From positions 15,355,001 to 15,419,000 of the forward strand of contig NC_092566.1 of NCBI RefSeq assembly GCF_037975245.1: 64,000 nucleotides of DNA, read 5' to 3'. Source of the DNA: Apostichopus japonicus (lineage: Eukaryota > Echinodermata > Holothuroidea > Aspidochirotida > Stichopodidae). This document shows positions 1-64,000 of this stretch, in pieces. Under the pieces are notes generated by a model that searched no databases, was not told the DNA's origin, and was given only the letters and a program-made list of their open reading frames with translations. Numbering within the stretch: position 1 is the first letter of the stretch; every line of letters begins with the position of its first letter. The translations under genes and the position numbers were made by a program.

Positions 1-3000
1 ATAAATAACAGTATGTCCATGATGGATGCCTCCTATGAACGAAGACTCTGGAGCAAAATGTTGTTATTCCATAGTTTAATGGAGTGGCACCTGGTTAATG
101 GAGAGCAAACACAGTGTATATAAAATACTGGTGTAAGTCTGAGCAACTGGATATTTGAAAGACTCCCCCATATTGGAATGTAACTTTTAGCTCGAACAAG
201 CTACAGTATGACACTTGATATATTGTGACTCAGCATCTTCACTCTGTCAATCTATCTAGCTGCTTTCCATCTGTTATTCATCTTTCTACAGTACCTTTTT
301 GAAGTAACTACTGAATGGGCGGTGTGAAAACCCCTCATAGCACTGCAACTGTATGACAGCCTTTGGCCTAGCCATCCTTTACCAACTTTAAACCCTGCAG
401 TCTTGTGTTTGAGGCAAGTGGGATTGCTTGACAAAAGATTGAACTATTAAGTTTATGTAGACAGCTCAAAATTGGCAAAATACAATTAGCTTCCTACTCG
501 TATTAGCATGTATATAATAGATCAAGGTGGTAAGTTTGTTCACCATACATGCATCTGTGCTAGCAGCCTAGGATGTCATCATTTACAGTTTGTATTTAGG
601 AATTCTATACAATTTTGTCTTTTTCTTTCACCTTGACACATGATGTGGTCAAGTACTTATTTATGAATCAAGTAGAGCCTTGTTTACAGGAAACCTGCAG
701 CATATCATACAACATGCCAGTTTCAAGGTTTGCAAATCAATTTGCACTCAATCTTTTGGTATACTGTATATGACCAGTTTACAGTGGTAACTTATCAGTA
801 GTACTTATCAATAAAGCTATACGTATTTAGGGTTAAAATTTCACAAATTGAGTGTGGTTTTAATGGATTTGCTGTATTACATTTATCTATGGTTGTTTAT
901 GTGCTCTGGAAACTCTTTTTGTGATGGATTTTTGTGAAAGTTGGATGCAATTTCCTCTGCAAGGTCACAATTGCAACCACAAGCATTCCTCTGGCAACTA
1001 GAAATGTTCGTCCTCTCAGTTTAGTCACTGGGCCGGTGTTCATTCAATCATCTGTTGGCAAAATTTTCAGACATTGTATCAGAGGAAATTCAATAATTTC
1101 ACCTATGGCAGTGAGCAAAACTTTTGCCAAAAGTGCAAAACTGGCAAATACTTCACACAAAATACCTGGCATCACACTCATATTTTCATGCATATTGTGT
1201 TGAAACTTTTTATCTTTTTCATTCTATTTATGTCAAGAGACATGCTGAAGAGCATAAGAAGCCTCATAGAGAAAGTTTCATGAGTGCAGTAGTAGCAGAA
1301 AGACATGACAGTAATCACATGGAGCCTATTTTGCCTGGACATTCCAACTGAAAATTATAATTTAGTTTTATCAATTTATATGTCTTTCACCAGCCATGAT
1401 TGCTAATAATGAAGGCATACTGTGCATACCTGAGAAGGCAGTGGGTGGGGAGGAGGCTTATTTCTTGGTCTTGCAGGTTTATGTGTATGTAGTTGCTTAA
1501 AGCTGCAGTATGGTATAATGCAGTTGAACCTCATATTGTGATAAGTTAAATACTGTCCTTGGATACAGTTAGTATTTTACCTTTGCAGACATTCTTAGAT
1601 GTTTACTCCTTTAGGTACTGTAAAACATCATAGGATCAAGCAAATGATCCCAATAACTATAAAAAGCAACTCAATGTTATTATTGATCAGAATTCAAGTC
1701 AATTGAGAAAGCACTGTATGCAAGCAGAATAACAATTGGAATGGTTGTTCAATGATGATAAAAAAAAAGGGTGTGGCAGAAAAGGTTTGTAGGTATACTG
1801 TATTTGCTCATGTTACTATCATAATTATCATATTTCTGCCACCTAATCATACAGTTAATTAAGAAGAATTTTATATTAGTGACTAATAATTAGTAAACAA
1901 TGTTAAAATAAATAACAAATCTTAACATTAAAACACTATAGAAATATGCCCTTTGCAAATCACAGGTGACATATGTTCTGTTCATTTATTGACAGATCTA
2001 TTTAGTCTAAAGAGGTTCTTTTCACTGTGAAAAGGTATTTGTTGTGGCAGGAAATAGTTATCCTTCAGCAGGGTTCTTATAATGTTATTTTCTGAACATT
2101 GCAGCAAATGAACCCACCCATTGTATGTTAAACATTCTGTGGTTTCAGTCAGTCTTGACAGTCAATTAACATTTCCTTGCTGTCAAGGAAGTATGCAATT
2201 ACCTCTTTGTTTAATTAACAAGAAATATCATGTTGCATTGTGCCTGGATCAAACACAACAGCAAACTTAAAGTTATGTGCATTTTGTGTATGGCAGTTTA
2301 TAGTTTTGGTTTCTTACTGAAAGCTTTGTAGTCAGGTCGGTGTGCGTGTGTGTAGGTGTGTGTATCTGTGTGACACTTAAGTTTGTATGCACGATAACTC
2401 AACAAGGGCTATGATTGATCAATGCTATATTTGGTGGGTGGGTGGTCCATAATTAGTTGATAAAAATATTGATTTTGGTGCTCATATCATGAATATTAAT
2501 GAGGTCACAGGGTTAAACCTACAGTAGACAACCATAAGACACAGTTTCATCAAAGGTGAGTGTGTTATTGATAGGTAGCTTACACATGGGGATGTGTGTT
2601 ACAATGGATAACGTGTGTATTTATGAGGAGGTGTGGCTTTGTAGGGCAATTATTGATCTTGCTTCATCATTACATACTTGGAGTGTTCCCTGTTAATCAA
2701 TGAGCAGCAGCAGGAACCATGAAACATTTTCATTCTGGTTGACAGTACCTTGCTATGCCAAATGTATCTTGCAAATACCATAGCTGGTTGTGTTTCATAT
2801 GTAAATAAGTATGCGCTTATTTCTACTTACGATCTAGTTGCTGGGAATAGCAGCAATTTGTTTTGTTATTCTAGTGATATCATAGCATATTTGTGGTGAA
2901 TAAATGCAATACTTTAATCTGGTGACATTGCAACAAGAGGACTGTACTTGGTGATTTCAATAAACTCAAGTTGCAATTGATAATGGTATTTTATTGTTTA

Positions 3001-4122
3001 TTTCATTAACTATTATTGACAGATGAATGAAAATCCCCATTTTTGACATTTTTATTATTACGGAAGGGACTGAAATCTTGTCATGGTGCTCTCTAGCATA
3101 AAATAATTTAAAATTATTAGATGAACCCAATTGCCTGTGATGCTATAACATCATTTGATGTTGTAACAACTATATATGTCACAAAGCTATTGCATTCTTT
3201 GGACTCGGTCACTAGCAAACCATGATGCTGTCACATTGAATATTCAGATAAGGTGACAAACAATTCAGTCTGCTACAATCCGAACTCCTAATTGCTAAAT
3301 GAGTGCTAAATTGGATTAAAGGGATTGATGCCACGACATGAAACAAGGAAAGTCGAAGACTAGGTGTTATAAAGAAGAAGTTGTACTTTACATTTTTTGT
3401 GAAGGAAAAGAAAACTTACATATTGATCTTTGAAGTGTTAACACTGGGAAGGTGTGTGTGTGGGGGGGGGAGGGGGTCCATTGCAACCAGCCTTCACACT
3501 AACTCCGTCAGCATGTGTACCGCACATACTGAGCAGGACATTTTGGGTGTGTCTCACCCCCCCCCCCACCATGACTATCTCTCTAGGGAGGCTGATTTAT
3601 GTATAACATTTCCACTTTGCTCCCTGCCCATACCCAAGTGTTTTCGTAGGGAAATCTCGGAAAGTTGCACCTACAACAGCATTCCTAATGCTAAACAAAA
3701 GCCTGATCATTTAAGTTTGGAAAAGGCAATGGTCAGGCAAACCTCTTCTTCACACCAACATCATGCAGTGTACTACTGCCAAGGGGAGTAGGGGGGGGGG
3801 CTCAATAGCCTCTCATAGGTTGGTCTAATAGGATGAAACATCTCAACACGTTAAGGCTTCGAGCTTTGAAAAATGACAGGTTATGTATCTTACATTAATG
3901 CAAACAAAGAGGTATACATGGCTCTGAATGTAAGTAGAACATAAATAAACTCTAAATGTAAGCCAACAAGAGCGCCCTCTGTTAATATAAGTGTTCTTTG
4001 GCCACATTCGCTTGTCATTTTAACCACGAGACATTTTAAATCGGGCAAAGACTATAAACAACAGTGAGTCCCATCTGTGGTCTTGTACTAATAACATAAG
4101 TTCTAAGTCAACGTGGCCTCCC
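1..4122. other. No gene seen
   Basis: AT-rich sequence. Short overlapping frames at 934-1351 lack conserved motifs, splice-site support or codon bias. G and C runs occur at 3461 and 3560. Confidence 0.6.
2336..2372. repeat. GT-rich microsatellite
   Basis: GTGTGCGTGTGTGTAGGTGT and following bases. Confidence 0.9.
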
Positions 4123-4829
4123 ACTGTGGCGTAGCTAACATTCAATTGTTAGGGGCAAGATTTTCTTAAGGGGGGAAACCCCGTGATGGTTGATGGTAGG
4201 AATTACCAAGAAATATATGTATTAACGGGCACCTCGTCTGCAAAAATACACATCCAATGGTTTTCATTTAATTTACCCCTATTCCAGAGACAGTCGTCGT
4301 GGTTTCCGCACATTATGAAAAGGATACAATAAATAAATAAGCTACTCTAATTCACTAGGCCTACATGCCCAGATTTCCACACAAACAAGTTACACTAGGC
4401 CTATTGGGCCTATACGTGCAGTGAAATTCTCCTCAAGTGGCATCATAAGTCGCTGAAAATACACATGGGCTGCTAGCGTTGGTTTGTAATGGTTACCGGT
4501 ATACAACCGGCCAAATTATTGGCGCTTATTCTGTAGGACGATATTGATCAACGGTCTCCGTATGTGGGTATGATGAAGGCCCAAAATGTATGCTATATCG
4601 GTCTGATTTCCAAGTTCTGACCTTACATGAAGTATGAACATGAGCCCTGAGGTATGAATACTTTTGATTAAAACTCGAAAAAATGTAAAAAGAAGTATTT
4701 TGAATACATCGCTGGATATCATTTGCGCCGGGGGGGGGGGGGGGCAAGACTGTAGCACAAAGCAAATTTGAAAGAAAAAAATCTGGCTCCCTCTGGATAG
4801 TCCACTGGCCTCCCTCTGGATACGCCACT
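4123..4829. mobile_element. hAT-like element
   Basis: Ends ACTGTGGCGTAGC and GGATACGCCACT; GGCCTCCC flanks both sides (4115-4122 and 4830-4837). The last 25 bp unit (CCACTGGCCTCCCTCTGGAT) is itself tandemly duplicated, so part of the duplication could be coincidental. Confidence 0.7.
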
Positions 4830-4837
4830 GGCCTCCC

Positions 4838-6484
4838 CTAGCTGTAAAGACTCGGAATGATATCATAATTATCAACCCTTTCATTTTCCTCTCACTCTCT
4901 ACAATAATGCATTTGATCGTCCTGATCATTGCATCAATGGACCCAGCGAGTCCATTCTACGGCAAACAGTATTATTATCGATTTTTATGACGTTATATTG
5001 TGGAGCGGTATTTGGCGCCAATGTAAACTTTGCCCGACTGGCTTGAAATTCTATATTTAAATATTAAAAACAAAGCTCATTTTTTCAATGTCATTTCGAT
5101 TGCCTCCGACCTGTGGTAACTTTCTTATTAATTTTTTTTACAATTTTTTACGTCTTTTTAACATGCCGCCTTTTATTCAAGTAGAAAAGAAAAGATAAGA
5201 AACGTAAGAAGCAAGAGAAAGTGTCATGCAGTATATATACGCCACAAATTATTATGTCATTGCATTTTGCATTTCCGACTTATTGACGTACACGACTACA
5301 TCACATCCGCTTGGAGTTAAAAGACGGGAAAATCGGGATTTAATTTTCAAAACGTACCTTTGCAAGTAGCTTTCAAGGTAATAATAAGTTTCAAGTTTAC
5401 AGATCTTTCCAGTGCTGTGGGGTTTGCCTTAGAAAGTATTCTTATGAAGCGCCCTCACATGGAGAGCAACTTACACGGCGCTAATACTGTACATGGATAT
5501 CACGTGAAAGCATCGGTCTGCCATAATATGCATTCGGAGGTTCAGCTTCCTATAGACCTCCTCATTTAGACACCATAATTAATCAGGCTAAACCTGATGG
5601 TAAACCTATAGGGTGAGGGTTAACGCCATAATTGTTTGGAAAATTCTTTTCGAGGTCGAAAACCTTTCCACTTAATGCCGCATATATAAATTTTTGTTCC
5701 AACCAAGATTTTGACTTTCTTAAGACTTTAATATTTTGGACATGCCATTCTCCTGTGATTGTGTGACGTTATCACACTCGTTTGGAAGGTGGGGAAGTTT
5801 TCCATAGAACTATTAGTTCTGCAAGTTTCTTTCGATTTTTAGCCTCAGTTTGAAAATATGGCCAGTTGAGCATTTTAACCATTTTTAACTTCTAAACCAG
5901 AAATGGTATGAGCATTCGTCTCGAATATGTTTGGGAACTAGTGACCCAATAAACCATAAAATTAGAAGATCGGACCCTCCCCCCTTCAAAGCCCCCCCCC
6001 CACTCTTACGGAATAACTTTGAGAAAACAGGTGTTTGTAGGTTATTCACAGTTTGCGCTGTATTGACCTTCACCAAAACAATATGGTTCTTTAATTGATA
6101 GGCCTATTGATCATCGACATACCAAGTACATATCAAAATCTTACTGCTTACTACAAAGATACTGGCCAGAGAGAACCTACAGGAATTCAGTAACTTACGC
6201 GAAATGCAGCTCGTATATACCGGTTTCGTTGCGACACTTTTGTACGGATGCCTGATCCGGACGACGAAATGATATAGGCTTGCGCATCATCATCGTAGGG
6301 CAGAAAAATGTATGTGATGACAGTATGGTCGATGGTGGGTACCGTAGAATGGGTTTTCTGAAAACTACTTCTCTTGACCTCAAAGGAAATTTGAAACGCG
6401 TGAAATTCCACAGCGATTTTGTTCTCACCAAAGGCAATCTACGTGCTTTGTTTGTACATTAACGCAATTTCACTGTTAGAGTAT
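4838..6484. other. No gene seen
   Basis: No supported coding signal; a C run is at 5990. Three short overlapping frames at 6187-6462 lie on both strands without motifs. Confidence 0.6.
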
Positions 6485-6800
6485 TTTTTTTACAAGTTTT
6501 TCAAACTTTCACCTCTGCTGACCTCAAATGACTGTTGACCCGTGTCCAATATAATAGGGATCTTCAACACAATATGGGCCATCTACATACTAAGTATGAA
6601 ATCCTTCCAAGTTACCCCACCTATAAGATATTGTGTTTAAAGGAGTTTAAGAGGTTTTTAAATTGACCTCTGGTGACCTCAAATGACCTTTGATCTCCAC
6701 CAAAAACAAAGGTAGTCTTTTTCCTAATATGGGCTACCCACATGTAGAGTATGAGTTAAATACAAGCTTCAATTATTGAGATATCGTGTTTACAAGAAAG
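6485..6800. repeat. Two diverged tandem units (ACCTCAAATGAC)
   Basis: TGACCTCAAATGAC occurs at about 6519 and 6669, each followed by CCAATATAATAGGG- or CCTAATATGGGC-like text and an AAGTATGA / AGAGTATGA word; period about 150-170 bp. Confidence 0.6.
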
Positions 6801-6805
6801 TGTCA

Positions 6806-6836
6806 CATACACACACACGCACACACACACAAACCC
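6806..6836. repeat. (CA)n microsatellite
   Basis: ACACACACACGCACACACAC and adjacent bases. Confidence 0.9.
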
Positions 6837-7140
6837 AAACAATCACCATCGCATTGATTTCTTCAGCCTTTGGCAAGGAATAAAAAAGAGGCCTGTTTCT
6901 GGATATAATGCCCCAGAGATTTACAGGAACTGAAAAACAATGACTCAGACTTTTCTATTTTATTGTTTTTATTTCAAACCAAAAATATAGTATAAATGTA
7001 AAAATACACGAGGTACACAAAATATGAATATATAGGTTAAGAGAAAAGATGTGATAAGGAGCTTGAAATAAACCTGATTGAAATGTACTGTAAAAGTCAT
7101 TACAATCCTAGCTGCCTATACCACTCCACCCCCTCCGAAG

Positions 7141-7437
7141 ACATAATAATAGTAATAATGATGACAACGACGATTTTCTAATAATAATAATAATAATAAT
7201 AATCATGATAACGATGATGATGACGATAATAATAGTAACAAACAAAAAATAAATAAGAATGATGATAATAATAAGAATAATAGTAATCATAGTAACAACA
7301 ACAACAATAATAATAATAACAATAAGAATGATGAGGATGACAATGACGATAATCATAATAAAAGTAATAATAGTAAAAACAACAACAACAATAATAATAA
7401 CAACAATAAGAATGGTGATGAATAATAATAATAATTA
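7141..7437. repeat. Imperfect trinucleotide array (AAT/GAT/AAC)
   Basis: About 300 bp of AAT, GAT and AAC triplets. Open frames over it are low-complexity Ile/Tyr or Met runs without meaning. Confidence 0.95.
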
Positions 7438-8262
7438 AAGGCATTTATACATTAAGTTGCCCATGGATTGGTGTACCTGAAACTCTCGACCCGCCCACCC
7501 TCCCCACCTCACCCCTCAGCTTTTCTTAATGGATGTGTGCAAGTAACCATGGTTCACTATTTCACTCAACAAATGCTGCAACATGCTTGGACCACATAAA
7601 CACTGAATGCTCCAAACCACCGTACTTCAGATGTTGTCAGCAACTGTTTCCATCGTCGAGGCATTTCAAGTAGCACACTTTGCATTGAATTGGTGCCTTC
7701 ATGAATAAAATGTAGTAAAATAAACGAATAGTTAGGAAGCAATACAATATATTTTGTAGATTTCAGGAAGTTAAAAAAAAAATCAACAACTGTTCATAAC
7801 TTTCTGCAGATCATTTCTCATGTTTTTGGTTTGTCGTGGCTCCTGCTTCAAGGTGTCCTGGGTATTACAGGGTATTACACAAAGCCATTGCCCACGAAAC
7901 CATGAGTATGAAGCATTGAATTCAATGAATTTTTAATTATTTCTAGAAGTTTATGCTCTTGCTCATATGCTATGATGATGCTATGATGGATGGCTAGTTC
8001 TCAATTAAAAAAGAACAAATTAAAACCATTAGATAAACACATCATTTCACATACTGAGAGGTGCCTTGTACTTACTGCATTGATCAGGAGAGAAAACCCA
8101 TAGGTTACCTTCATGTTTAAAGTTAAGTCTCAATTTTTCCATTTCTTCTTTGTTTTAAATGATTTGCTTGTAACCCTATCAAGAATATTGCTTCCCAGAA
8201 GACATACTGTGTTTATGCTTCTAATTGGCAACACCTCTCAGGTTTAGTCAGATACCCCCAGC

Positions 8263-8531
8263 CAGACGCGTAGCCAGGAATTTGCCAAGGGAGGGGCGAA
8301 ACTGTTGGCAAATTATCAGAGCCGTACATTCGGCATTGCAAACTATCTAAGCGTAGCACCACCATGGGTTGGCGCGAAGCGTACAACAAAATTTCCCAGG
8401 TCTTGTAGGTTGCATCTTAGCATTTACTCTTTTGAAAAAAACTAGCGATATCATAAAAATATTAAACATTTTTTTTTAAAGGTCAAGGGGGGGGGGTGGC
8501 TACCCCTTTGCCCCCTTTGGCTACGTGCCTG
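8263..8531. mobile_element. hAT-like element, CGTAGCCAGG family
   Basis: Ends CAGACGCGTAGCC and GGCTACGTGCCTG; flanks CCCCCAGC / CCCCAAGC (one mismatch). It contains the GGTTGGCGCG core and a G run. Confidence 0.8.
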
Positions 8532-9334
8532 CCCCAAGCCCCTCAACCTCCACCCTAAAGTACTACAAAGTGCTGACTGACAGGTGGTGGTTCCCAGTGT
8601 CAGCCACTATAGAATAACAATACTTGTCAATACTTTTGACGGTATTTTGGCACAGAGATTAGTCAAACTTTTGGCTTTAAAGGTAGTCAGTATAGGCCCC
8701 AAATTATAGCATGCTATAACTGCTAGAAGTTTTCAAAAAGTACTTTCCTTGAGGTCTTTACTTTACAAACTGTTCTCAGAAATTGTTAAGGAACACACAA
8801 GATGATTAAATATCCCAGTTAGGAAATTTCCTTGAAGTTTGTCATAAAAAAAAGTTTAAGAATTTTGACCAAAGGTGACCATATTTGAATATCTAGCATT
8901 GTTAGGGGCCAATATAGTATACCTTTAGGAGGAACCCCACCTGGAATTAGTGATTTACTTGAAACACTCTCAGTGCATATCTATTTTCTTTACCGGGCCT
9001 CTATACTGCACAAAACATTTTACTCATTAACTTTTTCCTTGCAAGAATATAAAGAAATTCCAAGAGACCTTTACATAGCCACAGGAACAGTGACACCAAT
9101 TTATGTGTTCATTATGCTGTCCCCAATTCCCACCCCACTCACTTCCTCACATATTGTCATTTTGTAATATATTATCAAGAGATAATTGCTATTGCAGTTG
9201 AAGTCTCCTTTTTACTGGACACTGCCTTGATATTCCATTCTATATGAGATCAACCTCACCTTCTAGTTTACAAACACACTCACTTTAAGCATTGTAATCG
9301 GGTCTGATAGTGTTTGTGTCTTCAGTTTTTTTCT

Positions 9335-9412
9335 CTCTCTATAGGGTCCTTGATGGGGACTTAAGTGTCCCTCCTGATCCTTTTTCTACTAAACTAAACT
9401 CAACTCAACAGT
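9335..9412 (+). mobile_element. 3'-end fragment of the CR1-like LINE
   Basis: CTCTATAGGGTCCTTGATGG, GACTTAAGTGTCCCTCCTGA and TCTACTAAACTAAACTCAAC match the reverse complement of the LINE tail at 38228-38310. Confidence 0.75.
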
Positions 9413-9971
9413 ATGTGGATATGAATCAAATTATTCATAAAGTACCTGCACTTTTTCTTTATATATTAGTTATCTGTTCCAGTAGTTCCAAAGTATGAGA
9501 TGGCAACATCCAAACATGTTTCCTTTTAACATTTTTTGTTGTTGTTTAATCTGAAGTTAGCTGCCGAGCTAACAACTCATTTTGAGTCTTTCATTGGAAC
9601 ACCAGTGGATGGTCTATAATGAAGTCATGATTACTTTAAAATTACCCCTACCATTCACATTTGCTGTGGAGAGTGATGGACACTAGAAAGCGAGATTATC
9701 ACAGAGAAAATTCCTATGTAGACAATGTGAGGAAATTCAACGAGAGCTTTGCCACTGAAAACTCCTGTAATTCCTTTTGTTACAAGTCTCATGATGGTGC
9801 CGAATACTTGACCTTCTTTTTGGAAACTGTTTGGCTGTATGATATCTGTTGATGGAATTGAACCACCTGCTGAATGAATTCTGCATCACCAGAACAGATT
9901 ATATAATGGCCTAACAAGTTCCAAAATTTGGTCTTTGTTCTTAGCACCTGGAACTTTAAAACTGAAGTTCA

Positions 9972-10600
9972 ATGGCACCGACATCAAAGGGCACTTTGCA
10001 GAAATTTGATTGGACTGATGCAGCCTTATATTTAGTACCCTTTATAACTCTTATTGTATTATCTTATTTGCATATACACATCACTCCATCAACCCCCCCC
10101 CCCCCCCCCTTCAAGGAAAATATGCATACTAGCACTGCAATATCCAATGTGCAAATTAGGAAACACTGAACAAGTTTTCTTTTGAGACAAAATGAGGTGA
10201 AATCATGCTAGTTGCTTATGTAGGAATCTTCCGAATTAGAGTTTATTTCTTGTTATTATCTTAACAAATTTTTTTCCTTCGAAATAGCTTTGAGTTTGAC
10301 CCACAGAAATTCATTAAAAAGTCAGCGGCGTAGCCAGGATTTGCAAAGTTGTATGCACGAATATCTGAGCGGAGCGCCACCATCGGTTGGCGCGGAGCGT
10401 GCAATAAAATTTTTGGTTTAACAAACCCCTCAGATGGCTGGAAACGGCCCTTCCCGAGCGTTCATTCTGGTTCCCTGGCCTCTTGCTAACTTGAGACACC
10501 TCATTTTTTATGTAGAAAAAGGGCACATTTTTAACCTGAGGAAAAGTGGGGGGCACATACCCCCTGTGCCCCCCCCCCCGGTTCCGCCGCCATTGGAAAT
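9972..10600. repeat. Dispersed repeat shared with 39398-39988
   Basis: The sequence from GGGCACTTTGCAGAAATT through TTAGTACCCTTTATAACTC, a C run and the GGTTGGCGCG core to GGTTCCGCCGCC matches the nested hAT-like element at 39360-39988; the left terminus is not recognisable here. Confidence 0.8.
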
Positions 10601-11689
10601 CATCCCTCAATACAAATGCCACACATAGTACTGTAGGGAATGAAACTTTGTAAAACCATCAGCCGGGGGATGAATGTATGAAAATGAGGAATCAGTCATG
10701 GATGTGGAGTAAATCTCCATTTTATGGGAAATACAATTGCAGACAATGTTATTAATGGCCAATCACAATTTACAAAGAATATCATAACATGTACAGGCCT
10801 AATTAAGTTGAATGAGTTTACACAGTTGGAGACCATTGCATTTCAATATCTCAATCAGACCATTGTTTGTCTTCAAATCTATCATATTTCTGAAATATCA
10901 TGGGGAAATAGGAATAATTAATATCCTCTTGTTTGAAAAAACGTAGGACTGGAAAAGAAACATTATATAGCCTAGACCTAACTGCCTGCAAGATCAACAC
11001 GAATCTTCAACACGTCCCTCATCATGAGTTCGTTTTCAGATAATTAGGTACAAGTGCCATACAAGCTGTAACATTAACATTAAGTGTTAGGCCTCTGCCT
11101 ATTTAATTATTAGCCTACAGGTAGGGCCTAGCCTACTCCAGTCTCACGTCTCTCTCAGCCTCAGTGAGTCAGTGTGTAACTTGAAGTTGAAGTCATATGG
11201 ACGAATTGTCAAGTAACGCAATAACGTTATTCTGTGAAAATCCGACCACTTTTACTTGGTAGTCCTCAGCATAGTCACCGGGCACACTTGCATTGCGTTC
11301 ATATCAAAAATAGGTACTGAAGGCTTCACTTTGGTTGTTCTGCGTAATACAGTGACTGTAAGTATAGGCCTTGGTTTTTACATACGTAAGTCCGTGTAAA
11401 CCACTGAGACCGGGGTCGGCATAAGTTTACACAAGGGCGCAGACATCTTGTTTATCCAGGAAATGCCTGCGATTGGCTGAAACCCTAAATCTTTTCTGAG
11501 ATCTATTTTGATTGGTGCTAACATTCTGTGACAACGTCGTAGTGCTATGGTATACAATTAAAACACTCAAAGCCAATCTACGGAAGCTTAAAAGTGCCGT
11601 CAACATAAGAAAAACTTTGCCCCATAAGTTGACATTTTTCAGTAAATTGTTTAGATAACAAGATAAAATCTTATCAAAAATCAGAAAAT
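10601..11689. other. No gene seen
   Basis: AT-rich, no motif-bearing frame and no repeat copy recognised within the window. Confidence 0.6.
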
Positions 11690-11880
11690 GTTTGGATTGC
11701 TCAGTTGCTTTATCTGAGCAATTGAACAATTTCTGAAAAAACTTATCATATCTCGTCAATTGGAAATTGTGCTGCAAAATGTTCAATTGTTCACTTCATT
11801 CCATCTGAGCAATTGAAAAATTGTCTGCAAAATAGTGAATTGACAACTTATTGTATCTCGTCAATTGGACAATTGGAGGG
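11690..11880. repeat. Tandem CAATTG-rich repeat
   Basis: Two units of about 105 bp, each with TGAGCAATTGAA, a TTATCATATCTCGTCAATTG-like end and further CAATTG words. Confidence 0.6.
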
Positions 11881-11989
11881 GTACAAGGCTGCAGTCGGAA
11901 TTTACTGGCTCCAACACCCATCCAGTTGGAATTTCAGCCACTACCCCCTCCCCCCCCCCCCAGTCATCAGGCCTTATCTACATCCCTGC

Positions 11990-12190
11990 TCTGCTCTAAC
12001 CGATGTCAAAATTTCTAATTGCTCGGTAACAATTTTCATCATCCTATTTGTACAGTCTTTGATTTTCTAATTAGAATTTTGATGGAATCATGATTTACCT
12101 TATTCTTAAAGGGCTATGCTAAAAGTCACACTGATACGTCATAAGGGTACTACCCATTGGTTATTCATTTGCCTCTATTACCGTCGGTGT
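11990..12190. repeat. Inverted partner of 18237-18430
   Basis: AACCGATGTCAAAATTTCTA, GGGCTATGCTAAAAGTCACA and TACCGTCGGTGTAACGG occur here and, as reverse complement in the same order, at 18245-18425. Part of it (GTTCAAAACCACTTAACCTA) also recurs at 16662-16685. Confidence 0.8.
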
Positions 12191-12232
12191 AACGGTAGGT
12201 TAAGTGGTTTTGAACATTGGAAAAAATTACAT

Positions 12233-14413
12233 ACGACCTGGGAAGAATAAGACCAATACTGTTGGTGTACACTCCCCCCCCCACCCCTCCCCTCCCTTTC
12301 GATCTTACACAAAGTATTTTATAAACACAATCATAATTTGTGGTCTTAATATTCCTCAAAATGCACCATTTGAAGTCTAAACTTTTATTGATCTACCCTT
12401 CTTTAAAGGTTCCATGCCCCAACGTGAATCAGTCGGAGGGGGGCGGTGGGTGGGGGGGGGGAGATGATAATATGGACACCACCTTTGAAGTACTGTGCAC
12501 GTCACTTCGATGCACCCCACCCCCTCCACACCGCCCCATTACCCTCCCTCCCTCTCTGTTTTTACACACGGAACAGCCAATGCGTGGAAAGGAATATTAA
12601 AATCCATTCAACAATAAAAACATATAGAAGCATAATGTTGCATTGTTACAAACATAAACAAGTCCAAACATTTTGTTAGTCCCATTGCGAGAGTAGCGAC
12701 ACGTTTGCACAAGAGGATAATGAATATATTCGAGTTACAGTAATGAAACGGGACGGAGAGGGGTGGGGGGGGGGGGTCAATAACAAGGATACAGTACATC
12801 TGTCAGGAAGGAGGGTAATAAATATCTTGTATTGTGATAGTGGTTACGACATATGAAACGAGTTGAAAAAAACTCACACCAAAGTTAAGAGAAAGAGAGA
12901 CCTTTGTATCATTCATTAATTTGGGAGTACAAGAGTTCACGTGACATCGTGTGTTTTTCGCTAAGAAATGAAGCCAGTCATTTTGGCGCAAACAAACCTT
13001 TTCTCTGTCAAGGTTAAAGTTGATCAGTATTGAAGGGAAGCATAACGTAATTCATAGACCTTTGTTCAAAGTGCACATCACAGTTTGGCCAAACCATCTT
13101 CATATTTGGTCCAAGCGTCAACTAACAGAGGAAAATTCAATAAACTAATTCACTAAACCTTATCAGTATTTGGCCCTTAACTACTAAAAATAAAAAAAAT
13201 CTAAAAGTTGATATATTTGTAATACAAAAGTCAGTTTTTAATCTCCAAGTTTTTTTGTTCCAGACGTAATATGAGTGTTAAATGAGGCAACAAATGGTGT
13301 CACTGAGGCAAGAAATAAAAAACGTTAAAGATTGGCAGCGAAATGCCTTTTGAAGTTATAGCATGAGTGGCCATGATGATATGACTTACTAGCATATTTG
13401 AGGTCAATACTGATCAACTTTAACATCGACAGAGAAAAGGTTTGTTTGCGTAAAAATGACTGGCTTCATTTCTTAGCGAAAAAACACGATGTCACGAGAT
13501 TTAGTTGGATCTAGTATCCTATAAATCCTCGTTCATTAAGGTCAATCCCCCTACCTAACTCAGTCGGGGAAATCTGTAATCACCCACCCTCCCCGCAAAG
13601 CCAACCTTATAAATCCTGCGCACGTCACTGTCCCAGGCGACGCAAAAAAGACGAATTCCAGTCTAGCAGAGATATAGTCGAACTAGTGAAACGGACACGA
13701 CAATGAAGTGTTAGTTTGTAACAATGCAACCTTATGCATATATATGTTTTTATTGTTGAATGGATTTTATTTTAATATTCCTTTCCACGCATTGGCTGTT
13801 CAGTGTGTAAATACAGAAAGGTAGGGAGGGAAATGGGCGGTGTGGAGGGTGTATCGAAGTGACGTGCACAGTACTTCAAAGGTGGTGTACAAATTATCAT
13901 CTACCCCCCCCCCCGCCCCTCCGACTGATGCACGTTGGGGCATGGAACCTTTAAGGAAGGGTAGAAAAATAAAAGTTTAGACTTCAAATGGTGCATTTTG
14001 AGGTATATTAAGACCACAAATTATGATTGTGTTTATAAAATACTTTTTATTGTTGAATGGATTTTATTTTACCATTCCTTTCCACGCATTGACTGTCCAG
14101 TGTGTAAATACAGAGAGGGAGGGAGTGCAATGTGGCGGTGTGGAGGGGGTGGGGGGTGCATCGAAGTGGCGTTCACAGTACTTCGAAGGTGGTGGCCAAA
14201 TTATAATATCCCTCCCCCCCCCCTTACGACTGATTTACGTTGGGGCATGGAACCTTTAGGGAAGGGTAAACAAGTTTAGACTACAAATGGTGCATTTTGA
14301 GCTATATTATAACCACAAATTATGATTGTGCTTATAAAATATTTTGTGTGAGGTCGAAAGGGAGTGGAGGGGGTGTACATCCGTAGTATTGGTCTTATTC
14401 TTCCCAGGTCGTA
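12233..14413. repeat. 2.2 kb foldback structure (long imperfect palindrome)
   Basis: The left arm begins ACGACCTGGGAAGAATAAGA and the right arm ends with its complement near 14413. Matching inverted pairs occur along both arms: 12300-12400 with 13960-14070 and again 14275-14350; 12400-12610 with 13740-13950 and 14041-14260; 12953-13032 with 13400-13490. The right arm has a tandem duplication of about 300 bp. The centre is near 13215. No coding sequence. Confidence 0.85.
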
Positions 14414-14813
14414 CGGCCCTCTGATCCCCCCCCCCCGTTGCACAAGCCCCTGGGCGGCGATGCCGTCAAGAACAAAAGAACAGTGAGTAATTCTAAGACT
14501 CAGAAAATATGCATTTAAGACTGCATATTTTATATGAAAGTAAAACAAAAAAATAAGAAACAACAATTCTTCGAAATAGGACACATAAAGTATTTTATGT
14601 TGAATTTGATATATTCATTGGACAAAAAAAGAGATTGTACCTCTATTTTATAATGTATCATATCAAATCAATCCAGCACTACTAACTGTTGAGACACAAC
14701 GAATAAATAAACTAACTACAGTGAGTACAGCGCACGTTTTGTATTGTCTGTAGCTCAGTGGTACGACCCGCAGTCTCGAAATCAATTACATTTATCCTTT
14801 TCCTTGTGATGAT

Positions 14814-15100
14814 TTATTTACCAAGGGCGTGTATGGCGTTGTTTGCATGGTGCACCAGTGAGTGCCACAAGCTTTTCTCTTCTGGGGTTAGTTCGTCAAA
14901 TCCCTCTGGATTCAACGCAGCCATTTTCTCCTCTAAGTCATCAAGCAAAGCATCTTTGTCCTCCCCATCGTCTCCAGCGAAGTCCCTCTTTCCTGGCTCA
15001 TTTGCTGCTGGCTTACCATGCCGGAAACGATGAAACAGATGCTTCAAAAATCCTCGGCGAACGAGAGCATCGTCGAAAGTTTCGTCCTCCATCGGGGCAG
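14814..15100 (-). CDS. Gene A exon 2 (propeptide and peptide modules)
   Basis: This exon codes residues 20-114. The acceptor CAG is at 15103-15101. An internal ATG at 15092 would give a 92-residue protein without a signal peptide; the spliced start is preferred because the same exon layout recurs in genes B and C. An AATAAA overlaps the stop codon (14818-14813), which would leave a very short 3' UTR; no other clear poly(A) signal is seen nearby. Confidence 0.8.
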
Positions 15101-16899
15101 CTGTAATAATAAATATTGTATAATGTGTGGTTAGGTCGAATTATTTTTAATTCAGCGCGCCAATGAGAAAATAGTTTGCTGGAAAATGTAAAGCACAGAT
15201 ATGTTTATGTCGGTATCTGGAGTATTAATGTGGCGGCTTGTAAATAACCCCCCCCCCCCCCCAAAAAAAAATAGTACAAGGCTCAATAACGTCATGTGTG
15301 GGTTGTGCAAGTTTGTGTGGTGTGAAGGGGAAGGAGAGTGGGAGGGGAGGGGGTTGGTGTAATCGACGGGGATCCAGGAGACTTGGTGATGATGAGGGAT
15401 AAAAGGGGACAGCAAGGCTAGGTGGAATAGGGTGGGGACAATGGAAGATCGAGAGAAACAGTGAAGGCAAACGGGCGAGGTTGGATGAAAGTGGGAGGGG
15501 TGGGACATCGACAAAGAGGGGAGAAGCAAAGGAAAGAGAGACGAGAGGTGAAAAGAGGGAGAGGTGAAGAGGGAGTACACTTGAGCGTTTAATAAAAACC
15601 ATTATCAGGGATGTGCCCAGGACTTCCTGAGTGCCGGGTATACTGATCGCCGTCCTGGGGGAGGGTCTAAGTGGGAGGGTGTGTCCCCCTCCCCTTTGTG
15701 AAATTTTTCGATTTTTGAAGGTGCTCAGATGCCAAATGCTGGCACTTGTGTAGCTTGTGAAGCACATACACAAGTACTATAGTTTTGCTAACAATTTACA
15801 TTTTTTATTTTTTTTTAGTGAAATATATTACGTACCTGGTAAAGTTATGGTACAGTTTGTTTCAAAGAGATTTTACAAGGGACCGATTGAGATCCGTAAG
15901 TAATGTTTCTCGCATGGGTAACTGATGCATTATAGTCTGTATGACTTTGGCATATAGGCTAGGCCCAAATTATGTTAAATATATTGTTAGGAATGTCGGT
16001 ATTTTAGATGAAAATAGTGCTGGGCGGGATCAACGATTTTTTTAAGACAGTGCTGGGCGGTAATTTTAGTGCTGGGCGAGGCTGCCCAGTGCCGCCCAGC
16101 GTATAGGCACATCCCTTCATTTATGTTTGATAGTTGGCTATGCACTATACTAGGAGTGTTCTCTTCCTCTAGAAAGGAGAAACTAGCACAATCAAGGATG
16201 CCCATTCCAACTAACATTCATATACATACGTCCACACACACACACGCACTAACATATATGGTAATACTTGCTAAGGAGAAACAGTTTATAACATGAATCC
16301 ACATACACGGAAATGTGCCAAAACCGTATTTTCCTATACCACAATACCAAAATATTGCGATAAATGATAATTACGAGTTTACGGATACTCGATCACCAGT
16401 TAGTTAAGCAATGGTTGGGTCAATGTAAACCTCATTTCGAAGTGGGTGAAGTTGTAGGGGAAATATCAAACGGTTATACCAGGTAGTATACAGGCATAGT
16501 GGAAACTTGTTAAAACAGTTATCTTCTTTACTGACTTTAATACATTTTTCGATATTTTCCAATACTGAAATCAATAAGAATGCAGTTCATTATCTTGAGA
16601 AAGGGACGTTTCAAGTCATGCAGTATTATTTAAGAGGATATTTATCTTTAGAATTTTTCCCAATGTTCAAAACCACTTAACCTAACGTTAATACCCTTAA
16701 CAATAGAGTTCTTCGGGGAACGTGGTGATTCTTTCTCAAATGATGTATGAGGACTTGGTATTCCTTTGTTAAAGTCTTCAATCGGAATATAAAACAGGTG
16801 CTTGGACACACACAGAGCCCAACACACATATAAAGACTTACCAACGATTGCTACAGTGCAAAAGACGAGCGCCAAGATCACACACCGGAGAACTGCCAT
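14814..16899 (-). CDS. Peptide gene A: secreted His-rich, amidation-type peptide precursor (114 aa, two exons)
   Basis: Exon 1 is 16899-16842 and exon 2 is 15100-14814; donor G|GTAAGT and acceptor TTATTACAG join in phase 1. I do not recognise a named family. Seen: residues 1-19 form a hydrophobic signal peptide (MAVLRCVILALVFCTVAIV); an E-D-E motif follows at 24-26, then a dibasic RR at 34-35. Next comes a basic aromatic/His stretch (36-47, GFLKHLFHRFRH) followed by Gly-Lys, and a Gly-Lys-Arg at 56-58. An acidic spacer (59-94) ends in LTPEEK, and the last 19 residues, SLWHSLVHHANNAIHALGK, form an amphipathic, His-rich helix ending in Gly-Lys at the stop. Family knowledge: trimming of Lys would expose Gly as an amide donor. 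Inferred: secreted precursor of a C-amidated, possibly antimicrobial peptide, comparable in style to tunicate clavanins or sea-cucumber holothuroidins but not shown to be homologous. It is transcribed divergently from gene B. No cysteine is present after the signal peptide. Confidence 0.8.
15223..15595. repeat. C tract and purine-rich stretch in the gene A intron
   Basis: AAATAACCC, a C run and an A run at 15240-15270, then about 290 nt dominated by GGGAGG, GAGAGA and GGTGAA words. Antisense open frames (Ser/Pro/His/Leu) are artefacts of this bias. Confidence 0.8.
15606..16116. mobile_element. hAT-like non-autonomous element in the gene A intron
   Basis: The termini are CAGGGATGTGCC on the left and GGCACATCCCTT on the right, a near-perfect inverted repeat. 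The interior is rich in GCTGGGCGG-like words and carries G-rich and C-rich tracts near the left end. The same family, in opposite orientation, occurs at 48440-48775 in IVD intron 3. The target-site duplication is not clean here (CATTAT / CATTTAT). Confidence 0.65.
16842..16899 (-). CDS. Gene A exon 1 (signal peptide)
   Basis: This exon holds 58 coding nt, the same length as exon 1 of gene B, and ends after the first base of codon 20. The start is the only ATG that gives an uncharged hydrophobic N-terminus followed at once by a consensus donor (GTAAGTC, intron from 16841). The protein begins MAVLRC; gene B begins MALIRC. Confidence 0.8.
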
Positions 16900-16995
16900 G
16901 TTTAGTTTGTCTTGATGATAGTAACTTCGAAATCTCGAAAATGTTTGAAACAGTCTTCAAAGAGCAAATGGTGAAGAAGAGAACATCCAATGACC

Positions 16996-17002
16996 TTTTT
17001 AT
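16996..17002 (-). promoter_or_regulatory. TATA-like box of gene A
   Basis: CATAAAAAGG on the minus strand lies about 100 bp upstream of the gene A ATG. Gene B has TATAAAAAG at almost the same distance (about 101-103 bp in both), which supports a shared core promoter. Confidence 0.5.
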
Positions 17003-17004
17003 GG

Positions 17005-17250
17005 AAAAGGGGCTAGACTTTGAAAGCCATTGAATTGGGAAATGTCGGTCAAAGGAGCAGGTACGATAAATCAGAACCAAATCTAGTCGCTAGCTTGAAG
17101 GATAAAAAGAAATTTGAAACAATCTAATGGGGCAAAACTTTGAATGTTATCTACTTGGAAATGTCTGTCAAAGGAGCGGGTACGATAAATCAGAACATTA
17201 GTTGGTATTAACTTGAAGGATGGAAATAAATTTGAAAGAATCTAGGGGAG
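17005..17250. repeat. Two-unit tandem repeat upstream of gene A (period about 119 bp)
   Basis: Both units contain the words GGTACGATAAATCAGAAC, TCAAAGGAGC and CTTGAAGGAT in the same order, at 17049 and 17168 for the second word. The array directly abuts the TATA-like box of gene A, so duplicated upstream regulatory sequence is possible. Confidence 0.7.
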
Positions 17251-18123
17251 TACATAAATATTGGTGAAAGGAGGCTTGTACGACATGCCAAGTTCATGAC
17301 CGTACCAGTCTGTGATATTCTTCAGCGTAGTAACAGGGGAGCAGAGGGGCAGCCGCCCCCACCCCCACATGTTGTAAAATGGCTGAGGGGGTTGGCCACT
17401 GTCACTATATCATATTAACAAAGGAAGTGGCAGGCAATTAATTTATTATTTTTTGGAAATGTTGATGAAATATTGGAATTCATATAGTTTTGAAAAAAAA
17501 TCATTCCAAACTTTTCAATTTCCCCTCTGGGCCACCCGCTAGGATCTACAAAACTAAATTTAATTCACTAAAGCAGTAAAAAATATATGAGAAAGGTAGC
17601 CTGGTGAAAACCCAGACCCAACACGTGTTGTGCCAAGTGACTTTGATACTTTCCTTCTCTACTGACGATATCTTAGTGGTAGTACACGACGACGTTCGAC
17701 AATGTTTATCTATACATTGCAGTGGTGTAGGGAGCTTTAACACCAAAAGTGAGGGCAGCAAAATGGTGGTGTTTGGAGATATCTCCCAGGAGAATTTTCG
17801 TTTTCACGATCTCCACGAAATTTCGACTTGTCACCTTCAAAGTCTGACTGCTATCTCGATATTACAACTTTATACCGAAATTTCCAGTATTTTGTCTCAA
17901 CATTCAAATTTGATTTCTTTATAATCGGAAAGAAAGTTTCGAGGAATTGCGCTTTGTCTATAACCTAGATTTTTGACCAGTACTATCCACTTGTATCCGT
18001 TTCGTAAAAGCAAAGTCTAATGTGCAATGTTTATCAACGTCATTCACAATGACTATACTTAAACCAAGGAGAAATTGGTAATTCTCTAGATTTTGCATCA
18101 CATGTACTTCGATTTGTGATCTT

Positions 18124-18126
<3 letters not shown>

Positions 18127-18163
<37 letters not shown>

Positions 18164-18206
18164 CTATATATATATATATATAACTATATATATATATATA
18201 TATATA
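18127..18206. repeat. (AT)n array
   Basis: 80 bp of TA with two AACTA interruptions. Confidence 0.97.
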
Positions 18207-18236
18207 TGTATAGAAATTGCCGATGTTTTTATAGAT

Positions 18237-18430
18237 GTAACGAGCAACCGTTCTGTAACTACACCGACGGTAACAGAGGCAAAGGAATAACCAGTGTGAC
18301 TTTTAGCATAGCCCTTTAAGAATAAGGTAAATCATGAACTCCACCAAAATTTTAAAAAAGACTGCACAAACTGGATGATGAAAATTGTTACGGAGCAATT
18401 AGAAATTTTGACATCGGTTAGAGCAGAAAT
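18237..18430. repeat. Inverted partner of 11990-12190
   Basis: Same block in opposite orientation, 6.2 kb away. The two copies flank the foldback structure and gene A. Confidence 0.8.
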
Positions 18431-19280
18431 ATGGAGTTTTGGAACATCTTTGGTTGCGAAGTCTTGCACGAGATGTCGCAAGAAACAGCCACAACAATTT
18501 TCGCTCCCTTTGGAGGACGATAAAGATAGAATTGAACAAATCAAACGGTACATGGTATTGTTTGAACCTGCAATCATTATATTGAGTATATAAGTAAATG
18601 GAGTAGGTAACAATATTTAGTTTGCGTAAGAAAGGCTAAAAAGCGACATTTAGAAGTAAATGTCTTTTTCCCATAATTATCGTTACAAAACTTAAAGTTG
18701 TTCAGATTCAAATCCTAAAAATATTTGAAGTGTATGATGAAGTTTTTACACCAAATACTTCCAAAATGCAGCTGATGCTTGTAAACTACAATCTTTGCAC
18801 TTTTACATCACAGAAAAGGTGATTATTTTGGTAAATGAAGGAAATTGGTTCCCGTCAACATGCAACTATATACTGGCTTTAATTTATTCTTGATTAACCT
18901 ACAGCATATTGAATTAAAGATATCATATCATGTTATGTAAGATAAAATATGGTCAATTGGCTGTACCATAAATTTATCACAACGTGTAAGGCTATCCGTA
19001 AATAGAGGTAAAAACATATCCTTTCCCCTTGACTAACTAATTTATAGTACTTCAGTATATTCGGAAATATACCTAAGCTTCACGTTACATTTGACAAAGG
19101 TTAGATGTATACAAGGGATGTAATTATTTCCTTCCTGGTTGATGCTTCACCAAATAGTAAATCCGCCGTGAAGGGTCATGATTCATATAGAATTTTATAA
19201 ATCTAAAATCTAGAAGGAAGTACGATGGCGTTTACATATTGATAACTGTAAAATATTTAATAGATACCCGAGGAGATTTC
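18431..19280. other. No gene seen
   Basis: A short frame begins inside the adjacent repeat (18375-18593) and contains CTRC and a charged end, but has no homologous partner in the window. Confidence 0.55.
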
Positions 19281-19467
19281 ATGATCATCATGATCATGAT
19301 CATTATGATCATCATGATCATCATGATCATGATCATCATCATCATCATGATCATCATCATCATCATCATGATCATGATGATCATGATCATGATCATGATC
19401 ATGATCATCATGATCATCATGATCATGATCATGATCATCATCGTCATCATCATCGTCATCACCATCG

Positions 19468-19499
<32 letters not shown>

Positions 19500-19525
19500 A
19501 TCATCGTCGTCGTCGTCGTCATCAT
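19281..19525. repeat. ATCATG-type palindromic microsatellite grading into TCG repeats
   Basis: GATCAT/CATGATCATC units for about 160 bp, then (TCATCG) and (TCG) triplets. The first half is self-complementary every six bases. Confidence 0.95.
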
Positions 19526-20121
19526 TAATATTAAAAATTAATTTAAGTGTGAGATGTGGTATAACAATGATCTAACTGAATTTGTTTTATGTCATATACA
19601 CGAGATGAAATCGGTCGAGAAGTGGATTATATGTTCAGGTGGGCCTCGATTTTTGTATGGGTTTACACTGGTTGTATTCTAGGCCACACACCACAACCGA
19701 AACCTCGAGTCCTTATCCGATCTCGATTCCAATTGCGTCCTCGTTTATTCGGTTACTTTTCAAGAAAAAATATTGCCACGTTTATTGCTTAAACTAAGTG
19801 TCGATTTATGTCTGGCAAGGACTGGGTCAGGGTAAATGTATTTAATACCGGGAGTACCACCCCCCCCCCCCTTGTAGTGCACACTTGGCAAGATGGCACT
19901 ATATCTGATTTTGAATTTACTACGAAACAAATAATCAGGCCGGGAAAGCTGCGCCGTGCCGACATGCCAAATGAACGATGGTACCATGTACCTCCGTCAG
20001 GGTTTATAATGTTGTATAGTCACTGTTGAATTTGCGTGAGGTACATAGTATTAATACTTAGCCAATGCTTACTTAATGCTACTGACCTCCGTGAGGATGT
20101 CAGAGGTAGATCAAATGTAGT

Positions 20122-20526
20122 CAGTGGCGTAAGAAGGTACTTTTGAGTGGGGGGCTGAAGACTGGTGGCCGGCCTGGGGGAGGGGTCTAATGCAATTTGG
20201 TGCAATATAGCACACTTCAACACCCACTCCATGTTGTAAATAATTTTGCATTTTCACCTGGCCTTAGCTGCAATTTGGTGCTCCAAATGAGATTGTTTTC
20301 TGCCAAAATGTTCTGAGCACCAAGGGCAGTGAGTTTCTTACTGACGATTATCCACAATCGCACAAACAAGTCATCACCATGTTGAGAATAAGATTGGAAA
20401 AAATTATTGAGAAATGAAAAAGGGGTTTTCTGACTTGCGAAGCGGGGGGGGGGCGGAATGATACCACCGCCCCCATATTTTTTACTGGGGGGCTAGCGCC
20501 CCCAGCCCCCGGTCCCTACGCCCTTG
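20122..20526. mobile_element. hAT-like element with exact 8-bp duplication
   Basis: Ends CAGTGGCGTAAG and CCCTACGCCCTTG; duplication AATGTAGT at 20114-20121 and 20527-20534. The element is 405 bp, has G-runs and GGGGGCTAGCGCCCCC, and carries no coding capacity. Confidence 0.9.
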
Positions 20527-20579
20527 AATGTAGTAAAGTAGTAGGAAAGAATAGAATAAATGCTGGAAAATATGTGTTA

Positions 20580-20960
20580 ACCCTGCGTCACACTGTCCCG
20601 AAATTGAGGAAATGTTCAAATTCGGCTCTGATCGTTAAAACATCGGAACATTCGTGAGGGCATCTTAAGCCATCGTGTGACCGCCGGTGGAATTTCTTAG
20701 GCTCCGGCAGCAACTTCGTGAGCGCTGGCAAAATCTTTGGAACGCCAAAAATCTGCCGAAAGCCCTTGCGAAGGTTCATCTTCGTGTTGCCTTCGTGTGT
20801 GGTTCGGGTGTCATCGTGTGACCTTCTGTAGACATCGTACTTGCTTCGGCTGTTGATTGGCTGTTGACGAAGTTCGGGGCCATCTTCGTGCGAAATTCCA
20901 AATGCCATATTCGTATGGCCATCGGGTGTCAATTTCGGGACAGTGTGACGCCTGCATAAA
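20580..20960. mobile_element. Terminal-inverted-repeat element, GCGTCACACTGTCCCGAAAT type
   Basis: The two ends carry a near-perfect inverted repeat of about 24 bp (GCGTCACACTGTCCCGAAAT and onward). The interior is rich in CTTCGTG and CATCGTGTGACC repeats. A clear target duplication is not seen and there is no coding capacity. Confidence 0.75.
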
Positions 20961-22090
20961 GGCAATACAATTAGTTATATATAAGTTCTAACCAAAAACG
21001 AGACTTTGCTAAATCCAGGACTGTTGGTTTCCGTAAGTCTGGAAATGCAGAACCGTATAAAGGAAAAGCATCCTTCCGAGTGTTGCTATAATAGAAATGA
21101 TACCCATGTTTAATGTCCACGAAGTTAATATTCATGAGTTATGATATTTATGGTTTCAAGTTACATGTTCTAACTAACGTCTGAATTGTTGGTACCTCCC
21201 TATTAATTGACCGTGTGTTGGCAAACACACTATTATTTCCTAGATCTTATAATTCCAATAATGGGGTCAAATTTTGTGTGGAGGAGGGGAGGGTAAGATT
21301 AGTGATCACCGGAGGTTGAATTCTGTGTCGGTTGAGAAATATTTTCAAGTGATTTTGTAATACACTACTATATATAAATTGAAGGTTAATATCACTAATC
21401 AGAAAAAAAAAATTTACATATACCCTGCAAAAAAGACATTTTCAATGCAAATGACTTATTATCTGGAACTAACTTTCTGTAGAGTTAACGACTTGAGAAT
21501 TAAAATGGCTTTGTGGTGGCATCTACCTTGTGTCACTACACTACAGTTATTACATACAGATCAGTGGTCACCACCGGCTCAGACGAGATGCAAAGAGAAA
21601 GAAGAAAAAACACTTTTATGGCCTTGATTTTAAAAAAGACCAATTTTATTCCCCAGGAAAAAAATTTCGTTTTGTTTTACACCTCTGCATGAATGCTCCG
21701 TCTATTGAATGAAACTGACCCCTTTCTCTCTTTTTTGAGAAACTTTAAAATATTTTTAGAAAACAATTGAGGAACCTACAACTGTAGATGTTTTTGTTCT
21801 CAGTATTAAAAAAGAAAACAAAATTATATAGAATATGTTAATCATGTATTATAGGCTATATGGTAATGTATTCGAAGGTCATGATGTCACATGACTTGCT
21901 CTGCAATTCGAGTCGCTTGAAACGTTTCATCATTAACCTGACATTAAGGGCACATTAAATCAAAAACTCATACTATAAATATAACTTATGTTCTGATCGG
22001 AAAATGATACCATAACATGATTTACATTACCCTCCTTTTTTCGACAAAGATATTCTAATTAATGAGTCTTTACAATTTCTGTATTTTTTT
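20961..22090. other. Upstream region of gene B, no other gene seen
   Basis: AT-rich sequence ending at the TATA box of gene B. Confidence 0.6.
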
Positions 22091-22093
22091 TCC

Positions 22094-22100
22094 TATAAAA
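22094..22100 (+). promoter_or_regulatory. TATA box of gene B
   Basis: TATAAAA lies 102 bp upstream of the gene B ATG. A transcription start about 30 bp downstream would give a 5' UTR of roughly 70 nt. Confidence 0.6.
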
Positions 22101-22195
22101 AGCAATGTTTGTTTCATGTCCTCCTCAATCCTCTTTTTGCCGACGCTTTTCAACATTCCAGAAAGTCTAGAAGTTAAATTAGTCGAAAACGAAAC

Positions 22196-22253
22196 ATGGC
22201 GCTTATCCGATGTTTAGCCTTTGCCTTCATCGTTTGCTCGGTCAAAACTTTCG
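22196..22253 (+). CDS. Gene B exon 1 (signal peptide)
   Basis: This exon has 58 coding nt and ends after base 1 of codon 20. Length, phase and sequence (M-A-[LV]-[IL]-R-C) match gene A exon 1. Confidence 0.8.
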
Positions 22254-24246
22254 GTAAGATGCTTATTCTTTGGTTGGTTTTCTTCCGTCGAAAGTTGTCC
22301 ATTCTGAATATTGTAACTTTCATATTTCTGTTTAGAGTATAAGACCATCATTTATTTGCAAGTGCTTGTTGATGTTGTTAGAGGTCAGTTGTATACATGT
22401 TTTATTTTTTTAGAAAGGCCTGTTTACGTACATGTTTTAAAGCGATTATATAGTGTACTGATATTATAACCGAAATTAATCTAATAATTTTAATTGAACG
22501 CCTTTTCTGACAATGTCTTACTTGCATCCAATGCGAGGAGGGTTCTGATCCCTGCATGGTTTCACCGAAGTGCAAGGTGCACCGAATGCACCGAAGTGCA
22601 AAGAGACTGACTTCGGTCAGCTTGCGGCTTTGATAAGCCAATGAGGCTTCTTCGCGAGTTCCTGCTTGCAGGAGGATCTAACATATACAAATACAAAAGT
22701 GATGTGGCGTCTCACCGATAAACCGTCAGCAAATGAAAAATTAGGGATCGCCACCAACCAAGAGCTTCAGAGCTCAGTTGGTGGTGGACATGATTTGTAA
22801 TGCTGAGATCACTTGTTCGTGTTTTTTTTTTTTCCTTTTTTTTTTACTTTACCGATACTTCAAATTAGCCGTTTTCAAAGTTTTTTTAAATAACCTTTTT
22901 CTTTGTGAAATTTCTTTATACCTGAAGTTTCTTCTGGGGTGGTAGAGGAAGGAGTGGTTCGTAAATGTTTGAAGGCTGAACAAAGTACCCGAAATCTCGC
23001 AAAGTACTGTATATTTTCGCGGTATTCAAGTTCTCGCCTTATTGGTATGACTTTGGGTTGGACGATATTCTTGTTTTACCTAGGAGATGTGAAGTTATAC
23101 AAAAACTTAAGTAATCACCTTTTCTATTTGGAATCACTATTTTATGTGTTCATATTGAGATCCATCCATCCAATGTTTTGAAGTAAAATGTTGAATGTAA
23201 ATTTTGGAGAAGAAAAATATAGAACAAAATTAATCAATGTGCTCCTTCGGTACCATACTTGTCAGCCCGCAGGCTGCTTCAAGTTCACTTTTGGGTGAAC
23301 AATCTTTTTTGTGATCTCTAAATCAGATGTTTACAACCTATTATTATCTTGCAAACCAGACGCGCTGCATGAACATCTGACTAGCACCAACATATCTATC
23401 TTTTCATGGACTATAAAATGTCAAGACTTAATCTATGCCGAAAGCAATCTTTTGACAAATTGGTCTGATCTGATCTGATCTGGTCTGATCTGATCTGATC
23501 TGTGGCGCTGAATCCTCTTAACTGGATTGTTAAAGTCTTGTTTCAGACGTTAAAAAACTGTATGACTGAATTATGTCCAAAGAATTAAAAAAGAAAGGAA
23601 AATAAAAAATTGTGTTTACTTTCTCGTACTATAAGATATCAAGACTATTCTGACAATTCATCCTGAAAATATAAATGAAACAAAAAATGTCCACCAAATC
23701 ATAAGCAATCCACATTTATACACCACCATTCTTATTTATATACTTATTAAAGCCTCTTCCATCGAGGACGAAGTTCTTGACGCGGATGCCCTTAGTCGCC
23801 GCCGCCACCGCCACGGATGGTTTCATAAATTGTTCCATCATCACCACCATGATAAACACCACCATGGTGAACACCACCATGGTGAACACCATAACCCTAA
23901 CCCTAACCCTAACCCTACTGGTGAACCAGCCGACAACGAGAATCAGCCAAAACAGAAAGAGGAAAGAGAAGTCATACACGATAACAGAGAGAATGCCATG
24001 CTAGATGACTTCGAGAAGAAAATGGCTGAGTTATCTCCAGAGGAGCGTTATGGCTTGCATGCTCTCTTACACAATGTCGGTAAACATGTTGCTGAACACA
24101 TTGGACGGAACTTAAAAGCTAGAGTGTTGGCCGAAGAAGGGGAGCGACTGCCCGAGGGATACGACGAGCTAACACCTGAAGAGAGAAGCTGGTATGGCAC
24201 CCTGGGGAAAGCTGCTTTAGGTGCATTGAGTCTCTTTGGTAAATGA
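22196..24246 (+). CDS. Peptide gene B: secreted His-rich precursor with two amphipathic peptide units (183 aa, two exons)
   Basis: Exons are 22196-22253 and 23753-24246 (donor G|GTAAGA, acceptor ATTAAAG, phase 1). No named family is recognised. Seen: signal peptide 1-19 (MALIRCLAFAFIVCSVKTF); E-D-E at 24-26; RRRHR at 35-39; HGWFHKLF at 40-47 leading into a His array to residue 66 in which HHHDK, HHHGE, HHHGE repeat; Asn-Pro x4 at 67-74; an acidic/polar spacer at 75-113. Two unit copies follow. Unit 1: SPEER (114-118), then YGLHALLHNVGKHVAEHIGR (119-138). Unit 2: LPEGYDELTPEER (152-164), then SWYGTLGKAALGALSLFGK (165-183, end of protein). Both peptides are followed by Gly plus a basic residue, an amidation-type end. 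Gene A has one unit with the same PEG[FY]DELTPEE[KR]S spacer. Inferred: extracellular His-rich, metal- or pH-responsive, probably antimicrobial peptides balanced by an acidic prosequence. Function is not proven by sequence. Confidence 0.83.
22600..22690. repeat. Dispersed repeat in gene B intron, inverted match at 42040-42130
   Basis: CTGACTTCGGTCAGCTTG, TAAGCCAATGAGG and GTTCCTGCTTGCAGGAGGAT are shared in opposite orientation with IVD intron 1. Confidence 0.75.
23461..23503. repeat. (TCTGA)n pentamer array in the gene B intron
   Basis: About eight units of TCTGA with two TGG interruptions. Confidence 0.9.
23753..24246 (+). CDS. Gene B exon 2 (His array and two peptide units)
   Basis: This exon codes residues 20-183 in one uninterrupted frame; the His-rich part is 15-bp repetitive DNA and the Asn-Pro stretch is written as telomere-type hexamers. 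AATAAA signals follow the stop at 24388 and 24403. Confidence 0.83.
23838..23888 (+). repeat. 15-bp coding minisatellite (His array of gene B)
   Basis: Units of CACCACCATGGTGAA and close variants repeat about three times in frame and encode HHH-D-K / HHH-G-E. In-frame 15-bp steps allow length change without a frameshift. Confidence 0.85.
23892..23915 (+). repeat. (TAACCC)4 telomere-type repeat inside a coding exon
   Basis: Four perfect TAACCC units (TTAGGG on the other strand) lie in gene B exon 2 and are translated as Asn-Pro x4. TTAGGG is the usual metazoan telomere unit. Confidence 0.95.
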
Positions 24247-24387
24247 ATACTGCGGGAAAGAAGCTTGTATCTGACCCAAACTGACCGATATTTAGTCTAT
24301 AGACACCCATCCTATCAAGGGAAATATTTCCCATGTACTTTAGTATTGTTTCGATTTCAAGTAATGGTGGTGGATTGACTTTTTTGG

Positions 24388-24408
24388 AATAAATAATCAG
24401 AAAATAAA
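24388..24408 (+). terminator. Poly(A) signals of gene B
   Basis: AATAAA occurs at 24388-24393 and again at 24403-24408, about 140-160 bp after the stop codon. Confidence 0.6.
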
Positions 24409-25185
24409 GAAAGCACGATCTCTTTTCGGTGAGCAAATCAAGATGAGTATATGTGTACCTATATTGTGAGCATCGTGATGTTAAACACCTTTCAGGACCA
24501 AGACGAGGGAGAGGGAATCTTTGTCAGGGGAGGGGGGGGGGGGGTTAAAGACCCGGGGACCGAGCGCAATTAGATGGGCCGGTGAAAATGTTTTTAATAC
24601 ATATTTAACGACAAATAAAGTTTTCAAAAATGGGGCCCGTGTCCTAGTTACCGACGCCACTGTTTCAGGCCAGACAATTCCAATATAAGACCCAATAATT
24701 TATCAACAGAAAGGATACTATGAAATATCTGTAAGGGTTTAACGATTCAATCCGATAGTGGCGTGTCCCCATAGACAAGAACTGTAATTGCTGTTCTTTG
24801 CAGGAACACAACTACATCTTTCACCACAAGTACACGAGACATCTTGAATTTTTCCATCCTTCCGTTGCTACCCTCTTCTCCCTTCCCTCCCTACCTCCCC
24901 TTCCCTATAGCTACCCGGACTCACCCACCAATCTTCTCATATTCCCCTCGGTCCTCTCCGTTCCTCTTTCAAATTCATTAAAACTCCCGCATTAGTCGCA
25001 AATCCACCGCCCCCACCCCTTCCCATTCATCTCTGCTCCCTGTTCACAACCCTCTGAGAATTGTGTTGTTGTTTTGTAATACAGAATTCTTGAATAACAT
25101 TTGACCTAATGTGCGAACAACATTTAATGTCTTCTAGTATTAACACAAATGGAAAAGATGCAAAAGTAGACTAAATATATATAAC

Positions 25186-26280
25186 ATGTGTAAAAGTAAG
25201 TTGGCCTGACGTTTCGATCCTAGCAGGATATTCTTCAAAGGCTAAATGACAAGTAACAGTAACCGAAGGGACAAAAACACGCACAGAATACAGACAGGTT
25301 AATGAGCATGGTGAACAAAAAGAGATAGATGTAAGGGGATTAGTAGACAAGGGACGGAGTGAAAGAAAAAAAAGGAACCAACAGGGGAAGAGGAGAGGTA
25401 GGAGATACACAGTGGAGTGACAAAGAGAAGATTAAGGGAAGGGGGTATGGAATAAACTGGAAAAGGACAAGGACAGAAAGGTGTGGAGAAAAAGGGGTGG
25501 AAGAGAGCTATGTGAAGAGGAGTGATGGGGGGGGGGGGGGGACAATGGGGAAAAGGACGGGAACAGAAGAAAAGTTAGTCATGTCCTTCCTGAATGTTGA
25601 GCCCATGAGGTTGAATGGTGCGAAGGCGTTGCATCCACAGCCTCTCTGTGTTGATTCGCACTAGGCCAGGACGGCTGCGTAAGGATTCAATACCCTGTAG
25701 GGACATGTCGTTAATGGTATGGTTGGGAAGGTTAAAGTGTTCTCCAGCTGGGGTCTCAGTCTTCATGGTGTTGACTGTGGATCTGTTACCATAGAAGCGC
25801 TTCTTGAGGGTGGTTTTGGTTTTGCCAACATACTGGATGCCGCAAACTCTACAAGAGATCAGATATATGACATTAGTGGTTGTGCAAGTGATGTGACCCT
25901 CAGTCTTGTGTGTGAGTTGCATGCTGTGGCTGGTGATGGAATTGGATTCAGCAATGTGGTGGATGAAGATGATGCATCTGGAATAACGATCACATTTGAA
26001 AGTACCATGCTGAATGGGTGTGGGGTTAGAAGTTAGAGGTGGGACAGCAGCACGCACAAGGTCTCGTAGGTTTGCGGGGTCGTCTGTAGGCGATGATGGA
26101 TTTTTCAGGGACGGCTCGTTGGAGTCTATCTCAAGTGAGGAGAATGTTGTGGTTGTTAAATGTGATTTGCTGAAGAGGAGGAAGATTTGGGTGGAAAGTA
26201 ACAACCAAGGGGAGCTTGTTGTCGCAATCTCGTCCCTTTTGTTCTTCACTGCCAAAGTAGGTGTAAGTAGTCGCTCATGA
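25186..26280 (-). mobile_element. Penelope-like retroelement fragment (GIY-YIG endonuclease end)
   Basis: A minus-strand frame at 26255-25575 gives NVIYLISCRVCGIQYVGKT, then RF and a GEHFNLPNH block, ending ERLWMQRLRTIQPHGLN. This is the C-terminal GIY-YIG endonuclease of Penelope-like elements (IYLI for GIY, QYVG for YIG). The reverse transcriptase part is absent, so it is 5'-truncated. Downstream at 25201-25242 lies a sequence resembling the hammerhead motif these elements carry. Confidence 0.82.
25201..25242 (-). ncRNA. Hammerhead-like motif of the Penelope-like element (degenerate)
   Basis: Minus strand: TTGAAGA, then a stem ATCCTGCTAGGAT, then CGAAACGTC and AGGCC, which can pair with GCCT upstream. 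The order matches hammerhead core boxes CUGAUGA / GAAA / cleavage UC; box 1 has two changes (C3 to U, U7 to A). Confidence 0.5.
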
Positions 26281-26534
26281 TTGGTCGGAAAAGCTACGTC
26301 ATCACCATAGAAACCTTCACTTCGAGGTTACCAAAATATCTGGATCCATTCTTTGCAACGAAGATAATACCCGTTCAAAATTACCCGAAGCTGTTCGTAT
26401 CTTTGGAATTGGTTTAGACATATTTAGCACACTAGTTTGTTATGATTGTATGATCTACTATCGATATTTGATCGAAGTTATTTTTGAAGGCATTAATCGG
26501 TAACGGCGCACAGTGAAAGTTTCATGGGTGGTGA

Positions 26535-26700
26535 TCCGTATACTTCCGATTGGGGGGCATATGACCTTGTTGACTATCTAAGCGTAGCGCCACCATAGGT
26601 TGGCGCGAAGCTTACAAGAAAATGTTGGGATTTACAAACCCTCTAGATGGCCGGAAACGGCACTTCCCGAGGTTTCCAAGCGGCATATAACCAACTTTAA
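26535..26700. repeat. Fragment of the hAT-like core repeat
   Basis: It contains CTATCTAAGCGTAGCGCCAC, TAGGTTGGCGCGAAGC and GATGGCCGGAAACGGCAC; no termini can be identified. Confidence 0.65.
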
Positions 26701-26994
26701 AATAGGGATATCATGTCCGAAATATCTCATAATCAGGATCCAAAATACTTTTTTTTTAAATTTCGGGTGTTATTTTGGGAAAATTGCCCCTGTCAATCTT
26801 CTTTCAGGCGCTTCGTTAGAATGTTCGAGAGCTCTTTTATATTATAAGATGAAGAAAATAGCCACATGCAGGCTATTATAGGCCTATACACATGCAATAC
26901 ACAATTACACATAGTTACGTTCCGTTGCTTTTTAGCTAGGGAAAACCTGATGAGTTGAACTTAGGGAATAACGCGACGACCTAGCAAATGTAGG

Positions 26995-27070
26995 CTAACT
27001 TGGCCGGGAATTACGATGGTAGAGTGCTCGCCTGCGGTGACAATTGGAGGTCCCTGGTTCAAACTTCGGT
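26995..27070 (+). repeat. tRNA-like SINE fragment
   Basis: ATGGTAGAGTGCTCGCCTGC (box A type) and CTGGTTCAAACTTCGG (box B type) lie about 30 bp apart; degenerate. Confidence 0.5.
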
Positions 27071-29655
27071 ATCAACATCTGATCCAAAACTTCCCTCCAC
27101 TCCTTTCTCTATGAAAACTAATAAATCAATATAGGAGAGGCTAAGTCTCCATCCCCGAGTTCTGTTGCTATTTGCAAGGAGAGGAAAGTGTTTGCAATCT
27201 CTGGCAAGTGGACAGCAGTTCTCACGTTGGTTGGATGGGGATATTAAATGACAGTCCTGTAAGTAGGATTTTGACCCGCCTGCCTGAAAACATCTCACTT
27301 TGCGCCTAGGGGTCTATAGAGTTCAGAGGTTGAACCTGCCCATTGAAAATATCTGTGTAATGTGTCTTAGGTGCAAACTTTTCACTACGACTATTCACTA
27401 ACAACAGCAAACGTTTGGGAATAATTATTTCTGCATTACAGCTACATTTCAGATTGCCAGACAAACTACCATATTATAAGTTTAAGGCGTTTACTCATCA
27501 TGCTAAGCTGCGATCACGAATGGACTTAATTAATGATTAGATAATTATTAGAAAACCATTCAGTGTAAAAAGTACCTTGTTTTGAAAGTACATCCCAGGT
27601 TAGTCGATAAAATTCTGTTGGGTCGAACACTTAAGCCCTTCTGTCCTGGCATCCATACTGCTCGCTAGGTACGATGATGCGTAAATGTAGGCATGAAAAT
27701 ATTCTTATCCCTGGCATTTGGTGGGAGGGGGGATATGGTGTATTACATCCCCTCCACCCATTTTCATGTGGGGATATATCCCCCCATCGCCCCAGGATCG
27801 CCGCCCATGGAAAGTTTCGTACAGGATACATCACATAAGTGCTATATAACTATATGTATTATAACTGTGTACACAGTGCAGTAACGGAAATGGGTCATTC
27901 CGTGTCAAATCACGGATGGCTGTTGCTGCACCCTTTCCAAAAATTCCCAAATTTATTGTATGATTGGACCACCATAAAATAAGCATATTCTGAAAATTTC
28001 AGTTGCATTGCTTTACAATTGGCCGATTTATCACACTTTGAAATTCCGCAATTTGTCGCCACCATGGCATTTTCTTGACTTTTGAGGTCTCATTTCTCAG
28101 CAATTAAACATTCTACTACCTTTCTAATACAGATGCCTAAAGAGTCTATCCCATAGAACAGGAAAATAAAAAATTAGGCTACATAAATATTGTCTTGTGG
28201 AGTTAGGTCAACTTAAAAGTGTCAAAATATTTGATTTTTGTACTTTTCACTAAAAAATGTGCTATTTTTAGTGATGAATTGCTCCTAAACCATTGCTTCA
28301 GGGTACTTGATTCTTTCAGAGGTTATTATGTCTAGTACAAATATTACAAAATAATGATTACAATGCTTTCCTAGACTATGTTTGCAAGTTGTGCCACTCT
28401 AAAGTTGCTATTTCATGCTGCGATTCAGCATGAGGTAGGGGTTTTGATGCCAATTGTTTACCAAAGTAACCATGTTAGAGGTGTCAGGGTTTATACTTTA
28501 TTAATAAGTATAAAGTTCTTACACATTAACAAATTTCAGGGTTCTAGCTGTTCTCAATATTAATTTATGAAGTTGTTAAGTTGCTCCGATGTACAAAAGA
28601 GGTCGTTTTTGACGGCCAATAACTCAAAACGCGTCAAATTAAAAAAAATTGATAATTTTTTCTGGAAGAGATATAGTACCACCCTGTTTGTACAAAAAAT
28701 TTCAGGAGGGTGTTTTGCCTTATTTTGAAATGAAAAATCCTCAAAGTTTGTCAAAGTCAGTACACGTGAACCCGCGCCCTAAAGTTGCTTTGAGTGTACC
28801 CATTCCACGAAACGAATTCCGAATTTCAATAGAACAGCTCACGAATCTTGGATAACGTAAACACGAACCCAATGGAATGTAGCGTAAATGTATCATAAGT
28901 GAGGTCAACATGTGATCCAAAGTTAAAAGTAAAGTTAGGGCGTTCTAAGGAAAACTAGTGCCAGTGTGTAATTCAGTGTATATGTCTTCAAACTTCCAAG
29001 CGATGGTCCTTATTGGTGCTGACGTCACGAGCAAACTGATTAGCTGAAAACGGCGTAATTGCAAACCTGTTTGGGGGGAAAAAAATTGCATCATGGGCTA
29101 ACAAAACAGAAAATACAAGACCACCGCCTTATACACAAAATTGCAAAACGTGCTTACTTGTCGATTCTACTAGGGCCTTTTCAGAGCAAACAAACTACAC
29201 CCAAGCTCCGAGTCCGGCAAAATATAAACTGCCTACCTAAATAGATCATTTACCTCATCTTTTTCTGCAATATATTTGTCACCTCTCCCTGTTCTCCGAG
29301 TCCCATAGCATTTACTTCTTTACTAAAGCAGGGCGATAAAAAAAAACTGATCATTTGCACCATCTGCTCTCATCTCTTAAAAACTTGCCTGCATTTGCGT
29401 CTCTTTCAGGGACGAATCTTTCAAAATGACCAAAATTTAGGAGAGAAGAACCAGGTTAGGTGATTGCATTTTGGTGCTACACCATTTTTACACTTCATAA
29501 TACACAACGCGGTGTCAGTCAAATTTTTCATGAAAACAAGCTGTATATGAGAACAAGCTGTCCGTACCAAGTTTTCAACTGCACATGCATATGTCATAGT
29601 TCCGTGTCATCTTCTAACGATATTGAAACAATAAAACATACCTACATGAATTGCA
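27071..29655. other. No gene seen
   Basis: The stretch 27890-28860 begins GGGTCATTCCGTGTCAAATC and ends with a related CCCATTCCACGAAACGAATT, so it may be a dispersed element, but I cannot define its ends. Confidence 0.5.
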
Positions 29656-29703
29656 TATATATATATAGATTTTCATTTATATATATATATATATATATAT
29701 ATA
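29656..29703. repeat. (AT)n array at the SINE end
   Basis: TA runs flanked by inverted copies of GATTTTCATTTATAT / ATATAAATGAAAATC, so the stretch 29668-29713 can form a hairpin. Confidence 0.9.
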
Positions 29704-29990
29704 AATGAAAATCGTAATGAGTTGGAAAATCAAGAACAGTGAAAAAACTTCAGCCTCCACCGGGATTCGAACCCGGGCCTCCCGCTTTGTACGCGGACAC
29801 CCTAACCAACTAGGCCATGGACGCTGATTGTATGTCCAGAGGTTCTAAACCGGTAAGGAAGGTCGTAATTCCACTGTAGGCGTTTGTCACCTGTATCGAA
29901 CAATACTAGTTCTGCTTTTGGTGACATATATTGCCTTACTCTAGAGATCAAACATGATGCTAACCAACTCGAAAATCATTTGTGATTCCT
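29703..29990 (-). mobile_element. tRNA-derived SINE
   Basis: A 74-nt tRNA-like module at 29752-29825 (minus) has box A TGGCCTAGTTGG and box B GGTTCGAATCC. It sits in a longer unit whose other part (TGTATCGAACAATACTAGTT) recurs at 33220-33310, with an AT microsatellite at one end. Confidence 0.75.
29752..29825 (-). tRNA. tRNA-like module (SINE head), loop reads ACA
   Basis: 74 nt with 6 of 7 acceptor pairs, a 5-bp anticodon stem (TCCGC/GCGGG) and a seven-base loop GTACAAA, so formally anticodon ACA (Cys). Animal tRNA-Cys uses GCA and the D stem is poor, so I read this as SINE, not a functional tRNA. Confidence 0.35.
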
Positions 29991-32190
29991 AAAGCCGGAT
30001 CTCGAAAGATCTAGATAGAACACTAGGGATATAAGCGGATTTCTTACAATTAGTCCTCTTTTGAACATGCGCAGCTCAACTCATAAAAGTCAAGATCTCT
30101 TAACATTATTTTATCAACCAATTAAAAGGTGCAAATTTAGGCAGAATATTGAGTTGAATATGTTCTGGACAGCTATAGAAAACACTGATAGAGCAGTCCA
30201 GGTTGTACGTATATACCACTTTAAGCAGCTAATGTTCATTTCTTAAGTGACTGGACTAAATAGTCTAACACATTATATTAGTTCAGTTCCACACAAGCAA
30301 CAACGGGAAAACATAAGTATGTCATGGCCTCTAACAACATGTTTACGGTAAACCCTATAAAGTAGCTAAGGATAAATGATGTTGCATGCATGTAATCCAA
30401 GTATGCTCTGTTATTTATATATAAACATATTTCGAAGGAGATGTTAGAATTTATTTTTAATTAAAAAAAAAAGGATTAGTTTTAACATTTAGTCCTGTAC
30501 TGAGGAATCGACTTCATCATAAGTCGAAAAGGGAATATTTCCGAGAAAATGATAATTTAGTACGAGGTATATAGGCTATAAGCGTTGGTATATGTTGTGA
30601 CCCGCGGATTGGGTACAGAATTAATTCCGTGTTTTCCTTCATGATCTCTGAAGTTCCCACCTCGTATTTAAAGCAATACACCCCCCCCCCACCCCCACAA
30701 ATTAAGGTAACATATTTGTTTCATATGCAAATTGCAAGTAATATATTTTCAGGTATAGCTGGTGTTTCTTGCTTAAGGACCAATTGAAACATGACCAAAT
30801 TTAAACTAACTTTAGACAAATGCAGATTAGAACGACCTTTAAAATTATTTGCGGTCCCAGCCCCCTCCCACTAAATAATTTTTTTTTCTGAAAGTGAGCT
30901 TCCTAAGGGATCATTATTCAGCCACCGCGACTCTTTCAAGGTGGAAATACTAATTTTTCTTTTAAATTATTTGTTATGATAACAATAAATTAAGATTATG
31001 ACTTGGTTGTAATCTAGAAACGGGTGAGGGTACGTACATTTCATTATTTATTGGCATATTGTTTACACATGCCCGCAGAATTACTTGACTAAGAAACAGG
31101 AAATTACTGAGGGGGTCATAAAACAAACATTGACAGCAAAGGAGAGAAGTAGAAAATTAGTATGCATAACAACAAAGATAAAAGAATGAACAGCAATTCA
31201 GACAATAACAGGCAGAAATAGAAAGAGTTTCCCATGGGGATGGTGGTGTCAGACCAACACCCCCCCCCCCTCCCCGCCACTGAACCCCCGCCCGCCTTCG
31301 GAACTTAAGCTGTATTTCTCGCCTATAGTCTTCTTGCTCTTGGTCTTTGCGTTATTCCGTTTTTTGGAAACTTTTCTGTCCATTTGCCGTGCCGTTATAT
31401 TACAAACGCATATTAAAAAGATGTTAAAGGTTAGTAACGCTCTTCCTCTTATCAGGCTCAAACAGGGTTACATCATCCCCTGCAATTAATAGCGACCTAT
31501 CAGGTAAACTAGAACTCTTTGCATTTCGAGTGTAGTTTAATTCCTTTTTTTTTCTCTCTCTCTCTTTTATATGCAACTAGGTAGACGCGACCAAGGCACT
31601 GCGGACGATATTTCATTAAAAAAAAACTTTTTTTCACAATTTTAATTGAGAGTATATATTAATTAACAGTAAAAAATAAGGCAACTCGTACAACGCTTGA
31701 TGTGGATTCAAGAAATCTTTGGGAGGGAGAGAGGAGGGAGGAGGGAGGATCGAGGGAGAGAAGATGACAAATACTCATATATAGCTACGATTTTTCAACA
31801 GGAACTCCGCCCCCCCCCCCTCCCATACCCTTTCAAGCCAACCCGAAAACTATACCCCCAGCATGTCATTAAATACTCTCGTAAAATAGTCAGTACTGCC
31901 TCAAAACGATTTTGTTATTGCGCATATACTTGACCACACTTGACCTGTAAGTGAATACTTTACTGGAATGGCAGGAAACACAATGAAGATTAATTGTCCA
32001 TATAAGTCGATTAACAACAACATGATTTATGAGTTGTCTGTTGTCTCTGGACAGAGTTACTTTCATAAATCTCTATAAGTTAACTTCTTCGTGTATTCTC
32101 ACGTTACGGAACATACATAACCCACAAAATGATTAATCACGTTTTTTTTTTTTTTTTTTTTGGGGGCAAGTTTACCCAGTTTCTGTTCCG
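29991..32190. other. No gene seen upstream of gene C
   Basis: Contains C runs at 30680 and 31261, an AG-rich patch at 31725-31760 and a T run at 32143-32160; no coding signal. Confidence 0.6.
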
Positions 32191-32317
32191 TACATGATTT
32201 TAAAAGTAGTATTTATTTGCTCTGTGAAGCCGGAACAACGTTTCTTTGCTCTGCTGAAAATTTTGAACATTTCACTGAAGACTTAATTTCTTGCTGCTGC
32301 TAAATTTCCTCAACAAA

Positions 32318-32378
32318 ATGTTGTCGGTGCATCGTGGTCTGGTTCTGTTGCTAGTCTTTGGCTCAGTCGTTTCATTCG
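32318..32378 (+). CDS. Gene C exon 1 (signal peptide)
   Basis: This exon has 61 coding nt, one codon longer than exon 1 of A and B, with the same phase-1 end. A weak TATA-like TTTTAAAA lies at 32198-32205. Confidence 0.7.
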
Positions 32379-33820
32379 GTGAGTAAAGAAGCATGCACTG
32401 TATAACCATTAAAAATGTGTATGTAATTTTGTTGACTTAGTAGGCGACCTATATTGTTTAGTAACATGGTAAATTTAGGCAACATTTGACTTGAAGTTAG
32501 TGATATTATTTTGTCATGTAAAGTAGTCTACCTATATTGTCTTGCTTGAAACACTGCAGGCCTAGTTTTCCTCTTTGACCTTGGGAGAACAGAGAGCAGT
32601 GACATAACACTGCTTATACTACAATCGATGAAAAGTTTTCGTGTTATGTTTTTGGGCTCTTATTTTTATTTGAGTTTATTAAAAGTCAAAGTTCAGGCAA
32701 CTTAGGCGACACCCATTATTGCTCAATAACTTCTCTGAACTTTCTGAGATGTTTTTGATATTTCATTTCATTTCATTTATTTGTTTCCATATTCAAAATA
32801 TATTACACAATAATAGAAGAAAATGTATGTGACAAGTGGAGGAGGTCTGAGAAAGCCGAGGCTCTTACGAGGCAGACCCCCTGTACAAAGACAATAAGAA
32901 AAGAACAAAAATGAACAATGCATGCAATAAAACAAAGGTTGCACACACAAATAAACCATGTAACTGTACTTACGTTACATAAGATAACATTATGCAATTT
33001 AAAGAATTATCATATACGTAATGACAAAAAGAAAATGAAATGAAAAGAAAAAACCAAAAAATATGTATTACCTTAGCCTGTTCAGTAATTGGATAAAAGT
33101 AAATGCTTCAGATTTTTAGAAAAGATTGGCAGTTCGTGTGATTTCATTATTTCATTTAACAGAGTCTGTTCAAAGTATCTCTTTCGAGTTTCCGGCCTTA
33201 GGAATTCACAAATGATTAATAATTAGTTAGCATCATGATTGATCTCTAGATCGAGTAAGGCAAAATATGTCACCACAAACAGAACTAGTATTGTTCGATA
33301 CAGGTGACCAGGGTTATAGCCACGCCTGCCGGCCGGCATTGGAAGTGAATAAACAGTCCACTGGCCGGCACAAAAAAATAGTAAAATGCTTGTGAAATAC
33401 AACAAAAGTAACAAATTTATCTTTCCCTTGCCGTAAAACATGATAATAACGTCACCTTTTTCTGTTATTTGCCCCTGGACCCCACCAGGGGCCCTTAAGC
33501 GGGCCCTGGACCCCCGGCCGTGAGATGCGAGAGCTTCGCTCGCTACGCTTCGCAAATTTATTGAACCAGCACTCACAATCTCCTAGCTATAACCCTGCAG
33601 GTGACCAAAGCCTAGAGTGGAATGACAAAATTCTATAACTGGTTTCGAACCTCTGGAAATGCAATCAGTGTCCATGGTCTAGTTGGTTAGGGTTTCGCAT
33701 ATAAAGCGAGAGGCCTGGGTTCGAATCCCGGATTCCCGCTGGGAGATTTTTCACTGTTCTGGATTTTCCAACCCATAACAATTTCATATATATATAACTA
33801 TATATATAACTATATATATA

Positions 33821-33911
<91 letters not shown>

Positions 33912-33918
33912 CGATTTC

Positions 33919-34011
<93 letters not shown>

Positions 34012-34256
34012 TATTTAAATATATTGTTTTCCTTTGTATTCCAGTTACTTCTTTAGAAGACGAATCTCCAGCTAATTCCTTGCGTCAGCGATTTCTCTGG
34101 TGGGGTAAGCATCCCAAACCTCAACATGGTCATCATGAGCATCATGGCCATCATGGCCATCAGAGCCATCATGGCAATCAACACGGTGGTAAGCAGGAAG
34201 CCAATCACGAAACGAGAGAGTTGGAGGAAGGACCAGAAGTCGTTGCAAATTACTAG
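32318..34256 (+). CDS. Peptide gene C: secreted His-rich precursor, C-terminal unit out of frame (90 aa, two exons)
   Basis: Exons are 32318-32378 (donor G|GTGAGT) and 34045-34256 (acceptor GTATTCCAG), phase 1. Seen: signal peptide 1-20 ([20 protein letters not shown]), the E-D-E motif at 25-27, then R-Q-R (34-36) and FLWWGK (37-42). A His-rich run at 43-67 is built on H-H-G steps, followed by GGK, an acidic tail and a stop after residue 90. Genes A and B continue with [ST]PEE[RK] plus a helix. Here a comparable SLPEERW segment and a basic amphipathic stretch lie just after the stop in the +1 frame (about 34258-34353), so the gene is either frameshifted or has lost its last module. The signal peptide and His array are intact, so a shortened product may still be made. 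AATAAA at 34370 fits either reading. The intron is full of repeats. Confidence 0.7.
33186..33790 (+). mobile_element. tRNA-derived SINE, interrupted by a hAT-like element (gene C intron)
   Basis: Same family as 29703-29990; tRNA-like part at 33667-33740 with box B GGTTCGAATCCC and loop ATATAAA. The acceptor stem is decayed. The insertion at 33309-33597 splits it. Confidence 0.75.
33309..33597. mobile_element. hAT-like element inside a SINE in the gene C intron
   Basis: Perfect inverted repeat CAGGGTTATAGC / GCTATAACCCTG; duplication CAGGTGAC at 33301-33308 and 33598-33605 (exact). The flanks rejoin the tRNA-like SINE found uninterrupted at 29703-29990. Confidence 0.92.
33785..34008. repeat. 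(AT)n array in the gene C intron
   Basis: About 220 bp of TA dinucleotides with ACTATA and TTTACGATTTCAAT interruptions, ending 36 bp before the exon 2 acceptor. Confidence 0.97.
34045..34256 (+). CDS. Gene C exon 2 (His-rich module)
   Basis: This exon codes residues 21-90. The DNA is a 9-bp-type CATCATGGC repeat in the centre. The frame closes with TAG at 34254. Confidence 0.7.
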
Positions 34257-34356
34257 TTCGTTACCAGAGGAGAGATGGATAAGTCGTTTTCGTAATTTTG
34301 CACGCCGTTTACACGATGTAGAATTTGCACACATTCTGCTCTCCTTGGTTTGAACC
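34257..34356 (+). pseudogene. Out-of-frame remnant of the peptide unit of gene C
   Basis: Read in the +1 frame relative to gene C, this stretch gives SLPEERW, then a basic segment with RFRNFARRLH and a hydrophobic end before TGA. The SLPEER start parallels [ST]PEE[RK] of A and B. The terminal Gly-Lys is absent. Confidence 0.55.
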
Positions 34357-34369
34357 GGCGAGAATATGA

Positions 34370-34375
34370 AATAAA
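34370..34375 (+). terminator. Poly(A) signal of gene C
   Basis: AATAAA lies about 115 bp after the stop codon of gene C. Confidence 0.55.
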
Positions 34376-35035
34376 GCAAGGACGAATTAACCTAATCTTC
34401 CACCGAGTCAAATTGTTTTCTTTTTGTTGTTATGATTGATAGTTGTTGTTTTGTTGAGATGGTGGTGTTGGGGGGAGGGGGTGGGGGATGTGGTTGATCA
34501 AAATTAACGTAACATTAATAAGGACACGGCGGGATACTGACATACATAAATCAAATAGGCCATTAGCAAAAAAAAAATGAGGTGAACATAATTGCTCGTC
34601 ACTTTATTAAAGCGTAAGCTCTTCATGTATCGACCCCCCCCCCCCACCACCACCACACCCCACACTCTACACCCAACCCATTCTCAGCATAAATTATGAA
34701 GAAGTAACATTCTGGTCTGTTTATAACCATGTGAGGAGTTACTGCCATATTTTCTCTCTCAATTTATGGCCCAACGCGTACGCGATACTCCCCATTAACG
34801 CCCCATCCACCCCACCCCGACTACAATTTGTTGGCAGACAGATCATAGATAACAGGCTGTTGTGATCATGTGTGTTCCAAACTGGACCCAGGTCAAGCTA
34901 CGTACGTTCAAGTGGTTTGCAATCGAATTTGTAAACATATGTTACTGTACACGCCGCGTACGTGGACGACATCTGCATCTATAGGCTAACCATTTATTTG
35001 TCTCAATTGGGTTAAATAAAATGAGACCTATGTAT

Positions 35036-35800
35036 TTAGTTTAGTTTAGTTTATTTTAGTAGGGGGAAATGGGATCAGGTCCCCGTCAAGTACCATATGG
35101 GAGAGGAAAACAAACCCCAAAGACAATAAAACAAGACAGGCCCGATTACGATGCTTAAATTACTTGTCCAAAACCATAGGCGTACGGGACCATTTCAGTT
35201 TGGGGGGGGGGGCAGAAACTTTTTTGCCCGAAAGTTCCCGTGACACTATCTAAGCGGAGCGCCACCATCGGTTGACGCGTAGCGTACAAGAATCTTTTTG
35301 GCAAAAGATGCCTCTCAGATTGCCGGAAATGGCACTTCTGAGGCATTGCAAGTTGCATCTAAACATTCTTTATTTTATAATCTCACGTTTTAGAAATTTA
35401 CACTTCCCAAAAATTTGGTAAATTAGAAGAAGAACAAATGGAAATATTCGGGCATCATGATGCTAAATAAAGAAAATCATTAGGCCTATATTAATATTAA
35501 TGTCAGAAACCAAATAACAAAAACGCTCTCCACGGAATTGTCGGGCAAATATTTAAACACATTCGGGCAAGCTACTGCATATTTATACATCTTTTCTCCT
35601 CTTAGGCTGCCCGAATTTCTTGTCCTCTGGAAATTGGGGGGGGGGGGGCAGTCTGCCCCCTGCCCCCCCCCCGCCTCGTACGCCTATGTCCAAAACATTG
35701 CTAAACCCATTCACACTTCATTGTAAGTACAACTTTCTAAGAGCGTACAAGAAAATTTCTGGTTTTGATACCCCCCAGATCACCGGAAATGGCACCTATC
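35036..35800 (-). mobile_element. 3' end of a second CR1-like LINE copy, split by a hAT-like element
   Basis: The sequence 35036-35174 and 35689-35740 matches the 3' end of the LINE at 38228-38400 (TTTAGTTTAG tail, GGATCAGG, CCCGATTACGATGCTTAAA, then CCCATTCACACTTCATTG). Confidence 0.75.
35175..35688. mobile_element. hAT-like element with exact 8-bp target duplication
   Basis: Perfect terminal inverted repeat CATAGGCGTACG / CGTACGCCTATG; duplication TCCAAAAC at 35167-35174 and 35689-35696. A poly(G) run follows the left end and poly(G)/poly(C) runs precede the right end. It is the same family as 38794-40379. Confidence 0.92.
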
Positions 35801-36352
35801 GGGCTTGAAAATGAGCAACCAGATGTACACTTTTGCCTGAGAACCAAGTATTTCCCAATAGTTGTTTTTTCCATCCATAAACTTTTTCAAGATTGTCACC
35901 AGTCACACATCATGTTCGACCTCATCGCATGTCCTGTGGATCATTGTTTTTGTAGGTGATTCTACGCCGCGGCCCACAATACCCTTCAGCCCCACTTTTC
36001 AAGGTTTTAAGCCCATTATTTGTTCAGAATTTGAAAATTCCCATTTCTCGTGAATAAAATCACTTGAAAACATACCCATAATGTTGCACAAAATTTAATC
36101 TATGGACAACCAATATAGAAAAACCTCCTTGAACCCCTAAGAGACAGGTCAAAATTGTACGAGTAGAGCAAAGTATGATGAAGAATGTTGGTGAGGAATT
36201 TTTCGAAAATTCCGACACAGTTAATTTATTGGTGTACAAATATTAAACCTCTTATAACAGCTATTATAAAACTTGGTTGAAGGAAATGAAAAATAGCAGA
36301 TATTTCCGATATCAGGTATCAGATATTTCGAAACCGAACACTACACATACAC

Positions 36353-36835
36353 TATAGGCGTAGGAGGCGGGGCTGCAGCCCCCCCCCCCCCTCAACCAAT
36401 TTTTTGCGCCCTGAAAATTCGGGCAATATGCTGAGAATTTTTCGGGCACCTATTGAAAGAAAAATAAATTGCAATGATGTAGCCTAAGGAAATGAATAGT
36501 TTAAAATGATCTCCTTGGTAATTTAAATAAAGTTCTAAGCTTGGCCGACTAATTCGCCATAACTAATATAAAAGAGAGTTTTGACATAATTGGACCTCCA
36601 TGCTTTTTCTCCATCTACATAAGACATTTCGTTATTTACATTAGCATCCGGCGGTATACTGTGCAACTTTCACCGACCGTATGGTACACGATGGTATGCG
36701 ATGCAATAACAGATGCCTACTTATATGATATTGACCTGAACAATTGAACGCGCGCGAAGCGCGCGAAAAATGTTCGTTATATTTTTCGGGCAAGTCGTTA
36801 CAGCCCCCAAATCCGATTGGGCTCCTACGTCTTTG
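36353..36835. mobile_element. Degenerate copy of the TAGGCGTAGG element
   Basis: The left end TATAGGCGTAGGAG and right end CTCCTACGTCTTTG are imperfect inverted repeats; G/C-runs and GCGCGCGAAGCGCGCG lie inside. Flanking duplication is unclear. Confidence 0.6.
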
Positions 36836-36904
36836 ACCACACACATAGACAGTTTTGATGCTGATATGACGTAATATCTGCTCTTTGCTTTACCAATTTG
36901 AAAT

Positions 36905-37135
36905 GGCGTGTAGCTAGTAATTTGCCAAGGGAGGGGCGAAGCCTGTAGGCAACTAAGCGTAGTGCCACCATAAGTTGGCGCGAAGCGTACAAGAAAATTT
37001 TGGCCGAAAATGCCTCCTAGATCGCTGGAAATGACACTTCCCAGGCCTTGTAAGTTGCATCTAAGCATTTTCTATTTTGAAATTACTAGCGATATCATAA
37101 AGAAAATTTGCTCAGGAGGGGGGCGGTCGCCCCCT
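36905..37135. repeat. Fragment of the CGTAGCCAGG element family
   Basis: GCGTGTAGCTAGTAATTTGC at the left, then the core with AAGTTGGCGCGAAGCG and CGCTGGAAATGACAC, ending in GGGGGGCGGTCGCCCCC. Right inverted repeat not clear. Confidence 0.6.
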
Positions 37136-37388
37136 TCCCGAAATGCATGTTCCCCGACGACTCGGTCGAGTTCCAGACCAGCCACAGTTAATTATGATAG
37201 ACGATATATAGTATACATATAGATACATTAGTGAGAGAGGAAAAATGGAGTTGTCGGTGTAAGGGGTAGGGTGAGGTGCACGTCCCCTCCGTAATCCTCG
37301 ATCTGTCACTGGCTACCCTATGTTTATAATATTGATCAGCATTGTAATTATGTCACTGTTCCTCTTTCTCTTCCCGGTGTCTTGGCGT

Positions 37389-37525
37389 TTATATTCTACT
37401 CCCTCCTTTTCTCCTTTTTCTCTCTTTCTTCTTTTTCTTTTCCCTTCCTTCCTCTCCTCCTTTTCTTTTTCCCCCTCTTTTTCCCTTTTTTCTTCTCTTT
37501 TTTTCTCTCCTCTTTTTCTTACCCG
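37389..37525. repeat. Polypyrimidine tract 230 bp upstream of IVD
   Basis: About 135 nt of almost only C and T on the plus strand. The overlapping open frames are low-complexity Phe/Ser/Leu or Lys/Glu/Arg runs. Confidence 0.95.
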
Positions 37526-37755
37526 GGGGGCGCGCGCCCCCAACGCCCCCCCCTGGATACGCACCTGGTACGATAGATGACTATAAGCAAAGTTAATTAA
37601 TATCTTTGCTACAAGGGATTGCGGGAGGTGGGACCCCATCAACCAATGGTGATGCAGTTGTTGATAACGTCATTTGACTGTCCTACTGCTGCTTACATGA
37701 AACTGTGAAAGTAACTAATACATACACCCGCTAACAAAATTTACGAAAGGAAATA

Positions 37756-37917
37756 ATGGCCCTACGATTCGTGAAGAAGCTTCCCAAGCTTTCTAGACAA
37801 ATTCCCAATTTTTTAAGTAGAGTAACTTCTCCTATTACAACAGTACCGTTGCGTAAAAATGGCAGTTATTTTGAGGTCGACGATATTGTATCTGGGTTAA
37901 CGGAGGAGCAACAGCAG
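37756..37917 (+). CDS. IVD: IVD exon 1 (targeting peptide and start of mature protein)
   Basis: This exon codes residues 1-54. [14 protein letters not shown] begins a basic presequence; the end, [13 protein letters not shown], matches the start of mature IVD. The donor is GTGAGT, phase 0. Confidence 0.9.
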
Positions 37918-40900
37918 GTGAGTGACTGAACTAGGTAAGGAATGTACTGTGTAGGCTATTACTACAGTAGGTTGCCGAATTTTACCAACATTAACTAGGT
38001 TAGTAGCAGTTATGCGAAACATGTAACACATTCTCATTTAGCCGGGTTCAATTTTTGATGATGAATTCTGGGTGAATTTCGTAACTTTTATAGCTCAGAA
38101 ACGATTTATAGCTCAAAAACGTCTAATCTACAATGATCTTTCGGCCAGAACTAGTGTTACCATGTCGAATTAGTCTTGAAACAATTTAGTATTAGATAAC
38201 ACTGCTTTCACTGGCCAAGTCTTATATAGTTTAGTTTAGTTTAGTAGAAAAAAGGATCAGGAGGGACACTTAAGTCCCAATCAAGGACCCTATAGAGAGA
38301 GAAAAAAAAACCTGAAGACATAGACACTCAGACCCGATTACAATGCTTAAAGTGCTTGTCCAAAGCATTCTTAAACCCATTCACACTACTTGCAAGTACA
38401 ACTTTCTCAGGCAAACCATTCCACTCATTCACAACCCTATTAGCAAAAAAGTTATGCCGAATATTAATCCTACTATGTGACTTTTGGAGTTTAAGACAAT
38501 GACCTCTAGTACAACTACTGTTAGCAAACAAGAAAAAGTCGGTAAAGGATAAATTGTCGAAACCATGCACAATCTTGAAAACCTGGATCAAGTCCCCACG
38601 TAACCTCCTAAGCTCCAGTGTGGTGAGATTCAACAGTTGTAATCGCCTATAATAAGGAACCCTCTTTAAGGAACTAATCATCCTAGTAGCCCTCCTCTGG
38701 ACCTTTTCAAGTACTTCCTTATCCTTAGCAAAGTAAGGGTTCCAAGCCTGCACGGCATACTCCAGATGAGGCCTAACCAACTGCTTATAAAGCGATAGGT
38801 GTACGGGACCATTTCAGTTTGGGGGGCAGAACTTTTTGTGCCCGAAAGTTCCCGTGACACTATCTAAGCGGAGCGCCACCATCGGTTGGCGCGTAGCGTA
38901 CAAGAAAATTTTTGGCACACGATTGCCTCCCAGATTGCCGGAAACGGCACTTCTGAGGCCTTGCAAGTTGCATCTAAACATTCTTTATTTTATAATTTAA
39001 CGTTTTAGAAATTTACACTTCCCCAAAAATTTGGTAAATTAGAAGAAGAAAATATGGTAAAATCACTTTGAAGGGGAAAAATGGGACAGTATATTTTTTA
39101 AGCTCCTTTTTAGTTACCTTATTTATCATTTTAACACAGTACTCAGCTACCTCCAGAAAAACATACATTGTTCAACGACACGTAGGCGGGATAATGTCGC
39201 TATGTCGGGTGAGACTGCAATTTGTCTCACAAAAAAGTATAAAATATAACAAAGAATACGATAAACCTGTACTTCTAGGCTTGTAGGCACTCCCCCCCCC
39301 CCACCATCCATGAAAAAGAAAATGTTTCTTATATACACTCATGTTGGGGATGTCCAGGTCAAGGGCGGCAGAAGCACTTTTAATCTGGGGGGGGGGGACC
39401 GACATTAAAGGGCACTTTGCAGAAATTCGATTGGACTGATGCATGCCTTATATTTAGTACCCTTTATAACTCTTATTGTATTATCTTATTTGTGTAAACA
39501 CATCACTCCATCAACGCCCCCCCCCCCCCCAAAGGAAAATATGCATACTAGCACTGCAATATCCAATGTGCAAATTGGGAAAAAAGGAACAAGTTTTCTT
39601 TTGAGACAAAATGTGGTGAAATCATGCTAGTTGCTAATGTAGGAATCTTCCGAATTAGAGTTTTTTTCTTGTTAATATCTTAACAATTTTTTCCCATTCG
39701 AAATAGCTTTGAGTTTGACCTACAGAAATTCATTAAAAGTCACGGGCTTAGTCAGGATTTGCAAAGTTGTATGCACGACTATCTGAGCGGAGCGCCACCA
39801 TCGGTTGGCACGTAGCGTACTAGAAAATTTTTGGTTTTACAAACCCCTCAGATGGCCGGAAACGGCCCTTCCCGAGTGTTCATTCTGGTTCCCTGGCCTC
39901 TTGCTAACTTGAGGCACCTCAATTTTTATGTAGAAAAAAGGCACAGTTTTAACCTGCCCCCTGTGCCCCCCCGGTTCCGCCGCCCTTGGTCCAGGTATAC
40001 AATTGACTAGTTAGAAAAAATTGATCGTGCAAAAAGCGTGGTAGCCCAGATGAACTGCGCTTACGGTGGTGTTACACGTAAATATTCGGGCATCATGATG
40101 CTAAATAAAGAAAATCATGGAATTGTCGGGCAAATATTTGAAAAAGATTCGGGCAAGCTACTGCATATTTATGTATATATATATATATTTCCAGAGGACA
40201 AGAAATTCGGGCAAAAGTCCTGAAAAATTCGGGCAGCCTAAGAGGAGAAAAAAATATATATATATATATTTTTTTTCTCCTCTTTGGCTGCCCAAATTTT
40301 TCAAGCCTTTTGCCCGAATTTCTTGTCCTCTGGAAATTTGGGGGGGCAGTCTGCCCCCCCCCCGCCTCGTACGCCTATGTATAAAGCCTAACTACGATGT
40401 CCTCCTTCAGAAAACTAAAGTTCCTCTTGATCATACCTAAAACCCTATTACCTCTTTTAGCAGCTTCAAGACAATGTTTAGAAGGTTGCAGAGATGAGTC
40501 AATGTAGATACCTAGGTCTCTTTCAACAGAGACCTCCTGTAACTCCACACCATTAAGATTGTATGTAAACTTTTGGTTACTACTACCAATGTGCATTACC
40601 TTACATTTATCAATATTAAAAAGCATTTGCCACCCCTGAGACCAGGAAAAAATCTTATCCAAATCCCCTTAAAATTTCTCAGAATCGCTTTTGGAAGAGA
40701 CCTTAGAATACAATTTGGTGTAATCAGCAAACTTCTTAGCTTTACACAAAATATCTCCGTCGATGTCATTTATATAGGCAACAAACAACAAGGGACCTAA
40801 TACAGACCCTTGTGGAACCCCACAAGTAACGTTCTGCCAAGAAGAAGCACAGCCTTTAATTGCCACCCTCTGTTCCCTATTACCAAGCCAATTCCCGATC

Positions 40901-43900
40901 CAAGACAGTAAATTCCCTATGACACCCATGCTCTTCAGCCTAAGTAAAAGATGCTGGTGGGGAACTTTATCAAAGGCCTTCTGGAAGTCCAAGAACACAA
41001 CATCTACAGACCTCTGCCTATTTAGTGAACTTGTTACATCTTCCATAAACTCAAGGATATTAGTGAGACAAGATCTTTTTTGACAAAAGCCATGTTGAGA
41101 CTCTCTGATCAAAGACTGACTGCTGAAGTGACAGACCATAGACCTTTTAACAATAGACTCCATGACCTTACAAACTACACTAGTGAGACTAACGGGCCTA
41201 TAATTACAGGGCTTAGACTTATCACCCTTCTTGAAAATTGGGGTAATATTAGCACATCTCCAGTCCCTAGGAACATATCCTTCATCCATAAATTTACTAA
41301 AAACCAACGAGAGTGGAACACAGAAATGGTGTGCAAAAGTCTTCAACAAATACGGATGGATTGCATCCGGTCCAGAAGCTTTAGAAACATTTAGACGAAG
41401 CAGCTCCTTTAAGACAACCTCATCCGAAAATAAGACCGTATCCAGTTTAGGCCTATCACTGCCTCCCTGAAAATCTAGAAAACTACTCGTATCTTCCCTT
41501 GTGAAAACCGACACAAAATAGTTGTTCAAAAGATCTGCAAGATCCTGACTATCAGTAACTATATTATCAGCCTGTGGTGCCCTAAGAGAAACAATTGCAT
41601 CTTTAACTTTCTGCTTTGACCTGACATAAGAAAAGAAGGCCTTTGGGTTATCCTTAATTTTTAGGGCAATGCTTTTTTCGAAATTCAATTTTGCATCAGA
41701 GACTAAGCATTCTACCTTCAGCTGATGAATTTTAAACTTGGCCAAAAGAGAATCAGATTTAGTCCTCCTAAACAACTTCCACATTCTACGTTTTTGCCTA
41801 ATTGCACATCTAACTTTCTTATTCATCCAGTGAGGCATACTGCTTTTACGACGACGATTCTTCCACGGAACATGATTTTCCATAATGACCTTTATTTTAT
41901 CAGCAAAACAAATCCAAGACTGAGAAGCACTCATATCTCTAAACAAATTAATCCAATATACTGTAAGGCTTCATAATTGACGCACCTTCGTAAATGACGC
42001 ACCTTCAAATATTAGTAGCAATGTAAGTATGTACAGTATGTATTTAAGATCCTCCTGCAAGCAGGAACTTGCGAAGAAGTCATCATTGGCTTATCATAGC
42101 CACAAGCTGACCGAAGTCAGTCTCTTAGATTCATATTTTAACGTCCATGATTATGAATTGTCAATTGTCAAGCACTCTGTAACTGGACGACATATATTAA
42201 TCTTGGAGTGACTCAAACTCGGGACCTGTTATGATTGAAAGGACTGGCGTAAACCACTGATCTAACACTCCCTTAGCAAACAGGCTGCAATGATACAGCA
42301 GGCAACCTAAACTTTTTGCAGCCAAGCAGAGTTACATATTTGATGAATTTTAATCCATTTCCAGTATACGCGGATGGAATGTTTTTTTTAAAGAGCTCTT
42401 TAACACCCTCCCCACAATTTTTTAGCATTGGGAAATTTTACTCCCTACAAATAACCAAAATTATCACTACTCTCTGGGACCTGACCTGTCTAAGCTCAGA
42501 GGCTCAGAGCATACACTAAGACCTACACTACTGTTAGCCCTATTGACAAATGTTTCAATTTAGGGGTATGAAAAAACTTGACAAGGCTGACATTTTGTGG
42601 GCAAATTCTGATCAATTGTATGCTACATAGACACAGAACAATACATTTTTTGGAGATCATTACATTTCTGAGGAACTACACATATGAGAAACGCATACAG
42701 TTGAGTGATTTGAATTTTTCGTTGATAGACATTGTTAATCAAATCCTTAAGTGCGTCAATTATGAGCCCACCATGCTACTACTACTAGACTACTAGTGCT
42801 ACGAGTACTTAGTAGGCCCAACAAAGTACTAGGCTAACTTAACTATACTAGAGGCTAGTAGCAGGACTAGTAGTAGAACTACCTGCCTAGACCTAAGTTG
42901 CATAATTATGCAAAGACTATTTTGTATCTTGGAACAGCGACGTAGCCAGGAATTTGAAAGGGGGGGAGCACTTTTTGCGATTGATATCGATTTTCAAAAA
43001 TTTAGGCACGACTATCTGAGCGGAGCGCCACCATCGGTTGGCGCGGAGCGTACAAGAAAATTTTTGGTTTTACAAACCCCCCAGATGGCCGGAAACGGCC
43101 CTTCCCGAGTGTTCATGCTGGTTCCATGGCCTCTTGCTAACTTCAGACACCTCATTCAATATCACTTTTCAACCAAAAAAACAAACGAGTTAAGATAGTA
43201 CATAATTCAATAATACATAATGCATTTAAAATTAGCAAGGTACATGTACAGAGTAGTCTTACTTTTCAACTGCTGATACTTGTAGTTACATATATAGATA
43301 GGCCAGAAATGTCTTAGATACTACTATAGCCAGTAATTGTCTTTGATACAACTGTAAATGTTTAAGTTAGCCTAATAAGAGAAGGCGAGAGCTATCCGAC
43401 GATTGCCATCTGATTCAAATTTCTCAACTGTTTTCTCAACTGAAATATTATCTGCGTAAACAGGTTCTTAACTAGATGTTACAACACTGACAAGATCGGA
43501 TCCTATAGTCTTTTTCGGCGGGTAGAGTGTTGAAAGAAACGGCACGCGATAGAAATGACAGCCTAAATTAGAAGACTAGGTCACCTAATTAAGCCATATT
43601 CTTGCTACGTTCATTTCAATAGTTATTCCTGTCTAGACTCTTAAACTCGTCCAACAAGCTTATGGATTTGAAATATGGGTGTTTTCAAAAAAAGATAACT
43701 TGGCCAAAAAAAGTGTAGGCCCGGGCCCACAGTGCTACATACTGGCTACGCCCCTGATCATATGATATCATATTATCAGCAGATTTTGTTTCCTGTTTGA
43801 ATCCTTTTACATGTTCTTTTACATAATATATCAGAAAGACAAACATAGTGCTCTTTTACAATTTTTCAAGTAGGATGATTCTTGTTTATTGTCCAATGTC

Positions 43901-46900
43901 AGGACTTTAATACATTTGACCAACTTAACTGATGGACAATATAAACTTTCATATTTTGGAATATAGCCAGATATGCAGTGGCCTAAAAACAAATATCGTT
44001 ATCGCAGTGTATTAGCAGTGTAATAATTATTTATAGGAAGTGCGTATCACGTACGATTGCTAGCTTAGCTTCATAACATGCTGTTCGTGCAACAACTTAG
44101 GACGAATGATAGAAAGGATGAGAACGAACGTTGTCGACGTTGTTGTGCATACGGTTCGTGACATTCCATAGAGTGCGGTTAGGTAGGCAATATGTATTTT
44201 ATTACGCAGTGGCCAACTGTAGGCTTGTAATAGGCTATAGGCTAAAGTTAGCTAATTGCATCTGCCAAACTAAGTAAGTAGTTGAATCAGTAGGCGTGAA
44301 TGTTACTACAATTATAATTGAGTTAACGGAGCTGACGAGTATTCAAGATCAAAAGAGCACTGACATAATACCATGCTAAAAAAACAACAGTTTTTAAACA
44401 TTTTTTTCGACACTGAAAGGGGGGAGCGGTCGCTCCCCCTGCTCCCCCCCTGGCTACGTCCCTGGTCTTTGGAAGAAGGTACTGATAAACCTGGTGTATC
44501 ACAAACTATGACTGTGTAAGTATAACAGGCATCACACAGAGATAGAATGCAAGGAGGTTACAGTTAGAAGGCCAGTTTTATGTCTAACGTTTTATGATCT
44601 CATAGATACAGAAAATGGTGAGGTGCATACGGCAGGCTGCTTAAATCTGAACTTTTATCGGTCATGGGTCATGATACTGAATAATGCATTAGATGGACAA
44701 ATTTTATATGTATGAATGAACCTTAATATACTACAGACTACAGGGAAGCTATACAAACAGTACAATACACTAGGCCTACCTGCATTTATCTAATCAAGCA
44801 TACGGCCAGCATTCTGCACTTAAAGCTGGTTGATGTGCTTGCATTTTAATATGGCATAACCACAAAGATACTTGATCATAAAGAGTTCTATAGAGGCCCA
44901 GGTCATTATTGTACTGTATAGGGCTCTAGCCTTGTTCTGAAACCTACAGCGGGCTACCAGTATCGTACATTAAATGTCATCATATTTAAAACTGTGATGA
45001 AAAATACAGTGGGCCAAGATGACTTTTCCACAAAAAACAATCCATCTCGGTAAATTCCTAGCAAATCTCTTACTGATGTAAAGTCTGTATTAGTCTACAT
45101 ATAACCTAGATGATCATGAGCCATGAAGTAAAGTTTTTTGTTGTGTATAAAGGATATATATCCATGCAGCTGAATTGTTTGTTCTCGCGTCCATGAAATT
45201 ATAAGTTCCCCGAAAAATTTATCTTCTTTTCTTTCTTCTCACTTGTCACATTTGCATAAAAATGTAATTTTTAGAAGTTGGCATTTCAACTAGGTTTGCC
45301 TGTATATTAGTCATGTGGATTTCAGATGCATTCCACTCAGGTATTTAAGTAGAGTTTGACTGAACAATGATGAACTGTATTCGTGTGATTATTTGTGGAG
45401 GTACTTCTACGTAGTGTACTCAAAGAGTTTGATGAATGTGCTATCAAAGCAAATGTTCAGTAGAGGCTGTACTGTACTGTACATTCAGCACATACAGTAT
45501 GTATGAAAACAGTGCAAATATATAGAGTACAGTACTGTCCTTTCAATTAATTAATTAATTAATTAATTACAGGACTTTGATACAGGTACAGTATTTGATA
45601 AGGAGTGGTCTTAGAAACTTTTCAAAACTGTCTTAAAAAGTCTTCTCAAATATCATACCATGCTACTGCACCTACTGTAAGTGCAATTTGGTTGTGATCT
45701 GGTATTATTGACAATAGATCTTCTAGGCCTAACCACACAACAGACACTCATCAGTACCTCCAGAAAATTCTTGTAATCATCATAATTTAAAGAGCTGCAT
45801 TTTGCATTTGAATCAAATTTATTAGAGGTTCAATAGGTCATTGAAAATGTCTTGTTCAGTTCAGCCACCAAATTGGTACCAAGCAAAATGGTTGAAATTA
45901 GGCATAGATTTTCACTGCTGAAAAAAAAAGTTAAATTAATGGATACAAAATTATCCTCTTTGAAAAATTCAACAAATGTTATCAACTGGTTACAAACCTG
46001 TACAGTAGGTACAGTAGGTCACATTGTTAGATGTAATGGTACAGTAGTTAATTTGTGATTATTACAAAGCTTAATAATCAGAATATTCAAAAAATAATAT
46101 CATTCATCTGAATAAAAAATGCTGATATATATATTTCTTATTTTTACTGCCTACTATAAAACTATTTGCCTCCATTGACTCATTCAATTGTAGAATTTAA
46201 TTCTTGCTATGAAATTTTTTGAAAATAAGTAAAGAGGGTGACAGTGGAAGGTACAGTAGAAGTATTAAGCACTGGTAATTTTCTGTAAATTTTAACATCT
46301 TGGTTCATGTTGGGGCCCTATACTGAATTGTACTGTAAGGTTGTTTTTAAACTCTGTGACCATTTATGAGGTTTTCATAAATTTGCGACCAATGCTGTAT
46401 GAAGACTTTTAACTGATAGATCCATTTATATCTGACCATACCTGATTAATGGTCAATAAGATTATACAACCGTTCGTTTTTTTCATCATTCTTTGGCCAG
46501 ACTGTGTGCGTGTACAAAGGTCAGCATTTAAGCCAAGTTGATCAACTGTGATGTTATTTTGAGCAATATGGAGAGAGATAGAAATTTAAGAGAGCGTTGT
46601 GGTCATGTGGTTTAAGGCAGTGGACTTGTGATCTAAGGTTTGCAGGTTTGAATCCTGGCCAGATCATTCTGTTGTGTCCTTGGTCAAGGCACTTTGTCTC
46701 CATTGCCTCTCTTCACCCAGGTGTATAAATGGGGACCTTTGAGATAAAACTGTCAGCTGGGCGCTGTTTAGCTGCTGCCATGTGGAGGGATTGCCTCTGT
46801 GTTTGACAGGTTATCATTGACCAGGGTAATATTGTGATGCGCCTTGAGCACAGTTATCGGTGGATATATGTCTGCACTTTATAAATCCTCAATATCACTT

Positions 46901-49731
46901 ATATTATTATCATTGCCGCCATAGTTCGATCGGATGCATTTGATGCAAATAGTGGTTTTGAGTCCCATGAATCTGTGACCACGTTCACAGGGCTTTCATT
47001 TCGTTGATCACTTGTGTTGTCTACTATTTAACTGTTTATGACCAACATAATAACCCGTACTATCCTTTCTGTAATTCCAGCTCCGGCAAGCTGTTTTCAG
47101 GTTTGTTCAAGATGAGCTGGCACCCAAAGCTGCAGAAATTGATGCCACAGATGAATTCACAGAGAGAAGGGTAAACTTTTTGTTCTTTTAACGGCGGAAA
47201 CATTTGATTTTGATTTAAAAAGTATGAAAGAATTACATGCGCTGTATGTTCGATGTATATATCCCCGCACAATTTGCATTCAATTCCTACGTGTCGTTTT
47301 TGAGATAACAACATTGAAATTTGACCCGTTTTGCGCTAAACGTCAACTTGAAGCAAACAGGTGTGATGTCACATGTACAGTACATACCGACCAGTGTTTT
47401 TTTTCCCTTTCAAATCTTTGTTCACTTTTCTTCAAAATTGGGATGTATTAGTTATAAAGGGAGATATTGTTTTAATATCATTAGAATGCGCTTCAAGTCA
47501 CTAGTATATTGATAACTTCACTTCCCATTTATATGTAAAGTTGGAGCCATATTTTACAGTCAGTTCAAAGTAAAAAAAAGTAATGTGAAAATAATAAAGT
47601 AAAACAAAACCACTTTTCCTGTTTTCAGTGTGCAAGTATGACATCACAGCTGTTTGCCTCAAGTTCACTTACGGTACAGACTGTGCTGACTTCAATTGTC
47701 AATTTTCTGGAGAATGCTACGTAGGAATTGCCTGAAAAGTTTAATTTCAACAGGATGCTTTGTATGTTCCTTTGTCATCAGTGGAGAATATAAATTTTCC
47801 TTTAAGCTATATCTTTGTAACAATGTTATTTTTTGTGCTGAAAACATTTTAATGGAAGGTACAAGTTCCACAGAAAATGTTTGAAGTACTGACTCACTGG
47901 GTAACTGGTACTGTACACCATAAGTACTGTGAAAACTTGAACTAATAATTTTTGGGAAGATCAAATGACTAATTTGTCTCTTTTCTTGAACCTCCATGAT
48001 TTTTCTTTATTAGGATCTTTGGAAGAAGATGGGTGATTTGGGCCTCCATGGGATCACAGTTCCTGGTAAGTGAAATAGATAACATTTTTTCATCTATATA
48101 TAGTGAAATTACAATAAGAACTCCTGTGAAGCCGGTTGTTTGTCCATGCTACTGTACAGTACCTCTGTCTTGGGTGCTCCATTCTAATGCTAATACCACC
48201 GTATACTGTCCTCACATATCATGCTTTGAAGCACTCGTACTGACAGTACGAGCAGTTGCTAATGTTTCTCAGATTCTAATGCTAATACCACTCTATACTG
48301 TCCTCGCGTGTCATGCTGCAAAGCACTCGTACTGGCAGTACAGTACAAACAGTTACTAACCCTATACCTGATAGCAAACCAGGTACTGTTGTATATATCC
48401 TGCTCATACTATCATTAGAACAGGAACATAAAGACACTGCAGGGATGTGCCCACGCTATGCGGCACTGGGCGACAACGCCCAGCACTTAAAATTACACCC
48501 CTAGCACTGTCATAAAAATCATGAATCCTGCCCAGCACTATTTTCATCTAAATTCCCGACATTCCTATATTCAACATAAATTGAAAAACAAAAAATTTAA
48601 AAATGTAAATTGTTAGCAAAACTAGTACTTGTGTATGTGCTTAAAAAGCTACACAAAATGCCAGCATTTGGCATCTGAGTACCTTAAAAAATCGGACACC
48701 CCCTCCCCCTTAGACCCCTCCCCCAGGACGGCGATCAGTATACCCGGCACTCAGGAAATCCTGGCCACATCCCTGCACTGTGTTGGTACTTTTAGTTTCC
48801 ATCTCATTTTTAATTATAAACTACCCCACCAGGTACATAAGTATGTCATAAACCACAAAAAAAAACAAAAAAAAACAATGGGGTTTAACGTACTGGATAT
48901 ATACCGTAAAACTTCAATCTGTCTTCTATCAAAGCTATCGCATTCACACATCGCAGGACCCCCCCCCCCCCACTAGTTTGGCCGCCACATGCATCCTGAA
49001 GTTCCTGTCCTCAGATGCAGCAGTACCCGATAAGGTGCTCCTTATCCCATGATGAGCACACCCGAGTGTAAAAACTTGACTCGGCCTATTAGCCCGAAAC
49101 CTTCAAATTCTCACATAATATCTCTTCACTTGTAAAAGTTTTTCATAAATGACAGTACTGTACACAGCAACTACTTTCTTATTGCAGAAGAGGATGGGGG
49201 AACAGGAGGCGGTTACTTGGACCATTGTATCGTCATGGAGGAGGTATCGAGAGCCTCTGGAGCCATCGCTCTCGCCTACGGTGCTCACTCCAACCTCTGT
49301 ATCAACCAGATCAGTCGGAACGGGACTGCAGAACAAAAAGCCAAATATCTTCCTAAGGTATCCACTTTTGAACGTGAGCTTTCAGTTGGTAAAGTAACTG
49401 AAAGCTCTTCCTCCCAGGCTTCCTCTTTTACTTGCACTCATTTCGTGAACGGATCGCCGAGTCAACGAATTGTAATAGCTAATTTACCGTATCGAGCCAA
49501 GGTGAACACCAGATAGGCATGAACTAGGAAAGAAAACATAAAGATTTGCTTGTGGGGATGCAAAATTTCTGTACGACTCTTGTCGAAAGCATTTACGGAG
49601 CCCTACTACAGAGGGTTGTTTCATCACAAACTTTGTTCAGTGGTTGGATTCAGCTCGGCAATCCAATTATGCTGGAATGTGGCTATCTTTAAACCCGGGA
49701 ATATTTATAGAAACAAAGCTGGCAGTCAAGT

Positions 49732-49814
<83 letters not shown>

Positions 49815-51158
49815 AAACTAAAGTTCTGGTTAAAAGTAATCTGTTAACACTCAAGGATGTTGTCAGGACTAAAATGTAATACATAACATGACCTTAATTC
49901 CAACCACCTCCCCACCCCCATCCCCCCCTTCATTTCAATCTAGTGCCAGTCATTGTTTGTTTCAAAACCTCAGAAGTTTCACTTTTCCCAAAATATGAAG
50001 TAAATCCTCTGGTAATTAAATGTTAGTAACCCTCTAGTAATTAAGTGAAGTTAATCCTATGGTAATTAAATGAAGTTAATGAAGGCAATTACTGTATCTC
50101 AGAGACCCAATGACATCAACTTCAGCTCAGATTAAGAGGTATATATGCAAATTACAGACTGTTTGGATCTATGCATATTTACTTTAAAATCATATAACAC
50201 CTACCGCAGGATTATTATTATTATTGATATATTTATTGTGTATAAGTATTGGAAATGAGTGATGGAGCTAAGCTGCATGGTTGGCAGCTGTGGCTGGCAT
50301 CGACCGGCACTCCGCCTCGATAAATTGATTCTTTACCTTCCTGACCAGCACCTGGCCTATTGCCACAAAATCAGTAGGCTCATTAATGAGCAGAATTCTG
50401 GACATTTTTAACCCTTTTAATGACCAAAACTAACCGGGACATTTAGAAACAGCAAATCAGTAGGCTCATTAGTGAGCAGAATTCTAGACATTTTTAACCT
50501 TTTTAATGACCAATACAGCTCTCAACTTTTCCTGACTCCGTCCCCTAAATGTAACAATTGTAATGATATCTAGATCTCAAAGTTGAGAAGTCTGTTTGAA
50601 TGCTCATGATGGCCCGATACAAACTTCACAATTTGAAATATTTAGAAGATTTAAGGAGAATAACGTTTCCCAATTTCGTTAGTTACAAATTTCTTGATCT
50701 CTTTTCACAGTTGATAAGTGGAGAACATATCGGGGCTCTTGCCATGAGCGAGACAAACAGTGGATCGGATGTTGTGTCCATGAAATGCAAGGCAGAACTT
50801 AAAGGTAAGGCAGAGTTTTGAAAGATGACGTGCGAAATATCGTTTGAGGTTTTAGTCATGGTTTTATATTTAAAGCCGAAATGTGTGAAGTGCATGTAGT
50901 GCAATCATATCTGAATTTTTTAGAGATAGATAGATAGACATACAGACAGACAGATAGATAGACAGACATACAGACAGACAGACAGACAGATAGATAGACA
51001 GACAGTTAGACAGACAGACAGTTAGACAGACAGACAGTTAGATAGATAGACAGATAGATAGATAGGCAAATAGATAGACAGACATACAGATAGACAGACA
51101 GACAGTTAGATAGATAGACAGACAGACAGACAGTTAGATAGATAGACAGACAGGCAGT

Positions 51159-51189
<31 letters not shown>

Positions 51190-54100
51190 TTAGATAGATA
51201 GATAGATACACAGACATACAGATAGACAGACAGACATATATAGTAAGAGTAAGCATAACTTTATTGATCCTTAAAAGGAAACTACAGTGCTCACAAGGAA
51301 AAAAACAGAAAAGAGTAAGAAGTAAAACTAAAAAGAAAGAAAAACACGACAAAGCAGCAGGCTGTAAGAAAAGGCAAGAAAGATAATCTAACGTTTAAAA
51401 TTAATATAATGAGTGTTAATAGCCTGAGGAATGAGAGATAAACTATAGCAGGTTTGGGTATAACAGATGGAGGCTGCCTGATCCTACCACTGTGTGGGAT
51501 TACTTGTCTCATAAGGTGGACATAGTGGGGGGATTACTGTCAGTCCAAAGGGAATCCAGTTGGCTACGAATTAGGCAGCGGTAAACACAGTCCACCTTCT
51601 CCTGTACCTCACCAATCACCCGCCCGCCCCTCTAATACATTTATTGAAAGCTCCTTTTCGGTTATTGTAGCATTGCCTCTCCCAGCAAATTAGATAGATA
51701 GGATGGTAGGATGGATGGATTTATTGATTTGAGTTTTTAACTCTTTGGCAACATTTTGACATGCCTAACAGAACATGCATTGTGAAAATTATTCATATAT
51801 ATTAAATTATTCATGTATTATTCATATGCAAATTAGTGTGTGCCACTTGGTTTCATTCGCAGGCATTTTTTAATTGAAACTGGGTAACGATTTACAAGGA
51901 CGAAAAAATCTGAGACATGAAATACTGAGTTAAAATTTAAAATCAGAAATCATTTAAACTCCAGATTATTCATTTTATTAGTAGTAACATGGAAAAATGT
52001 TAAAATTGAATGGAATCAGTCATTATATCAATTTATTACGTTAATTTCCCAAAATATAAAAAAATATATAGAAAGGTGATTTTATACTCTTAAATATTGT
52101 GATTAGAGTGTTGTGACACTTGGCTGAGTATAAAAAACTTTATTTGAAAAGTTTCAGCTTCTTTGGCCCCCCCCCCCCCCTTCTTTTTGTCTTGTAAGAT
52201 TTCTTTAGGTAACCAGAATTTTGCATAAGTTTCTCTGAAACTTCCTCTCCGTTTTGTGTAAATTTCAGTCACAAAGTTATGTTTCTGTATTCTCGTAGAT
52301 GTTATGGTTTCTATCATTATAAATATGAATTCTGTTAATATTACACTAGTGTTTTTCTCACCATGTTCTTTCCACTGCACCACTATTTCGATAAATACAT
52401 CATAAATGAATTAAAAAGAGAAAAAAAAATCAGAATTGTCAAAGGTTCATAACATCGTCTCTGCAGACAGACAGACATATAGATAGATAGACAGACAGAT
52501 ACACAGATACACAGACATACATATAGATAGATAGACAGACAGACAGACAGATAGATATACAGACAGACAGACAGACAGACAGACAGATAGATAGATCGAT
52601 ATACACACCTTCAGATAGCTAGATAGATATACAGACAGACAGATAGACAGACAGATAGATAGACAGATATACAGACAGACATACAGATAGAAATTGAATT
52701 TGTCAAAAGGCTAACAAATTTTTCTTTTCACTATTAATCGCAACAACCTTGTTTTATTTTGTCTTATTCTTTTTCTTTCCGGTCATCTACAGTATTTCCC
52801 CCAAAAAAGGGGTGAAGGGAAAAAAAAGGGGGAAGGAGGGGGGAGAGAAGGCCTATATTTGAATGCCAGCCACTTTGATTGATTTCTGCTTTATCGTCTT
52901 TCAGGTGATTACTATGTTTTAAACGGAAGCAAGTTCTGGATCACCAACGGCCCAGACGCGGACGTTCTCGTTGTCTACGCCAAGACTGACCCAAAGGCCA
53001 AAGCTCAACACGCAATATCGACTTTCCTCATCGAAAAGGTATCGTCACACTCGAGCATGAACCCAAAAAAGTCTGACATTGAAAGACCATAATTATTTGT
53101 GGTACGGAGAGGGAGGAATGTCTGCATGGGATTCAATACTCCGTCTAGGTCTCCGAGTTTTATAAAACGGAAATTATATTGAAGATGATAAAAAGTTTGC
53201 TTTCATTCATAGGTTTTAATAAATAATTATATTGCTGCTGTTTATTTAGGCAATTATTTCATATCTGCAGTGGAAGATGTTACATTTTACCCTGATTCTA
53301 GTATCAGGAAGATTTCTGTGTAGTATATCATTACTTCACCTATCCAACTCGATTACACGTTTACCACGGGCAAGTACTGTCGCATAAATGATTTTCACTA
53401 GCTGAAAGGTGACTATTACGAAACAGCAGCGGGGAAACCCAGCAAGAAATATTTATACTGATTACCGTATCAACGAGAGGGGTCTTATAACCACTCAGGA
53501 ATTGAACAACCACTCGGGAATTGAACAAACCGCAAATGATGCATGATTCAAGCACATTTCTCGTTTGGTGTCATTCTAAGGCTCTCGGCTCCGACTGAAT
53601 GTGACCCGACTCGACCTCGACCCGTCCCGACCTAGTTTTGAGAGTCGTCACGGACCCATGTTGCTTTACAAGTGACTCCCGCACACTGAAGGACTGATGA
53701 GGATACACAATGGCTGTTTTCTGGTAACGATCGTTTGATCAGCTATGTCAGATGCACAAAAAGTTTCCCCGACACCGTTACATTTGTTGAAACTGGGGAG
53801 CTTTAGTCGTGAACCATTGGCGATGCGGTTTAAAGCTGGCAAAAGTTCACTGCCCTGTTTTCGTTATCTTCAAAATTCTGAGTTACGTCGGTGGAGCCAA
53901 GCCGGTACACTTTTTCAGTTGTACAGTTTGCGGCCGGCTTAACAAAATTTGAGAGATTTTGTGTTAACTATGTTATTGTACAAGGTCTCGCTTAATCACT
54001 GATGGAGAGGACTTTTATTGATGATAAATTAATCTAGATAAGGATTTTTTTTTCTGATGGATAGCGTTCGTGCTAGTAGATGTGGCTTTCTCTGCATCGA

Positions 54101-57100
54101 ATGGATCCCAGTGACTTTTAGGGTCAATGTTTAAACATTCAGTTCTTTGTAAGGATCAATTTCATCAAGATACAATAACATGTTTTATGAATATGCTACC
54201 ATAATAATAATAATACATAATTTTTATATGTGTAAAAGTAAGTTGGCCTGAAGTTTCGATCCTAGCAGGATCTTCTTCAAAGGCTTACCTTTAAACATTC
54301 TCCTACACAGGCTCTCTAGTGGATAAGCAGTTTGCTAACAGTTTTATTTGATTATAATTTTTATATAGCGCCAAACAAACTATGAAATAATTCTTGTAGC
54401 GCTCGTACCATCATGGAGGGATCGACTGCCCACCACTTGGTAACATTTTTCATGTACTCTATGATTTGTCCAACAGGGCATGGAGGGAGCGACTGCCCAC
54501 CACTTAGTAACATTTTTCATGTACTCTATGATTTGTCCAACAGGGCATGGAGGGATTTACGACTGCACAGAAATTGAACAAACTGGGTATGCGTGGCTCT
54601 AGTACATGTGAATTGGTTTTTGAAGATTGCAAAGTACCAGGCAAGTATGATCATGGTAAAAGATCCATGGAAAAATGTATGAAATATAGTTTGAATGGGA
54701 AGAGGGGGTGGGTGAGGGGGTTAAGTAGGGGGTGCTGGTTCAAGTTTGATATCATCAAGGTATAAATTGGAGGAAATGTGGATTATTTTTGAAACTCTTA
54801 AAGTTACTGCTTACTATTACTTACTATGAACTCAGACTGCTGATTTGCAACAATTCGATCGTCTGGACAAAAAGTGAATCTGTGAAGTCACAACCATGTT
54901 ACTTACTTTTCCAAATTGAATATGGGGGGGGGGGGTGAGGGGAGGGGGTTACATTACCGACCATAATTTGCTATTTTCCACTCAAATGATGAATTATGAA
55001 GTCCTACAGACTCAGGTCTTGTTGCATGTAATGTTTTCGGATCTTTTTGGAAATTACAGTAAAAAAGTTGATTCTTTAAAAAAAAAAAAAATTATTATTA
55101 TTAATTTTTATTTTTTTATTTTTAAGTTTATTTTTTTACCTTGCTTTCTTGCAGTCTCAAATGTCATGGGTGGGTTAAACGCCGGTGTATATGTTCTGAT
55201 GAGCGGACTGGATCTGGAGAGACTGGTACTGTCTGCTGGACCAATTGGGTAAAAGTCATATTTTTAAACGTTGCTTCCTAGAGCCAAAATAATCGTTTTT
55301 TTTGGCAGATTCACAGATCATTCAGTTTTCTCAATTTTAAATGAAATTTGGGTCAAGTTTGGGTAAATTTCAAGTTGAACTTCTGTAACACCAGTGTGTG
55401 TCAGAATAGCTTTGATGTACTTGGTATTTAGGGTATTTTAGTTGAATATTAATTAGATTCCTGCTATTCAAAGGTTGTGATGGAGTTGGGTGGGAACTCA
55501 CAACCATTTGTCAATTTGCAGTTTGGAGAGTTGCCAAAGAAATTTGGAAGAAAATGTCTGTCAAATCTGTCACATAATTCACTTCAAAAATGGGAAAATC
55601 TATAATTAAGCACCCTTAAACACACACACAATGATATTCTCAATGGGGAAGGGGGTACCTTCTACCCATAATCCCCTTCCCCAGGCCAGAACTTCCGCCG
55701 CTGGACGGTCGCCAAGGTGATGGAGGTGAAGGGTCAGTAAGTAAGAAAAAATTAATAATAGGGCATTAGATAATTCAGTTTCAAACTCAAAACTGGGTCT
55801 CCTTGGCATATGCAAATTTCGTTATGTAACACCAATGCGTCAGAGATGTTTTTTTCTTGGTCTTTCTTGACTATTTTAAGATACACTCAATTTTGATGCT
55901 GAGTTTGTTGAGACATCGGAAAACTATAAAGCCCCGTTCGCACAATGTATCGTACGGCTCGATAGGATAGGTTACGACACTACAGCTACGTAGGATAAAT
56001 TAAGGAAGAAACAGAAACATTGTCTTTAGGTGAGATCGTTAGCACTTCCTGCGACAAGATTTTATACGGTGCAATAGTCCTCAATTTGAAAACATTTTGT
56101 GGAATGGGTTACGTTGATTCTGTCAAATTTTGCACAGTATGTGTCACAGATAATAATTTAAATCACTTTAAAGGTAGCATACTCCTTATAGTTGCACCAT
56201 TGACTTACACCACTAAATCGTCCAAGTAATGTGGTCTCTAAAGTCCTTGTAGAAGTTCTCACATGCTGAACCCTTACCCATCAGATGGTAATGCTGACAA
56301 GTTAGGCCATTCATGGCACCTTCAATTTTCCATATCATGAACCTGTAGAATTTCTTTCAATTGTAGACAACCCTCTCTATACTCAACCAGTACAATTGTT
56401 GTACTCATAAAAGTGTTCTTTTATATTTGCCTAAGATTTTCTCACCAATTGTACTTCCATTTGAGTCCTCGAACATCCAAGCTCCAAAAACCAGTTCCTG
56501 TTTGATACCATATCCCCAAAGAAGTTTTCTAATGTTTGCTTTTTGGCAACTTTCCTGAGGAGAAAACTCGAGAATTACATAACATTATCATGTGACGTAA
56601 CCCATGGATACAATGTCATGTGACATTACCCAGCCATCTTCATTATTCTTGAGTTTTTGCTGGTAAAAAACCAACAGAAAGTAATCAATAATGCAATAAC
56701 AAATATTTTCTTTTCTCTGTTACTTTTCTGTTAATCGGTGTAGTGTTGCCCTTAACCACATAATGCTAGACAAAGCAAAAGTGGTTAAAAATGGTAATTC
56801 TGCTACCACAATTAGGAATCCAAAAGATTTAATTACACAGTTGGAACTCTGTGCTCTCAACTTCTCCCTGATGGCCCCCTCCCCCGTACAGACTCGGTTA
56901 TGCCAAGGTATGGCATAATTCTTTGCCGTACGACTATTTATGCAACCTGTAAAATTCAAGGGAACATTTTGAGTAGATCTCCCACACAAGTTGAGCCCCA
57001 CGTTTGGTCACAGGACCCAACAAAGTAGTTTAATAGGAGTAGATAAGTGGTTCTTCATAAAAGCTAATTATTGGCTTTCATGAATGCAATCAAGTTATCC

Positions 57101-60100
57101 AGAGGGAGAGATAAGTTTCGGGGGGTTAGCACAGAATAAAGTCAGGTTGGACCCAGGTTTTGTCAAAAATTCTTCAAAATTGTCTCAAAAGTTGCAAAAA
57201 CATATTAGTACCATTTTGCATCTAATAACCCTCCTTTTTACCAAAATTTACTCAGGTGGATAGGATTTCTCCCCCCTTTAACCTTTCTCATGACGACTTC
57301 AAATCTTATCCCTCCACCCCCCCCCCCTCCTCCTCCCTTCTTTCATGCATGGGACATTGTATTAGCAATTTAGTCGAGTGAATCTGATGGCCGGAAGGTT
57401 ATGAAACACAACCAGTTACACCACAGCACAGAGATTGAGGATAATTCAAACTAGGCAATCGTGCACTAGCAACGCAATTATGCAAAACAGCTTCCAGTTT
57501 TAGCCATCTTCTAAATAATTAGGCCCCAGAGCTCCTTGGCACAGCCAGCAAATTATCAGGTGAATACAGGTCTCAGGGCGAAATCTGGTATTTTTTAACA
57601 AAAACGAAAGAAAGAAATAAACTACTGCGTTAGAGATCATCGAACCCCCAACAGTTGGCCACAATGTGGTAGAAATGGATGAAATAATTCAGACCAAGTT
57701 GGGTTAAAGAAAGGTTTATAAATATTAATCATAAAACAGCCAGAGTGAATTCTTGTCAAATTCTTCCTATTTTCAAATTTTTAAAAAGAGACATTGGTTT
57801 TTGATAAAGTTCAATACCGATCATAAACAAACTAGAGTGATTTATTTCCAACTTATTTGAGCAAGAAATTGTCTGTTTTATTAACTAGGTCCACTTTCAT
57901 TTTTTGGTTCAGTTTAAGGTGACTTCATTTAAGGGGACACAAACCCAGCCATTATCTTTAAGTTATATAATAGAGATCTTATATAATAAAGAACAACTCC
58001 CCCATCAACACCCCCACCCCCCACCCCACCCAATCCAATCAGCTTAGAAAATTGTTTGTTCCGTTTGTGAGATATTATAGTCATAGGCGTAGGAGCCCAA
58101 GTTGGTTTGGGGGGTCTGTAACGACTTGCCCGAAAAATATTGCCAAAGTTTTCCGCGCACTCAACATGTTAATGTGCCTATCATATAGGCATGCAACGGT
58201 TATTACAACGCAGCCAATAACATACAATCATTTGCCGTGTTATTACCCTTCCATATTGGTTAGAATTATTGGGAAAGTCGTTACAATAATAATGATCATA
58301 ATAATATCAGTTTAACCATTGAAAAACACATTGCAAATTATTTTTCTTTCAGTAGGTGCCCGAAAAATTCTCAGCATATTGCCCAAATTTGCACCAAAAT
58401 TTTGGGTTGGTGGGGACTGCAAACATTTCAGCTCTCCCTTTGTTTTCTATTCATATATTCTCGGTACAGTGTTAGCATTGTTGACAATGAAACCAATGCA
58501 TATCAATATGTCCAGTAATCACAATCAATACCTTTAGATTTTATCATTTTATCAACTAAAAAACCTCCCAAAAATAAAAATAAAACGCCAAATCATGTGT
58601 GGCATATATGATGTCATATTTTAGACTCGATCAAATCGTTGAAAACTTGTGTTTGAAAAAACGCATGCAAATCTGTGATTTTCTCCCAACTTTCTTCTAA
58701 GTTGTTTAGGGAAGTTGTTCCATGTGACAGTTTATCTCTATCACAGAGACCAGTTAATGTTGTTTTGGGTTTTGTTTCTCCTTTGAGAAGCAGCAGTATG
58801 CAAGCACAGTAGAAGATCATTCTATTTTTTTATTAAGAGACACTCCCTTTAACCTCATATTTGCGGGTTAAAGGGGACGGCGACTAGCCTGAGGGCCGAT
58901 GGTTTAAAGGCATTGAAGACTCGCCCCAAGCCGCGTGCCGGAAATTAGGTCAGATAACCGTCATTAGACGTTTCTTTGTGTGCCAGTCTTCACTTTCTTT
59001 AATACATCAATCAAGTGGATCGCCTGTCGGCAGTTCTACAGCGTTATCTGGCAGTACCTCTTCATTATAACAAAAGCAAAAAAGAGTTGTTTCTGGAAAC
59101 CTAAACTGGGTGGAGGGGGGAGGGCTACTACTGTATATAAAGATAGCAATCATTGGTAAAAAGTCATTGGAAACCTGTGGCACCCTTGCCAATCAAAGTT
59201 GTACTTTTTTGTTACAATTTCTCCAGGGTTTGTAGACATGTCTTTGCAAAAATATAAAGACAAAATATTAATTGGCTCCAGGAGGGATAGCTTTGATGGT
59301 AATCATTCGTTTTTAAATTACATAATTTCACAACAGATGGCTAAAGGTGTTTTGCTAGTGGGGTATTAAAACCTTAGATTACTCTAAAAGCTGTTTTTCA
59401 AAATGACAAATGGGAGGAGGGGGGGAAGGGCAGGGGGAAGGGCGGGGGGAAGGGGGGTTCTGACTCGTCCACTAGTGAAGACTGATTTTCATCATCTGGA
59501 TGTTGTATGATAATTTGCAGAAACAAGTCAAACTACAAACCATAATTATATCATATAAAGCAAACATAATTATGTACTTTTTTACATAAGACAAATACTG
59601 GAAATAGTATTATTTTATCAAATCATATGTTGTGTATTGCTGTTTCGTTGTGTTAAAAATCTAAGTATCGGGCTAAACCATGTTCAGTTGTGGTAAAGCT
59701 TTAAAAATGGAATTTAAAATTTATTAGATATCTGCTCACCATGGAGACCCAACTATTAAAGACAATTTCATAGAAGGACATATTAAATGTCTGTCTGTAT
59801 TAATAATGTCAAAGGTAACTTGGGAGTATTTTGCAACGGTTTTGCCTCTATGGCTTTTCCTTAAAAGCTGATTGTGGATAAGGGAGACCCATAAATAACA
59901 AATCAACTATCCATTCAATATGAAATTATCAATTCATTCATGTTTGTTGGATTCCTTTGACCGCTCATTGCCAACTAAGAAAATTTCAAAGGCAGAGCAA
60001 AATGTCTGTGTGCATTGAGAATGTCAGAAGTCACACCAGTATATACAGAAGCACAGTCTGATAAGTTATCTACAGTATGTGCACTATAAAAAAAAAACCA

Positions 60101-63100
60101 GCATCATCCAACCTGTACGAAAAATTCAGGGAGAATTTGCAACGCTTTTGTCTCCATGGGATTTCCTAAAAACTTACAACTGGGAATGCAGGAGAAAAAA
60201 AAAAAAACAATCAATTCATTCCTATTTATGGAAATGATATTGGTTTGATTTACCTTTTTGTTTTATCGCTATATTTTCTGAATGCAGATAGCAGTATATC
60301 AAGTCGTATGCAAGCAACTTAGAAGCCTAAATGCCATTTTCTGTTCTCTACGTAACCTACCCTCACTCTTCCCCCTTCCCTTACCCCTCTCAATCAATCA
60401 ATCAGAAGACATTTATATAGCGCCAAAATCAAAAACAATTGTTCAAAGGCGCTAGTACCATAGGGTGTACAGCTCAGTGCAAAGTGTGCACAATTCCATC
60501 AATCTCTCCTGGGGCACCACAGTGCACCACAACCATGTGTCCCTTGGTGGAATTCCCATAGGGTGCAGCCACAAACTGGCGCACGCAACTATATTTACAA
60601 GTTACCTCGCAAGTCCCCATTTATACACCTGGGTGAAGAGAATGGAGATAAAGTGCCTTGCCCTAGGACACAATGATCTGGCCAGAGCTTGAACCTGTAA
60701 TCCTTAGACCACAAGTCCACTGCCTTAACCACTTGACCACAACGCCCCCTCTCCCACTCACCATACTGTATGTGATGAGCAGTATACATAAAGTTGGAGA
60801 ACAAACGAAACCTGTATAATTGGCTCTTCATCAGCCCCAATACGTACGTCACCATTTGTCATCCATGGCTGGGTTATGTAGTTCATGGAGTACATGCTAC
60901 TGTAAGCAGGGTGTGGGAGCCGGGGAGCCGCAGGGGGCACGTGCCCCCCCCCCCCACTTTTTCCAAGATAGTAAATGTGCACTACTGGCAAATAAAATGA
61001 ACCCCATTGATGAAGAACTGTTTTTTTGTGGATATCTTAAGCCTTTGTTAATTTTAAATAGAGTCACATGCACCATTATAGTATTGATAGCATACTAACA
61101 CATCATATATATTTATAGCATAACAAGTGGTGCTTGTGGAATGAGAAAGTGCCCCTCTGATGTTGTGCCCCCCACTTTTTGGAAGCTTCCTACCCCCCTG
61201 ACTGTAAGGCTGACAACACTGAGAGAGACTGCATGGTAATTGGGAAGCGTTAATAAGCTAGTAGGAAGGGTTAAAGCATGCTGCAAATAAGGTGACATTT
61301 AACAAGCTGTGGTGATAAATGTTTTGTGAGAAGAGTTCTTCCAACAGCCTCTTCACACATGCACAAAGCCAGACCCTTGCCAAGTAGCAGAAGTTCTGTT
61401 TCCTTAAAATATAACAGAAATTTTTACATAATTTTCACATAAGCTAATTTGTAGTACGGTATTTCAGTGGTACAAGTGTCATTCTTGGCGTGAAGAGGTG
61501 TCCTCACTTGCAGAGAAGGACCTTCCCTGGCTTTCTCCTTCAGTGTGTGAGGAAAGAAATTTGTATAAAATCACATGTGTGGTTGTTGATCTGTAGCATG
61601 CCCATAGGTGTAGGAGCCCAATTTGATTTGGGGGGGGGGGGGGGGCTGTTACGACTTTCCCGAAAAATATAACCAACATTTTTTGCCACTCCATGCACAT
61701 TCAAAATTTTAATGTGCATATCATATAGGCATGCATTGGTTACTACATCGCATATCAATAACATAATATCATTTGCCGTGTTATTACACTTCTATATTGG
61801 TTATAATTATTGGGGAAGTCGTTACAATAATAATGATAATAAAAATATACGTTTAACCATTGAAAAGCACACAAATTTATTTTTCTTCAGTAGGTGCCCA
61901 AAAAATTCTCAAAAATATTTAGTTGGGGGGCTGCAGCCCCCCAGCCCCCCCCCCCGCCTCCTATGCCTATGAGCATGCCTCATCATCTGATTAGGAAAAC
62001 AAACGTTTGCACCAGTTTAATAGGACTATGTCGTACCAAACGCCAAGGGTTATTGTTTGTATGTACAAAGAAATGTCAGAATTTTTATACATCCGTGGTT
62101 TCTATTTCATCTGTTTCAAATTGCGAGTTTTTCGGGAACTTCTTTCCATCAATTAATAGAAATCTGTGAGATACTTAAAACATTTCTCTGCTTCCGTGTT
62201 TTAGGCCCCCTTCTCACGTGATTTGCGGAAAATTCTTTTGTCACACCAGAAAGCAGACGAGAATAACCAGAAAAAGAAGCCTTTAATTTCAGTAATATTA
62301 TAACATTGACTGAATATGGTAGATTACTCTGATGGTCACATTGATCCAAGTTGACCATTTAACGAGTCACGGATCTGAAATCAAAGCAACGTACCTCCAT
62401 CTTACTGTACCCATAGCAATATTATATGCAAAGTGAGAGCATTGTGGTTGAGTGGTTCAGGCAGTGGACTTATAATCTAATCATTACAAGCAGTGGACTG
62501 ATAATTGCAGGGTTACGTCCTGGCCAGATCATTAAATGTTGTGTCCTTAGGGGTAAGTCACTTAATCACCATCCCATCTCTTCAGCCAGGTGTATAAATT
62601 GGGGGACCTGCAAGGTAACGTGTGAAATATCCTGTATTTGCGCACAACGCTTTATGACTGGAACCCTAAGGGGGGAGTCCTACAGGGGACACGTAGTTGT
62701 GGTGCATCAAAGTGAAGAGACTGCTTGAATTGTGCATATAAATACTAGGGTGTGTGGCTTTGACAAGTTTCCCACGACAAGGGGTTTATAATAAAGTGTT
62801 GTAATGCCATGTGCGAAAGCCTTGGCCGTGATATAAGACTGTAAACGTTCAACTTTAACATTTAATAGTGGGCAAAGTAGTATATATATATAAGTGTAAA
62901 TATACATAAAAAAGTCTTTGTACTGTATGTACAGACAACCATAGCGTTATATAAGAGACAATGTCCACTGCCTTTGAGACTTCTACGTATAAATGTTGAA
63001 CACTAAGTTATTCCCAGAAAACGGAGGAAACCATAGATCAAGTCATCATTGCTGCTGTTTTGTGCACCAAGAAACGTCTCATGCCGGTAATCTGACCTAG

Positions 63101-63791
63101 TTTCAAATGAGGTGTAACAGAAGTGTTAGACACCACCATCGATCCCAGAAAATACACACTCGGCCTGCTACCGTCGGTAATTAGACACTAGTGTACAGTC
63201 AATACATACTGCTATGGTCACTACCCACAGCACAGTGTGCATAGCAGCGATGGACATCTCAGGTCTAGATGAAAGATAACAAGGTGTCACATTTCATTAC
63301 AGTCTGCATTTTGTAGCGACAAGAAGAAAACTTCACTTGCAAGCAACGGAAATGAACTTTTCCAGAGCGCGGCACGCCGTTTGGGGCGAGTCTTCAATGC
63401 CTTTAAATGTTGTCGTCCTTGCGGAACGTTCTTGTGTCTGTATCATTTGAGTTGACCTGGCAATTTACAAGAAGAGTACAACCTGATTCAATCAAGAAAC
63501 ATCCTCTCACTCCTGAGAATAGTTTCTGATCGTCTTGTCGAGACGTTACGTCCTATAGAAATTCAGGGTTCCTTTTCCCAAGAATGTCATATTTAAGGGG
63601 GCAAGGTCAATTTATGTCAAATGTCCCATTACTTGGGAGCACCATTCATTAAATAATTAATGAACATTTTACACTTTTATCTTTTTTTGTCTTTTTTTTT
63701 TGTGTATAGGTTAATGCAAGCTGCCTGCGATGTAGCATTCCCTTACCTCCATGAACGGAAAGCATTTGGAAAACCAATTGGAGAGTTCCAG
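37756..63791 (+). CDS. IVD: Isovaleryl-CoA dehydrogenase, mitochondrial; exons 1-9, 3' end outside the window
   Basis: Flavoprotein of the acyl-CoA dehydrogenase family; it oxidises isovaleryl-CoA to 3-methylcrotonyl-CoA in the mitochondrial matrix (leucine breakdown) and passes electrons to ETF. Exons: 37756-37917, 47081-47170, 48014-48065, 49188-49357, 50711-50804, 52905-53038, 54544-54640, 55155-55248, 63710-63791. All join in frame to 325 codons; vertebrate IVD is about 425 residues, so roughly 100 residues lie beyond the edge. Residues 1-30 are basic with no acidic residue (matrix-targeting type). The acyl-CoA dehydrogenase signature [13 protein letters not shown] is at 169-181, the flavin-contact WITNGPDAD is in exon 6, and [10 protein letters not shown] (283-292) carries Glu288, the position of the catalytic base that IVD has in place of the usual family glutamate. 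All introns are GT-AG except intron 7 (GC-AG). Identification is firm. Confidence 0.95.
38328..38780 (-). pseudogene. C-terminal part of the LINE reverse transcriptase
   Basis: This is the segment starting [16 protein letters not shown] and containing [13 protein letters not shown] and [20 protein letters not shown], the usual C-terminal thumb/tail region of CR1/Jockey-type proteins. It is separated from the rest by the inserted element. Confidence 0.85.
38794..40379. mobile_element. hAT-like element inserted in the LINE (composite, 1.6 kb)
   Basis: Left end GATAGGTGTACG, right end CGTACGCCTATG, an inverted repeat of 12 bp with two mismatches. The flanking duplication TATAAAGC is at 38786-38793 and 40380-40387 (8 bp, exact). 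It is enlarged by a second element at 39360-39988. No transposase is visible. Confidence 0.88.
39360..39988. mobile_element. hAT-like element nested inside the previous one
   Basis: Ends CAAGGGCGGCAGAAGC and GGTTCCGCCGCCCTTG are inverted repeats; the exact 8-bp duplication GTCCAGGT is at 39352-39359 and 39989-39996. The interior from 39398 is about 90% alike to 9972-10600. Confidence 0.85.
40669..41946 (-). pseudogene. Reverse transcriptase ORF fragment with FADY active site
   Basis: This is the open segment of 425 codons of the CR1-like LINE carrying the fingers/palm motifs. The second catalytic aspartate of the [FY]ADD box is Tyr. The frame resumes directly after the TAA ([13 protein letters not shown]), so the TAA is a nonsense change and not a natural end. 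Confidence 0.85.
42040..42130. repeat. Dispersed repeat in IVD intron 1, inverted match at 22600-22690
   Basis: Same words as reverse complement; GATCCTCCTGCAAGCAGGAA forms the outer edge and is partly self-complementary. Confidence 0.75.
42935..44464. mobile_element. hAT-like element, CGTAGCCAGG family (1.5 kb, IVD intron 1)
   Basis: Ends CAGCGACGTAGCCAGG and CCTGGCTACGTCCCTG are inverted repeats. Flanks are similar (TCTTGGAA / TCTTTGGAA) but not identical. The core block is at 43010-43115. No transposase frame is seen in the 1.5 kb. Confidence 0.75.
44465..46587. other. IVD intron 1, unassigned part
   Basis: AT-rich intron sequence with a (TTAA)n run near 45545-45570 and many scattered GTACAGTA words; no coding signal. 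Confidence 0.6.
46588..46915 (+). mobile_element. tRNA-derived SINE (GTGTATAAATGGGGA type) in IVD intron 1
   Basis: tRNA-like head (GTGGTCATGTGGTTTAAGGC, GGTTTGAATCC), a central block TTGTGTCCTTGGTCAAGGCA, CACCCAGGTGTATAAATGGG and a tail ending in short TTATTA/CAATAT repeats. Further copies are at 60385-60755 and 62440-62690. Confidence 0.8.
47081..47170 (+). CDS. IVD: IVD exon 2
   Basis: This exon codes residues 55-84 ([20 protein letters not shown] and onward), N-terminal helical domain. Acceptor ATTCCAG, donor GTAAAC, phase 0 at both ends. Confidence 0.9.
48014..48065 (+). CDS. IVD: IVD exon 3
   Basis: This short exon of 52 nt codes [17 protein letters not shown] plus one base. Acceptor TTTATTAG, donor G|GTAAGT. 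Confidence 0.9.
48171..48360. repeat. Tandem duplication of about 95 bp in IVD intron 3
   Basis: TTCTAATGCTAATACCAC, TATACTGTCCTC, CATGCT and AAGCACTCGTACTG occur twice in the same order. Confidence 0.85.
48440..48775. mobile_element. hAT-like element, CAGGGATGTGCC family (IVD intron 3)
   Basis: Ends CAGGGATGTGCC and GGCCACATCCCTG; the flanks share CACTG. The interior mirrors 15606-16116 in gene A (GCCCAGCACT, GATCAGTATACCCGGCACTC). Confidence 0.8.
49188..49357 (+). CDS. IVD: IVD exon 4
   Basis: This exon codes residues 102-158, including [20 protein letters not shown], a segment typical of IVD. Acceptor TTGCAG, donor GTATCC, ends in phase 0. Confidence 0.92.
49732..49810. repeat. (AT)n array in IVD intron 4
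   Basis: About 78 bp of TA dinucleotides. Confidence 0.97.
50370..50516. repeat. Tandem duplication in IVD intron 4
   Basis: AATCAGTAGGCTCATTA, GAGCAGAATTCT and GACATTTTTAACC occur twice, about 88 bp apart. Confidence 0.85.
50711..50804 (+). CDS. IVD: IVD exon 5 (acyl-CoA dehydrogenase signature)
   Basis: This exon codes [20 protein letters not shown] and the following residues; the signature [13 protein letters not shown] is complete. Acceptor TTCACAG, donor G|GTAAGG, phase 1. Confidence 0.93.
50930..51240. repeat. GATA/GACA tetranucleotide array (IVD intron 5)
   Basis: Mixed GATA and GACA units with some GTTA and CATA interruptions over about 310 bp. Confidence 0.97.
52464..52691. repeat. 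Second GATA/GACA array (IVD intron 5)
   Basis: About 225 bp of the same unit mix, 1.2 kb from the first array in the same intron and on the same strand. Confidence 0.97.
52905..53038 (+). CDS. IVD: IVD exon 6 (flavin-binding strand region)
   Basis: This exon codes residues 190-234 with [20 protein letters not shown], then YAKTD and a C-terminal TFLIEK. Acceptor TTTCAG, donor GTATCG, phase 0. Confidence 0.93.
54243..54284 (-). ncRNA. Second hammerhead-like motif (IVD intron 6)
   Basis: Same sequence block as at 25201-25242 on the minus strand, with a longer stem (GATCCTGCTAGGATC) but CTTC instead of CGTC at the presumed cleavage triplet. No Penelope coding sequence is nearby. Confidence 0.4.
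54412..54545 (+). repeat. 67-bp tandem duplication across the IVD intron 6 acceptor
   Basis: Two copies, 54412-54478 and 54479-54545, each contain the CCAACAG acceptor and the first exon bases GGCATGGAGGG. Use of the upstream acceptor (exon from 54477) would insert 67 nt and shift the frame. Confidence 0.9.
54544..54640 (+). CDS. IVD: IVD exon 7 (GC donor)
   Basis: This exon codes [20 protein letters not shown] and on to CKVP. The frame is preserved only if it ends at CCAG|GCAAGT, a GC-AG donor. A second copy of the acceptor lies 67 bp upstream. Confidence 0.9.
54641..55154 (+). other. IVD intron 7, GC-AG type
   Basis: The intron starts GCAAGT and ends CTTGCAG. The nearby GT at 54645 would shift the frame, so GC is the supported donor; the rest of the donor matches the consensus fully. 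Confidence 0.85.
55155..55248 (+). CDS. IVD: IVD exon 8 (catalytic glutamate)
   Basis: This exon codes residues 267-297 plus two bases of codon 298, including [11 protein letters not shown] with the presumed catalytic Glu288. Acceptor TTGCAG, donor GG|GTAAAA. Confidence 0.92.
55249..58081. other. IVD intron 8, first part
   Basis: No coding signal; C runs near 57320 and 58010. No element with readable ends recognised. Confidence 0.6.
58082..58425. mobile_element. Right-truncated copy of the CATAGGCGTAGG element
   Basis: The left end CATAGGCGTAGGAGCCCAA and interior (CGACTTGCCCGAAAAATA, GTGTTATTACCCTTCCATAT) match 61603-61971; the right terminus is missing. Confidence 0.75.
58866..59005. repeat. 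Dispersed repeat, inverted partner of 63045-63412
   Basis: AAAGGCATTGAAGACTCGCC followed by CGTGCCGG and AATTAGGTCAGATAACCG; both words occur as reverse complement at the other locus, with about 250 bp more between them there. Confidence 0.8.
59006..60384. other. IVD intron 8, middle part
   Basis: No coding signal. G-rich patch at 59411-59458 (GGAGGAGGGGGG and GGGGGAAGGG steps). Confidence 0.6.
60385..60755 (-). mobile_element. Copy of the GTGTATAAATGGGGA SINE (IVD intron 8)
   Basis: On the minus strand it runs from TGTGGTCAAGTGGTTAAGGC through TCCTAGGGCAAGGCACTTTA and CACCCAGGTGTATAAATGGG to GCGCTATATAAATGTCTTCT, with an (AATC)n tail. Confidence 0.8.
61603..61971. mobile_element. hAT-like element in IVD intron 8
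   Basis: Ends CATAGGTGTAGGAG and CTCCTATGCCTATG; exact 8-bp duplication AGCATGCC at 61595-61602 and 61972-61979. The size is 369 bp with G- and C-runs near the ends. Confidence 0.92.
62440..62690 (+). mobile_element. Copy of the GTGTATAAATGGGGA SINE (IVD intron 8), diverged
   Basis: ATTGTGGTTGAGTGGTTCAG, a partly duplicated head (GCAGTGGACT twice), CCTGGCCAGATCATT and CAGGTGTATAAATTGGGGG. Confidence 0.7.
63045..63412. repeat. Dispersed repeat, longer inverted partner of 58866-59005
   Basis: Runs from GCACCAAGAAACGTCTCATG, CCGGTAATCTGACCTA to GCGGCACGCCG and GGGGCGAGTCTTCAATGCCT. The copy at 58866 appears to be an internally deleted form. Confidence 0.75.
63710..63791 (+). CDS. IVD: IVD exon 9
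   Basis: This exon codes residues 298-325 ([20 protein letters not shown] and onward, ending EFQ). A strong T tract precedes GTGTATAG at the acceptor; donor GTATGA. Later exons are outside the window. Confidence 0.92.
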
Positions 63792-64000
63792 GTATGAATT
63801 GATTTAACCATGTGTAACCTTTCATTTTTGTCTCGTCTTGTGTATGTCTGAGATCATCAAAGTTTTTGAATCTCCTCAGAAAAGCTTGAATGTGAAATGA
63901 TGCTAAATCTTTGCCTTCTCAGGAAAGTGACCTAGTTAGGGAAGGGGGGGGGTGGGGAAAGGGACGTTGGGGAAGTGGCATAAGTGTGTGGAAAGTAGGA

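Follow-up and report, generated by a model that had tools for sequence, protein, structure and literature searches.

The muscle-active SWYG peptides and an anticancer histidine-rich peptide of the sea cucumber Apostichopus japonicus belong to two separate lines of research, and both lead to one gene. This gene (gene B) lies in the 64,000-nucleotide stretch of genomic DNA analysed here, referred to as the window. Gene B is already known in both guises, as a SWYG myoactive precursor and as the anticancer His-rich peptide rAj-HRP; new is that the two are one gene, adjoined by an unnamed sister (gene A). The anticancer peptide thereby gains a natural precursor, and a further peptide, one reported to act on cells, is assigned to the SWYG precursor. 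A sequence-only reading of the window had proposed an undescribed system of no named family. Neither description holds for gene B: it falls among the SWYG precursors, a family already named in A. japonicus (PMC6586643), its His-rich stretch has appeared in print as rAj-HRP30 and its C-terminal end holds the published SWYG-2.

Genes A, B and C (table 1) have GT-AG splice borders and phase 1 introns throughout; the first coding exon measures 58 nt in A, 58 nt in B and 61 nt in C. Splice sites, phases and lengths of the spliced models were reproduced exactly, and the predicted splicing agrees with deposited models: P0005 is 100% identical to gene A, P0001 equals gene B minus 13 residues, and P0008 (BSL78_00529) is near-identical to gene C with the same C-terminal end. 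The exon layout proposed earlier is indeed shared, with introns of 1.50–1.74 kb rather than 1.5–1.7 kb. The translations support secreted peptide-precursor genes with a His-rich segment, in the layout of neuropeptide or antimicrobial precursors, the signal peptides being assigned by eye. They also contain the E-D-E motif, the stretch PEG[FY]DELTPEE[KR]S common to A and B, and mature parts free of cysteine, as had been noted; no cysteine follows the signal peptide in A, B, C or P0001–P0008. Net charge along the chain runs -3 / +3 / -11 / 0 in gene A and -3 / +1 / -7 / +4 / -6 / +1 in gene B, an alternation that sets acidic pieces against basic peptides. The C-terminal amphipathic helix claimed for both proteins agrees with a helical moment above that of shuffles (A, p 0.0015; B, p 0.0105; uncorrected, with 16 segments examined). 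The moment of the N-peptides and middle segments was not above shuffles.

Table 1. Features of the three genes, in window coordinates.
Feature	Position	Strand	Remarks
Gene A	14814..16899	(-)	114-aa SWYG-related precursor without SWYG motif; deposited P0005
Gene A exons	16899-16842 and 15100-14814	(-)	intron 1741 nt, phase 1
Gene A N-peptide GFLKHLFHRFRH	15018..15053	(-)	predicted; between RR site and G-K
Gene A C-peptide SLWHSLVHHANNAIHAL	14823..14873	(-)	followed by G-K-stop, predicted amidation signal; helical moment p 0.0015 (uncorrected)
Gene B	22196..24246	(+)	183-aa SWYG-type precursor
Gene B exons	22196-22253 and 23753-24246	(+)	intron 1499 nt, phase 1
Gene B His-rich peptide, residues 37-66	23803..23892	(+)	published rAj-HRP30
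CCCTAA telomere-type repeat, coding	23893..23919	(+)	read NPNPNPNPT; inside the 13 residues that P0001 misses
Gene B middle segment YGLHALLHNVGKHVAEHIGRNLKARVL	24049..24129	(+)	predicted helix; module in P0007, not in gene A (alignment)
Gene B C-peptide SWYGTLGKAALGALSLF plus G-K	24187..24243	(+)	starts with published SWYG-2 heptapeptide SWYGTLG
Gene C	32318..34256	(+)	90-aa secreted His-rich protein; family membership plausible only
Gene C exons	32318-32378 and 34045-34256	(+)	intron 1666 nt, phase 1
Gene C His-rich segment, residues 37-69	34092..34190	(+)	

The predicted protein of gene B contains rAj-HRP30 as residues 37–66. The rAj-HRP30 primers (PMC11854995), when translated, give both ends of this segment, which has 30 aa, 16 His (53.3%) and a mass of 3919.1 Da; the same values stand in the rAj-HRP30 paper. 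The longer rAj-HRP is described with 67 aa, 16 His and a pI of 7.31 (PMC11548021), and residues 1–67 of gene B have 16 His and a pI of 7.31. The published numbering of the segment is 38–67 rather than 37–66, and the published mass is 7.99 kDa where residues 1–66 and 1–67 of gene B have 7.86 and 7.98 kDa. Given this shift by one and the mass mismatch, the published cDNA is slightly different at its N-terminal end. rAj-HRP was published as a histidine-rich-glycoprotein-like peptide and ends ahead of the remaining precursor. Produced in E. coli as a soluble protein (PMC11548021), it inhibits mammalian tumour cells, as does rAj-HRP30, with IC50 values of 5.21, 5.54 and 3.22 uM (PMC11548021, PMC11854995). 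No mention of SWYG was found in the available text of either paper, and the titles and passages listed in literature searches, mostly outside subscription papers, yielded no link between rAj-HRP and SWYG or between SWYG and centrocins.

The histidines themselves invite a reading in which these are metal- or proton-binding secreted proteins similar to histidine-rich glycoprotein, whose main task would be to handle zinc or copper. The count is high (gene B has 16 His within 30 residues, gene C has 14), and a nickel column retained rAj-HRP by virtue of its own histidines; its authors relate it to histidine-rich-glycoprotein-like proteins (PMC11548021). Nickel binding, however, is expected from any His-rich stretch. 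The run is also variable, being missing in P0004, short in P0002 and reduced to 3 His in the gene A N-peptide, whereas the signal, pro-piece and C-terminal end stay. No Pfam family, the histidine-rich glycoprotein profile included, passed its cut-off with any of the three proteins. Metal handling as the main role seems improbable.

Protein searches with A, B and C matched only A. japonicus proteins and placed gene B in the known SWYG family. Gene B matched P0001 (93%), P0002 (67%), the ‘SWYG-3 precursor’ P0003 (71% identity, 96% of the query covered) and P0004 (61%); P0002 contains SWYGSLG, the sequence of SWYG-1. A C-terminal SWYG behind a basic residue is present in gene B (R-SWYGTLG) and in neither A nor C. 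Genes A and B close with G-K-stop and P0003 with G-R-stop, as C-terminal amidation ends do; gene C ends VANY. NCBIfam gave no match above cut-off for P0003, P0005, P0007 or P0008. Gene B has 183 aa and a longer His-rich run where the published AjSWYGP-2 has 158–159 aa, and the two may be the same gene, alleles or paralogues. The AjSWYGP-2 and AjSWYGP-3 genes are both placed on linkage group 12 (PMC6586643). Five of the eight protein matches sit on records of one identical size, 18,957,574 bases. In the window, A, B and C were the sole credible family members among the matches listed by tblastn with ten family proteins. His-coding repeat DNA at 19265–19525 was also matched in that search.

The three genes had been taken for paralogues. 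For A and B the kinship holds: aligned with their counterpart in B, the final 54 residues of A score 77, which 0 of 2000 shuffles attain, and over four matched blocks dN is 0.34 and dS 0.87. By alignment, A and B are true paralogues, and gene A represents an unnamed branch of the SWYG family without the SWYG motif. Both this motif and the middle module are missing from gene A, and its C-peptide region reads K-SLWHSLV. The predicted peptides appear to have diverged more than the spacers. Between A and B the pro-piece and two spacers are identical at 28 of 42 positions and the peptides at 11 of 32 (p 0.006), a contrast set up after viewing the alignment and with the poorly conserved linker excluded; once the linker is included, the A/B contrast has p 0.034 and that of P0003/P0007 has p 0.099.

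For gene C the claim of paralogy is plausible only, the shuffle tests being weak. The score of its mature N-terminal part is attained by 184 of 2000 shuffles against A, 48 against B and 106 against SWYG-3, the tail has no match (1491/2000 against A, 802/2000 against B), and blastn at E 1e-3 found no DNA common to gene C and A or B. Gene C may be a His-rich secreted protein without kinship to A and B that happens to be located close to them, its exon layout stemming from the common phase 1 intron after signal peptides; the chance of this is appreciable, somewhat below even. Against it stand the adjoining position, the same order of features, the E-D-E motif and an R-x-R ahead of the aromatic/His segment. 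The signal peptide, too, resembles that of A (3/2000 shuffles; 110/2000 against B). Gene C probably belongs with A and B in kind, as a distant neighbour. A frameshift with loss of the C-terminal end was considered, as another frame past the stop has PEER and then a helix-like stretch. It was rejected because this frame scores 24, below the mean of 27.8 for 353 random window stretches (p 0.85), and because P0008, from another record, has the same C-terminal end.

The best explanation overall, to which we give about an even chance, is that SWYG-family precursors release several secreted host-defence peptides, with the muscle effects secondary or due to fragments. The first exon supplies the signal peptide, as its sequence indicates. 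The proprotein would be cut at basic sites, a step seen by mass spectrometry for the SWYG-3 C-peptide and predicted elsewhere. Removal of the acidic pro-piece ending RR would free the cationic, aromatic/His-rich N-peptide, the acidic spacers would be excised, an additional helix-forming segment would come free from the middle of long members, and amidation would convert the C-terminal G-K or G-R. In gene B, the N-peptide would be the cloned rAj-HRP30 and the C-peptide would hold SWYG-2. The peptides may act as secreted membrane- or cell-active defence agents whose histidines make charge depend on pH or zinc; the reported muscle effects would be a second activity or the work of shorter fragments. 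The peptides of A and B are predicted from the precursors rather than sighted directly, and host defence is favoured as their role, predicted and unproven. The sequence-only reading had called the peptides likely immune; the activities on record are on muscle for the C-terminal end and on mammalian tumour cells for the His-rich end. No antibacterial assay was found in the literature passages available on SWYG or rAj-HRP. Also weighing against defence are the nerve-ring source of the SWYG-3 peptide, the action of SWYG peptides on muscle and the production of rAj-HRP as a soluble protein in E. coli. No kappa-B-type site lies within 1 kb upstream of A, B or C, which is uninformative with only two in the whole window.

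The published view is that these are neuropeptide precursors, in which the amidated SWYG-type C-peptide modulates body-wall muscle and the remaining protein is inert. When the radial longitudinal muscle is stimulated electrically, SWYG-1 to -3 alter its contraction (PMC3432112, table 1), and nerve-ring extract contained amidated SWYGSLASALL by mass spectrometry, for SWYG-3 only, with precursor transcripts in the nerve-ring transcriptome (PMC6586643). The C-peptide, however, is among the least conserved parts (79 of 249 residue comparisons identical between A-type and B-type proteins), and A-type proteins are entirely without SWYG. Low conservation and motif loss are unusual in a receptor ligand. 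Moreover, the intestine was reported as unaffected by SWYG peptides, and the SWYG-3 heptapeptide end was remarked not to lie at a basic site (PMC3432112), so that the SWYG 7-mers may be fragments. We consider the published view somewhat unlikely.

The host-defence reading finds a model in the centrocins of S. droebachiensis and E. esculentus (PMC3561256, PMC4805251). Their precursor has a 20-aa signal, a 30-aa prosequence, a cationic heavy chain, a 24-aa interchain and a light chain with a cleaved Gly-Arg end; in E. esculentus the light chain carries an amide, and a pattern of spacers better conserved than the peptides has been described (PMC4805251). SWYG precursors likewise have a signal, an acidic pro-piece, a predicted cationic peptide with a GWF start, an acidic interchain, a second peptide with a G-K or G-R end, and apparently conserved spacers beside diverged peptides. 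Unlike centrocins, they have a His-rich run and an extra middle segment. Centrocins form a heterodimer with one cysteine per chain; A, B and C, lacking cysteines, would form no such heterodimer. Bromotryptophan and antimicrobial activity are further traits of centrocin membership. Similarity to the SdCentrocin 1 heavy chain was matched by at most 10 of 2000 shuffles for five of seven N-peptides (gene A, 10/2000); those of P0002 and gene C failed. Against E. esculentus centrocin chains, none of the seven passed at 40/2000, and among 40 control pairs two had values of 18 and 21 of 2000. The likeness, as measured between N-peptides and centrocin chains, is short, local and limited to one centrocin, and protein searches with B, A and C returned only A. 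japonicus proteins. That SWYG precursors are the sea cucumber counterpart of centrocins, cysteine-free defence precursors that release several peptides and were spread by duplication and module loss on one chromosome, is a tentative proposal and on balance unlikely. On this proposal a single defence gene would encode the myoactive SWYG peptides at one end and the anticancer rAj-HRP at the other, and what has been classed as neuropeptides in a farmed species might then serve antibacterial defence.

A bacterial origin was once suspected for a partial SWYG-3 precursor (PMC3432112) and rejected from the genome (PMC6586643); the introns and echinoderm matches concur. Gene B found no match among phage records, which adds little. 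Against solved structures, with E allowed up to 10, gene B drew 28 sequences (best 0.086), probably purification tags since they lie mainly over the His-rich stretch (residues 46–87); two pieces had no matches. The prediction for P0007 (seven sequences) has a mean pLDDT of 44.1 and its helices are not evidence at this low confidence; the predicted helicity of the gene B middle segment has this model as its only basis. The CCCTAA run in gene B is the sole run of at least two such units in the window.

Gene B, one of three genes in the window that encode His-rich secreted peptide precursors, is already known, so the undescribed system proposed by the sequence-only reading is not borne out. It encodes SWYGTLG, the sequence of SWYG-2. 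The peptides SWYG-1, -2 and -3 (SWYGSLG, SWYGTLG and SWYGSLA) come from the A. japonicus body wall and alter contraction of the radial longitudinal muscle, the intestine being unaffected (PMC3432112, Table 1). Two precursors have been described, AjSWYGP-2 and AjSWYGP-3, whose genes map to linkage group 12, and SWYGSLASALL-amide was detected by mass spectrometry in nerve-ring extract (PMC6586643). SWYGP2 is absent in embryos and larvae (PMC9598280). Section 43 of PMC6586643 names precursors for SWYG-2 and -3 only; SWYGSLG, the SWYG-1 sequence, is carried by P0002, a deposited uncharacterized protein.

Gene B also matches a published anticancer peptide. rAj-HRP30 has 30 aa, 53.3% His and a mass of 3.919 kDa, and its primers are published (PMC11854995). 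The forward primer translates to RHRHGW and the end of the reverse primer to HHGEHH-stop. Residues 37–66 of gene B have both ends, 30 aa, 16 His (53.3%) and 3919.1 Da. The match is to the window allele and not to the deposited protein P0001, since the latter has 14 His and 3813.1 Da at the corresponding place. The parent rAj-HRP (67 aa, 16 His, pI 7.31, 7.99 kDa; PMC11548021) compares with gene B residues 1–66 (16 His, pI 7.31, 7.86 kDa) or 1–67 (7.98 kDa), the numbering being offset by one. Judged from these matches, SWYG-2 and rAj-HRP would thus be carried by one gene. No statement of this link was found in the literature searched, and the terms SWYG and neuropeptide are absent from the main text of both rAj-HRP papers (PMC11854995, PMC11548021); two literatures are now usefully linked through gene B. 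The telomere-type insert of the window allele starts directly after residue 66. P0001 lacks the 13-residue stretch that includes this CCCTAA repeat, which therefore looks like a recent polymorphic insertion.

The three gene models proposed earlier proved exact in GT-AG borders, phases and exon lengths, and the translations confirm that A, B and C have no Cys beyond the signal peptide. Their standing as three paralogues holds in part. On sequence, A and B certainly belong together: their final parts score 77, equalled by 0/2000 shuffles, and dN 0.34 against dS 0.87 in matched blocks is evidence for protein-level constraint. Gene C shares the layout and E-D-E motif and is a plausible member; between 48 and 184 of 2000 shuffles score as well as its mature N-part does against the family, and in the same test the tail of gene C matches neither that of A nor that of B.

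Features of the window
Feature	Positions	Strand	Details
Gene A	14814-16899	-	first coding exon 58 nt; intron 1741 nt, GT-AG, phase 1; 114 aa
Gene B	22196-24246	+	first coding exon 58 nt; intron 1499 nt, GT-AG, phase 1; 183 aa
Telomere-type (CCCTAA) repeat	23893-23919		in frame within gene B coding part; NPNPNPNPT
Open frame	25575-26324	-	by eye like GIY-YIG type end of Penelope-like element; no Pfam match at E 0.001
tRNA-like sequence	29751-29825	-	Rfam tRNA 54 bits; ARAGORN tRNA-Cys, anticodon aca; adjoins AT repeats
Gene C	32318-34256	+	first coding exon 61 nt; intron 1666 nt, GT-AG, phase 1; 90 aa
Apparent diverged second tRNA-like copy	near 33670-33745		
Related end, by eye, to the reverse transcriptase element	38331-38813	-	no Pfam match
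Reverse transcriptase fragment	40672-41970	-	Pfam RVT_1, E 2.8e-25
Exon with Acyl-CoA_dh_N	49136-49513	+	Pfam, E 8.6e-20

Searching with the gene B protein returned four A. japonicus proteins (P0001–P0004), of which P0003 bears the name SWYG-3 precursor; gene A returned three (P0005–P0007), P0005 being identical to it. A profile search with seven family proteins recovered these seven and P0008 (BSL78_00529), a close match to gene C, which is thus already deposited, unnamed. No protein from another species was among the matches to A, to B or to the profile (best 7994 candidates scored). P0001, P0002, P0005, P0006 and P0007 have records of the same size (18,957,574), so they probably lie on a single chromosome record. 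P0007 bridges A and B, joining an A-type N-end to a middle module missing from A and P0006; A, P0006 and P0007 form an unnamed branch within a known family.

Behind the signal peptide, the precursor would comprise an acidic piece with an RR end, a basic aromatic/His-rich N-peptide, an acidic stretch, a middle segment (long members only), a further acidic spacer and the C-peptide, preceded by K or R and ending in G-K or G-R as a putative amidation signal. From part to part, the computed net charge swings between acidic and basic. For SWYG-3, published mass spectrometry shows that the C-peptide is released in amidated form (PMC6586643); the other cuts are predicted. The longer amidated SWYG-3 is more likely the natural product, because the seven-residue form ends at no basic site (PMC3432112). 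By analogy, gene B would yield SWYGTLGKAALGALSLF-amide.

Host defence, on the model of the sea urchin centrocins, would be the favoured role of the family, at about even odds. In favour of defence, centrocin precursors have the same order of parts as A/B-type precursors, and their light chain likewise has a cleaved Gly-Arg end, amidated in E. esculentus (PMC4805251). Centrocin chains are less conserved than the prepro and interchain parts (PMC4805251). Identity in the pro-piece and two spacers against the peptides is 28/42 and 11/32 for A and B (p 0.006), and 28/40 and 29/64 for P0003, the SWYG-3 precursor, and P0007 (p 0.011), a contrast defined after the alignment was seen and with the linker left out; counting it gives p 0.034 and 0.099. 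Five of seven N-peptides align with the SdCentrocin 1 heavy chain at <=10/2000 shuffles (115 pairs tested; two control pairs at 18 and 21/2000), GWFKKTFH lying against GWFHKLFH; with E. esculentus chains, 0/7 do so at 40/2000. Counted against defence are the missing Cys, a difference from centrocins, and the helical moments, which in neither the N-peptides nor the middle segments exceed those of shuffled sequences. The origin of SWYG-3 in the nerve ring (PMC6586643) also weighs against defence and speaks for a neuropeptide role, the published view, which is here taken as the less likely of the two.

Elsewhere in the window, the reverse transcriptase fragment is probably a non-LTR retrotransposon, and the Acyl-CoA_dh_N exon presumably belongs to an isovaleryl-CoA dehydrogenase-like gene. 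The tRNA-like sequence may be part of a SINE, given its apparent second copy.
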